A DNA stretch of 40,069 nucleotides, taken from positions 1 through 40,069 of IMG/VR virus record IMGVR_UViG_3300021961_000228, one strand, 5' to 3'. Both the position numbers and the translations under genes were made by a program. This document shows, piece by piece, positions 1-40,069 of this stretch (the stretch's first letter is position 1; the number at the start of each line of letters is the position of its first letter). The notes under the pieces were generated by a model. The model made no database searches, was not told where the DNA came from, and saw only the letters and a list, made by a program, of their open reading frames with translations. The DNA is from a virus.

Positions 1-1
1 A

Positions 2-380
2 ACGGCTACTCCAACCGTAACCCCTACACCTACGCCTGGTCCTACAGCAACACCAACGCCTACACCAACAGCAACTTCGACTCCAACGCCTACACCCACC
101 GCCACAAACACACCAACACCAACACCTACTCCAGTTGGTCCAACGGCTACTCCAACCCCAACGGCAACATCAACTCCTACGCCTACTCCAACACCCGTTG
201 TTCCTACTAATACGCCTACGCCTACACCTACGGCTACTGCTACACCTACCCCAACACCTACTCCAGTTGGACCTACGGCAACTCCTACACCAACACCTAC
301 AGCTACTCCAATACCTACTGACACACCAACGCCGACACCTACTGCTACTGCTACGCCGACACCAACGCCTACTCCATCTG
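2..380 (+). repeat. Thr-Pro codon repeat tract (first fibre)
   Basis: Degenerate hexanucleotide-type repeat of alternating Thr and Pro codons (ACN CCN), interrupted by Ala, Ser, Val-Gly and Asn. Synonymous third positions are mixed, and the tract is in frame with the fibre gene throughout. Confidence 0.85.
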
Positions 381-844
381 AGGAATTTTATTATGCGGTC
401 TTACGTTCACCGGGATCTTGTTCAAGTCAGCCTGAATGCACTGATCCCGCAACGTGTGATCCTTGTTGGGATGGGACGGGGACTGCTCCATATTGTGACC
501 CTGGTTATATCGCCGTTACGGTTGATATTAACCCATATAATTCGGGTGGGGCTATCATGGAAGTGGTTGGAACACCTGTATCCACCATGGCATGTGGCAT
601 AGTAGATTTACAGACTGTAGCAACTATTAGATTCAACTCAGCATTTAGAGCAATGTCAAATTCTAGTAACTGTGAACGAATTACCAGAACGATGCCAACA
701 AGGGATGATAACGATTGTTGCAACACCACCGAATACGTAGGTTCATGGCAAACTTATGATGACATCAATAGTGCAATAAGTGTCGCAGAAAGTGCGGGTC
801 TTGGATCAGGCACAATAGCAGATCCTTGGAGGATAGGCGCGTAA
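2..844 (+). CDS. Thr-Pro-rich fibre/adhesin protein, C-terminal part (5' truncated)
   Basis: An open frame runs from the window edge to a TAA at 842-844; the true start lies upstream. The first ~125 residues are an almost unbroken Thr-Pro stalk ([10 protein letters not shown] type, with VGPTATP and VVPTNTP spacers). A compact C-terminal domain of ~155 residues follows, rich in Cys ([22 protein letters not shown]). The codons for Pro and Thr vary freely, so selection seems to act on the protein rather than on a simple DNA repeat. A stiff extended stalk plus a small terminal domain suits a tail fibre or head decoration. It is followed after 28 bases by another Thr-Pro protein and then by glycosyltransferases, so the stalk may be O-glycosylated. 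I do not recognise the terminal domain. Fibre function is inferred from context. Confidence 0.75.
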
Positions 845-872
845 CGTAACTTTAAAGTAGAAAGAAAAAATT

Positions 873-2633
873 ATGATCGATAACTTATACTCTTATCTTT
901 TATACAAGCCAAATTTGATATCATGGCTTTTAACCATATCAGATACCGATAAATTTCTTTCTACTACAGCTATCAAACTGATTTCAGACTTGGAAAATGA
1001 CATTCTGACAACATCTCCTGCGTATAACTTGTTGTTTAAAAAATACAAGTTCAAGGTGACACAACAAAGTGTAGGCAATGGACAATCTTTAGGATACGTG
1101 TTGTTTCAGTATAACGACATCAAGGATAGTTTCACGTTTGTAGGCGTGATCAAAAATCCAATAATATGTCCATGTAACTCAGAAGATTTGCCTCCTACCG
1201 CTACACCTACGCCAACCCCTACACCTACGCCAACCCCTACGCCTACGCCAACAGCTACAGTCACTCCTACGCCAACTGCTACAGCTACATCAACACCAAC
1301 ACCAACACCTACTCCTACATCAACTTCTACACCTACGCCAACACCTATTCCACCAACAGCAACACCAACACCTACACCAACATCAACACCTACTGTAACC
1401 CCTACGCCTACTCCGGGACCAACAAACACTCCTACTCCTACTCCAACACCTACAGCTACTTCGACACCAACTCCAACCCCTATCCCGCCAACAGCAACAC
1501 CTACGCCAACGCCTATTCCACCGGCGCCTACAGCTACACCTACTCCTACTCCAACAAATACTCCTACTCCAACAGCAACTCCTACACCAACTCCAACCCC
1601 TACGCCCGATCCTAGTATTCAATTATTTATGGTAGGTGGAGGTGGTGCGGGTGGTGACAAAATAAACAGCGTCGTTGCTAGTGAACCAACAATGGGAGGT
1701 GGCGGATCAGGTGCTTATGTATTAACAAATACCTTTATACCTGTTGCTGGTGTAACATACAACTTTGTTGTTGGTAGTGGTGGCGACTTTACCGGTTCAG
1801 TAATGGCTAATAGAAATGGTCAAACCACTATGTTTGCTGACACATATTATGCCGGTGGTGGCGGTGGCGGCGCAAGTTATATCAACGGCGCAGCTGTTCC
1901 TGCGGGTAATGGCGTATATGGTGGTGGCGGCGGTGGTGGCGGTGTTGCACCCGATGGCACCCTCATAGCAGCGGGTAACGGAGACGGATCCGGCGGTTCT
2001 GGCGGCGTTGGAATTGAAAACGTTGACTATAGAGCTGGTGGTTCTGGTGGTGGATACAATTCTAATGGAGCCAGTGGACAACTTGTGAGTGGCACCACAC
2101 CACAAGGTGGTAATGGAACCGCAGTTATGACTGTCGGCGAAGTTCCAACTTGGTTTGATATCGATGTTGACCCGTTTGTAGCGGATGCTATTGCAGGAAG
2201 CGGCGGAGGTAGTTCTTTAAGAAAGAATTTATCACTTAATTCCGCAATAAGGTCGTCAGCACCTGGCAGAGGTCAAGGTGGTGGTGACGGATCTGTTGGA
2301 AGAGGAATTGATGGTGGAATGCCTACAAACCAGGCGGCGGGTTATGGTGCTGGTAACGGTGGTGGCGGTGGCATGGGCCCTTATGTAAGTGGATTTGGTG
2401 GAGATGGATTTATCGCTTATAGATATCCATCTACTTGGTCTACTCCAGTTGTAACATATACAGGCAACGGATCCGCTAGTTACTTTAACTACACAATATT
2501 GCTTAGTGGAGCATATAGAATACTATACATAACCATCGCTAGTAGAAATAATGGTGTCGAAGTCAATGGTCGTGGATGGAATGATGGCATGAAAACATAT
2601 TCTGGAACTGTAAGGTGGGATACTGTGGCTTAA
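873..2633 (+). CDS. Tail fibre/adhesin with Thr-Pro stalk and glycine-rich tip
   Basis: 586 residues in three parts. Residues 1-~105 form a folded-looking N-terminal domain (starts [14 protein letters not shown]). Residues ~107-245 are a Thr-Pro stalk like that of the preceding gene. Residues ~250-525 are a glycine-rich domain with VGGGGAGG and GGGGGG runs, followed by a short beta-rich end ([20 protein letters not shown]). Gly-rich tips of this type occur in phage adhesins, where polyglycine loops form the receptor-binding surface. The ATG at 873 follows a weak purine-rich stretch (AGAAAGA) 28 bases after the previous stop, so the two fibre genes are probably cotranscribed. The receptor is unknown. 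The domain order supports an adhesin, but the exact virion location is inferred. Confidence 0.75.
1192..1608 (+). repeat. Thr-Pro codon repeat tract (second fibre)
   Basis: About 139 codons of alternating Thr and Pro with Ala, Ser, Ile-Pro-Pro and Gly-Pro interruptions. It resembles the tract at 2-380 closely enough to allow recombination between the two fibre genes. Confidence 0.85.
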
Positions 2634-2685
2634 TACCTGTCATTTTATAATAATGGTTTGAATTGTTATAATATCTATATAAACA

Positions 2686-3939
2686 ATGGTTATGTCTAAA
2701 ATATTCGTTCAAATTGCTAGTTATAGAGACCCAGAGTTGGTTCCTACAATCCGAGATCTAATTAACAAAGCCAGACATCCAGAAAATCTGACGTTTGGCA
2801 TTTGTTGGCAACGTGATGATACTGAGTCGTTGGAAGAATTTACCAATGATCCTAGATTCAGAGTTGTAGATGTTCAATATCAAAAGAGTGAGGGTTTGGG
2901 ATGGGCAAGAAACCTAACACAAAAGTTGTGGAAGGACGAAGAGTATACATTACAAATTGATTCACATCATAGATTTGTTCAAGACTGGGATGTGATGTGT
3001 ATCGAAGACTATAATCAGGCTCTTGAATATTGTAAGAAGCCAATCATTACAACTTACTGCACACCATTCAATCCAAAGGACGATCCGTCAACATGGAATC
3101 CAGTTCCTTGTTTGATGAGTCAATATGAGTTTTCTTATGACAAGTTGTTGATGAGCATGCCTTGGTTTATACAAGACTACAAGTCAAGAACCAAAGTTAT
3201 TCGTGCAAGAACATTGTCTGGACATTTTATTTTTACACAAGGTAAGTTCTGTGAGGAAGTTCAGTATGACCCAAGAGTTTATTTTGGTGGTTACACAGAA
3301 GAAACCTCTATGAGTCTCAGAGCTTATAGTCATGGATATGATTTCTTTTCTCCATACAGAATGATTATGTGGCATGAGTATACGAGAAATTATCGTGTCA
3401 AACATTGGGATGATCATGGACACAAGACAGAACAGATCAAGGTTACCAGTGGTGAACGTGATGTATTGTCACGTAATCTAGTAAGACAGTTGTTTGGTCA
3501 AGAGAATCACAATATTCCATTTGGCGTTTATGGGTTGGGAACTGAACGAACACTCCGTGACTATGAAGTAGCGTTTGGGTTTGACTTTAAGAAGTGTAGA
3601 ATTCAAGGATATACTTTAAAGGTTAACGAACCACCCAATCCAGGTGTATGGGAAGAACAGTTTACCGTCGAGAATTACAACATTGTGGTAAATTGGGACG
3701 TTGAGTTTTTCAAGAACAATGCATTAGATGGATACGAATTTATCACGTTAGGTATTATTGATAAGTTTGGTAACAATTTACACAGAGTTGATTTCAAACC
3801 AAGTGAGAATCCAAACGTGTTTAACTATACACAAACCACTCACACGGCTAAGTTTGTGAGTGAAAATAAACCTGATAAGTTGGTCATGTATGGTCACACC
3901 AAATCTGGATGGACTCCACGATACGAAAAGAACATATGA
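2686..3939 (+). CDS. Glycosyltransferase of the polypeptide GlcNAc-transferase type (GT60-like)
   Basis: 417 residues. The N-terminus (IFVQIASYRDPEL, then NLTFGICWQRDD) and the motif LQIDSHHRF at ~89-97, followed by WDVMCIEDY, match my memory of the GlcNAc glycosyltransferase family (Pfam GlcNAc, CAZy GT60). Asp92-Ser-His94 would be the metal/nucleotide-sugar DxH site. Family members transfer GlcNAc from UDP-GlcNAc to Thr or hydroxyproline in eukaryotic proteins. The C-terminal ~130 residues look like a separate beta-rich domain. It lies just after two Thr-Pro fibre genes and starts a four-gene glycosyltransferase run, so the fibre stalks are a natural candidate substrate. An ATG at 2692 is a possible alternative start. 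Family call from motifs only. Confidence 0.72.
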   Translation: MVMSKIFVQIASYRDPELVPTIRDLINKARHPENLTFGICWQRDDTESLEEFTNDPRFRVVDVQYQKSEGLGWARNLTQKLWKDEEYTLQIDSHHRFVQDWDVMCIEDYNQALEYCKKPIITTYCTPFNPKDDPSTWNPVPCLMSQYEFSYDKLLMSMPWFIQDYKSRTKVIRARTLSGHFIFTQGKFCEEVQYDPRVYFGGYTEETSMSLRAYSHGYDFFSPYRMIMWHEYTRNYRVKHWDDHGHKTEQIKVTSGERDVLSRNLVRQLFGQENHNIPFGVYGLGTERTLRDYEVAFGFDFKKCRIQGYTLKVNEPPNPGVWEEQFTVENYNIVVNWDVEFFKNNALDGYEFITLGIIDKFGNNLHRVDFKPSENPNVFNYTQTTHTAKFVSENKPDKLVMYGHTKSGWTPRYEKNI

Positions 3940-5039
3940 GAATTGCTTTTGTAGTAGTTGGAAATGTTAATAGAAGTGGCGATATTACTGGAGAAAAAAT
4001 ACGATATGAAGGGTCCAGTTGTTCTGGGACAGAAAGTAGTGTTGTATATGTGTCGGAGTATTTGAGCTCTATAGGAAATGATGTCACAGTTGCTCTTGAG
4101 TTTTGTAAAAACCCACAGATGTCAAATGGTGTATTTTATACAAACCTTTTATTTGATGAAGTTAAATTTAAAGAATATGATGTATTAGTTACATGTTTAT
4201 GGTTTGATGGATATAAAAATCTTCCAATTAAAGTTAAAAAATCAGTGATATACTGGTATCATTTAGCTTGGGGATACGCACATAATAGTATATTAGAGTA
4301 TGCTAGTGTTAACAAACTTAGTATTGGATCTGTTTCTATTTCAAATTGGGCATTCGGTGAAAATAAACAATATAATGACTTGTATAAAAATCATGAATAT
4401 GGTTATCATGAAACTATTATACCCAACGCGATTGATACGAATTTAATAAAAAATATCTTGGATAAGAATATACCAAGAAAAAAACACAAAGTAATATTTT
4501 CTGGCCAGTGGTCAAGAGGTGGTGATGTTGCTGAAGAATCGGTTCGTAATTTAAATTGGACGGATTTAGAATTTGTTCACTTCGATTACATAAATCATGA
4601 AAAAACTGCATTAGATAAATCTAAATTGTATTATCATTTAGCCGAAAGTAACTACTTTATATTTCCATCTTTAACCCATCGAAAATTAGTATATCAAGAT
4701 ACTTTTTCTGTATCAATAGCAGAGGCTCTTGCTTTGGGGGTTAATGTTGTCACATATCCGTTTGGAGCAATACCTGAATATTATGGGCACCATTGTCATT
4801 TCATAAAATTTCCCGATGGATTAGATATAGATACACTTAAAAAATCGAGAGTATTTGAGGCGCCACAATTAACTGAAACTAAGCATATCGTTGATTTGGT
4901 AAATCATATAGATTCTAAAGATGTTTCAGTCCAACATAGATTTAGTCAATTTGAATATATAAATCAACAATTTAACATAAACAAAATCGGCAATATGTGG
5001 AATTTATTTATTGATAAAATATGTAATAATAAAGTATGA
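3936..5039 (+). CDS. GT-B fold glycosyltransferase (GT4-like)
   Basis: 367 residues. The start ATG overlaps the previous stop (ATGA), which implies translational coupling; the longer frame from 3909 would overlap by 31 bases. Typical GT-B/GT4 features: an N-terminal nucleotide-fold strand (MRIAFVVVGNVN), the acceptor-domain end IIPNAID, the donor-domain start VIFSGQWSRGG, and the donor-sugar motif SVSIAEALALGVNVVTYPFG with a downstream Glu. Leu and Lys codons are strongly A/T-ending (TTA, AAA), unlike the TTG/AAG preference of the structural genes, hinting at a different origin. Acceptor unknown; it may extend a sugar placed by the GT60-like enzyme. Confidence 0.75.
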   Translation: MRIAFVVVGNVNRSGDITGEKIRYEGSSCSGTESSVVYVSEYLSSIGNDVTVALEFCKNPQMSNGVFYTNLLFDEVKFKEYDVLVTCLWFDGYKNLPIKVKKSVIYWYHLAWGYAHNSILEYASVNKLSIGSVSISNWAFGENKQYNDLYKNHEYGYHETIIPNAIDTNLIKNILDKNIPRKKHKVIFSGQWSRGGDVAEESVRNLNWTDLEFVHFDYINHEKTALDKSKLYYHLAESNYFIFPSLTHRKLVYQDTFSVSIAEALALGVNVVTYPFGAIPEYYGHHCHFIKFPDGLDIDTLKKSRVFEAPQLTETKHIVDLVNHIDSKDVSVQHRFSQFEYINQQFNINKIGNMWNLFIDKICNNKV

Positions 5040-5734
5040 ACAATCCATTTAATTTTTTTGACAAAATATATTACATAAATCCAGATGCTAATCTGGCTAG
5101 AAAAGTTGAATTGGAAAAAGAGTTTTCTAAATATGCAATTGTGGCGGATAGATTGTCCGGTGTTAAAATCTCCCTTGAACAAAGTGAAATGATTACAAAA
5201 AATGGAGGTATTCAGTGTGATCGACTTCCTGAGAGATTACCATATTTGGCAGCGGTTAGAGGTGTTACTTTATCACATTTGAATGCCATAACGTTGGCTA
5301 AATATCAAAAATTAAAAAATGTCTTAATATTTGAAGATGATGTTGTGTTTACCGATAGTATTTTACAAGATTTACAAGCCTGTGTAGATGATTTGAAAAC
5401 TATGGATTGGGATATGTTTTTCCTCGGTTGCAATCCTGTTGAACAATTTCATCAAGTTACAGACAATCTTTCCAGATGTGGTGGTGTTTACATGGTTCAT
5501 GCTTATGCTGTGAATCACACATTTTATGATAAATTGTTGAGTTTTGACTTTTCACGGTTTTGGGTATTTGATCAACACACTTTTGGGTTAGCCAAAGATC
5601 CGCAATATGGTGTTTATATGTGCAACAAGAGTTTAGTCAATCAAAAACCAGGGTTCTCTGGTGCTGAGGGTCAGTTCGTTGATTATAATCTACTAGTGAA
5701 CCATAATTATATAATAAACTTCAAAAAAATATAA
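5036..5734 (+). CDS. Glycosyltransferase family 25-like protein
   Basis: 232 residues, start overlapping the preceding stop (ATGA). YYINPDANLARKVELEKEF near the N-terminus, RGVTLSHLNAITLAKY in the middle and VLIFEDDVVF after it are the pattern of GT25 enzymes, in which the EDD motif binds metal and nucleotide sugar. GT25 includes bacterial LPS galactosyl/glucosyltransferases and animal collagen galactosyltransferases. Codon use is A/T-rich like its neighbours. Probably part of the same glycan-building set; the acceptor could be a virion protein, host surface or DNA base, and the sequence does not decide. Confidence 0.75.
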   Translation: MNNPFNFFDKIYYINPDANLARKVELEKEFSKYAIVADRLSGVKISLEQSEMITKNGGIQCDRLPERLPYLAAVRGVTLSHLNAITLAKYQKLKNVLIFEDDVVFTDSILQDLQACVDDLKTMDWDMFFLGCNPVEQFHQVTDNLSRCGGVYMVHAYAVNHTFYDKLLSFDFSRFWVFDQHTFGLAKDPQYGVYMCNKSLVNQKPGFSGAEGQFVDYNLLVNHNYIINFKKI

Positions 5735-6493
5735 ATGAATATTGGGCTTTTTTATCAAAGTGGTAATAATTTGGAGGCGTGTTATTATGCTTTGAATCAG
5801 TTTAGAACATTCTATCCCAATTCGCCTATTGCGTTATATGAAGACAACTCAGACATTCTGATACCTGTTGCAAAAAAGTTTAGTTGTGTCTATGCCAAAA
5901 CCAAAGTAACTGGAATCAGTGGTCGGCCTGCTTTTAATTTAGAAACAACATTGGCGTGGTTGGACAGAGTGTATGATGCATGCGTCACATCATTAAAAAA
6001 TGTTGATTACGTAATGCATTTTGAAGATGATGTGTGGATAAAACGAGAGATACGAGGTATTCCACCATATGATTTATCTGGTATTCTAGGTGTCGGGTGG
6101 TCGGATTCTGTTTACAATTATTTAAACGTTCGACCTACCGGCGTGTTTGGATGTGGCGGTGCTATTTTTAACAGACTCAAATTTTTAGAGGCATATGAAA
6201 AATCTAAAACTATAGATTGGAATTTTATCTATAGTTTAGATAGTAGGCCGTGTGAATGGACTGACTCAGCACTTACTTTTATTTTTGCTTTTTCTAAATT
6301 AACGTTCGGAAGTTGGGCTGAACTCACGCAGTATAAAAATTCAACCGTCACTACATTAGTTGACAGACGAGGGTGGAATGAACCTATACCGGAATTAGAA
6401 AAAAAACAAGGGGACGTTGCGGTCATACATTGTTGGAAACCATACTACTACCCCACAGATGAAGAAAAAATGTTTGTAAGAAACAATCTTTGA
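5735..6493 (+). CDS. Probable GT-A fold glycosyltransferase
   Basis: 252 residues, starting at the base after the previous stop codon. I do not recognise the family with certainty. MHFEDDVWI at ~residues 95-103 resembles the acidic DxD metal site of GT-A enzymes, and the N-terminus (IGLFYQSGNNLEACYYALNQF) fits a nucleotide-sugar binding fold. GCGGAIFNR later in the protein resembles an acceptor-site loop. Its place as the last of four contiguous glycosyltransferase-like genes strengthens the call. It could be an inactive relative; the activity is inferred. Confidence 0.6.
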   Translation: MNIGLFYQSGNNLEACYYALNQFRTFYPNSPIALYEDNSDILIPVAKKFSCVYAKTKVTGISGRPAFNLETTLAWLDRVYDACVTSLKNVDYVMHFEDDVWIKREIRGIPPYDLSGILGVGWSDSVYNYLNVRPTGVFGCGGAIFNRLKFLEAYEKSKTIDWNFIYSLDSRPCEWTDSALTFIFAFSKLTFGSWAELTQYKNSTVTTLVDRRGWNEPIPELEKKQGDVAVIHCWKPYYYPTDEEKMFVRNNL

Positions 6494-6516
6494 TTTGAAG
6501 ATATTCGGTTGTAATC

Positions 6517-6526
6517 AATATTTATA
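6517..6526 (+). promoter_or_regulatory. Start-proximal AATATTTATA motif
   Basis: AATATTTATA ends 4 bases before the ATG at 6531; no Shine-Dalgarno sequence is present. It is one of a set of identical or near-identical sites in the window and is a candidate late promoter -10 element or translation signal. Confidence 0.55.
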
Positions 6527-6530
6527 GTAA

Positions 6531-9122
6531 ATGTCGAATTTGTTAAACATCTATAATGAGAACTTTGGCCAACATGTGGTTACAAACGGTAACTACATAG
6601 CGGTTTCAAATACCAATTCAAAGCCATATTCTTGTAATGAGGGGTTTGCAAGACTTGGTGAGGTGTTAGTTTATCAAAAAAATAGGTTCACTACCAATTA
6701 TTCTTTTGCAAAGACCTATAGACGAGGCAGTCCTCTCGACCACGGTGAACTACTATCATATTATACAGAACAAAGTGCAAGTTCTGCCTATACAGCATCA
6801 TTAAGATATGAAAGTGGGTCTTTGGCTGATAATTCATTAGCCTGTGACTTTTTGATATTGGAAGACGGAACTGTAATACAAAAACAAACGTCTTATGGTT
6901 CTGCTTTGGCAATATGCGAAAGATTCTTGGTAATATCAGACATTGCTTTTAGTCAAAGTATTGCTAGTATTGATCAAAATTATGCAACCGTAGACATATA
7001 CAAAATTTACGATGAAGCATCAACGGGGTCTTGTTCAGTAGAAAATGACAGTTTATTTTCTTTGCCAAACAGTCCATTTTGTGGAGTTACTGGATCGGCA
7101 GCTGAAGGATTTGGTCGTGCGGTTGCCGTGTCAAACAACTTTTTGGCAATAGGTTCACCATTCAGAAATTCAAACAGAGGTGCCGTTGACATCTATTTGT
7201 ATACTGGATCTGGTTGTGGTTATTATAACTACTACCAAACTATTTCATCATCAAATGGTGCCGATCAGTATTTTGGTTCATCAATTTATATAGATAAATA
7301 CAATGAAGATAGATTGGTAGTAGCATCTGCTTCACAAACAGGTAGCAAAGTTTTTGTGTATTTTAGAGAGGGTGGATTAAATAATGGAACTTGGAAGAAT
7401 ACTCAAACTTTGACACAAGATACTTCGTCAAAGTGGTTAAAATTGCAAGGTGACAGAGATATTGAATGGTTACCAGTGAGTCAGACAGCCACAAGATATG
7501 GATATTCAGTTGCTATTGCTAAAGATAATTTGATTGTTGGTGCTCCAAACGATCTCATATACTACGAATACAGTAGTTCATTGGCTTTGATTGGGTCTCA
7601 ACCCATAAGACAACGTGGTGCAATTTATTATTACAACATACCTGCTGTTGGAACCAAACAATATGTTCTATTGGAGAAGATCTACGGTGACACAAATACA
7701 TTCAAAGACAATATGTTTGGATACAGTGTTGACATAAACGGTCATTATGTTCTTGCTGGTTCTCCAAAACCATATTTTCCATTCTCTAGTTTATATCTAT
7801 CTTCATCGGTAAACAGATACAATATTAACTTTGAAACAAACGACTTTGGTGCTAGCACATTCAACGGTCAAGCAATGTTATACAAGATTTCTACGGGGTC
7901 GTGTGATAATAATTTGACGTTGAAGATGGCAACAACCACACCAATCGGATACAGAAAAAAGTTAGACGAAAGTTTTACCGCATTTGGTGCCTCAGTAGCA
8001 TTATCAGATTTAAATTTGGTAATTGGTTCACCAGCACCTTTGAATGATGATTTGTATTTGTCAGAACCATATGCAGCTGAACAAAGCGGCAGTGGTTTGT
8101 TTACATGTAACTCAGATGGACCATCTATCAGTTCATTTTATTTCAGAATGGAAGATGAAATCTGTGGTTGTGATGGTAACAACTTAAACGCAACTGATAG
8201 TGGGTCAATTGTGCTTGTGATGGAACAAGATTCAAATGTCACAGATTCAGTATTTGGTAGATCGTTTATTTATGATTTTGGTGATCTTCAAACCAATCCA
8301 AATATAGGTAACATATTTTATAGTTACAATAAGTTTGTGGTCAATAATACTGGTAGTATATTGTCTGATATATTGAAGAATCCATTACAACAATTGGATG
8401 ACTATATTTACGGAGAATACCAAAGTCAAATAACTCTACATGAAAAACAATACATTTGCACTGTAGAACCTGGCGAGTTTAATATTTCTACAAATCCAAC
8501 TGCTGTTACTGCATCTTATGTTGGACCATATTGTGTGATCAACAAAGAGACATTTGACTTTAGTAATTTGGATATTATTTTGAGATATATTAACTATAAG
8601 TTGACTACAACTCACGTTGAATCATGGTGGGATGTATTGGTGTCTGGAGATGTTCAAGAAAGCATCTTTGGATACTTCAGTTCTTCGATGGTTGATTATA
8701 CAAACAATAGATTGACTCCAGAGTTGAAGTGTGAGTTGGCAACCAAAGACTTTGATGTAAATAAAGATGGTATGGTAAATTACGCAGATGCGTATATGAT
8801 CTGGAACTACTTTATAGAAAATTTGACGGTTGAAAATTACCAACAGTATATCACCCCAACATCAAGAAGGAAAAACTATGACGACATCATTTCTTTCTTG
8901 GACAACCAAACTGGTAAAGGCAGTCAAAATACTATCAAAGCTGAATTTTTCAATTACAACTTTAGTTCGTCTGTAGATCCTACTGGTTCTTATTTGGCAC
9001 CATACATTACACAGGTTGGATTATATGCTGGTGCCGACCTAGTAGCAGTTGGAAAAATTGCAACTCCTATAAAAAACAATGGTCAAATTCCAATAAATAT
9101 TGTTGTTAAATGGGACACCTAA
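6531..9122 (+). CDS. Virion protein with FG-GAP-like beta-propeller and dockerin-like loop
   Basis: 863 residues. At least five repeats have the form FG-x-S/A-V-A-h-x3-h-h-h-G-S/A-P (FGRAVAVSNNFLAIGSP, YGYSVAIAKDNLIVGAP, FGYSVDINGHYVLAGSP, FGASVALSDLNLVIGSP), the signature of FG-GAP/integrin-type propeller blades. At ~742-755, DVNKDGMVNYADAY matches the Ca-binding loop and first helix of a type I dockerin repeat. The C-terminus (ITQVGLYAGADLVAVGKIA, ending VVKWDT) resembles a C-terminal segment I know from T4-like virion proteins. It probably sits on the virion surface or baseplate region and binds a glycan or protein. Only one dockerin-like loop is visible, whereas dockerins usually have two. 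Structural role is inferred. Confidence 0.7.
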   Translation: MSNLLNIYNENFGQHVVTNGNYIAVSNTNSKPYSCNEGFARLGEVLVYQKNRFTTNYSFAKTYRRGSPLDHGELLSYYTEQSASSAYTASLRYESGSLADNSLACDFLILEDGTVIQKQTSYGSALAICERFLVISDIAFSQSIASIDQNYATVDIYKIYDEASTGSCSVENDSLFSLPNSPFCGVTGSAAEGFGRAVAVSNNFLAIGSPFRNSNRGAVDIYLYTGSGCGYYNYYQTISSSNGADQYFGSSIYIDKYNEDRLVVASASQTGSKVFVYFREGGLNNGTWKNTQTLTQDTSSKWLKLQGDRDIEWLPVSQTATRYGYSVAIAKDNLIVGAPNDLIYYEYSSSLALIGSQPIRQRGAIYYYNIPAVGTKQYVLLEKIYGDTNTFKDNMFGYSVDINGHYVLAGSPKPYFPFSSLYLSSSVNRYNINFETNDFGASTFNGQAMLYKISTGSCDNNLTLKMATTTPIGYRKKLDESFTAFGASVALSDLNLVIGSPAPLNDDLYLSEPYAAEQSGSGLFTCNSDGPSISSFYFRMEDEICGCDGNNLNATDSGSIVLVMEQDSNVTDSVFGRSFIYDFGDLQTNPNIGNIFYSYNKFVVNNTGSILSDILKNPLQQLDDYIYGEYQSQITLHEKQYICTVEPGEFNISTNPTAVTASYVGPYCVINKETFDFSNLDIILRYINYKLTTTHVESWWDVLVSGDVQESIFGYFSSSMVDYTNNRLTPELKCELATKDFDVNKDGMVNYADAYMIWNYFIENLTVENYQQYITPTSRRKNYDDIISFLDNQTGKGSQNTIKAEFFNYNFSSSVDPTGSYLAPYITQVGLYAGADLVAVGKIATPIKNNGQIPINIVVKWDT

Positions 9123-9123
9123 C

Positions 9124-9132
9124 CATATTTAT
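9124..9132 (+). promoter_or_regulatory. CATATTTAT motif upstream of 9156
   Basis: CATATTTAT lies 23 bases before the ATG at 9156, just after the propeller gene stop, and is followed by a TATATAAA stretch. It is a weaker, more distant copy of the start-proximal motif. Confidence 0.35.
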
Positions 9133-9155
9133 TATATAAAGCGACATAAAATCAT

Positions 9156-9644
9156 ATGGCAACTCTATCTGACAGCAAAATAATTGACCGTGAATCATCA
9201 AACAAGAGTTTGGCAGACAGATATTTGTCTGGTCAAGCTGCTGGTGGTGCTTACCAACCAGTTCAAAAGAACGTAAAGACTCAAGGATCTAATGAATTGT
9301 CTCTTGGTGGTAGCACTGCTGATAGAGATTGGACCGTTAGTAAGGGATTTTTGACCAAGGTAACAACTGGCACTGAGAATTTCAATAAGAGCGCACTCAG
9401 TTATAGTGATAATACCAGATTGGGTCCGGTGATCACCAATGGTGTAAACAAGATTGCTACAAACTGGAACGGAGGATCTTCAATCAAGGATTCGTTGTAT
9501 ACCGTTGACCCAGGCTTTGTTACAAATACTCCAACTGGTGCTACTCAGTTCAAAGATGCTACTGGAAATCAATCCAAGCAGCTTTCTATCTATTTGAAGG
9601 GATTCAATTCCAACAAATATATTAATGGCAAGTTTACCCGTTAA
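9156..9644 (+). CDS. Hypothetical virion-type protein
   Basis: 162 residues, soluble, no signal peptide or membrane segment. It is rich in Ser, Thr, Asn and Gly (SLGGSTADRDWTVSKGFLTK; NGVNKIATNWNGG; GNQSKQLSIYLKGF), a composition common in tail and neck proteins. I do not recognise the family. It lies between a virion propeller gene and the RuvC-like gene. Gene reality is supported by its codon use, the intergenic motif upstream and absence of any competing frame. Confidence 0.65.
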   Translation: MATLSDSKIIDRESSNKSLADRYLSGQAAGGAYQPVQKNVKTQGSNELSLGGSTADRDWTVSKGFLTKVTTGTENFNKSALSYSDNTRLGPVITNGVNKIATNWNGGSSIKDSLYTVDPGFVTNTPTGATQFKDATGNQSKQLSIYLKGFNSNKYINGKFTR

Positions 9645-9658
9645 TATATCTATTGTTA

Positions 9659-10171
9659 ATGGTTATACTGGGTTTAGATTCTTCAACATCTGTAACTGGA
9701 TGGGCGTTTAACGTTGATGGTAAGATCGAACAAGCGGGATTTATTGACACAAAAAAGTTCGAAACTACCAAAGAAAAAACGTTTCATGTAATTTCAGAAT
9801 TAGAAAAAGTGACACTCATAAAAAAGGTGGATCATATTAATCTTGAAGCTGCTCTAAGTGGTTTTGCAGGCGGGTTTACTTCACAACAAGTTATTATAAC
9901 TCTGGCTAGACACAACGCTGTATTTGCTTACATCATTGAAGAACATTTCAAGACGAAAGTAAATCTTTTATCGGTCACCACAATGCGTAAACATTTGTTT
10001 GGTAAGTGTCGTGTCAAGGGCATCAAACCAAAAGAGTTTGTAAAAGAAGAGTTGGAGAAGTTGATGCCAAACGTCACCAAGTTTACTGTTAAGAATAAGA
10101 AGGGAAATTGGGACGAACGAAATAGCGACATGTATGATGGAATTGTGTGCGCAATGTATGTCGAAAAATAA
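9659..10171 (+). CDS. RuvC-like RNase H-fold nuclease (Holliday junction resolvase type)
   Basis: 170 residues from the ATG at 9659; a TTG six bases upstream is in frame but less likely. GLDSSTSVTGWAF starts with the first catalytic Asp (D7), HINLEAALSGF supplies Glu63, and SDMYDGIVCAMY near the C-terminus carries the final acidic residues (D157, D160). This D/E/D layout and length fit the RuvC branch of RNase H-like nucleases. It would cut branched DNA during recombination-dependent replication or before packaging, the job done by the unrelated endonuclease VII in T4. It is followed by primase and Mre11-Rad50 genes, which supports a DNA metabolism role. Confidence 0.78.
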   Translation: MVILGLDSSTSVTGWAFNVDGKIEQAGFIDTKKFETTKEKTFHVISELEKVTLIKKVDHINLEAALSGFAGGFTSQQVIITLARHNAVFAYIIEEHFKTKVNLLSVTTMRKHLFGKCRVKGIKPKEFVKEELEKLMPNVTKFTVKNKKGNWDERNSDMYDGIVCAMYVEK

Positions 10172-10259
10172 AAAGTTGAATCTTCCGATTCGTCGTGTAG
10201 TATCTGAAGTGACGTATGGTAGAGACTTCTGTTATAGATACACTTACAAGACTGTTTAA
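10158..10259 (+). CDS. Possible 33-residue ORF overlapping the RuvC/primase junction
   Basis: ATG at 10158, offset by four bases from an in-frame Met of the RuvC-like gene, opens a 33-codon frame (MSKNKKLNLPIRRVVSEVTY) that ends inside the primase start. It bridges the 44-base gap and could couple translation from one gene to the next. It is very short, overlaps genes at both ends, and may be chance. Confidence 0.2.
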   Translation: MSKNKKLNLPIRRVVSEVTYGRDFCYRYTYKTV

Positions 10260-11127
10260 ACACAAACCGTCTGTCCAAAAGGGCGGAACGGAGTTGATGT
10301 TTTTTTGTCCTAATTGTAATCACTATAAAAGAAAGTTAAACGTAAACACCACAACTGGTTATTATCATTGTTGGGTTTGTAATTTTAGTGGTAAAGGATT
10401 CAAGAGTCTTCTAAACAAGATCAAAGCTCCGGCGGAGTTCTATGAGTCGTTGTGCAAAATAAAGGCTCCAAAAACAATCAAATCCGAAATCAAAAAGTTA
10501 CAACTTCCGTCTGAATTCAAACCCTTGTATAAGGCTAGTTCGGATGTTACGCACAAACACGCTTTGAACTATTGTTTCAAACGTGGTCTGTCGGTTTACG
10601 ATATGATTCGATACAACATCGGATATTGTTCTGATGGTCAATTCAAAAACAGAGTTGTGGTTCCGTCATATTCTGCAACGGGTGAACTAAACTTTTATTG
10701 TGGTCGAGACATCTATGAAAGTAAGATGAAGTATAGATTGTGTGACTCGACCAAGGATATTGTTGGATTTGAAATGTTCACCGATTTTAGTAAGCCTGTA
10801 ACTTTGGTGGAAGGTGTCTTTGACGCATTTTCTGTAAAATACAATGTGATTCCATTGTTTGGTAAAACGTTGTCTAACAAATTAAAGGCCAAGTTGTCGT
10901 CACAAAAACCTCCGAGGGTCAATGTGTTGTTGGACAATGATGCGATTAAAAACAGTTTGGATATTTGTCAATTCTTGGTTTGTAATGGAATTGATGCACA
11001 CTTGGTTTTGTTAAACGGTAAAGATCCAAACGAAATCGGACATAAAAATACTTGGAAAGCCATAGATGCCAGTGTTAAGATCTCTGAAAGCGATTTATTC
11101 AAATTGAAAATTAAACATAAGATATGA
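10216..11127 (+). CDS. DNA primase (T4 gp61-like; zinc finger plus Toprim)
   Basis: 303 residues. The N-terminal zinc-binding domain has Cys31-x2-Cys34 and HCWVC (Cys52, Cys55). The Toprim domain shows its conserved Glu in TLVEGVFDAF (E199) and the Asp pair in VNVLLDNDA (D240, D242). This is the architecture of DnaG-type and T4 gp61 primases, which make RNA primers for lagging-strand synthesis with the replicative helicase. T4 gp61 is 342 residues, so the length is close. Its last codons overlap the next gene (ATGA), so primase and the recombination nuclease are translationally coupled. Confidence 0.85.
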   Translation: MVETSVIDTLTRLFKHKPSVQKGGTELMFFCPNCNHYKRKLNVNTTTGYYHCWVCNFSGKGFKSLLNKIKAPAEFYESLCKIKAPKTIKSEIKKLQLPSEFKPLYKASSDVTHKHALNYCFKRGLSVYDMIRYNIGYCSDGQFKNRVVVPSYSATGELNFYCGRDIYESKMKYRLCDSTKDIVGFEMFTDFSKPVTLVEGVFDAFSVKYNVIPLFGKTLSNKLKAKLSSQKPPRVNVLLDNDAIKNSLDICQFLVCNGIDAHLVLLNGKDPNEIGHKNTWKAIDASVKISESDLFKLKIKHKI

Positions 11128-14100
11128 TAGTATTAAAAAACACAGATCAACGTATAGACAATGTGGTTCAGGTATCTGATATTCACATTCGTCTAACAAA
11201 GAGGCACGACGAATATACCTCTGTATTCGAACGTTTTTATACTGTCTTGGACAAACTCAAAAAGAACACAAGTTTGGTTTGTGTTATTACCGGTGACGTT
11301 TTCCATAACAAGTCTGACCTCAGTCCAGAGTGTGTTAAAATTGGTAGTGACTTCTTGAAGAATTGTGCGGATAGAGTTCCTACCATCTTGATTGCTGGTA
11401 ACCACGATGCTACATTAGCTAATAAGTCACGATTGGATTGTTTGACTCCCATCGTGGAAGCATTGAATCATCCCAATTTGTATTATCTAAAGCCCAGTGA
11501 GGTGTTTAGATATGAGAACATTTTGTTCAATCATTTCAGTGTATTTGATGAACCAGATAAGTATATCAACTATTATACCATTCCTTCAAGGTATAAGGTG
11601 GAAACTGATCATCACATCGCACTATTCCACGGACCTGTGAATGATGCCGTAACAGATGTTGGTTATACTGTCAGCAACAGAACCATCATGAATAATTTGT
11701 TTGAAGGTCACCACATCGCAATGTTGGGTGATATTCACAAACATCAGATACTTCAAGAATACAACGAGGATGAAAATAAGCCAGTGATTGTGTATGCTGG
11801 ATCAATGATTCAACAAAACCATGGTGAAGAACTCAAGGGTCATGGATTTTTGTTGTGGGATCTAAAGCGTAAGTTGTTCAAACACTATGAATTGGCGAAC
11901 GACTATGGTTTTTATACTGTCGAAATCAACAAGGGTAAGTTGGTAACAGATATTAGTGATATTCCCAAGAAGGCTCGTATCAGAACCAAGTGTTTTGAAT
12001 CTATTCCTTCACAAGTAAAAGAAGTTATCAATGAAATTAAGGATAAGTGTGAGATTCTTGAATCAACTTTTATTCGTATTGATGAATTTGATAACAGTTC
12101 TACTAAGATCAATCACGTTCTTGATATTCATAACATCTTCAATGTTGATTATCAAAACAAGTTAATTGAAGAAACACTGACTTCAAAAAAGACTGACAAG
12201 GCCTTGATTGAGAAAGTCAAGAATCTAAATAAGGATATCAACCTTCAAATTCCTAAAGATAAGACTCCAAAGAATATTCGATGGAAGCCAAAGACCTTTG
12301 AATTTGACAACATGTTTAGTTATGGTGAAGGTAATTATATCGACTTTACCAAACTCAAAGGAACTATTGGTTTGTTTGCTCCAAATGCTAGTGGTAAATC
12401 TAGTATCATGGATGCTTTGGCATTTTGTGTCTTCGATAAGTTCAGTAAGGGATACAAGGCTGGTCACGTTCTTAATACTCAAAAGATGAGCTTCAAGTGT
12501 AAGTTTAATTTTGAAGTGAGTGGTGTTGATTATTACATCGAACGTGAAGGTAAGGCTGATAAGAAGGGTAGTGTCAAGGTGGAGGTCAAATTCTATAAGA
12601 TTGACAAAGATGGTAACGAAGTGCCTTTGAACGGTGAAGCTCGTAGAAGCACCAATGATATTATCAGAGACTATGTTGGAACATACGATGACTTTATTTT
12701 GACCGTGTTGAGTGTTCAAAACAGTAAGGCTGGATCTTTTATTGATCTTGGTCAGACTGAACGCAAGGACTTGTTGTGCCAATTCATGGGATTGAATATC
12801 TTTGATCAACTTTATAATATTGCTAACGAGAACTTCAAGGAAACTAATACTCTATTGAAGAATATCAGTAAAGATCAATTGGAATCAGACCTTGTTACCA
12901 TATCTGGTAGTATCAATACCAACTTGGAAAACATTGCCTCTTTCAATGTTGAGTTGAAGAACTTGGAGTTAAAGAAAGATGAACATAATAATGAACTGTT
13001 ACAGTTGAGCAAGAATATTGTTAAACTGGATTCGGTCAAGTATGTTGATATCACTTCTCTTGAAAAAGATAAGATTGATTATGAGGAAAAAGTCAACAAG
13101 TTCACTTTGGATATTTCTGAGAATAAGACCAAGTTGGAAGAGACTGACTCCGAGATTTCACAGTTGAGTTCTTCTCTAAAGGCGTGTGATAACATTGAGA
13201 CTACATATCAAGAGTATAAGAATGCAAAGAAACTTGAAGAATCAAAGCAGGCTGAAATTGAACGATTGAAGTATGTTATCAAGACCAAGGTTGACAAACT
13301 CAAGAAGCTTGAAGAACATAAGTATGACCCTAATTGTGAATACTGCGTCAACAACGTGTTCGTAAAAGATGCTATTGCAACCAAACAAGATCTTGAAAAT
13401 GAAAAGGTCAACGCAACTACTATCATTGGTGAATACAACACTTTAAAGTCTAAGGTTGAAGAGTTTGGTGATATTGAGACTAGATACAAAAATTGTCAGA
13501 GTCTAAATAATGATAGAGTCAAATTGGAAAAGAAGCGTGGTGTTATCAATACGGCAATACTACGTGATGAAAACTATTTGATTACGTTGCAAAACAAGCT
13601 GAAGGATATTGTTGATGCAATTGATAGTTTCTATAAGAATAAGGATACTATTGAAAACAATCAGAAGTTGTTGGATCAAATTGATGAACACAAGTCTTTT
13701 ATCAAGGATATTGAAACTCAGATTAAGTTTGTGAATTCAAAATTGTTCACTGCTTCTACCGAAAAGGGTAAGTTGGAACTTCAATATAAGAATACTACCG
13801 ATCAATTGAATAAGGTAAAAGAGTTGGAGTCTTCATATGAAGCTTACAAGTTGTATACCGCAATTATTAGTCGTGACGGTATTCCATATGATGTTATTTC
13901 CAAGACCTTGCCAGAGATTGAGAAAGAAGTTAACAATATTCTTCATCAGATTGTTGAGTTTAGTGTTACTCTACAAACTGACGGTAAAAACATCATGACC
14001 AACATTGTTTATGATGACAAACGTTGGCCTCTTGAAATGGCTAGTGGTATGGAGAAGTTTGTGAGTGGATTGGCAATCAGAGTTGCTTTGATTAATATTA

Positions 14101-14315
14101 GTAATCTACCTAGACCCAATATTATTTGTATTGACGAAGGATTTGGATGTGCTGATAGTGATCATTTGGGACAGATGGGTGCTCTATTTACATATTTGAA
14201 ACACCAGTTTGAGTTTATTTGGATTATCAGCCATCTTGATCAAATGAGAGACATGGTTGATCAACAACTAGAGATCAAAAAAGAAAATGGGTATAGCAAG
14301 ATCGATTTTCGGTGA
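11124..14315 (+). CDS. Fused Mre11-Rad50 type recombination nuclease/ATPase (gp47-gp46 fusion)
   Basis: 1063 residues in one frame. Residues 1-~340 are an Mre11/SbcD/gp47 metallophosphoesterase: VQVSDIHIR (D19, H21), ITGDVFHNK (D58), AGNHDA (N93, H94, D95), LFHGPVNDA (H169) and LGDIHKH. After a ~40-residue linker, residues ~390-1063 are a Rad50/SbcC/gp46 ATPase: Walker A at ~419-427 (APNASGKSS), coiled-coil arms, zinc hook CEYC (738-741), ABC signature-like EMASGMEKF (~971-979) and Walker B IICIDEGFG (~1000-1008), then SHLDQM. In T4 these are two separate proteins that resect DNA ends and degrade host DNA. Fusion forces 1:1 stoichiometry. No internal stop or start pair marks a junction. Confidence 0.9.
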   Translation: MIVLKNTDQRIDNVVQVSDIHIRLTKRHDEYTSVFERFYTVLDKLKKNTSLVCVITGDVFHNKSDLSPECVKIGSDFLKNCADRVPTILIAGNHDATLANKSRLDCLTPIVEALNHPNLYYLKPSEVFRYENILFNHFSVFDEPDKYINYYTIPSRYKVETDHHIALFHGPVNDAVTDVGYTVSNRTIMNNLFEGHHIAMLGDIHKHQILQEYNEDENKPVIVYAGSMIQQNHGEELKGHGFLLWDLKRKLFKHYELANDYGFYTVEINKGKLVTDISDIPKKARIRTKCFESIPSQVKEVINEIKDKCEILESTFIRIDEFDNSSTKINHVLDIHNIFNVDYQNKLIEETLTSKKTDKALIEKVKNLNKDINLQIPKDKTPKNIRWKPKTFEFDNMFSYGEGNYIDFTKLKGTIGLFAPNASGKSSIMDALAFCVFDKFSKGYKAGHVLNTQKMSFKCKFNFEVSGVDYYIEREGKADKKGSVKVEVKFYKIDKDGNEVPLNGEARRSTNDIIRDYVGTYDDFILTVLSVQNSKAGSFIDLGQTERKDLLCQFMGLNIFDQLYNIANENFKETNTLLKNISKDQLESDLVTISGSINTNLENIASFNVELKNLELKKDEHNNELLQLSKNIVKLDSVKYVDITSLEKDKIDYEEKVNKFTLDISENKTKLEETDSEISQLSSSLKACDNIETTYQEYKNAKKLEESKQAEIERLKYVIKTKVDKLKKLEEHKYDPNCEYCVNNVFVKDAIATKQDLENEKVNATTIIGEYNTLKSKVEEFGDIETRYKNCQSLNNDRVKLEKKRGVINTAILRDENYLITLQNKLKDIVDAIDSFYKNKDTIENNQKLLDQIDEHKSFIKDIETQIKFVNSKLFTASTEKGKLELQYKNTTDQLNKVKELESSYEAYKLYTAIISRDGIPYDVISKTLPEIEKEVNNILHQIVEFSVTLQTDGKNIMTNIVYDDKRWPLEMASGMEKFVSGLAIRVALINISNLPRPNIICIDEGFGCADSDHLGQMGALFTYLKHQFEFIWIISHLDQMRDMVDQQLEIKKENGYSKIDFR

Positions 14316-14332
14316 AAAAAAGTTAAAGATGA

Positions 14333-14340
14333 TATAAATA
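14333..14340 (+). promoter_or_regulatory. TATAAATA site, candidate canonical T4-type late promoter
   Basis: An exact TATAAATA on the sense strand in the gap before the sheath gene, ~88 bases upstream of its ATG. In T4 this octamer is the gp55/gp33/gp45-dependent late promoter. It is one of few sense-strand copies at a gene start in this window, so it may drive the sheath transcript. Confidence 0.4.
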
Positions 14341-14363
14341 GTTAGGTGTTCCACTTTTCTGGC

Positions 14364-14373
14364 AATATTTATA
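14364..14373 (+). promoter_or_regulatory. AATATTTATA motif in the sheath leader
   Basis: The same ten bases found next to many start codons, but here 55 bases upstream of the sheath ATG at 14429, which has its own good Shine-Dalgarno sequence (GAAAGGAA, 14413-14420). The larger distance fits a promoter better than a translation signal. Confidence 0.45.
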
Positions 14374-14382
14374 AAGTAAACA

Positions 14383-14400
14383 TAACTTTTGGAAAAGTTA
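14383..14400 (+). repeat. Perfect inverted repeat in the sheath leader
   Basis: TAACTTTT and AAAAGTTA arms (8 bases each) separated by GG. It sits between the AATATTTATA motif and the Shine-Dalgarno sequence of the sheath gene, where it could be an operator or a weak leader hairpin. No T-run follows directly, so a terminator is unlikely. Confidence 0.4.
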
Positions 14401-14428
14401 AGTTGACACTCTGAAAGGAACATAAATT

Positions 14429-17400
14429 ATGCCAATTCAAGAAGGTGGACGCTGGAGTCCAACACAACAAATAGTAAGTCCTGGTGTATTCACCAGAGAA
14501 AATGACTTATCGGGGCTAGCCCAAGGCGTAGCCAACATCGGTGGTGCAATCGTGGCTCCGTTTGCTGACGGACCTGCGTTTTACCCAAATATTATAACTG
14601 ACGTAGCAACACTAGAACAACGCTTCGGTATTGCTGACGGTGTATACTACGGTCCCTACACTGCAAAAGAATATCTCATTCAACAAGGCGTTGTAACTAT
14701 CGTCCGTGTTGGTGGATTGACTGGTTACTGGCAAAAGAACCCATTGGTGGTTTATGCTGAACCAGGTCAATGGTTGAGAACATCAGACATTGGTGCTTTG
14801 ACCACTGCTTCGTTCATGTATTTGAACAGTGATGACTATACTGCGAACATTCAATATGTTCACAGCGCATCATCGTGGGAAATTCAACCAAACGCTCTAA
14901 CTAGAACAAACCCTCTCGCAGGTATCTGGATCACAGGTTCTAACACTACAAATCAAGAAATTGCTGATTTCGTTGGTGCAAATTCAAGTTTGCCAGACAT
15001 CAACAGTTTGTCTGCTTCTCTTGTAGTATTGAAAGATGCTTATCAATTGGTAAGTTTGACCACATACAATGCTGATTCAGCATTTAGTGCTTCGATTGTT
15101 GATAACGGACTAAAGGTAACTCCTTCAGGTGGTGGTTCTGACTATGCTTTGGCATGGTTTGATGTCACACAATGGGCACCAAGTGGATATATTTTCAAGT
15201 CTGGTTCTGGTGCATTTGCCTCTATTTTGATAGATAGTGGTATTACGGGCAACGTTGTAGCCGGATTCCCAGCTGGATCTGGATCTTATTTGACCGCTTC
15301 GGTAACTAAGATCAATAATCAACAAGTCAAGTTCCCATTCGTAGTATTGGATACAAGTGTTGGTGCAAATGCAAAGTTGTGTTCTCACAGAGAAACTGGT
15401 GCGAACACCGCATTCTCGCCACATCTTTATTCAACATTTGATTGTTCATACTTGACAATTAGTGGTAGTATCAATGCAAGATTTGGTAGTGCCGCATTGA
15501 CCAGTGGTTTCCCAGCCAACTATGATGGAACTGGTAACTTGAGTGGTAGTAAGTTGTATGCTGGTAAACAAGTAAGTCTTGGAACAGTAGAAACTGCACA
15601 ACTCAGCAGATACTTCGATGATGGTGGCAACTTAGCACCTTCGGGATCTGTTGGTTTGTATTTCTTCTTGAGTTCTAGTGCTCAAGGAAGTAGCACAGCT
15701 ACACCACAAACACAAATTGCTCGATCAATTCAAGAAAGCACTGAAGTTTCCTTCTTGTTGACTTCAAGCTTGTTGAACATTGGTGGTGATACAACCGATA
15801 TTACATTGGCATATGATCAAGATACATTTGATGCTACAAGCACATTGTATGTCAAGAGTGGTAGTTTTGCCACTGTTCGTAGTGCCGCAACTTGCGGTGC
15901 TGCATTGAGATTCTTGGGTCTTGTGAGTGGTTCTTATGGAGCATTTACAGGAAACTTCCAAGCTGATGGTTCGGGTGGATCTGATCCATGTAATCCATCT
16001 ACTACTGGTCGTTCTTCAGTTGTGTTAGCAGTTTTGGCAAATACCCAAAATGCTTCGACACAATTCAGTAGCGACTATGAAGTATACGGATTCGATACTT
16101 CTGCTGTAAGTCAATTGACCAGTTCAATATATCCATATCAAGGTATTGTAAATCCAAACGACAACGTTTATCAACTTATCTTGAGATACAACTGGACTGA
16201 TACTGATGGTAACGTTTCTGACGGAACCTATGGTTACTATGACTTCAGTTTGAATGAAGACGACAACAACTACATCAAGGACGTTTTCGGAATTGATCCA
16301 ACTGTTGGTAATCCTTCTAAACAAATTGCTGGTCAAAAGATTGAGGCTGCTTATAACTACATCCTCTTCGAAGACACCATCAAGAAGTTCGTTGCTGAAA
16401 AGACCCGTCCAAATGCTGAGGGTGGTGGTTGGAGATTGCAAGTAGCAACTGCTCCATCTGCTTCGTTCAGTGTTGGTGAGTCTATGAAGTTCTTGGATCA
16501 ATACTCACTAGATCCTAACAGTGGTGATTCACAATTTGCTATCACAAATGCTAAGACACCATGGATCTACAGTCAACAAATTGCTCCATTCAAGGGAAGC
16601 GCTGATGAAGTTGCTGTTCCTACCAAGTTCAAGTTGTTCAAGGTTCACACTCTCAGTGACGGTAGTTTGAGCAACAAGAAGTATAAGATCGAAATTAGCA
16701 ACGTTAAGTTGGCTGGAACTGTTCCAGGCAGCAACTGGGGTTCATTCACTCTTGCTGTTCGTGCTTACAGTGACACCGACAAGCGTCCTAAGTATCTCGA
16801 AATCTTCCAAAACTTGAACCTTGATCCAGACAGTGCAAACTTTGTTGCACGTCGTATTGGTGATCGTTATGCTTACATTACGAACACCAGTAAGATCGTA
16901 GAATACGGAACTTACGTAAACTTGAGTAAGTATGTTCGTATCGAAATGACTGATGTGGCATACCCACAATCGGTTGTTCCATACGGTTTCGAATCATATT
17001 CAACTCCAGTAGACGGAACTCTTGGTAACTTGTTGCCAGCAGTTCGTTACAGTAAGGCATCTATCTATGGTCTAGGACCTGGTAAGTATCCATCGGGAAC
17101 AGTGTTCGGTGAAGTTCCAGAAAGTGGAGCTGAAATCGCTGCTCTATATCCTACCGCTTCGTTTGGAGTTGGTATTGAGAACGATACAAAGCAATGGTTC
17201 AAGCCACTTCCATACTACGGTGGCGCAGATCAAAACGGTGAAAACATCGACTTTGATCTTGAAGCCAAAGTATGGGGAACAGCTGACTGTTCATACTATG
17301 CTCAAGGTGTAGCAGCAAGCACAGGCTCGTTGCTCGCTCCAAGTTTGAGTGGTAGTATTCCTTCAGTATACGATCCAGTCAACGAATCTACTTATGTAAG

Positions 17401-18400
17401 ACTTCGTAAGTTCGTGATTGGATTCCAAGGTGGATTTGATGGTCAATGGCCAGCAATTCCAATCAACGTTGGATCTGACATCACTGCTGGTAATACCCAA
17501 GGTTTGGATTGCACAAACATTACAAGCCCAGGTAGTATCGCATACAAGCAATGTATCACTGCTCTCGGTAACGCCGATGAGTTTGATATCAACTTGATCG
17601 TGTTGCCAGGTATCTTCCGTGAACAACACAGCTATGTCACCGAGATCACCATTGATATGTGTGAAGCTCGTGGAGATTGTTTCTACATCATGGATAACGT
17701 GGTGTTCCCAGCAAGTAACCAAAGCGTAGGTTTGATCAATGCAGCAATTAATACTGTTGCTACAATTGATAGTAACTATGTTGGAACTTACTATCCATGG
17801 GTCAAGATTTTGGATACAAACTTGAATAAGATTATCAGTGTTCCTCCTTCAGTAGTGTTGCCAGCAGTTTATGCTGCTAACGACAATGCTGCTGCAGAAT
17901 GGTATGCTCCAGCCGGTCTAAATCGTGGTGGTATCCCACAAGCTGTTCAAGTCCTAGACAGATTGACACATGCTGAACGTGACACTCTATATGAGAATCG
18001 TGTGAACCCAATCGCAGCATTCCCAGGTCAAGGTATCGTAGTTTGGGGTCAAAAGACTCTACAAATTGCTCCAAGTGCCTTGGATCGTATCAATGTTCGT
18101 CGTTTGTTGATCAACTTGAAGAAGTTTATCGCAAGTTCAAGCAACTACTTGGTATTTGAACAAAATGTTGCTTCAACTCGTAACCGTTTCTTGAGTATCG
18201 TCAATCCATACTTGGAGAGTGTTCAACAACGTAACGGTATCTATGCTTACCAAGTTAAGATGGATGCTGAAAACAACACTCCTGACTTGATTGATCGCAA
18301 TATTCTTTACGGTCAAATCTTCATTCAACCAACCAGAACTGCTGAATTCATATTGCTTGACTTCAACATTCTGCCAACTGGTGCTACTTTCGGTGAATAA
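14429..18400 (+). CDS. Contractile tail sheath protein (gp18-like), unusually long
   Basis: 1323 residues against 659 in T4 gp18. The N-terminus (IVSPGVFTREND; PNIITDVATLEQRFG; GPYTAKEYLIQQG; VTIVRVGG) and the C-terminus (CEARGDCFYIMD at ~1070; HAERDTLYENRVNPIAAFPG at ~1178; IVVWGQKTL; RINVRRLLINLKKFI; FEQNVASTRNRFLS; DFNILPTGATFGE) are typical of T4-like sheath proteins. The extra ~650 residues lie between and are beta-rich, Ser/Thr/Gly-rich, probably surface domains on each sheath subunit. Codon choice is of the highly expressed kind, with a Shine-Dalgarno sequence (GAAAGGAA) 8 bases before the ATG. A rho-independent terminator follows. The sheath contracts around the tube to drive penetration. 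Confidence 0.93.
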   Translation: MPIQEGGRWSPTQQIVSPGVFTRENDLSGLAQGVANIGGAIVAPFADGPAFYPNIITDVATLEQRFGIADGVYYGPYTAKEYLIQQGVVTIVRVGGLTGYWQKNPLVVYAEPGQWLRTSDIGALTTASFMYLNSDDYTANIQYVHSASSWEIQPNALTRTNPLAGIWITGSNTTNQEIADFVGANSSLPDINSLSASLVVLKDAYQLVSLTTYNADSAFSASIVDNGLKVTPSGGGSDYALAWFDVTQWAPSGYIFKSGSGAFASILIDSGITGNVVAGFPAGSGSYLTASVTKINNQQVKFPFVVLDTSVGANAKLCSHRETGANTAFSPHLYSTFDCSYLTISGSINARFGSAALTSGFPANYDGTGNLSGSKLYAGKQVSLGTVETAQLSRYFDDGGNLAPSGSVGLYFFLSSSAQGSSTATPQTQIARSIQESTEVSFLLTSSLLNIGGDTTDITLAYDQDTFDATSTLYVKSGSFATVRSAATCGAALRFLGLVSGSYGAFTGNFQADGSGGSDPCNPSTTGRSSVVLAVLANTQNASTQFSSDYEVYGFDTSAVSQLTSSIYPYQGIVNPNDNVYQLILRYNWTDTDGNVSDGTYGYYDFSLNEDDNNYIKDVFGIDPTVGNPSKQIAGQKIEAAYNYILFEDTIKKFVAEKTRPNAEGGGWRLQVATAPSASFSVGESMKFLDQYSLDPNSGDSQFAITNAKTPWIYSQQIAPFKGSADEVAVPTKFKLFKVHTLSDGSLSNKKYKIEISNVKLAGTVPGSNWGSFTLAVRAYSDTDKRPKYLEIFQNLNLDPDSANFVARRIGDRYAYITNTSKIVEYGTYVNLSKYVRIEMTDVAYPQSVVPYGFESYSTPVDGTLGNLLPAVRYSKASIYGLGPGKYPSGTVFGEVPESGAEIAALYPTASFGVGIENDTKQWFKPLPYYGGADQNGENIDFDLEAKVWGTADCSYYAQGVAASTGSLLAPSLSGSIPSVYDPVNESTYVRLRKFVIGFQGGFDGQWPAIPINVGSDITAGNTQGLDCTNITSPGSIAYKQCITALGNADEFDINLIVLPGIFREQHSYVTEITIDMCEARGDCFYIMDNVVFPASNQSVGLINAAINTVATIDSNYVGTYYPWVKILDTNLNKIISVPPSVVLPAVYAANDNAAAEWYAPAGLNRGGIPQAVQVLDRLTHAERDTLYENRVNPIAAFPGQGIVVWGQKTLQIAPSALDRINVRRLLINLKKFIASSSNYLVFEQNVASTRNRFLSIVNPYLESVQQRNGIYAYQVKMDAENNTPDLIDRNILYGQIFIQPTRTAEFILLDFNILPTGATFGE

Positions 18401-18422
18401 CCTAGAGTAAACTAAATCAAGA

Positions 18423-18450
18423 CCCCGGCCCTAAAAAGCCGGGGTTTTTT
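18423..18450 (+). terminator. Rho-independent terminator after the sheath gene
   Basis: A perfect 7-bp stem CCCCGGC/GCCGGGG with an 8-base loop (CCTAAAAA) is followed at once by six T. It stands out in AT-rich DNA and sits 22 bases after the sheath stop, so it isolates the highly expressed sheath from the head module. Confidence 0.93.
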
Positions 18451-18507
18451 GTTTATTTGAACAGACTAGATTGATAAATTAATATAGATATTTTTTGAGA
18501 ACACCAC

Positions 18508-18516
18508 ATATTTATA
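18508..18516 (+). promoter_or_regulatory. Start-proximal ATATTTATA motif
   Basis: ATATTTATA ends 4 bases before the ATG at 18521, between the sheath terminator and the next gene. After a strong terminator a promoter is required here, which makes this a good test site for promoter function of the motif. Confidence 0.6.
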
Positions 18517-18520
18517 TGCG

Positions 18521-19303
18521 ATGATTAGTCTATCAGACCTTCTAACAGAGGCTAAATTGCCAGCAAGTGAACAAGACATGGACTTGTATGCTAAAAAATA
18601 CAAGAAGACCATGGATTATTTGCGTAGTAAAAACAAAGTGTTACTATTGACTACAAGTAATCGTTGGTCTCAACATAAAGACGATGTTCCAAAAAGCAGT
18701 CAGTTAGCCATTAAAATTCAAGAGTTGCTTGGCAAAGAAAAAGTAACATTGATTGACACAACAAAACTACACATCGTTCCATGTGAAGGTAATGTGAGTA
18801 GCAACAAAGAGTTTGGTGGCAACCATTGTGGAACGATTGGTGCTTTATTGAAAAACAAAGAACAAAATCCAAGTGGTCATCATCGTTGTTGGGCTAGTGT
18901 AAATGAGAAGGGTGACGAACTTTGGAAGATCAGTAAGGAGTTGTTTGAGAGTGATTGTGTATTATTTTTTGCAAGTGTTAGATGGGGTCAAGCCAACGGT
19001 TATTATCAAAAGTTGATTGAACGTTTGACTTGGATTGAAAATAGACACTCGACTTTGGGTGAATCCAATCTAGTTAAAGATATTGATGCTGGATTTATTG
19101 CTGTTGGTCAGAACTGGAACGGTAAACACGTTGTTCAAACACAAAAGAGTGTTCTTGAATTTTTTGGATTCAAGACACCGGACCAATTGTTTTGGAATTG
19201 GCAATTTACAGATGATGCCCTTGATGAAACCAAACGTTCATACTTAAAAGGCGTATCTACATTCGAAAAAACATTTATTAAACCATATGATAAAGCTGAG
19301 TAA
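18521..19303 (+). CDS. Flavodoxin-fold NAD(P)H oxidoreductase-like protein with capsid targeting peptide
   Basis: 260 residues. The N-terminus MISLSDLLTE|AKLPAS matches the shared head-targeting peptide with a prohead-protease L-x-E site after residue 10. The rest resembles flavodoxin-like NAD(P)H-dependent FMN reductases: a first strand NKVLLLTTSNRW where the FMN phosphate loop would be, an acidic central strand SDCVLFFASVRWGQANGYYQKLIERL and a late VGQNWNGKHVVQTQ segment. FMN binding is not proven by a clear motif. I infer packaging in the head and ejection with DNA; possible roles are redox defence or nucleotide metabolism at the onset of infection. It overlaps the next gene by 17 bases, implying coupling. 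Confidence 0.65.
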   Translation: MISLSDLLTEAKLPASEQDMDLYAKKYKKTMDYLRSKNKVLLLTTSNRWSQHKDDVPKSSQLAIKIQELLGKEKVTLIDTTKLHIVPCEGNVSSNKEFGGNHCGTIGALLKNKEQNPSGHHRCWASVNEKGDELWKISKELFESDCVLFFASVRWGQANGYYQKLIERLTWIENRHSTLGESNLVKDIDAGFIAVGQNWNGKHVVQTQKSVLEFFGFKTPDQLFWNWQFTDDALDETKRSYLKGVSTFEKTFIKPYDKAE

Positions 19304-20339
19304 TATTTTGTCGGAAGTTCTTAGAGAAGGTGGTGCTGGTGGTCACATGGAACATCCATTTGACTTTGCATCCAACGGAAAACAACTAGTTGACATCTTT
19401 CAGAAGTCCATTAACTCTTTGGAAAAGGGAACTGGTAGTGTAAAGATTGACGGTGTTAATGCAAGTATTCGTTTGGTTAATGGAGAATTTGTGATGGACC
19501 GTGGTAGTGCAAAACCATTAGACATCAAGGGAATGCGTCCACAAGATCTATCTGCTAGATTTTTACCAAATCCAGAAACAGGTGCTGAACATGGATTCAT
19601 CAAGATTGGTTCTACTGTAATTCAAATTTTTGATGATGCAATTCCATCAACAACAAACGAGTTGAAGGCTCTTGGTTTGTTGAACAATCCAAACATTTTA
19701 TTGAACGTTGAATATGTTGAGGGACAAACAAATGTTTTGGGTTACGAAGACATCGGTAACTTCTTGGCAATTCACGGTTTGAAAGAAATCAAACCCAAGA
19801 CGTTTGGTAAGGATGGTAGTGTCAAATCCAGAGTAGCTACTGAAATTCCTTATGATAAGACAGTCATGCAATCATATATCAATAAGTTGAATGTGTTTGC
19901 TAAGAAACGTGGATTTAAGGTATTGGGTAGTGTTGACACCAAGTTTAAGACCAAGCCAAACCTCTCCAAACCACTCGGTGAAAAGGTTACTTTGTATCCA
20001 CAAGGTAATCCAGTCACAAAGAGTTTGAAGGATTGGTTAAAAGATGTAAATATTCAAACACCATTGATTACCCGTGAACAGTTCCAAAAGGCTGTTGCTA
20101 GTAAGAATATTGCCATGGATTTTGAGGGACAAGATATAGATAAAGTTGTCAATGATACAGTTGTATATTTGGCAACGATCAAGCTTGGTGATGAAATATT
20201 AAAGAATGCTACTAGTGAAATTGGTGATCTTGAAAAACACGAAGGAATCGTGGTCAGAGATCCTAGTATTCACAGTAGTCCATTTAAAATAACTGGTAGT
20301 TTCATTATTAAGGGACTACAAAGTGGTTTTGGGAAATAA
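19287..20339 (+). CDS. Polynucleotide ligase-like nucleotidyltransferase with capsid targeting peptide
   Basis: 350 residues. It begins MIKLSNILSE|VLRE|GGAGGHM, with two prohead-protease sites; cleavage after residue 14 would leave GGAGGHMEHPFD. The ATP-dependent ligase/capping superfamily motifs follow in order: motif I SVKIDGVNAS (Lys53 would be adenylylated), VMDRGSAK (R72, G73), motif III-like LNVEYVEG (E142), motif IV EGIVVRD (E319) and motif V region FKITGSFIIKG (K334, K342). Whether it seals RNA or DNA cannot be told. No OB-fold domain is obvious. The targeting peptide suggests it is packaged and delivered with the genome, where it could mend nicked phage DNA or host tRNA cut by anticodon nucleases. 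Confidence 0.72.
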   Translation: MIKLSNILSEVLREGGAGGHMEHPFDFASNGKQLVDIFQKSINSLEKGTGSVKIDGVNASIRLVNGEFVMDRGSAKPLDIKGMRPQDLSARFLPNPETGAEHGFIKIGSTVIQIFDDAIPSTTNELKALGLLNNPNILLNVEYVEGQTNVLGYEDIGNFLAIHGLKEIKPKTFGKDGSVKSRVATEIPYDKTVMQSYINKLNVFAKKRGFKVLGSVDTKFKTKPNLSKPLGEKVTLYPQGNPVTKSLKDWLKDVNIQTPLITREQFQKAVASKNIAMDFEGQDIDKVVNDTVVYLATIKLGDEILKNATSEIGDLEKHEGIVVRDPSIHSSPFKITGSFIIKGLQSGFGK

Positions 20340-20357
20340 AATAAATAAATATTGGTT

Positions 20358-21005
20358 ATGAAAAGAGCACAAGGCAAAAGCAATCTGGAGATTGTAAAAG
20401 ATTATCTGGACGGAAATCGACCATTTATACAAGTTGGTTACACCGAAGACATAAATAACGCCACACGTAAAGAAGGTGAAGAGTGGGAGGATGGTCAAGG
20501 TCGTAAATGGGTTTGGAAGAATGGTAGCAAACGTCGAGTTCCAAAGAAGGTTATAATCGACAACAAACAAATTTGTAAGCAATGTAGTGCCGACGTTCGT
20601 TGGGGTAACTATTTGGATTCACAAGTTTGGCCCAAGACACATTTGTGTTATGACTGTTTCACTAACAATGAAACTAAGATGAAGATGGATGGAACTTGGG
20701 AATACTTTGACAAGATCCGTGACTTTAAGAATGAGAAAGCAATTTTGTCTGAATACAAAAAGAAGTTTGATGAAACTCTCAAGTGGTGTGAAGAAAAAGA
20801 GGGTAAACCTCTTGAGTTTATCAACGAAGATGGTTCTATAGAAAAGTGGGAGGGTGAGACCGGTCTTGATAAGATCAAACAAGATGTTTTGAAGGATCTT
20901 GAGTATGTAAATGCTAGATTGTCAGAAATCGACACGTTTATTGACAATTTAGAAAAAGAATATGAGTCAGCAAAATCTAAGAGAAATAATAAAGCAGGAG
21001 TATAA
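20358..21005 (+). CDS. Zinc-finger protein, candidate small terminase subunit (gp16 position)
   Basis: 215 residues from the ATG at 20358 (a TTG two codons upstream is in frame). Residues ~73-100 hold CKQC and CYDC pairs that form a four-Cys zinc site. The C-terminal half is charged and helical, likely a coiled coil (LEYVNARLSEIDTFIDNLEKEYESA). It overlaps the large terminase gene by 44 bases, the place of gene 16 in T4. Small terminases have a DNA-binding N-terminus and helical oligomerisation core, which fits loosely, but T4 gp16 has no zinc finger and I see no sequence match. Function is inferred from position. Confidence 0.6.
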   Translation: MKRAQGKSNLEIVKDYLDGNRPFIQVGYTEDINNATRKEGEEWEDGQGRKWVWKNGSKRRVPKKVIIDNKQICKQCSADVRWGNYLDSQVWPKTHLCYDCFTNNETKMKMDGTWEYFDKIRDFKNEKAILSEYKKKFDETLKWCEEKEGKPLEFINEDGSIEKWEGETGLDKIKQDVLKDLEYVNARLSEIDTFIDNLEKEYESAKSKRNNKAGV

Positions 21006-22575
21006 GAAGTGTGTTGAAAATCCGATATACTTCATGAAGAAGTATGTCAAGATTCAACATCCCGTCAAGGGAACCTGCAACTTTGACTTGTATCCCTTCC
21101 AAGAAGGTGCTCTACAAGACATGGTGGATCATAGTCTCAACATCATTCTAAAGAGTCGTCAGATGGGTATTTCTACTTTGACGGCAGCATATAGTTTGTG
21201 GTTGATGACGTTCCATACAGACAAGAACATTTTGATCATCAGTATCACGCAAGAGACTGCAAAAGAAATTGTTACAAAGGTTAGATTTGCCAATGACAAT
21301 CTTCCTACATGGTTAAAAGTTCCATGTGTAGAAGATAATCGTTTGTCACTACGTCTTAAAAATGGCTCTCAAATTAAAGCTGTGTCAAGTGCTGGAACCG
21401 CAGGTCGTTCCGCCGCATTGTCACTTCTAATCATTGACGAAGCTGCATTCATTGATGGTATTGAAGAAATTTGGTTGTCTGCTCAGTATACGTTATCAAC
21501 TGGTGGTAGAGCTATTTTGTTATCGACCCCTAACGGTGTTGGTAACTTTTTTCACAAGACATGGGTTGCTGCCGAAGCTGGAGAAAATGGTTTCAATACA
21601 ATTAGATTACCATGGCATTTACATCCAGAACGTGATCAAGCTTGGCGTGACAAACAAACTGAATTGTCTGGTGTAAAAGGTGCTGCTCAAGAGTGTGATT
21701 GTGACTTTTCAACATCTGGTAATCAAGTTGTGTCGGTTGATACTCTTGAGTTTTACAAACAAACTTACATCAAAGATCCAGTTGAAAAACGTGGAGCAAG
21801 TCAAGATTTGTGGATTTGGGATCGTCCAGACAATAGCAAAAACTATATCGTATCTGCTGACTGTGCTCGTGGTGATGGTGCTGACTATAGTGCATTTCAT
21901 GTATTTGATGTTGACACATTGACACAAGTAGCGGAGTATAAGGGTCAGTTAACTACCAAAGATTATGGTAACTTGTTGGTGGCAATTGCAACTGAATATA
22001 ACAGTGCATTGCTTGTTGTAGAAAATAACAACATTGGTTGGGGAACACTACAACAAATTATTGATAGAGATTATCAAAACACTTTCTATAGCACACCAGA
22101 TCTGAACGTGGTTGATGTAGAACACAATTACACAAACAAACTTAATGCTCAAGATAAAAAATTAGTGCCGGGATTTACAACCACCAACAAGAATAGACCA
22201 TTGATGGTAAGTAACATGGAATCGTGTTTCAGAGACAAGTCAGTCACTATAAGGTCTATTAGGACATATGAGGAACTCAATGTGTTTATCTGGAATGGTC
22301 CTAAGGCAGAAGCAATGAGGGGTTATAATGATGATTTGGTTATGGCTCTTAGTATTGGTCTGTGGGTTCGTGGAACCGCATTAAAGTTGAGAACAGAACA
22401 AATGGCATATACACGAACAATGTTGAGCGGAATAACAAAAGTAACAAATACAACACCTGGTCCGTCATCACAATATAAAATCATTCAATCGCCTCAAGAA
22501 ACGTGGCAATTTGAAACTGGAGGTGGTGGAGTTCCAGGCACAGGTAAAAAAGAATCACTAACTTGGTTGTTGTAA
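20962..22575 (+). CDS. Terminase large subunit (gp17-like)
   Basis: 537 residues. The ATPase domain has the deviant Walker A ILKSRQMGIST (~62-72), Walker B SLLIIDEAAFID (D159, E160) and coupling motif LLSTPNGVGNFFHKTW. The C-terminal nuclease domain has VSADCARGDGADYSAFHVFD with its first catalytic Asp, LLVVENNNIGWG with the Glu, and YNDDLVMALSIGLWVRG with the last Asp. T4 gp17 is 610 residues. It cuts concatemers and pumps DNA through the portal encoded just downstream. The ATG at 20962 lies inside the preceding gene, a tight overlap typical of coupled terminase subunits. Confidence 0.93.
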   Translation: MSQQNLREIIKQEYKKCVENPIYFMKKYVKIQHPVKGTCNFDLYPFQEGALQDMVDHSLNIILKSRQMGISTLTAAYSLWLMTFHTDKNILIISITQETAKEIVTKVRFANDNLPTWLKVPCVEDNRLSLRLKNGSQIKAVSSAGTAGRSAALSLLIIDEAAFIDGIEEIWLSAQYTLSTGGRAILLSTPNGVGNFFHKTWVAAEAGENGFNTIRLPWHLHPERDQAWRDKQTELSGVKGAAQECDCDFSTSGNQVVSVDTLEFYKQTYIKDPVEKRGASQDLWIWDRPDNSKNYIVSADCARGDGADYSAFHVFDVDTLTQVAEYKGQLTTKDYGNLLVAIATEYNSALLVVENNNIGWGTLQQIIDRDYQNTFYSTPDLNVVDVEHNYTNKLNAQDKKLVPGFTTTNKNRPLMVSNMESCFRDKSVTIRSIRTYEELNVFIWNGPKAEAMRGYNDDLVMALSIGLWVRGTALKLRTEQMAYTRTMLSGITKVTNTTPGPSSQYKIIQSPQETWQFETGGGGVPGTGKKESLTWLL

Positions 22576-22599
22576 TACTTATATATAAGATAGCATTAT

Positions 22600-24576
22600 A
22601 TGGATGACAAATCATTTCAAGAGTTAAAAAATAGGTCACTTTACGCTAGGCTGAAGAGACTGTTCAGCAACGACGTAATTGTTCGTAACGTGGGTGGCAA
22701 AAAACTCAAGGTCATCGACACCGATGAAATTCAGTATGCTACCGACCGTAATAGTTTAAGAGATCGTTTCAATCGTCTCAGAACTACTGCGTATAATTCG
22801 TATACCCGTGACTTCAATTTGTCATATCAAAGCAGTCGTGTAGAACTGTTTCGTGATTATGATACGATGGACATGGACCCAATTTTGGCATCCGCATTGG
22901 ACATTTATGCTGATGAATGCACCACTCGTAATGAAATGGGTGACATTATCACTGTTCGTAGCACCAACGATGATATCAAGAGCATCTTAAATAATTTGTT
23001 CTATGACATCTTGAATATCGAATTCAACCTTTGGTCGTGGACTCGTAGTTTGGTCAAGTATGGCGATTTTTATTTGAGAATGCACATCAGTCCAGAGTAT
23101 GGTGTTTACATGGTTGAACCACTCAGTAGTTACTATGTGACCCGTGTAGAAAATGCGCATCTACAAAATAAGAATTTCGTAAAGTTCCAAGTCAATCTTC
23201 CATATGGTAACAAGATTGAAGATTTGGAAAACTATCAGATGGCTCATTTCCGTTTGTTGAGTGATAGTAATTTCTTGCCTTATGGTAAGAGTATGTTGGA
23301 AGGTGCTCGTCGTGTTTGGAAACAGTTGAGTTTGATGGAAGACGCAATGTTGATTCATCGTATCATGCGTGCTCCAGAAAAACGTATTTTCAAGATTGAT
23401 ATTGGTAACATTCCGCCAAACGAAGTTGATAATCACATGGAGAGAATCATTCAACAAATGAAGAAGACTCCATATTTGGATCAAGCAACTGGTGATTACA
23501 ATCTTCGTTTCAATCTACAGAACATGGTTGAGGACTTTTTCTTGCCAGTTCGCGGTGGTGATAGTGGAACTGCTATTGATAACTTGCCAGGTCTTGAATG
23601 GACTGGAACAGACGATATCGAATATCTACGTAACAAGATGATGGCAGCTCTTAAAATTCCTAAGGCATTCTTGGGTTACGACGAGAGTTTGAGTGGTAAG
23701 GCTACACTTGCTGCCGAAGATATTCGTTTTGCCAGAACGATCCAACGTATTCAACGTATCATTGTTAGTGAGTTGAACAAGATTGCTGTGGTTCATTTGT
23801 ATAGTCAAGGATACAGAGACGAGTCACTCGTTGATTTTAGTCTTGAATTGACCAATCCTTCTACAATCTTTGAAAAGGAAAAGATTGATGTATGGAAGAG
23901 CAAGGTTGAAGTCAGTAAGGACATGCAAGAACAAAAGTTGTTTAGCAAGAAGTGGATTTATGAAAATGTCTTTGGTATGAGTGATCAAGACATGATTATG
24001 TTGCAAAAACAACTTGTTGATGATGCTAAGGGAACTTACAGATTTAAGCAGATCGAAGAAGACGGTAACGATCCTGCATTGAACTTCCTCAAGGCCAAGG
24101 GCTCAGAAGGAGAAGACGGAGCCGGAGGCGCGGAAGGGGGTAGCGCTGGTGGAGGCGAAGAAGCGGCAGGCGGAGGAGAAGTAGGAGGAGGTGCTGAAAC
24201 CAGCGCTACAGCTCCCGCAGGTGGAGAAACTGCTCCAGCTGGTGGTGGAGAAACGCCAAAATTGACTGAAAAAGTTAAGATGTCTGCTCATGAACGTGCG
24301 GAAGCAAACCGTAAAAAAGAAGAAAACCGTGATAGGGACCAAACTGGTAGAAAAGATGCTAGAAAATACCCATTTGGTGAAGATCCACTTGGAACACTAG
24401 AGAACAATAGTGACAGTGATTTGTCTCCTACTCACAAATATAAGAAACGTTCTCCATTGTCTTTAGAATCAATGGAATCACTATCGACAATTCTACAAGG
24501 ATTGGATAAGTCCAAAGAAATTTTGAGAGAAGGAGTATCAGGATCTTATATGGACGAAACAAACATCAAAGAATGA
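22600..24576 (+). CDS. Portal protein (gp20-like)
   Basis: 658 residues. Residues 1-~480 match T4-like portals: FNRLRTTAYNSYTRDFNLSY, DMDPILASALDIYADE, SWTRSLVKYGDFYLRM, YGKSMLEGARRVWKQLSLMEDAMLIHRIMRAPEKR, KIPKAFLGYDESLSGKATLAAEDIRFARTI. Beyond ~500 a Gly/Glu/Ala low-complexity insert is followed by a charged tail ending in KEILREGVSGSYM. The LRE|G there is a possible prohead-protease site near the C-terminus. The portal ring is the DNA channel and the nucleus for prohead assembly, and it follows the terminase gene directly. The tail makes it longer than T4 gp20 (524 residues). Confidence 0.92.
   Translation: MDDKSFQELKNRSLYARLKRLFSNDVIVRNVGGKKLKVIDTDEIQYATDRNSLRDRFNRLRTTAYNSYTRDFNLSYQSSRVELFRDYDTMDMDPILASALDIYADECTTRNEMGDIITVRSTNDDIKSILNNLFYDILNIEFNLWSWTRSLVKYGDFYLRMHISPEYGVYMVEPLSSYYVTRVENAHLQNKNFVKFQVNLPYGNKIEDLENYQMAHFRLLSDSNFLPYGKSMLEGARRVWKQLSLMEDAMLIHRIMRAPEKRIFKIDIGNIPPNEVDNHMERIIQQMKKTPYLDQATGDYNLRFNLQNMVEDFFLPVRGGDSGTAIDNLPGLEWTGTDDIEYLRNKMMAALKIPKAFLGYDESLSGKATLAAEDIRFARTIQRIQRIIVSELNKIAVVHLYSQGYRDESLVDFSLELTNPSTIFEKEKIDVWKSKVEVSKDMQEQKLFSKKWIYENVFGMSDQDMIMLQKQLVDDAKGTYRFKQIEEDGNDPALNFLKAKGSEGEDGAGGAEGGSAGGGEEAAGGGEVGGGAETSATAPAGGETAPAGGGETPKLTEKVKMSAHERAEANRKKEENRDRDQTGRKDARKYPFGEDPLGTLENNSDSDLSPTHKYKKRSPLSLESMESLSTILQGLDKSKEILREGVSGSYMDETNIKE
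24100..24260 (+). repeat. GC-rich low-complexity tract in the portal gene
   Basis: About 160 bases of GGA/GGC/GAA/GCT-type codons encoding Gly, Glu, Ala and Ser. Locally much more GC- and purine-rich than the rest of the window, and of a kind that expands by slippage. Confidence 0.7.
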
Positions 24577-24606
24577 TATAAATCCGATGATTTTCCAAAT
24601 TTCAAT

Positions 24607-24615
24607 ATATTTATA
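24607..24615 (+). promoter_or_regulatory. ATATTTATA motif overlapping TATAAATA, upstream of 24632
   Basis: ATATTTATA (24607-24615) overlaps a sense-strand TATAAATA (24612-24619), 12-16 bases before the ATG at 24632. Both orientations of the late-promoter-like octamer therefore occur together here. Confidence 0.5.
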
Positions 24616-24631
24616 AATAATAGAGAACTAT

Positions 24632-25504
24632 ATGCGCAAAAAAGCTAAACATTCTAAGTTTAAGAATAGCGGAGTATTGTTTGAGTTGCTCACGCGACAG
24701 ATTACCGCAGATATATTGGCAGGTCGTGACGAATCGTTCACCAAGAATTTGATGTTCAAATATTTTAACGAAAGCACTGCGCTCGGAAAAGAATTTCAAC
24801 TATACAATTTTATAGTAAGTCAATCTTCTAAAAATGCCGAGTCTGCTGATCGTATTTTGAACGTAGTATTACAAACTCGTTCAAAACTAAATGAACGTGA
24901 GTTGAACTCCGAAAAATACAACCTCATCAAAGAAATCAAGGAGCAGTTCAACATCGATGAATTTCTAAAGAATAAAATTCCAAACTATAAACTTTATGCC
25001 TCGGTATACAAGTTGTTTGAAAACCAAGGATCTGATGAAGTTAAGTTTGATGTAGAAGAAATTTTGGAAGCAAGAGAGTGTGTGGTAGAAAGTTTGACAA
25101 GAGAAAAGAAGAACGAAGAACAAGCTTTGGATGTATATAGTTCTCAACCAGCCGAAGTGAAGTTACTCGCATATAAGTTCTTGATCGAAAACTTCAATAA
25201 GAAGTATTCTTCTTTGTTGCCTGCTCAAAAGGTATTGTTGAAAGAATTTATTACAAACGTTTCCAACACTAACAAGTTTACTGAATTTGTTAATAACGAA
25301 TACAAGAGGGTTGCTGACCTTCTCAAGGAAAGATCGATTTTGGTTAAGAATGATATTATCAAGATCAAGCTTAACGAAACGGTTGCTCAGCTTTCAAACA
25401 AAACACTTACAGGCATTGTAAAGGAGAATCAATTGACTCCTCTTTTGAGTGCTTATGAGTTGATAGAAGAATTGAATAAACTTGCTGATGAAAAAGCTTC
25501 TTAA
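24632..25504 (+). CDS. Hypothetical head-module protein (gp67/gp68 position)
   Basis: 290 residues, highly charged and predicted largely helical, starting MRKKAKHSKFKNSGVLFELL. No signal peptide, membrane segment or targeting peptide. It lies between portal and prohead protease, where T4 has the small head-core genes 67 and 68, but it is much longer than either and I see no match. The Lys/Glu-rich helical character suits a prohead core or vertex factor. It overlaps the next gene by 17 bases. Role inferred from position only. Confidence 0.62.
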   Translation: MRKKAKHSKFKNSGVLFELLTRQITADILAGRDESFTKNLMFKYFNESTALGKEFQLYNFIVSQSSKNAESADRILNVVLQTRSKLNERELNSEKYNLIKEIKEQFNIDEFLKNKIPNYKLYASVYKLFENQGSDEVKFDVEEILEARECVVESLTREKKNEEQALDVYSSQPAEVKLLAYKFLIENFNKKYSSLLPAQKVLLKEFITNVSNTNKFTEFVNNEYKRVADLLKERSILVKNDIIKIKLNETVAQLSNKTLTGIVKENQLTPLLSAYELIEELNKLADEKAS

Positions 25505-26597
25505 AGAATCAGGCGATCCATTTAGAGATATTGTAAAAAAATACGCTCAATTGTATCGTGATAATGAATTGGCACGCATTGATAAAGCGCAATATCACGC
25601 GTGGCTACAAGCACATGCTGACAAGATTACACCAGCTGTAAAAGCAAGTGTCGAAAAAAAAGTCAAGGATCAGTTAAAGAATAAGAATGAAGCATCCACC
25701 AGTAGTGCTGCTGGTGCTTATATGACTCCCTTTGCCTTTTCTCGTAAAGGGCCTGGAAATGTTAGAGCTGCAACACAACTTGGTTTCAAGTTGGCTAAAC
25801 CAGTCAAGAAAAGTCCTGGATATGCTTTAGAAAACCAAATGTATAGTGAGCCAGCATATGTGACACCAGCACAGAACATTGAACCTGTAGATACCTACGA
25901 GGATGAAAATGGATTGGTTCAACATGGAGATCCAGAATTAGATCCAGGTTTGGCAGGCAAGACACAAACAACTCTTCCAACTACAGAACAACGTAATTCT
26001 GTAAAGAAGATCGTTGAAGGATATCGTGCTTCTAGATTTTTGACTAGAGAAGCGGAAGCTGGCCAACAACCTGCTCCAGCTCAACCTCAACAACAAGCTG
26101 CTCCTCAACAAGCTGAACCCGCTGTTAATGTTCAATCATATGACATCCAACCAGACTTTACTCAATTTGACACCAAGTTGAAGGATGCAACTGAACAAAC
26201 TAAGTTGGAACTTCAAAAGAAGATTCAAGACCAAATTTTAAACAAAAAGATTGTGGTTCGTGCTAGCAAGGGATACAAACAACCAGAAACAGATTACACA
26301 ATCAATGTTACTGGTGTTCAAATCGATTACTATTATGATCGATATGTAATCATCATTCTAGGTCGTGAAGAAAGTAAACAAAAGGCAGCCAAGTTCTTTG
26401 TAAAGCCTGGATTCAAGATTAAGATTTTGGGACCAGCCGATGTAAAGCAAAGAGACAAGTATCAAATTGCTAAATCAAAAGCATTGGTTGATCCATCACA
26501 ACAAACGTCTGCTGGAGCATCTAATGTTGTAACTTCAAAACAACAACCAGCTAAACCAGAAGAAAAACCTGAGGCACAACCAGCCCTACCAGCTTAA
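25488..26597 (+). CDS. Head-core protein with N-terminal prohead-protease site
   Basis: 369 residues from the ATG at 25488; an upstream in-frame TTG at 25482 is less likely. It begins MKKLLKE|SGDPF, a short form of the shared targeting peptide. A helical basic region follows, then a segment (AGAYMTPFAFSRKGPGNVRA) that I recall from other T4-like head proteins, a Gln/Pro/Ala-rich linker (~185-210), a folded beta-rich domain (~225-330; IQIDYYYDRYVIIILGREE-like) and a Pro/Gln/Lys-rich tail. It ends one base before the protease ATG. Likely an internal or core protein of the head; the exact role is unknown. Confidence 0.65.
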   Translation: MKKLLKESGDPFRDIVKKYAQLYRDNELARIDKAQYHAWLQAHADKITPAVKASVEKKVKDQLKNKNEASTSSAAGAYMTPFAFSRKGPGNVRAATQLGFKLAKPVKKSPGYALENQMYSEPAYVTPAQNIEPVDTYEDENGLVQHGDPELDPGLAGKTQTTLPTTEQRNSVKKIVEGYRASRFLTREAEAGQQPAPAQPQQQAAPQQAEPAVNVQSYDIQPDFTQFDTKLKDATEQTKLELQKKIQDQILNKKIVVRASKGYKQPETDYTINVTGVQIDYYYDRYVIIILGREESKQKAAKFFVKPGFKIKILGPADVKQRDKYQIAKSKALVDPSQQTSAGASNVVTSKQQPAKPEEKPEAQPALPA

Positions 26598-26598
26598 T

Positions 26599-27207
26599 AT
26601 GAAAACAGTATTAATTGACGTATTACCATTTGAATTCAAAAAGACCGCACTTAACGAATCGTTGAGTAGTGGTAAACTTCTTGTGACCGGCACACTACAA
26701 CGTGCTGAAGCAAAGAACCAAAATGGTAGAATTTATCCAAAAGAAATTTTAGAGCGTGAAGCTACTAAATACATGGACAACTTTGTTAAGCAACGTCGTG
26801 CCATGGGTGAACTTGACCATCCAGAGTCTTCTGTTGTTAACTTGAAGAATGTCAGTCATAACATCGTAGACATGGGTTGGGATGGTGATGATTTGGTTGG
26901 AACTGTAGAAATTCTTCCAACTCCAAGTGGTAACATTCTTAAGGATCTTCTCAAGGCTGGTATTCTATTGGGTATCAGTAGCCGTGGTTTGGGTAGTGTT
27001 AAGAAAGATATGAGAGAGGGTGCCGATGTGGTTCAAGACGATTTTGACTTGATCGCATTTGATTTTGTAAGTAATCCTTCTACTCAAGGTGCATTCATGT
27101 ATCCACAAGGAAAGATCACTGAAAGTGTAAATCCTTCTGGAAATAGAATCATCAATCCTTATTCAAATATTGAGAGAATCATTCACGATATCATCTCAGA
27201 GTTGTAA
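26599..27207 (+). CDS. Prohead protease (gp21-like)
   Basis: 202 residues, close to the 212 of T4 gp21. The serine protease fold of the assemblin/U9 type is marked by AMGELDHPESS (catalytic His) and ILLGISSRGLGS (catalytic Ser), with VVQDDFDLIAFDFVSNPST after it. KITESVNPSG near the C-terminus is an I-T-E|S self-cleavage site of the family's specificity. It removes scaffold and trims capsid and internal proteins after L/I-x-E, and is the expected processor of the targeting peptides found on many proteins here. The ATG starts one base after the upstream stop. Confidence 0.92.
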   Translation: MKTVLIDVLPFEFKKTALNESLSSGKLLVTGTLQRAEAKNQNGRIYPKEILEREATKYMDNFVKQRRAMGELDHPESSVVNLKNVSHNIVDMGWDGDDLVGTVEILPTPSGNILKDLLKAGILLGISSRGLGSVKKDMREGADVVQDDFDLIAFDFVSNPSTQGAFMYPQGKITESVNPSGNRIINPYSNIERIIHDIISEL

Positions 27208-27212
27208 GTAGT

Positions 27213-27302
27213 ATGTCTGTCAAATCAAAAACCTTGGAAAGAAGACTTCTTGGGTTTTGGAGTATTAATAAGAAAATAATTGAGACAGAATCACAATTTT
27301 AA
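27213..27302 (+). CDS. Possible 29-residue ORF after the protease
   Basis: ATG at 27213, five bases after the protease stop codon, opens 29 codons (MSVKSKTLERRLLGFWSINK..., ending ETESQF). The product is basic and contains IIE, a possible protease site. It fills most of the gap up to the next gene's motif. No Shine-Dalgarno sequence. It may be a small head-core peptide or chance. Confidence 0.35.
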   Translation: MSVKSKTLERRLLGFWSINKKIIETESQF

Positions 27303-27304
27303 CT

Positions 27305-27312
27305 ATATTTAT
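27305..27312 (+). promoter_or_regulatory. Start-proximal ATATTTAT motif
   Basis: ATATTTAT ends 5 bases before the ATG at 27318, with no Shine-Dalgarno sequence. Confidence 0.5.
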
Positions 27313-27317
27313 TGTAT

Positions 27318-27863
27318 ATGATAAAGCTAAGACATCTAGTAGAGAATTCCACAGAAACCGCTTATTCTCCTTTGACCAAGGAAGAGAAGATTAAACTACG
27401 TGAGACAGTAAAGGCTTATAACGAATATCGTAAGAGTCTCAAAGCTGACTGTGTATATTCTACCGCTTCCAAGATTATGGAAGCAGTCAATTTGGCTGAA
27501 CGCTATGCTATCAAGGAGTGTGGTGAGTGGATGGAAGCAAAGATGGTCGAGCGTGACATGAAGGAAGTCAAGAAGTTGGCTGCGAAGCTTTATGAAGAAG
27601 CAAACAAGATCAAGGGTGTCGAACATCAACTTGAAATGCTTTATGAAGAAATTGGTTTGAAGTTGGAACGTTACTTTGAAATTTCTGATCCGGTCACCGA
27701 GGCTCCACAAGCATTTCAGACACAAAATCATCAAGGTTCGGTAAGCACTGCAAGTCCTCCTGACCCAGCTGCTTGGGGAACAGCTGTAGAGAATAAAGAA
27801 TTGGCCGGTGCTCAACCAATTACACAACCACACCAACAACCACCTTATCAATCACAGAGGTAA
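27318..27863 (+). CDS. Helical head-core protein with capsid targeting peptide
   Basis: 181 residues from the ATG at 27318 (a TTG two codons upstream is in frame). It begins MIKLRHLVE|NSTETA, with an L-V-E protease site after residue 9. Residues ~18-125 are strongly helical and charged (EEKIKLRETVKAYNEYRKSL; GEWMEAKMVERDMKEVKKLA), likely a coiled-coil bundle. The tail is Pro/Gln/Ser-rich. It lies between protease and scaffold, so a prohead core role is likely. I do not recognise the family. Confidence 0.68.
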   Translation: MIKLRHLVENSTETAYSPLTKEEKIKLRETVKAYNEYRKSLKADCVYSTASKIMEAVNLAERYAIKECGEWMEAKMVERDMKEVKKLAAKLYEEANKIKGVEHQLEMLYEEIGLKLERYFEISDPVTEAPQAFQTQNHQGSVSTASPPDPAAWGTAVENKELAGAQPITQPHQQPPYQSQR

Positions 27864-27870
27864 GATTGAT

Positions 27871-28035
27871 ATGAAAATGTTTTTGCTTGAAGCCTGGTGT
27901 TGGTCTTATGGTGTAGGAAATTGGATTGTAGATCACAAAAACATCTTGGCGATTATAACTACATTAATTGTTATTGGTAAAGTATATTGGTCTGCGTTTA
28001 AGACACAGACCATGATTCGATCAGCACAAAGGTGA
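27871..28035 (+). CDS. Small membrane protein with LLE|A N-terminus
   Basis: 54 residues, MKMFLLEAWCWSYGVGNWIV then a single hydrophobic segment at ~24-41 (NILAIITTLIVIGKVYW). The LLE|A near the start resembles the protease site of the packaged proteins, though the charged part of the targeting peptide is missing. AGAGG lies ~10 bases before the ATG, inside the upstream gene's end. It is probably cotranscribed with the core gene. It could be a small inner-membrane protein such as a holin or exclusion factor, or a packaged membrane peptide. Confidence 0.55.
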   Translation: MKMFLLEAWCWSYGVGNWIVDHKNILAIITTLIVIGKVYWSAFKTQTMIRSAQR

Positions 28036-28037
28036 GA

Positions 28038-28397
28038 TCATTTAGCTTTTAGTTTGGGATCTGTTGGAATCGAATCAATAAATTCGATCATCTTCTTAAA
28101 AGTTTCGAAAACATGACGACGGGTAGTTTCGAGAACATATCCATCTTCGTCTTTATAAACCTTAACTGGAACTTTTTCTTCCATCATTTCTAAAGTAGGC
28201 ACTTCTACTTCACACACCATATCAGTGTCATTGTCGATTTTGAATCCCATATCACCAAGGGTCTCAATTTCATTGAAGCTCCAACCATTTGGGTGATCAA
28301 TGTCAATCAACTTGTATTTTGGAGAATCGGTTTCGTCCCCACCCTTGTTTAGGAAATTGCTCAATTTAACTTGAGCATATAGGTTTTTATAGTCCAT
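28038..28397 (-). CDS. Hypothetical acidic protein (minus-strand pair)
   Basis: 119 residues from the ATG at 28397; a TTG at 28415 would add six residues. The product is acidic (TLEMMEEKVPVKVYKDEDGY) and mixed alpha/beta, with no membrane segment. It overlaps the end of the upstream minus-strand gene by 11 bases, so the two are coupled. It ends two bases from the convergent small membrane gene, with no terminator visible between. Family not recognised. It belongs to a two-gene insert between protease and scaffold genes, a place uninterrupted in T4. Confidence 0.6.
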   Translation of the reverse strand: MDYKNLYAQVKLSNFLNKGGDETDSPKYKLIDIDHPNGWSFNEIETLGDMGFKIDNDTDMVCEVEVPTLEMMEEKVPVKVYKDEDGYVLETTRRHVFETFKKMIEFIDSIPTDPKLKAK

Positions 28398-28995
28398 ATG
28401 AATTAATTCTATCAATGAAGTCTGCTAATATTTTGTTTTTTTCTTCACCACCATCATTATCAAAGATACTGCTCAACATGTATACTACTTTTTCTTTGTT
28501 ATCTTCTGGATTATCACTTTGTTTAGATGGTGTGATACCAATAAAGCAACCGTAATTGTATAAGCCTGGATTTTGGTTATTCACTAACTTCTTAAACACA
28601 TAATCTTTGTTTGATTCGTTGCTAGTGATATTTGCTTTGATTTCGTTACTACTCTTTTTGTGAACAAAATTTGCTTTACCAAATCCACCAAAACCATTTT
28701 GTTTGTTTTGGAATGTTAGAAGTTCTGCTTTATCAAACTTTACACCCGAGTTTTCTCTCAATACATCGTCCAATGTTTTATCTGGAACTTCTTGCATCTT
28801 TGCAGAACTGAATTCAGATTCACTTAAATTCTTTAGTAACTCTTTCAACTTGGTGAAATCTCTTACAGCCTTTGGTGACATACTTTTCGCGGTCTTTCTC
28901 AAGTCCTTAGATACGTCCTTCGCAGGAACATCACCTTTTTGAACTGCTCTAACGAGTCTAAAATATTGTGCTTGTTTTTCAGATTTTGCTGGCAT
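28387..28995 (-). CDS. DUF3008-like N-terminus protein (minus-strand pair)
   Basis: 202 residues from the ATG at 28995, giving the start MPAKSEKQAQYFRLVRAVQK. This resembles the small DUF3008 family (MPAKSxxQ...G...AVQKG). A longer frame reaches 29127, but the ATATTTATA motif 5 bases before 28995 and the family-like N-terminus favour the shorter form. The rest (KSMSPKAVRDFTKLKELLKN; later YNYGCFIGITPS) is not recognised. The gene is divergent from the scaffold gene and sits in the head module on the opposite strand, which suggests later insertion. Function unknown. Confidence 0.62.
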   Translation of the reverse strand: MPAKSEKQAQYFRLVRAVQKGDVPAKDVSKDLRKTAKSMSPKAVRDFTKLKELLKNLSESEFSSAKMQEVPDKTLDDVLRENSGVKFDKAELLTFQNKQNGFGGFGKANFVHKKSSNEIKANITSNESNKDYVFKKLVNNQNPGLYNYGCFIGITPSKQSDNPEDNKEKVVYMLSSIFDNDGGEEKNKILADFIDRINSYGL

Positions 28996-29000
28996 ACATC

Positions 29001-29009
29001 TATAAATAT
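29001..29009 (-). promoter_or_regulatory. Start-proximal ATATTTATA motif on the minus strand
   Basis: Read on the minus strand, ATATTTATA ends 5 bases before the ATG at 28995. This flips with gene orientation, showing that the motif follows the gene's sense strand. Confidence 0.6.
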
Positions 29010-29145
29010 CAAAAAAATTGCCATTTTCCAAATTTAAATTATATTTATTATCAAATGCGTCAATGTCTTTGATGCCACGGAATTTAAATCTTCTTTGGAG
29101 TTCTCCAATAACTTCACAAAACAACATAGGAAAGGCAAAATTAAT

Positions 29146-30240
29146 ATGAGCGATCTATTAAAGGAAAGCATCGCAGACGCAAAGGCAGTTCGTGAAACTG
29201 CAATTGCTAATGCAAAAACCTTTCTTGAGGAAAACTTCGCAAAGAGCATGAAAGAAATGTTCGCAGAGAAGCTCAAGGAAGAGTCAGAACAAGAAAACGA
29301 AGGTAACGAAGAAGGCAAGATCGAAGAGAAGCTTGCATCTTCTGGTATCGGTAAGGATGACAGTAATATTGCTTCTAAGCAACATCCAACCAAGCCTTCT
29401 ACATCGGCAACAAAGAACACCACTCCAGCTGGAAAACAAGAGTTCGACGCAACTCTTGAAGAAGGCGAAGAAATCACCAGCGAAGAGTTGGATGAGATTC
29501 TTGCTGAGTTGGAACAAGAAGGTAACAAGGAAGACGGTGAGGAAGAGAAGCATGAAGTTGTAGCTGAAGAAGAACAAGCTTCTGAAGAAGAAGTTGTTGA
29601 TCTTGACGAACTTCTCGCTGAATTGGAAGAAGATGGTCAAGCACCAGTTGCCCCAGTGGCCCCAGTGGCCCCAGTTGCTGATCCAGCAGCTGCAGTAGCA
29701 GCACCAGCTGCCGCTATGGCTCCTCAAGCTCCAGTAGCACCAGTTGCTGGACAAGTTCCTTCCCCAATGGAAGGAGACACTAATGAAGAAGAAGTGACTG
29801 CTGAAGAAATGGCAGAAGCACTTGTTGCTATCAATGAAGAAAACGAAGCATTGAAGAATCAATTGAAGGAACATCAAAATACTGTGAAGTATTTGAAGGG
29901 TGTTCTTGAAGAAACCAATCTCTTGAATGCTAAGTTGCTTTATACCAACAAGATCTTCAAGGGTAAGAATTTGACCGAAGACCAAAAGTTGAAGGTCATC
30001 AACACATTTGATCTCACCAAGACATTGCGTGAAATCAAATTGGCATACACAGTTTTGGCCGAATCATTTAATGCCGGTGGATCAGTCGCCAAGAAAAAGT
30101 CAAATGCGACTGTCTCAACTATCACCGAAGGTTTGGCAAGCAAACCAGTATCCAGCACAAAGCCTGACTCTACGATTGTAGAACCTCAAGCTGATGTGAT
30201 GGCTTCAAGATTCCAAAAGCTCGCAGGAATCAAGAAGTAA
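29146..30240 (+). CDS. Prohead core scaffold protein (gp22-like)
   Basis: 364 residues. ATG at 29146 is preceded by a strong Shine-Dalgarno sequence (AGGAAAGG, 29127-29134); an in-frame codon at 29095 would lack it. It begins MSDLLKE|SIADAKAV, with L-K-E a protease site. The centre is very acidic (Glu-rich, ~130-175), followed by a Val-Ala-Pro repeat, a coiled coil (NEENEALKNQLKEHQNTVKY) and a C-terminus VMASRFQKLAGIKK typical of gp22-type scaffolds. TITE|GLAS is another likely cut site. The position just before the major capsid gene agrees. The scaffold is degraded by the protease to clear the head for DNA. Confidence 0.85.
   Translation: MSDLLKESIADAKAVRETAIANAKTFLEENFAKSMKEMFAEKLKEESEQENEGNEEGKIEEKLASSGIGKDDSNIASKQHPTKPSTSATKNTTPAGKQEFDATLEEGEEITSEELDEILAELEQEGNKEDGEEEKHEVVAEEEQASEEEVVDLDELLAELEEDGQAPVAPVAPVAPVADPAAAVAAPAAAMAPQAPVAPVAGQVPSPMEGDTNEEEVTAEEMAEALVAINEENEALKNQLKEHQNTVKYLKGVLEETNLLNAKLLYTNKIFKGKNLTEDQKLKVINTFDLTKTLREIKLAYTVLAESFNAGGSVAKKKSNATVSTITEGLASKPVSSTKPDSTIVEPQADVMASRFQKLAGIKK
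29640..29690 (+). repeat. Val-Ala-Pro tandem repeat in the scaffold gene
   Basis: A 12-base unit close to CCAGTGGCCCCA repeats about three times in frame, encoding PVAPVAPVAPVA. Later VAPVA copies at ~29735 are more diverged. The tract forms a flexible linker between the acidic region and the coiled coil. Confidence 0.75.
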
Positions 30241-30286
30241 TTTGTTTGCGAGTAATTAACAAACCAAAAGATAGGAAAATAATATT

Positions 30287-32017
30287 ATGGACGTAAAGAG
30301 TCTACTAACAAATAATATGAATCCACAGGCTAAGCTAATGGCTGAAACCCGTGGTCTTCAAAACAAGTGGGAAAAGACAGGTCTTCTCGAAAACACCACA
30401 GGTGTTGAAAAGGCACACATGTCGATCCTCTTGGAAAACCAAGCAAAGCAATTGTTGGACGAAGCTTCAACAACTGGAACTAGTGCAAACAGTGAACAAT
30501 GGGCAGGCGTTGCTCTTCCATTGGTCCGTCGTGTATTTGCTGAGATCGCTGCTAAGGAGTTCGTTTCGGTTCAACCAATGAACCTCCCAAGCGGTCTTAT
30601 CTTCTATCTCGACTTCAAGTATGGTTCCGGCACTCAATTGGGACACACTGCAGGCGAAAGCTTGTTCGGTGGTAACCAAAAGAAGCTCGGTTCTACTGAT
30701 GCTGCTGTAAATGGTCTCTATGGCCAAGGACGCTATGCTTATTCTGAGCGCACCGTCTCTAGCTCAAACGCAACTGTTCTCGTAGCTACCGCAAGCTGGA
30801 ACGATCTACAATTCGATTCTTCTTTCAGTGCTTCCGTTAACGGTTCTAACGAAGTTCCAGGTGTCTACAAGATTACCTTTAACATCGACGACAACACCGA
30901 AACAAAGCCAGGTTCCGGTAACCTCTGGAACGTTGACTTGAACGCAGTTCGTTCTTTCGGTGTTCAAAAGAGTTCTGGTGTAGCTTACACTGTATTGAAC
31001 ACTTACGCAACCGCAGTTAACACTGGTAGCTTGGCAAACCCATACTATCAAATTAACTTGTTCGTAAGTCAATCTGCTGGTGCAGCTGCTCCTACTACTA
31101 CCGCACGTTTGAACTACACAGTTCAACCTTCGGACAACCTCCGTGGTGACTTCGAAGACGGTAAGACCGCTGGTGAAGGTTCTGGTGTTGCTAACAACGT
31201 CTATACCCAATCTATCGGCACTGACATCAAGATCCCAGAAGTCAACCTTGAGTTGAAGAGCGAACCAATCGTTGCTAAGACTCGTAAGTTGAAGGCTGTC
31301 TGGACCCCAGAATTGGCTCAAGACTTGAACGCATATCACTCTATTGATGCAGAAGCAGAACTTACTGCTCTCTTGAGTGAGTATGTTTCGATGGAAATCG
31401 ACCTCGAAATCCTCGACATGTTGAACGAGTCTGTCACTGGTGTAACTACCGAAGCTTGGTCTGCCCAAATCGGAACTGAGTTCACCAAGACTGTAAACAA
31501 CACCACCGATGTGGCTTCGTTCACCCGTGTTGTTAATGCTTCAGCAAACCGCACCGCTTACGTAAAGAGCACTTGGTTCCAAACTCTTGGTAACAAGATC
31601 CAAAAGGTCTCTAACAAGATTCACCAATTGACTCTACGTGGTGGCGCAAACTTCTTGGTATGTTCGCCAGACGTAGCAACCATCTTGGAGTCAATCCCAG
31701 GATATGTTGTGAACACTGACGGTGACCAAGCTAAGTTCGCAATGGGTGTAAGCCGTGTTGGTAGCTTCGCAAGTCGCTTCCAAGTTTACAAGAACCCATA
31801 CATGACCGATAATGCTATCCTCGTTGGTTTCCGTGGTAGCAACTTCTTGGAGACTGGTGCTGTGTATGCTCCATACATCCCACTCATCCAAACTCCATTG
31901 GTCTATGATCCAGTGAACTTCACTCCACGCCGTGGTGTGATGACTCGCTACGCTAAGAAGGTAGTGCGTCCTGAGTTCTACGGTAAGGTCTTGATCGCCG
32001 ATCTCGACACCGTATAA
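30287..32017 (+). CDS. Major capsid protein precursor (gp23-like)
   Basis: 576 residues (T4 gp23 is 521). The N-terminal propeptide is helical and ends at QLLDE59|A60STTGTSA, an L-D-E protease site close to the T4 position (residue 65). After it, WAGVALPLVRRVFAEIAAKEFVSVQPM and PSGLIFYLDFKYG are the start of the HK97-fold capsid domain. LKAVWTPELAQDLNAYHSIDAEAEL and the C-terminal GVMTRYAKKVVRPEFYGKV also match T4-like capsids. Codons are C-ending and strongly selected (TTC, AAC, AAG, CTC), the mark of a very highly expressed gene. A Shine-Dalgarno AGGA precedes the ATG, and a terminator with a GAAA loop follows. Confidence 0.95.
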   Translation: MDVKSLLTNNMNPQAKLMAETRGLQNKWEKTGLLENTTGVEKAHMSILLENQAKQLLDEASTTGTSANSEQWAGVALPLVRRVFAEIAAKEFVSVQPMNLPSGLIFYLDFKYGSGTQLGHTAGESLFGGNQKKLGSTDAAVNGLYGQGRYAYSERTVSSSNATVLVATASWNDLQFDSSFSASVNGSNEVPGVYKITFNIDDNTETKPGSGNLWNVDLNAVRSFGVQKSSGVAYTVLNTYATAVNTGSLANPYYQINLFVSQSAGAAAPTTTARLNYTVQPSDNLRGDFEDGKTAGEGSGVANNVYTQSIGTDIKIPEVNLELKSEPIVAKTRKLKAVWTPELAQDLNAYHSIDAEAELTALLSEYVSMEIDLEILDMLNESVTGVTTEAWSAQIGTEFTKTVNNTTDVASFTRVVNASANRTAYVKSTWFQTLGNKIQKVSNKIHQLTLRGGANFLVCSPDVATILESIPGYVVNTDGDQAKFAMGVSRVGSFASRFQVYKNPYMTDNAILVGFRGSNFLETGAVYAPYIPLIQTPLVYDPVNFTPRRGVMTRYAKKVVRPEFYGKVLIADLDTV

Positions 32018-32043
32018 TTTGGATTAGTCTAAATTAGATAACG

Positions 32044-32075
32044 AACCCACCAGTCGAAAGGCTGGTGGGTTTTTT
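32044..32075 (+). terminator. Rho-independent terminator after the major capsid gene
   Basis: ACCCACCAG pairs with CTGGTGGGT, extended by T-G and C-G pairs to close a GAAA tetraloop, followed by a run of six T. It lies 27 bases after the capsid stop. The T-run overlaps the stop codon of the convergent minus-strand gene. Confidence 0.93.
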
Positions 32076-32847
32076 ATTGGAAAAATTCGTTGTTATTACC
32101 CACTACAACTTCTTGTATTTGTTCTGTGAAAGATGTTGATTTCGGATAGGGTAACAGTTTATGTATCAACGATTTTGACAGCCGTTTATTTTCAATCTTG
32201 TTACTGATGAACTTGATGTAACGGTGTTTGCCACTCTCACGTTTGCGCCAGAACGTTTTTCCTATACGTTCCTTAAGTTTGTCCACATTGTGTGTTTTCC
32301 ATCTACCATAGACGTTTCTACTGTGTATCCAATCATAGTTGGGTGGTCCAACCAAACTAACACTGTAATTTGGCATCAATGCGATATCAACATAATTGTC
32401 GCCTTGGTATAAGAAGCCGGTTGCTTGATAAATGGTTCCGGCATGTCCAACTTCGCTGTCAGCATAACTCAAGATACACTTGATTTGAGGAAACTCCATG
32501 TTCAACAATCTGAAACTTTCTGCTATGCAGTAACTTTCTATGTTACTACCGTGACCGTCTTCAATCCACAATCTGGTCAATTCAAATACGTTATCATTGG
32601 TTAGTAACGGAGTTATACTGGTGCTTGAGTTACGTCCTACAGCATTACCGTATACAAGAACCCCAATCAATCTACTGTCAAATCCTCCAAAGAACGTGCT
32701 TTCAACATAATCTTTGGTATACACACCATATGCTACAGAACAACTGGTCCACTTGTGTGTATAGTGGTTCTTTTCGATCAAATTACGTGCGACCGATTTG
32801 TTGATCGATTTTAGATATATCAGCGATGTGTCACAATATTTTGACAT
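32074..32847 (-). CDS. Mom-like DNA modification protein (GNAT fold)
   Basis: 257 residues from the ATG at 32847; a GTG at 32880 would add 11. The sequence follows the phage Mu Mom pattern: KNHYTHKWTSCSVAYGVY, LIGVLVYGNAVGRN, ELTRLWIEDGHGSNIESYCI, and CILSYADSEVGHAGTIYQAT then GFLYQG. Mu Mom (about 240 residues) converts adenine in phage DNA to an acetamido/carbamoylmethyl derivative that blocks many restriction enzymes. The motif-like ATTTAT lies ~11 bases before 32847. It stands alone on the minus strand between the capsid terminator and a divergent gene, as an accessory insert. Likely protects phage DNA from restriction. Confidence 0.78.
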   Translation of the reverse strand: MSKYCDTSLIYLKSINKSVARNLIEKNHYTHKWTSCSVAYGVYTKDYVESTFFGGFDSRLIGVLVYGNAVGRNSSTSITPLLTNDNVFELTRLWIEDGHGSNIESYCIAESFRLLNMEFPQIKCILSYADSEVGHAGTIYQATGFLYQGDNYVDIALMPNYSVSLVGPPNYDWIHSRNVYGRWKTHNVDKLKERIGKTFWRKRESGKHRYIKFISNKIENKRLSKSLIHKLLPYPKSTSFTEQIQEVVVGNNNEFFQ

Positions 32848-32900
32848 GTTAATATCATAAATGAGTGTGGTGAAATACACAAGTTTTTATACACCGATTC

Positions 32901-32910
32901 AATATTTATA
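32901..32910 (+). promoter_or_regulatory. Start-proximal AATATTTATA motif
   Basis: AATATTTATA ends 3 bases before the ATG at 32914, in the divergent gap after the Mom-like gene. No upstream plus-strand gene is read through from here because the capsid terminator intervenes, so a promoter is expected. Confidence 0.6.
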
Positions 32911-32913
32911 GGT

Positions 32914-33840
32914 ATGAGAAAACTATTTACACTATTTTTGGCTTCTTTTTTATTGGTTGGAGGATGCAAAACATCCAATGTAGAAAAGGTTCAAAAAACA
33001 AAAGATGGTCTTGCTGAGACCCGAGTTGAATTGGCAAAAAATGAGGGTGAGAAACTACAACAAGTTGCAACTTTAGCATCTGGAACTGATTACTCGTTGA
33101 AGGCGGTCACCAACCCTCCAGTTCAAGTCAAGACTGCTATAGACTTTAACAATAGGGTATTGAACATTACTGGCAACCCTAATATTGATGAGTTGAACAA
33201 AATCAAGGAACTTACAGATCTTTTGAATAGTGAAGTTCAGAAAGAAAAAGACAAGGGTGCTAAACTTCTAAAACAAAGAGACGAGGAGATTCTAGCACTT
33301 CAAGTAAAACAGAAAGAGATCGAAGACATTTATGAAGAACAAATAAAAGGTCTCGAAACACAAGCATCACAAGTTGCAAAGAAGGCCGATGCGTTGCAAG
33401 TGACCGTTGACGAAGTAAATAGTTGGATGGGACTTGGTGGTATAATGTATGGTTTGAAACGATTTGTTACCATAGGTGTAACTGGCATATTGATCTTCTT
33501 GATATGTTTTATGGTATTGAGATTCTTGGCAGCAACAAACCCAATCGCTGGAGCTATATTTGGTATATTTGAACACATTGTTGCTTCGATCATCAATCTT
33601 CTCAAAGGTGTTGCTCCAAAAGCTTTACAATTCAGTAATCATATTGAGTTACCTACGTTTAACAAACATAAAAACACATTGGATACTGTGGTTGATACTC
33701 TTGAAAGTCTAAAGACCATTCAGAAACGTTCAAGCACCAAGATGTCATTGGATGACGTATTTGTTGAACTAGATAAGAACTTGGATGCCGAAGAAAAGAT
33801 ATTGATTAACGAATTAAAAACGATAAACAAATACGGATAA
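32914..33840 (+). CDS. Lipoprotein with coiled coil and transmembrane segment (spanin-like)
   Basis: 308 residues. MRKLFTLFLASFLLVGGC is a lipoprotein signal peptide with the modified Cys at 18. Residues ~92-168 are a charged coiled coil. A hydrophobic membrane helix follows at ~184-207, with a second hydrophobic stretch (~209-230), then ~75 soluble residues. An outer-membrane lipid anchor joined by a periplasmic coiled coil to an inner-membrane helix is the plan of unimolecular spanins, which fuse the two membranes at lysis. It is longer than known u-spanins and has a soluble tail after the membrane helix, which is atypical. A superinfection-exclusion lipoprotein is the main alternative. No holin or endolysin gene is seen nearby. 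Confidence 0.6.
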   Translation: MRKLFTLFLASFLLVGGCKTSNVEKVQKTKDGLAETRVELAKNEGEKLQQVATLASGTDYSLKAVTNPPVQVKTAIDFNNRVLNITGNPNIDELNKIKELTDLLNSEVQKEKDKGAKLLKQRDEEILALQVKQKEIEDIYEEQIKGLETQASQVAKKADALQVTVDEVNSWMGLGGIMYGLKRFVTIGVTGILIFLICFMVLRFLAATNPIAGAIFGIFEHIVASIINLLKGVAPKALQFSNHIELPTFNKHKNTLDTVVDTLESLKTIQKRSSTKMSLDDVFVELDKNLDAEEKILINELKTINKYG

Positions 33841-33848
33841 TATTTATA
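33839..33848 (+). promoter_or_regulatory. Start-proximal AATATTTATA motif
   Basis: AATATTTATA begins within the stop codon of the upstream gene and ends 4 bases before the ATG at 33853. Confidence 0.55.
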
Positions 33849-33852
33849 TCAT

Positions 33853-34455
33853 ATGATCAAGCTTAACGACCTGATAGAGAGCGACTCGCTTTGCTCAATG
33901 AACTTGTTGGAAGAAGTAGAGACAACTTCCAATTTACGATATCATTTGTCAAAGAACATACCTTTGTGTGAGAACATTTTTCGAACCTACAGTGAATCTT
34001 ACTTTGAGTTGATTGATGAAGTTCGTAAATTGTATTATGACAACCTAATAGAGTTGTGTGATGCAGATGCTGAATTGGTCGAGAGTGATCTTGGTAAGAA
34101 GGAAGTATTTGAGGGTCGAGAGGTTTATTTGGATGCTCCTATTGAAGTCGAAGAAGATTTGATCATGGAGTTGAAACACAGAGGTCGCACTGTTCATCTC
34201 AATAGACCATTCAGAACTCCAGGCGGTCCTAAGAAATACGCCGTGTATGTCAAATCAAAAAACGGCAACGTGAAGAAGGTAACTTTTGGTGATCCAAATA
34301 TGAGAAGTAGAGCTAGTAGCAAGGCTCGTCGTAAGAGTTTTGCCGCTAGACACAGATGTAGTCAAAAGAAAGATAGAACTACAGCTGGTTACTGGAGTTG
34401 CCGTAGTCATCGTATTCGTAGTTTAGGAAACAAGGGTAAAGGAAAATACTGGTAA
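33853..34455 (+). CDS. Packaged protein with basic Cys-containing C-terminal domain
   Basis: 200 residues. It begins MIKLNDLIE|SDSLCSMN with an L-I-E site, and NLLE follows. The middle is acidic and helical. The C-terminal ~85 residues (GGPKKYAVYVKSKNGNVKKV, then FGDPNM, ARHRCSQKKDRTTAGYWSCR) are strongly basic and form a domain I recall from virion proteins of T4-like cyanophages and marine phages; C-terminal SLGNKGKGKYW is also basic. Two conserved Cys in RHRCSQKK and YWSCR could bind zinc. A basic domain on a head-targeted protein suits binding to packaged DNA. Function not established. Confidence 0.68.
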   Translation: MIKLNDLIESDSLCSMNLLEEVETTSNLRYHLSKNIPLCENIFRTYSESYFELIDEVRKLYYDNLIELCDADAELVESDLGKKEVFEGREVYLDAPIEVEEDLIMELKHRGRTVHLNRPFRTPGGPKKYAVYVKSKNGNVKKVTFGDPNMRSRASSKARRKSFAARHRCSQKKDRTTAGYWSCRSHRIRSLGNKGKGKYW

Positions 34456-34460
34456 AATTT

Positions 34461-35744
34461 ATGGTTAAACTAATTGATATTTTGGTGGAGAATCCCGATA
34501 CTGTATATTATAAGAGAAAGACTTATAGCTATACTTCCCCAGCTAACAGATGTGCTTTTTTCGTTTATGAAGACGACAAGAGTGGTAAAAAGTCAATATT
34601 TGGATATAGTGACAACAAAAAACAGTTTTATTCAGATGATAGTGATGTATTAAAAGACATCAAAGAGATGGAAGATAGTGAACAACTCAAATATAGTGAT
34701 GATTTTCAAGGTGACGAACAATCAAAGTATTGGGCACAACAAGGTATCAAACGATTAAAGGCTAGTAACAATGGTGGTGGTCATTTGCAATTGGAAAATA
34801 TTCTAAAGGGATTGGGTAGAATGGGTCAATATTCAGATCCCATCATGAAGGGTAGAATCTTTGAGGTAGACAATACAGATGGTAAACCACCTGAAAATTT
34901 GGATTTACAAATTGAAAGCACAATACCAAGTGGTAAAGCTATCATTGTAACATTCTGGGATTATAATGAAGACAAGGTAATTCCATACAAAGATCAATAT
35001 GAAAAAGTCATAGAGTTTAATGGATATAATCCAACTGAGTGTTTGTATGAAATTGGTATCAAAATAAGGTCATACAATGAACTGTATGACAAAGAAGAAC
35101 CTAAGAAAGAAACTCCTCCACCTACACCTAAACCATCTGCTACAGACGAAGCTGATAAGTTTTTCAAAGTGGGTGACAAAGTAAAATTTAAAGGAATGGG
35201 TATAAAAGCTGTTGTTAAAGCTATTAAAGGTAATAATTTATCGATAAAAGTAACTGATAGTGATTGGAACACTACACCGGTTGGTAGTGAATTTGATTAT
35301 CCATATTGGGGAGTTGATAAATTAGAACAAGATAATAGTTTGGAAAAAGTAATTGATGATAAGACTCAAGAGTTTATTGAAAAGAGAGGAAAACTTCATA
35401 CAACAGGAGCGAAACTTACGCCTGCTGAAAAGGATAATTTAGAAAAAGAAGTAAATGGGTTAGAAGTGGAAATTAAAATATTGAATGATCTTTTGGTATC
35501 GGGTGAGAAGTATTATAATGATAACATTAAGAATACTGTTGCTACTGTAGTTGCTCGTAAATTGGCATCTTTAGAAAAAGAGAAACAAGATAGATACAAT
35601 CTGATTACTCAAGCTGAAAAACAATATGGTATGCCAATTGCGCAACTAAGACAAAAGTATAGAGGTGTGCCTTTGGACCAATTGGTAAAGAAGGAACATT
35701 TGATTCGTGAAATTATTAGAAAATATGTTACTCGTAGAAAATAG
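34461..35744 (+). CDS. Packaged protein with SH3/KOW-like domain
   Basis: 427 residues, starting MVKLIDILVE|NPDTVYY, a clear targeting peptide with an L-V-E site after residue 10. An N-terminal folded region (~11-210) is not recognised; it contains GRIFEVDNTDGKPPENLDLQ. After a Pro/Lys linker (KEETPPPTPKPS type), residues ~233-292 (FFKVGDKVKFKGMGIKAVVKA to YPYWGVDKLE) look like a small SH3/KOW barrel. The C-terminal third is helical and charged. ATTTAT lies directly before the ATG. It overlaps the next gene by 38 bases. Likely ejected with DNA; function unknown. Confidence 0.62.
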   Translation: MVKLIDILVENPDTVYYKRKTYSYTSPANRCAFFVYEDDKSGKKSIFGYSDNKKQFYSDDSDVLKDIKEMEDSEQLKYSDDFQGDEQSKYWAQQGIKRLKASNNGGGHLQLENILKGLGRMGQYSDPIMKGRIFEVDNTDGKPPENLDLQIESTIPSGKAIIVTFWDYNEDKVIPYKDQYEKVIEFNGYNPTECLYEIGIKIRSYNELYDKEEPKKETPPPTPKPSATDEADKFFKVGDKVKFKGMGIKAVVKAIKGNNLSIKVTDSDWNTTPVGSEFDYPYWGVDKLEQDNSLEKVIDDKTQEFIEKRGKLHTTGAKLTPAEKDNLEKEVNGLEVEIKILNDLLVSGEKYYNDNIKNTVATVVARKLASLEKEKQDRYNLITQAEKQYGMPIAQLRQKYRGVPLDQLVKKEHLIREIIRKYVTRRK

Positions 35745-36240
35745 ACACGTTGAAAAAGGTTGTTTAATGGCACATGTAAGTCCCACTTATGGACCACATG
35801 TAATTAGACTTGGTAGAACCGCAATACCACCGCAAATACTATATACCGATCCCAATGATCCTACATATGGTTATGATGAAGAACCTCATGTGACTCTCAA
35901 GTATGGATTTGAACCAGATATTGGTAGACCCGATGTTGCTAGAATCCTTCAAGGTGTAAAGCCATTTAATGTGGTATTGAAAGCACTCAATTTGTTTGAA
36001 AATGATAAATTTGATGTGGTTAAGTTTGAAGTTGAAAAAAGTCCTATATTGACCGAATTGAGACGTAGATGTGATGGTTATCCTAATAGTGATAGTTATC
36101 CAGACTATAAACCTCACATGACACTAGCTTATGTGAAGAAGGGTAGCTTTCCACACATCAAAGATAATCTAAATATATCTTTACCAATTACCAGATTCAA
36201 GTATAGTGGTCCAAAAGGCAAATACTTTATAAACCTATGA
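35707..36240 (+). CDS. 2H phosphoesterase with capsid targeting peptide
   Basis: 177 residues from a GTG (MKLLENMLLVE|NRHVEKG); the ATG at 35725 gives MLLVE|NRHVEKG, and either form keeps an L-x-E site. The two catalytic motifs of the 2H superfamily are clear: PHVTLKYGF (His61, Thr63) and KPHMTLAYVKKG (His137, Thr139), spaced ~76 residues apart. Members hydrolyse 2',5' or cyclic phosphodiesters, including tRNA-splicing ends, 2-5A and, for the T4 Acb1 protein, the cyclic oligonucleotides of CBASS. Packaging would place the enzyme in the cell before transcription. It overlaps both neighbours (38 and 4 bases). Substrate unknown. Confidence 0.78.
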   Translation: MKLLENMLLVENRHVEKGCLMAHVSPTYGPHVIRLGRTAIPPQILYTDPNDPTYGYDEEPHVTLKYGFEPDIGRPDVARILQGVKPFNVVLKALNLFENDKFDVVKFEVEKSPILTELRRRCDGYPNSDSYPDYKPHMTLAYVKKGSFPHIKDNLNISLPITRFKYSGPKGKYFINL

Positions 36241-36740
36241 TCAAGTTAAAAGACATTCTCAGTGAAGTTGCTAATGCAGATATCAATCAAATTGCATCCA
36301 CATTAGCATTTAAGCCAGTAACCAAACAAAAGTTGGTTTATAAATACATTGACGGAGGTAAGCCTGGTTCTATGCCTCCAATGACATATACCAAATCAAC
36401 CATTCAACAACCAGTAGTTACTACAACCAGTGATGGTAAAGAAACACAAAACACTGCTGAAGTTGGTGATATTATTTTTAGTGGTGCTACTGGTGAGAAT
36501 TATGTAATCAAGGCAGCTAAGTTACCTAAGTTATATACTGGTAATGTTGGTGGAGATATTTATCCAGAACAATCTCCAAGACAAGTTGCTTTGTATACAG
36601 GCGAACCAGTAACATTTAAAGCTCCGTGGGGAGAAGATATGATTATTAAGCCAGGCGATTATTTGGTAAAAGACCCAGCTAATACTGGTTATTATCGTAT
36701 TGCTAAAGTTGAGTTCGAAAAGACATATAACAAATTGTAA
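36237..36740 (+). CDS. Small packaged protein with capsid targeting peptide
   Basis: 167 residues, start overlapping the preceding stop (ATGA). It begins MIKLKDILSE|VANADINQ with an L-S-E site after residue 10. The body is beta-rich (VGDIIFSGATGENYVIKA) and ends in FKAPWGEDMIIKPGDYLVKD then YYRIAKVEFEKTY, a compact module that I have seen in other phage proteins but cannot name. No catalytic motif is evident. Likely an internal head protein translated together with the 2H phosphoesterase. Confidence 0.65.
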   Translation: MIKLKDILSEVANADINQIASTLAFKPVTKQKLVYKYIDGGKPGSMPPMTYTKSTIQQPVVTTTSDGKETQNTAEVGDIIFSGATGENYVIKAAKLPKLYTGNVGGDIYPEQSPRQVALYTGEPVTFKAPWGEDMIIKPGDYLVKDPANTGYYRIAKVEFEKTYNKL

Positions 36741-36746
36741 ATTAAA

Positions 36747-36775
36747 CCGCAGTATTAACTGTGGGCATAGCAATT
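36747..36775 (+). terminator. Weak possible terminator before the tail fibre gene
   Basis: CCGCAGT pairs with ACTGTGG (one G-U) around an ATTA loop. A short T-stretch (ATTTTCT) follows only ~10 bases later, so it would be inefficient. Confidence 0.3.
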
Positions 36776-36779
36776 TTCT

Positions 36780-36789
36780 AATATTTATA
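36780..36789 (+). promoter_or_regulatory. Start-proximal AATATTTATA motif
   Basis: AATATTTATA ends 7 bases before the ATG at 36797; no Shine-Dalgarno sequence. Confidence 0.55.
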
Positions 36790-36796
36790 ATAAACT

Positions 36797-38977
36797 ATGC
36801 CAACTAATATCATCATAACGCCTGGAGATGGAGAAATTAGTTTTCAAGATGGATCTAATCCTGTAAGAAAATTAATAATTTCTGGAAGTAATCTTTCATA
36901 TGAATCAACAATAAGCGCGAGTAATTTTTATACGCATAATAATAGTGGAACATTCTATGGAAGCGCTTCATATGCTGCGACAGCAAGTTATGCTGTTAGT
37001 TATTATAGTGGTAGTGCTGTCAGTGCAAGTTATGCTTTGACTGCTTCATACGCATCTAATGCTGGTTCTTTTTTGACAACTGGTTCAACATATCCAATAA
37101 CTGCAAGTAGGAGTATCAGCAGCAGTTATGTTGTTAATGCGGATAATTCTACAAGTTCCAGTTTTGCATCTACTGCAAGTTATGTTGCGAATAGTATTAG
37201 TAGTTCATATTCGTTGACGGCTTCATATGCATTAAATGCAAGTGAAGGAGGAACAACATTAATAACTGGTAGCACGTATCCAATAACTGCAAGTTGGAGT
37301 AACAATGCGATAACAGCCTCGTATGCAACTGCTCCAGTTTACAATAATATTATTACTGCGTCGTTACAAACAGGCAGTATTGTGAATCAGACAATATTAT
37401 ATTCGGTTGGACCGGACCAAGAAAATATCATAACGGGTCTTAATTTGGAAGGTGATGCGTGGGGTGTTTCTGTTTTAGAAAGATGGATTTACGCAACTGG
37501 CGATCCATATTATACAAGTTGTAGTTTATTACTACATTTTAATGGGGCTAATAATTCCACCACTTTTGCAGATAGTGGGCCGAATAATGTGAGTGTGACT
37601 AGGAGTGGTAATACAAAAATTACATCATCAATTTATAAATTTGGTAGTGGAAGCGGATATTTCGATGGCACCGGTGATTATCTATCATTTTCAAGCGTGC
37701 CTACTGTTTTTGCGGGATCAAATTTTACAATTGAATTTTGGGCAAATTTTTCAGACGTAGGTGTATATAGACCCATTTTATCCAGAAGAGCGGATTGTAA
37801 TGCTTATACAACTTTAACACTTGATATAGGTAGACAAGCAGATAATAAAATAAATGCCACTTTTGTTGTGGGATCAACACTAACAAGTGTTACATCCACA
37901 ACTACAATCTCTCAAAACACATGGTATAATGTTGTGGTAACCAGAGACAATAATACAGTTTATTTGTTCATAAACGGTGTTCTGGAGTCGAGTGCCGGCA
38001 TAACTGGAATTATAAATAACCAAGGAGGCACGACTTACATAGGTTCCCGTCCAACGTGTAGTCCAACCACAGCAATGTTCGGATATTTGGATGAGTTTAG
38101 AATTACTAAAGGTGTTGCTAGATACACAAGTAGTTTTACCCCACAATCAATCGAATTTCCAAATAGTATATATACACAATATGATACAACTTATGTAGCT
38201 CTGGTTGGAGGATTGAATGATACTGGGTCAGATTATGGTGTTCAAAAGTTGGATAATACATCATTAAAAATAAGAAAGATGGCTGCCACAGGACAACCTG
38301 TGTCAGGCTCTCAATTTCTGGGACAGATTGTTGATAGAGTATATGTTAATGTGTTGGATTATACAAATGTAATGGTATCATCTAGTTATTCAGAAATTAT
38401 TCAATACATACAAAGCTCGAGTCACGCTGATGTTGCTACTTTCGCAACAAGTTCTATTAGTTCAAGTTTTGCGTCAGCTTCCGTTAGCAGTTCTTATGCT
38501 TTGGCCGCTTCATCTGCTTTAACCGCTTCATATGCTTTAACCGCTTCATATGCTTTAAATGGTGGTGGCGGCGGCGGATCAACGACTGCAATTTATAGAT
38601 ATGGAACAACAAGTGTTGTAAATCCTGGTGGTTATGCAGCTACAATAATTAAATATAATATCGCAGTAACGGATTCTACCAGTTGGTATAATAATACAAC
38701 GGGTAGATTTACTCCAACTGTAGCCGGATGGTATCAAGTATCTGCTGGAGCAAGAGTTTATAGCGGTGGAGGAGAAGGTTATTTAACTTTACGCAAAAAT
38801 GGAGCTGATTTAACGTCTGTCGGTGGGACCGGTGTTGTTAATACGAATTTGTCGTTATTAGTTTATTTTAATGGTAGCACTGATTATGTTCAAATTTATA
38901 GTATTACTGGTAATTCAGTTACAAATGCGCAAAGTTCTACCATAACACCGTTTACAATGGCCTATATAACATCATGA
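36797..38977 (+). CDS. Tail fibre with Ala-Ser-Tyr repeats, LamG-type lectin domain and C1q-like tip
   Basis: 726 residues. The N-terminus (NIIITPGDGEISFQDGSNPV) looks like a virion-attachment segment. Residues ~50-190 and ~545-598 carry ASYALTASYA/SSYVxNA repeats, a fibrous pattern seen in many phage fibres. Residues ~239-448 look like a LamG/concanavalin A-type lectin: LLLHFNGANNSTTFADSGP, FTIEFWANF, WYNVVVTRDNNTVYLFINGV and GYLDEFRITKGVARYTSSF. The C-terminal ~125 residues after a Gly6 hinge (FTPTVAGWYQVSAGARVYSG; GYLTLRKNGADL) resemble a C1q/TNF-like trimerising tip. It probably binds host glycans. Codons are A/T-rich with GCG and TTA, unlike the capsid genes. No chaperone gene is seen next to it. 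Confidence 0.82.
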   Translation: MPTNIIITPGDGEISFQDGSNPVRKLIISGSNLSYESTISASNFYTHNNSGTFYGSASYAATASYAVSYYSGSAVSASYALTASYASNAGSFLTTGSTYPITASRSISSSYVVNADNSTSSSFASTASYVANSISSSYSLTASYALNASEGGTTLITGSTYPITASWSNNAITASYATAPVYNNIITASLQTGSIVNQTILYSVGPDQENIITGLNLEGDAWGVSVLERWIYATGDPYYTSCSLLLHFNGANNSTTFADSGPNNVSVTRSGNTKITSSIYKFGSGSGYFDGTGDYLSFSSVPTVFAGSNFTIEFWANFSDVGVYRPILSRRADCNAYTTLTLDIGRQADNKINATFVVGSTLTSVTSTTTISQNTWYNVVVTRDNNTVYLFINGVLESSAGITGIINNQGGTTYIGSRPTCSPTTAMFGYLDEFRITKGVARYTSSFTPQSIEFPNSIYTQYDTTYVALVGGLNDTGSDYGVQKLDNTSLKIRKMAATGQPVSGSQFLGQIVDRVYVNVLDYTNVMVSSSYSEIIQYIQSSSHADVATFATSSISSSFASASVSSSYALAASSALTASYALTASYALNGGGGGGSTTAIYRYGTTSVVNPGGYAATIIKYNIAVTDSTSWYNNTTGRFTPTVAGWYQVSAGARVYSGGGEGYLTLRKNGADLTSVGGTGVVNTNLSLLVYFNGSTDYVQIYSITGNSVTNAQSSTITPFTMAYITS
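36960..37245 (+). repeat. Ala-Ser-Tyr fibre repeats, first block
   Basis: Degenerate in-frame repeats of about 18 bases (GCN-AGT/TCA-TAT-GCN core) encoding ASYA-type hexads such as SASYAATASYA and SYALTASYALNA. Confidence 0.7.
38440..38563 (+). repeat. Ala-Ser-Tyr fibre repeats, second block
   Basis: The same motif as the first block; 38505-38563 contains a nearly exact 18-base unit (GCTTTAACCGCTTCATAT) in tandem, suggesting recent duplication or slippage. Confidence 0.75.
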
Positions 38978-39024
38978 TTGATTAAATCATCAGTGAGTCA
39001 AGTGTGTAGATCTAATTATAGTCT

Positions 39025-40026
39025 ATGATCAAGTTAATGGATTTATTGAAAGAGGGCGGCAAACTATTTGGTAGTAGAGCCAGTAGAGTTACTACATCTG
39101 AAATGAACAGTGTTTTTGACGAACTCAAGAATCAACTGGGTAATAGTTTTAGCAAGTTTGAATTGAGTAAATCACTACCATCCAAACAAGATCATGGTGA
39201 TATTGATATTGTGTTGACAGGATCGTCTGGTGATATCAAGAACACGTTGTTATCTAATTTGGGTAATAAGGTAAAGGATTATAGTCGTAACGGAAATATC
39301 TATAGTGTTCTTTACAAGTCTGATTTGGGTAAGGATGTTCATGTAGACTTTCTGTATGCGGATACAGACGATGACTTTGACGCACAAAAGACTTATTTAG
39401 CACTAGGAGACTTTAGTGGTATATTGGGTGTAATGGCTAGACAAAATGGTTACAAGTATGCTACTACAGGTTTTCAAAAGATTTATGTAGATAAAAGTGG
39501 TAGACATCACGATATACTAATTACTAAGAATCTAAAAGACGGTTTGAAAATACTTGGTTATGGTGATGTATTGGGTGATTACGATAGTATACAAAACAAT
39601 GATGATGTTGTTAAGTTTATTAGTGGTAGTCCTATGTTTGATAGCGATGACTATAAGGGTCAAACTATGAATCACAGTGATCGTAAGAGAGTTAGAGCTG
39701 GTAGACCTAGTGCTGATTATATTAGAAAGTCATTGATTGGTTTGAATAAACACAAACAGATTAGTGACCCAGACTATTTCTTGAAGCGGTTGTTTCCAGA
39801 AAAGTATCAGATGTTGTTGGATAAACAAAAAGAGATTGAATCATTTACCCCAGTTAAATCCAAATATGGTGGTGAGTGGTTGATGGCTAATTTTCCACAA
39901 TTAAAGCCAGGACCAATGTTGGGTAAGATCAAACAATATTGGACACAGAAGTATGGTGATAACTTGGATAATGTGCCAGAGGATGAATTGAAGAGAGACA
40001 CTGATATTTATATCAAATCATTATGA
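39025..40026 (+). CDS. Nucleotidyltransferase with capsid targeting peptide
   Basis: 333 residues. It begins MIKLMDLLKE|GGKLFGSRAS; cleavage after residue 10 leaves GGKLFG, much as in the ligase-like protein. The pol-beta-type nucleotidyltransferase core is visible: LPSKQDHGDIDIVL (G58, D59, D61) and DVHVDFLY (D108) as metal ligands. The C-terminal half (MNHSDRKRVRAGRPSADYIR; DPDYFLKRLFPEKY) is helical and basic. Family members add nucleotides to RNA, DNA, proteins or small molecules; the target here is unknown. Packaging would deliver it with the genome. Its last codons overlap the next gene. Confidence 0.74.
   Translation: MIKLMDLLKEGGKLFGSRASRVTTSEMNSVFDELKNQLGNSFSKFELSKSLPSKQDHGDIDIVLTGSSGDIKNTLLSNLGNKVKDYSRNGNIYSVLYKSDLGKDVHVDFLYADTDDDFDAQKTYLALGDFSGILGVMARQNGYKYATTGFQKIYVDKSGRHHDILITKNLKDGLKILGYGDVLGDYDSIQNNDDVVKFISGSPMFDSDDYKGQTMNHSDRKRVRAGRPSADYIRKSLIGLNKHKQISDPDYFLKRLFPEKYQMLLDKQKEIESFTPVKSKYGGEWLMANFPQLKPGPMLGKIKQYWTQKYGDNLDNVPEDELKRDTDIYIKSL
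40004..40012 (+). promoter_or_regulatory. ATATTTATA motif upstream of the last gene
   Basis: ATATTTATA ends 10 bases before the ATG at 40023, inside the 3' end of the nucleotidyltransferase gene (it encodes part of IYIK), so coding constraint may explain it. Confidence 0.3.
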
Positions 40027-40069
40027 ATTTACTTGAACTACTAAAAAAGCATAGATTGACCGAGGGTGT
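40023..40069 (+). CDS. Start of another targeting-peptide protein (3' truncated)
   Basis: ATG at 40023 overlaps the upstream stop (ATGA). The 15 visible codons give MNLLELLKKHRLTE|G, again a Leu-rich amphipathic N-terminus ending in an L-T-E|G protease site. The rest lies outside the window. Confidence 0.6.
   Translation, partial: MNLLELLKKHRLTEG

Follow-up and report, generated by a model that had tools for sequence, protein, structure and literature searches.

Twelve genes in the window (the whole stretch of viral DNA analysed, 40,069 nt, from an aquatic T4-like phage) encoded proteins that began with a short shared peptide, and on sequence evidence this peptide is very probably a T4-type leader for capsid targeting, removed by the gp21 protease, its carriers being packaged in the head and delivered with the DNA. 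All 12 peptides named in the preliminary description had [LI]-x-E at their end; of the 19 other starts, 1 had such a peptide. The motif had been described with E at residue 10; at 27318 and 33853 the E was residue 9. The lack of similarity beyond the peptide was upheld by blastp from residue 21 onward, which placed the proteins in different families, and the gp21-type protease proposed at 26599 by its PHROGs match. The genes are listed below; cut positions are predicted, after the E of [LI]-x-E.

18521..18550, + strand: leader MISLSDLLTE, cut before A (from the translation); putative flavodoxin-fold-like protein, 18521-19303
19287..19316, + strand: leader MIKLSNILSE, cut before V (from the translation); putative KxDG ligase/nucleotidyltransferase, 19287-20339
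25488..25508, + strand: short leader MKKLLKE, cut before S; putative prohead core protein, 25488-26597
26599..27207, + strand: gp21-type prohead protease, predicted leader cutter (phrog_207, E 5.8e-54)
27318..27344, + strand: leader MIKLRHLVE, cut before N; putative prohead core protein, 27318-27863
27871..27891, + strand: short leader MKMFLLE, cut before A; 54-aa protein, 27871-28035
29146..29166, + strand: short leader MSDLLKE, cut before S; gp22-like scaffold candidate, 29146-30240
30287..32017, + strand: gp23-type major capsid protein, given as context (phrog_138, E 7.3e-70)
33853..33879, + strand: leader MIKLNDLIE, cut before S; protein with phrog_7595 domain, 33853-34455
34461..34490, + strand: leader MVKLIDILVE, cut before N; protein of unknown fold, 34461-35744
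35707..35739, + strand: leader VKLLENMLLVE (GTG start), cut before N; 2H phosphoesterase, 35707-36240
36237..36266, + strand: leader MIKLKDILSE, cut before V; PGDYG-like protein (below cut-off), 36237-36740
39025..39054, + strand: leader MIKLMDLLKE, cut before G; putative Pol X-like nucleotidyltransferase, 39025-40026
40023..40064, + strand: leader MNLLELLKKHRLTE, cut before G; P-loop (zeta/AAA_33-like) kinase

The leader was present in all members of the 18521 (7/7), 19287 (6/6) and 34461 (3/3) families, the near-identical relative G001 being counted in each. [LI/F]xE occurred by residue 16 in 50 of 53 members of the 27318 family and in 27 of 33 of the 33853 family. The short leader of 27871 and the leader of 36237 both recurred in G001, which also has a fuller version of the 40023 kinase gene, interrupted here by the window end.

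The protein at 35707 was a 2H phosphoesterase (PF13563, E 4e-13); its assignment as an Acb1 anti-CBASS enzyme was rejected (PF23474, 24.4 bits, under the gathering cut-off of 27). The protein at 19287 matched Pfam RNA_ligase below cut-off (E 0.057), and its KxDG motif (KIDG in the translation) was taken to be a ligase/nucleotidyltransferase signature. For 18521 neither Pfam nor PHROGs gave a match, and for 34461 nothing exceeded a Pfam cut-off. Neither 18521 nor 19287 had a match in 50,697 phage records, and a PDB sequence search with 39025 gave 0 matches. Two structure models had mean pLDDT of 59.8 and 67.0, and because of this low confidence only the fold class was used: flavodoxin-fold-like for 18521 and Pol X-like nucleotidyltransferase for 39025. 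In a Pfam scan of relatives, 6 of 40 scored above a cut-off. Leader-bearing enzymes of relatives included a CCA-adding enzyme, zeta-like kinases and HAD proteins, and ADP-ribosyltransferases of which one was above the Pfam cut-off and the others below. As regards a possible T4 Pnkp-like architecture (P-loop kinase and then HAD phosphatase in one chain), the relatives L171 and L175 matched single HAD proteins from about residue 250, behind a P-loop (E 1.7e-37 to 4.8e-24), and the Pfam result for L190 was below cut-off.

The view that all the listed genes encode cargo was rejected. The proteins at 25488, 27318, 27871 and 29146 are better candidates for components of the prohead core or scaffold than for injected cargo, their genes being part of the head-assembly cluster around gp21; 25488 sits between the portal and protease genes and 29146 adjoins the major capsid gene, and neither had a PHROGs match. 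The remaining window carriers are predicted cargo, mainly nucleic-acid and nucleotide enzymes, with many other folds predicted elsewhere.

Among the 31 plus-strand starts of the window (minus-strand frames and the truncated frame 2-844 were left out), 13 had [LI]xE within residues 1-16, against a mean of 5.2 for shuffled N-termini, and 0 of 5000 shuffles reached 13; the 13 were the 12 named genes and the terminase at 20962. Enrichment over shuffled N-termini, which the preliminary description had made the measure of its claim, was found for the strict motif: 15 occurrences in 437 non-redundant genes from the window and 80 related loci (shuffle mean 0.24, maximum 2 in 200), and 0 in 1441 internal-Met segments. 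By record the strict motif occurred 0 to 5 times (shuffle means 0.02-0.11), and it was not found in record G009. The relaxed pattern exceeded all 300 shuffles in just 4 of 13 records; terminase N-termini also matched relaxed patterns, as false positives. Gene calls were mechanical (longest frames, no gene finder). When the N-termini of 753 families were compared blindly, the largest cluster contained the leader peptide; the 47-family cluster of this comparison included a few members without it.

The exact class A pattern, MIKLxDLLxE, was found in at least 120 viral stretches and a permuted version of it in 27. Among the matches listed, 129 of 129 began a frame that stayed open over 40 residues or as far as the stretch reached (control 14/27), and 103 of 129 had no upstream start codon (control 15/27); class B scan figures likewise refer to the matches listed, from at least 120 stretches. 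Class A leaders capped at least 61 families. Three further classes (B, C and D) behaved like class A, and the four together capped at least 171 families; classes C and D occurred in 82 and 58 stretches, their permuted patterns in 0 and 0. The other leader consensuses were MKKxELKxLIKE..LxE, FDLKKFLxENKLTxNSxLLxE and QFxRMQxLAGIxxE. Outside the search pattern conservation rose to a second peak at an L/I-x-E site: [LI]xE recurred in 90% of class D and 43% of class B, and in 30% and 49% of class C at two neighbouring positions. These scans agreed with the proposal that new cargo is detectable from the first 10-15 residues, relaxed patterns adding false positives (terminase).

The residue pattern was measured in families picked by residues 2-3 alone (98 of 753). 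Hydrophobic residues (LIVMF) occupied positions 4, 7 and 8 in 58, 56 and 48% of the 98 families (background 28%), and E occupied position 10 in 24 of 98 (background 6%). Mutagenesis of the T4 capsid targeting sequence assigned residues 4 and 7 to targeting and 8 and 10 to processing, according to the available text of PMC9026906. Information content was 0.41 at residue 5, 0.39 at each of residues 8 and 10, and 0.36 at residue 6; as residue 5 was as informative as 8 and 10 and residue 6 nearly so, the fit to the four T4 positions was clear but not exclusive. The same text describes the N-terminal capsid targeting sequence of T4 internal proteins and its cleavage by gp21 after L/I-x-E, and the analogy drawn at the outset was correct by this source. 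A leader profile trained solely on these phages and scored against 281 T4 genes ranked gp24 2nd, Alt 5th (scored from a start one codon ahead of the annotated start), IPI 20th, IPII 23rd and IPIII 24th; gp67, 68, 21, 22 and 23 ranked from 29 to 237, and the top gene was the RNA ligase rnlA, no known packaged protein. Profile similarity to processed T4 N-termini was present but moderate.

The gp21 gene was found in 20 of 20 related contigs searched. For class A, 35 contigs with a length of at least 20 kb were searched (drawn from 80 listed loci; L194 was omitted, being G001), and 18 of them encoded gp21, against 2 of 16 controls (Fisher p 0.012), the controls being those of at least 20 kb among 27 searched and differing in source, with more isolate prophages. 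No gp21 match was obtained in the other 17 class A contigs, and 16 of these, also without a capsid-protein match, may be fragments. In G052 (44 kb) capsid, scaffold and sheath genes were found and gp21 was not; in two more class A contigs (one of 207 kb) a sheath gene was present and neither gp21 nor a capsid gene was found. Among long contigs of the other classes (at least 60 kb for class B, at least 54 kb for C and D; Flavobacterium phage immuto itself omitted), 27 of 31 encoded gp21, which was absent from 4 of 11 class B contigs and present in all 20 of classes C and D.

Some cargo carried different leaders or none, with the junction at or near the L/I-x-E site. One leader was swapped at the predicted cut (/), class A ..LLNE/GKQVGILYHYT against class B ..ILNE/GKQVGTLYHFT, and one was gained, MIKLKDLLLE/KKLRVFDFDDTL against leaderless MSKKLRVFDFDDTL. 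Homologs of the 2H phosphoesterase at 35707 existed both with and without a leader. With at least 171 capped families, these exchanges and the enzyme matches, the set was large, modular and inclusive of enzymes, as had been anticipated.

Leader residues 4 and 7 would bind the growing prohead core, and residues 8-10 (L/I-x-E) would form the gp21 cleavage site. Leader-bearing proteins would co-assemble into the core, be trimmed during head maturation, be sealed in the head with the DNA and be ejected into the next cell. The leader is a detachable module, which passes to new proteins and is exchanged between leader classes. The motif, its statistics and residue pattern, the protease, the modularity and the link with gp21 phages are observations; targeting, cleavage, ejection and the action of the cargo in the host are inferences.

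Two explanations would leave the peptide without function. Chance or composition of AT-rich phage N-termini could account for some matches, given that [LI]xE alone appears in 5.2 of 31 shuffled starts and that in 9 of 13 records the relaxed pattern fell inside the range of its shuffles; it was rejected for the strict motif on the shuffles, internal-Met segments, permuted patterns and blind clustering, and its probability is negligible. The likeness could also stem from recent recombination that copied the 5' part of a gene, promoter and first codons together, since MIK is spelled ATGATCAAG in three window genes and a TATTTATA box often lies upstream of genes. Among seven window genes, however, codons of shared residues were identical in 33 of 93 comparisons, where codon use predicts 37.9, with no excess nucleotide identity in window pairs, and the upstream sequences differed. 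Shared residues in differing codons point to conservation of the protein and not to a recently copied DNA segment, and recent copying was rejected on this codon test. Conservation within families also fell sharply after residue 10, which weighs little because members were chosen by motif, so that the drop is partly a product of selection. Copying is thus highly improbable.

The remaining alternatives grant the peptide a function. As a short amphipathic helix it could bind other partners and serve as a sorting or docking signal for the tail, baseplate, replication compartment or host membrane. This is unlikely, as head-assembly proteins encoded to either side of gp21 share the peptide, as it terminates at the gp21 consensus or shows it again further on and matches well the head-processed T4 proteins gp24 and Alt, and as every long class C and D contig searched encodes gp21. 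Also unlikely, though slightly less so, is targeting without injection, the carriers being prohead assembly helpers retained in the capsid or degraded. In its favour, four of the 12 genes in the window appear to encode core or scaffold proteins, and T4 proteins of these kinds are cleaved into fragments (PMC9026906, available text). Against it, many carriers are enzymes for which a part in assembly is implausible (2H, CCA-adding, ADP-ribosyltransferase, zeta-like, Pol X-like), and many T4 internal proteins and Alt are ejected, by the same text.

The principle of a packaged, trimmed cargo is known from T-even phages. The T4 capsid targeting sequence, carried by IPI, IPII, IPIII and Alt (Mullaney and Black 1996, via the accessible parts of PMC9026906 and PMC3012670), and the putative leader here both comprise about 10 N-terminal residues on unrelated proteins, with hydrophobic residues at 4 and 7, L/I-x-E at 8-10 and a gp21-type protease. 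The consensus differs (MIKLxDLLxE here, MKTYQEFIAE in T4), and the present phages use several classes of leader on a far larger number of cargo families, many of them enzymes, known here from sequence alone. T-even internal proteins are likewise diverse accessory proteins under one N-terminal signal, by which ip genes were found, at least 10 being reported (PMC12373910, as far as available); that cargo consists of restriction inhibitors, whereas here it comprises 2H phosphoesterase, ADP-ribosyltransferase, zeta-like kinase, HAD, CCA-adding and Pol X-like proteins. In the giant phages phiKZ and SPN3US, a gp21 relative trims packaged and ejected proteins after x-x-E, the site being S-x-E in phiKZ and A-x-E in SPN3US, and most SPN3US propeptides are longer than 100 residues, one having 20 (PMC5694885, available portion); the leaders here have 7-25 residues and L/I-x-E. 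The exact peptide strings appeared in no paper of the open literature searched, which omits most subscription papers, and among the papers listed for three phage names none was clearly a virion proteomics study of these phages. In its scale, its enzyme content, its several classes of leader and the swapping of leaders, the present set exceeds the published work found.

Injected phage proteins are the first to encounter host defences, and to our knowledge few are known, because they resemble nothing else. It is somewhat more likely than not, judging from the genes alone, that gp21-encoding phages far from T4 share a general head-loading system. Its leaders would fall into at least four classes that can replace one another, each with a gp21-type site at or near its end where leaders are acquired, lost or exchanged, and it would deliver a very large pool of enzymes and inhibitors, at least 171 families, with the genome; the ligase-like, kinase, HAD, 2H, CCA-adding and Pol X-like proteins would then form a nucleic-acid repair kit acting before phage gene expression. 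Leaders would act as secretion signals do for bacterial effectors, and capsid targeting, if this is true, would be an evolvable sorting code with several dialects. The leaders are also new candidate tags for loading proteins into phage heads. As the leader can be read in the first 10-25 residues, uncharacterised genes of widespread aquatic phages yield a ranked set of predicted virion cargo, each with a predicted mature N-terminus directly checkable by proteomics.

The N-termini of the 12 window genes with a predicted capsid-targeting leader matched their earlier transcription when translated (genes are named by window start). [LI]xE, after which the predicted gp21 cut falls, occurred within the first 16 residues at 13 of 31 plus-strand starts tested, the 12 genes plus the terminase, against a mean of 5.2 with shuffled N-termini (0 of 5000 shuffles reached 13). 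E stood at residue 9 in genes 27318 and 33853. The strict motif (M-[IV]-K-L-x-[DN]-[LI]-[LIV]-x-E type) was enriched, as the preliminary description had anticipated, with 15 occurrences in 437 non-redundant genes of the window and 80 related loci (0.24 when shuffled) and none in 1441 internal-Met segments. Genome by genome, the strict motif was present 0 to 5 times per record (none in the related contig G009; shuffle means 0.02-0.11), but a relaxed pattern outnumbered every one of 300 shuffles in no more than 4 of the 13 records; loose patterns are therefore unfit for counting. Residues shared among window leaders used the same codon in 33 of 93 cases, which is not above the 37.9 expected from codon use, and an origin of the leaders as a copied DNA segment was rejected on that ground.

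The IMG/VR virus record is linear (40,069 bases). Among named phages, its capsid protein was nearest to those of Microcystis phage Mel-JY01 and Flavobacterium phage immuto (about 51% identity), followed by Rhodothermus phage RM378 (37%); the group is called 'far-T4' here, after the placement of RM378 in the literature. The gp21-type protease gene proposed at 26599 was confirmed within a T4-type head cluster.

Head and tail genes of the window (gene starts)
14429, tail sheath
20962, plus strand, terminase large subunit, T4-type head cluster
22600, portal, T4-type head cluster
26599, gp21 protease, T4-type head cluster
30287, major capsid protein, T4-type head cluster

N-termini were also compared blind between proteins without similarity across the remaining chain. 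Among 644 families, 39 N-terminal pairs scored at least 30, against 5 with shuffled N-termini and 3 from 512 internal-Met segments. In a larger set (2063 proteins, 753 families) the biggest cluster of similar N-termini comprised 47 families, mostly the MIKLxDLLxE-type peptide and a second peptide, MKKSELKQLIKE or MTRNELKQLIRE; the second largest comprised 7 families and resembled ordinary secretion signals.

With families chosen on residues 2-3 alone (98 of 753) and agreement sought at other positions, hydrophobic residues peaked at positions 4, 7 and 8 (58, 56 and 48%; background 28%), and E occupied residue 10 in 24 of the 98 families (background 6%). Information content decreased in the order 4, 7, 5, then 8 and 10 equally, then 6; it was at most 0.26 at all positions from residue 4 in 192 control families with other starts. 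In T4 IPIII, suppressor mutagenesis assigned targeting chiefly to residues 4 and 7, and processing to residues 8 and 10 (PMC9026906). The far-T4 leader pattern is like the T4 capsid targeting sequence in peaking at positions 4, 7, 8 and 10, and the preliminary analogy with T4, gp21 cleavage after L/I-x-E, agrees with the cut site named in the same paper.

A far-T4 leader profile, trained on 54 families that were selected on residues 2-4, with scoring over residues 4-11, ranked gp24 2nd, Alt 5th, gp61.1 7th, IPI 20th, IPII 23rd and IPIII 24th among 281 called T4 genes. The top rank went to the RNA ligase rnlA, which is not known to be packaged; gp67, 68, 21, 22 and 23 ranked 29 to 237, not every gp21 substrate being recovered; the profile is therefore a lead and not proof. 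T4 gp61.1 (54 aa; L133:18966-19130), with the N-terminus MKTFKEFIKE, may be a so far unnoticed internal protein of T4.

In viral contigs, a DNA pattern encoding MIKLxDLLxE (class A) had at least 120 matching stretches; a permuted pattern built from the same codons had 27. Among the matches listed, the frame ran without a stop for 40 residues, or as far as the stretch reached, in 129 of 129 (controls 14 of 27), and no in-frame start codon lay upstream in 103 of 129 (controls 15 of 27); the 125 proteins that were 40 residues or longer formed 61 families. Three further recurring N-termini, first noticed in immuto and its relatives, showed the same behaviour. Matches with a readable start lay within 10 residues of it in 104 of 110 cases for class B (MKKxELKxLIKE; 109 proteins in 60 families, both counts among the matches listed), 65 of 72 for class C (FDLKKFLxENKLT; 75 proteins, 34 families) and 43 of 46 for class D (QFxRMQxLAGI; 45 proteins, 27 families). 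Permuted-pattern controls were run for classes A, C and D; those for C and D gave no stretches, against 82 for class C and 58 for class D. Residues past the search pattern were not part of the selection of classes B-D. L/I-x-E recurred three residues past it in 90% of class D, seven and eight residues past in 30% and 49% of class C, and eight and four residues past in 43% and 24% of class B, and the sequence turned variable beyond. At the sequence level, a fixed L/I-x-E followed by variable sequence is what a putative gp21-cut leader predicts.

With the leader removed, 342 proteins of the four classes fell into 171 families, 7 of them with more than one leader class (among the matches listed). 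In one swap, class A ..LLNE then GKQVGILYHYT corresponded to class B ..ILNE then GKQVGTLYHFT in a relative (E 4.4e-12); this protein is possibly an ADP-ribosyltransferase, the match of a family member lying below the cut-off. A HAD-like protein had MIKLKDLLLE then KKLRVFDFDDTL in one form and the leaderless start MSKKLRVFDFDDTL in another (E 4.8e-37), and another HAD family had both leader-bearing and leaderless members. Of the homologs of the 2H phosphoesterase of 35707, those encoded by a 484-kb phage and by Maribacter phage Molly_5 were leaderless, and that of a 642-kb phage had a leader-like start.

That leader carriers include enzymes was borne out, for example by 35707, above the Pfam cut-off.

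Predicted cargo proteins of the window (gene starts, plus strand)
18521, flavodoxin-fold reductase-like protein (fold match E 1.7e-4, model pLDDT 60)
19287, putative KxDG ligase (weak match)
35707, 2H phosphoesterase (PF13563, E 4e-13)
39025, Pol X-like nucleotidyltransferase (phrog_24943)
40023, P-loop kinase, start only in the window (counterpart in the near-identical relative G001 passes the cut-offs of AAA_33 and Zeta_toxin)

The predicted model of 39025 (pLDDT 67) matched the fold of DNA polymerase lambda (E 2.5e-5). Acb1 was rejected for 35707, the match to its model being below cut-off. A Pfam cut-off was passed by 6 of 40 leader proteins scanned in relatives. One was a CCA-adding enzyme (PF01743, E 9e-21), whose alignment to one PDB chain began at phage residue 33 and chain residue 12, the phage enzyme therefore being longer by about 20 residues at the N-terminus. 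The others were an ADP-ribosyltransferase of the ART-PolyVal type (E 2.1e-10), a GNAT acetyltransferase, two zeta-like kinases and an amidoligase, the last bearing a class B-type leader. For most of the cargo no domain was recognisable.

Among contigs of at least 20 kb, gp21 (phrog_207) was detected in 18 of the 35 that belong to class A and in 2 of 16 controls (Fisher p 0.012). Of the 17 class A contigs without it, 16 also lacked a capsid gene and may be fragments; two class A contigs had a sheath gene with gp21 and capsid gene not found, and G052, a related contig of 44 kb, had capsid, scaffold and sheath genes with gp21 not found. Longer contigs of classes B, C and D had gp21 in 7 of 11, 12 of 12 and 8 of 8 cases. 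Because 28 of these 31 were T4-like by capsid gene (one via a short partial match), the link between leader and gp21 is partly one of phage group. In two relatives an insert of some 1 kb, in frame and perhaps an intein, split gp21 within open frames of 595-605 aa (G006:C1:74418-76124, locus L035; G008:C1:16939-18651, locus L054). gp21 lay inside 630-714 aa frames in five of the class B-D long contigs, and frames of 394-404 aa with an intein-like look stood beside terminase genes in relatives.

By analogy with T4, the leaders most likely work by binding the prohead core: leader-bearing proteins would attach via residues 4 and 7, be enclosed at shell formation, lose the leader to gp21 after the E, and exit together with the DNA on infection. 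This route is the one taken by T4 Alt and the IPs (PMC9026906; PMC12373910). The products of 25488, 27318, 27871 and 29146, located between the portal and capsid genes, are probably core or scaffold proteins. Enzyme cargo could, in the first minutes in the host, repair nicked or cleaved nucleic acid, modify host proteins or remove nucleotide signals.

The capsid-targeting principle is already known, since internal proteins such as IPIII are described as driven into the virion by a sequence motif (PMC9391042). Word searches found neither 'prohead' nor 'protease' in a far-T4 genome paper (PMC4360716), and neither 'capsid target' nor 'internal protein' in a review of T4 relatives (PMC2993671). 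In search listings from a mainly open-access literature, these leaders were not found described, nor were several leader classes, leader swapping or an enzyme-rich set of this size.

Of 34 called window genes, 6 (6531, 18521, 24632, 32914, 33853 and 36797; 0.3 expected by shuffling) had TATTTATA in the 30 bases that precede the start, as did 20 of 229 immuto genes (1.5 expected) but only 2 of 253 in Mel-JY01 (1.3 expected). The T4 late box TATAAATA had no clear enrichment upstream of called genes. TATTTATA is possibly a late promoter in part of the group, very near the start codon.

The sheath protein (14429-18400) had 1323 residues, about twice T4 gp18 (659 by annotated coordinates), and its best sheath match was C-terminal (residues 996-1321). 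Two adjoining proteins (2-2633) carried long TPTPTPT repeats. A glycosyltransferase-like gene run (2686-5734) matched PF11397 (E 1.8e-57) and PF01755 (E 2.7e-6) above cut-off and a group 1 glycosyltransferase below it. Directly after the capsid gene, 32077-32850 (minus strand) encoded a DNA modification protein of the Mom family (PF25680, E 2.7e-42), probably an anti-restriction trait. The protein of 28390-28995 (minus strand), without a match in Pfam, began MPAKSEKQ...SMSPKAVRDFTK and resembled one at 2914 of the related locus L083 (MPAQSEKQ...KMSPSSLKHF); their common N-terminus is perhaps another recurring module.
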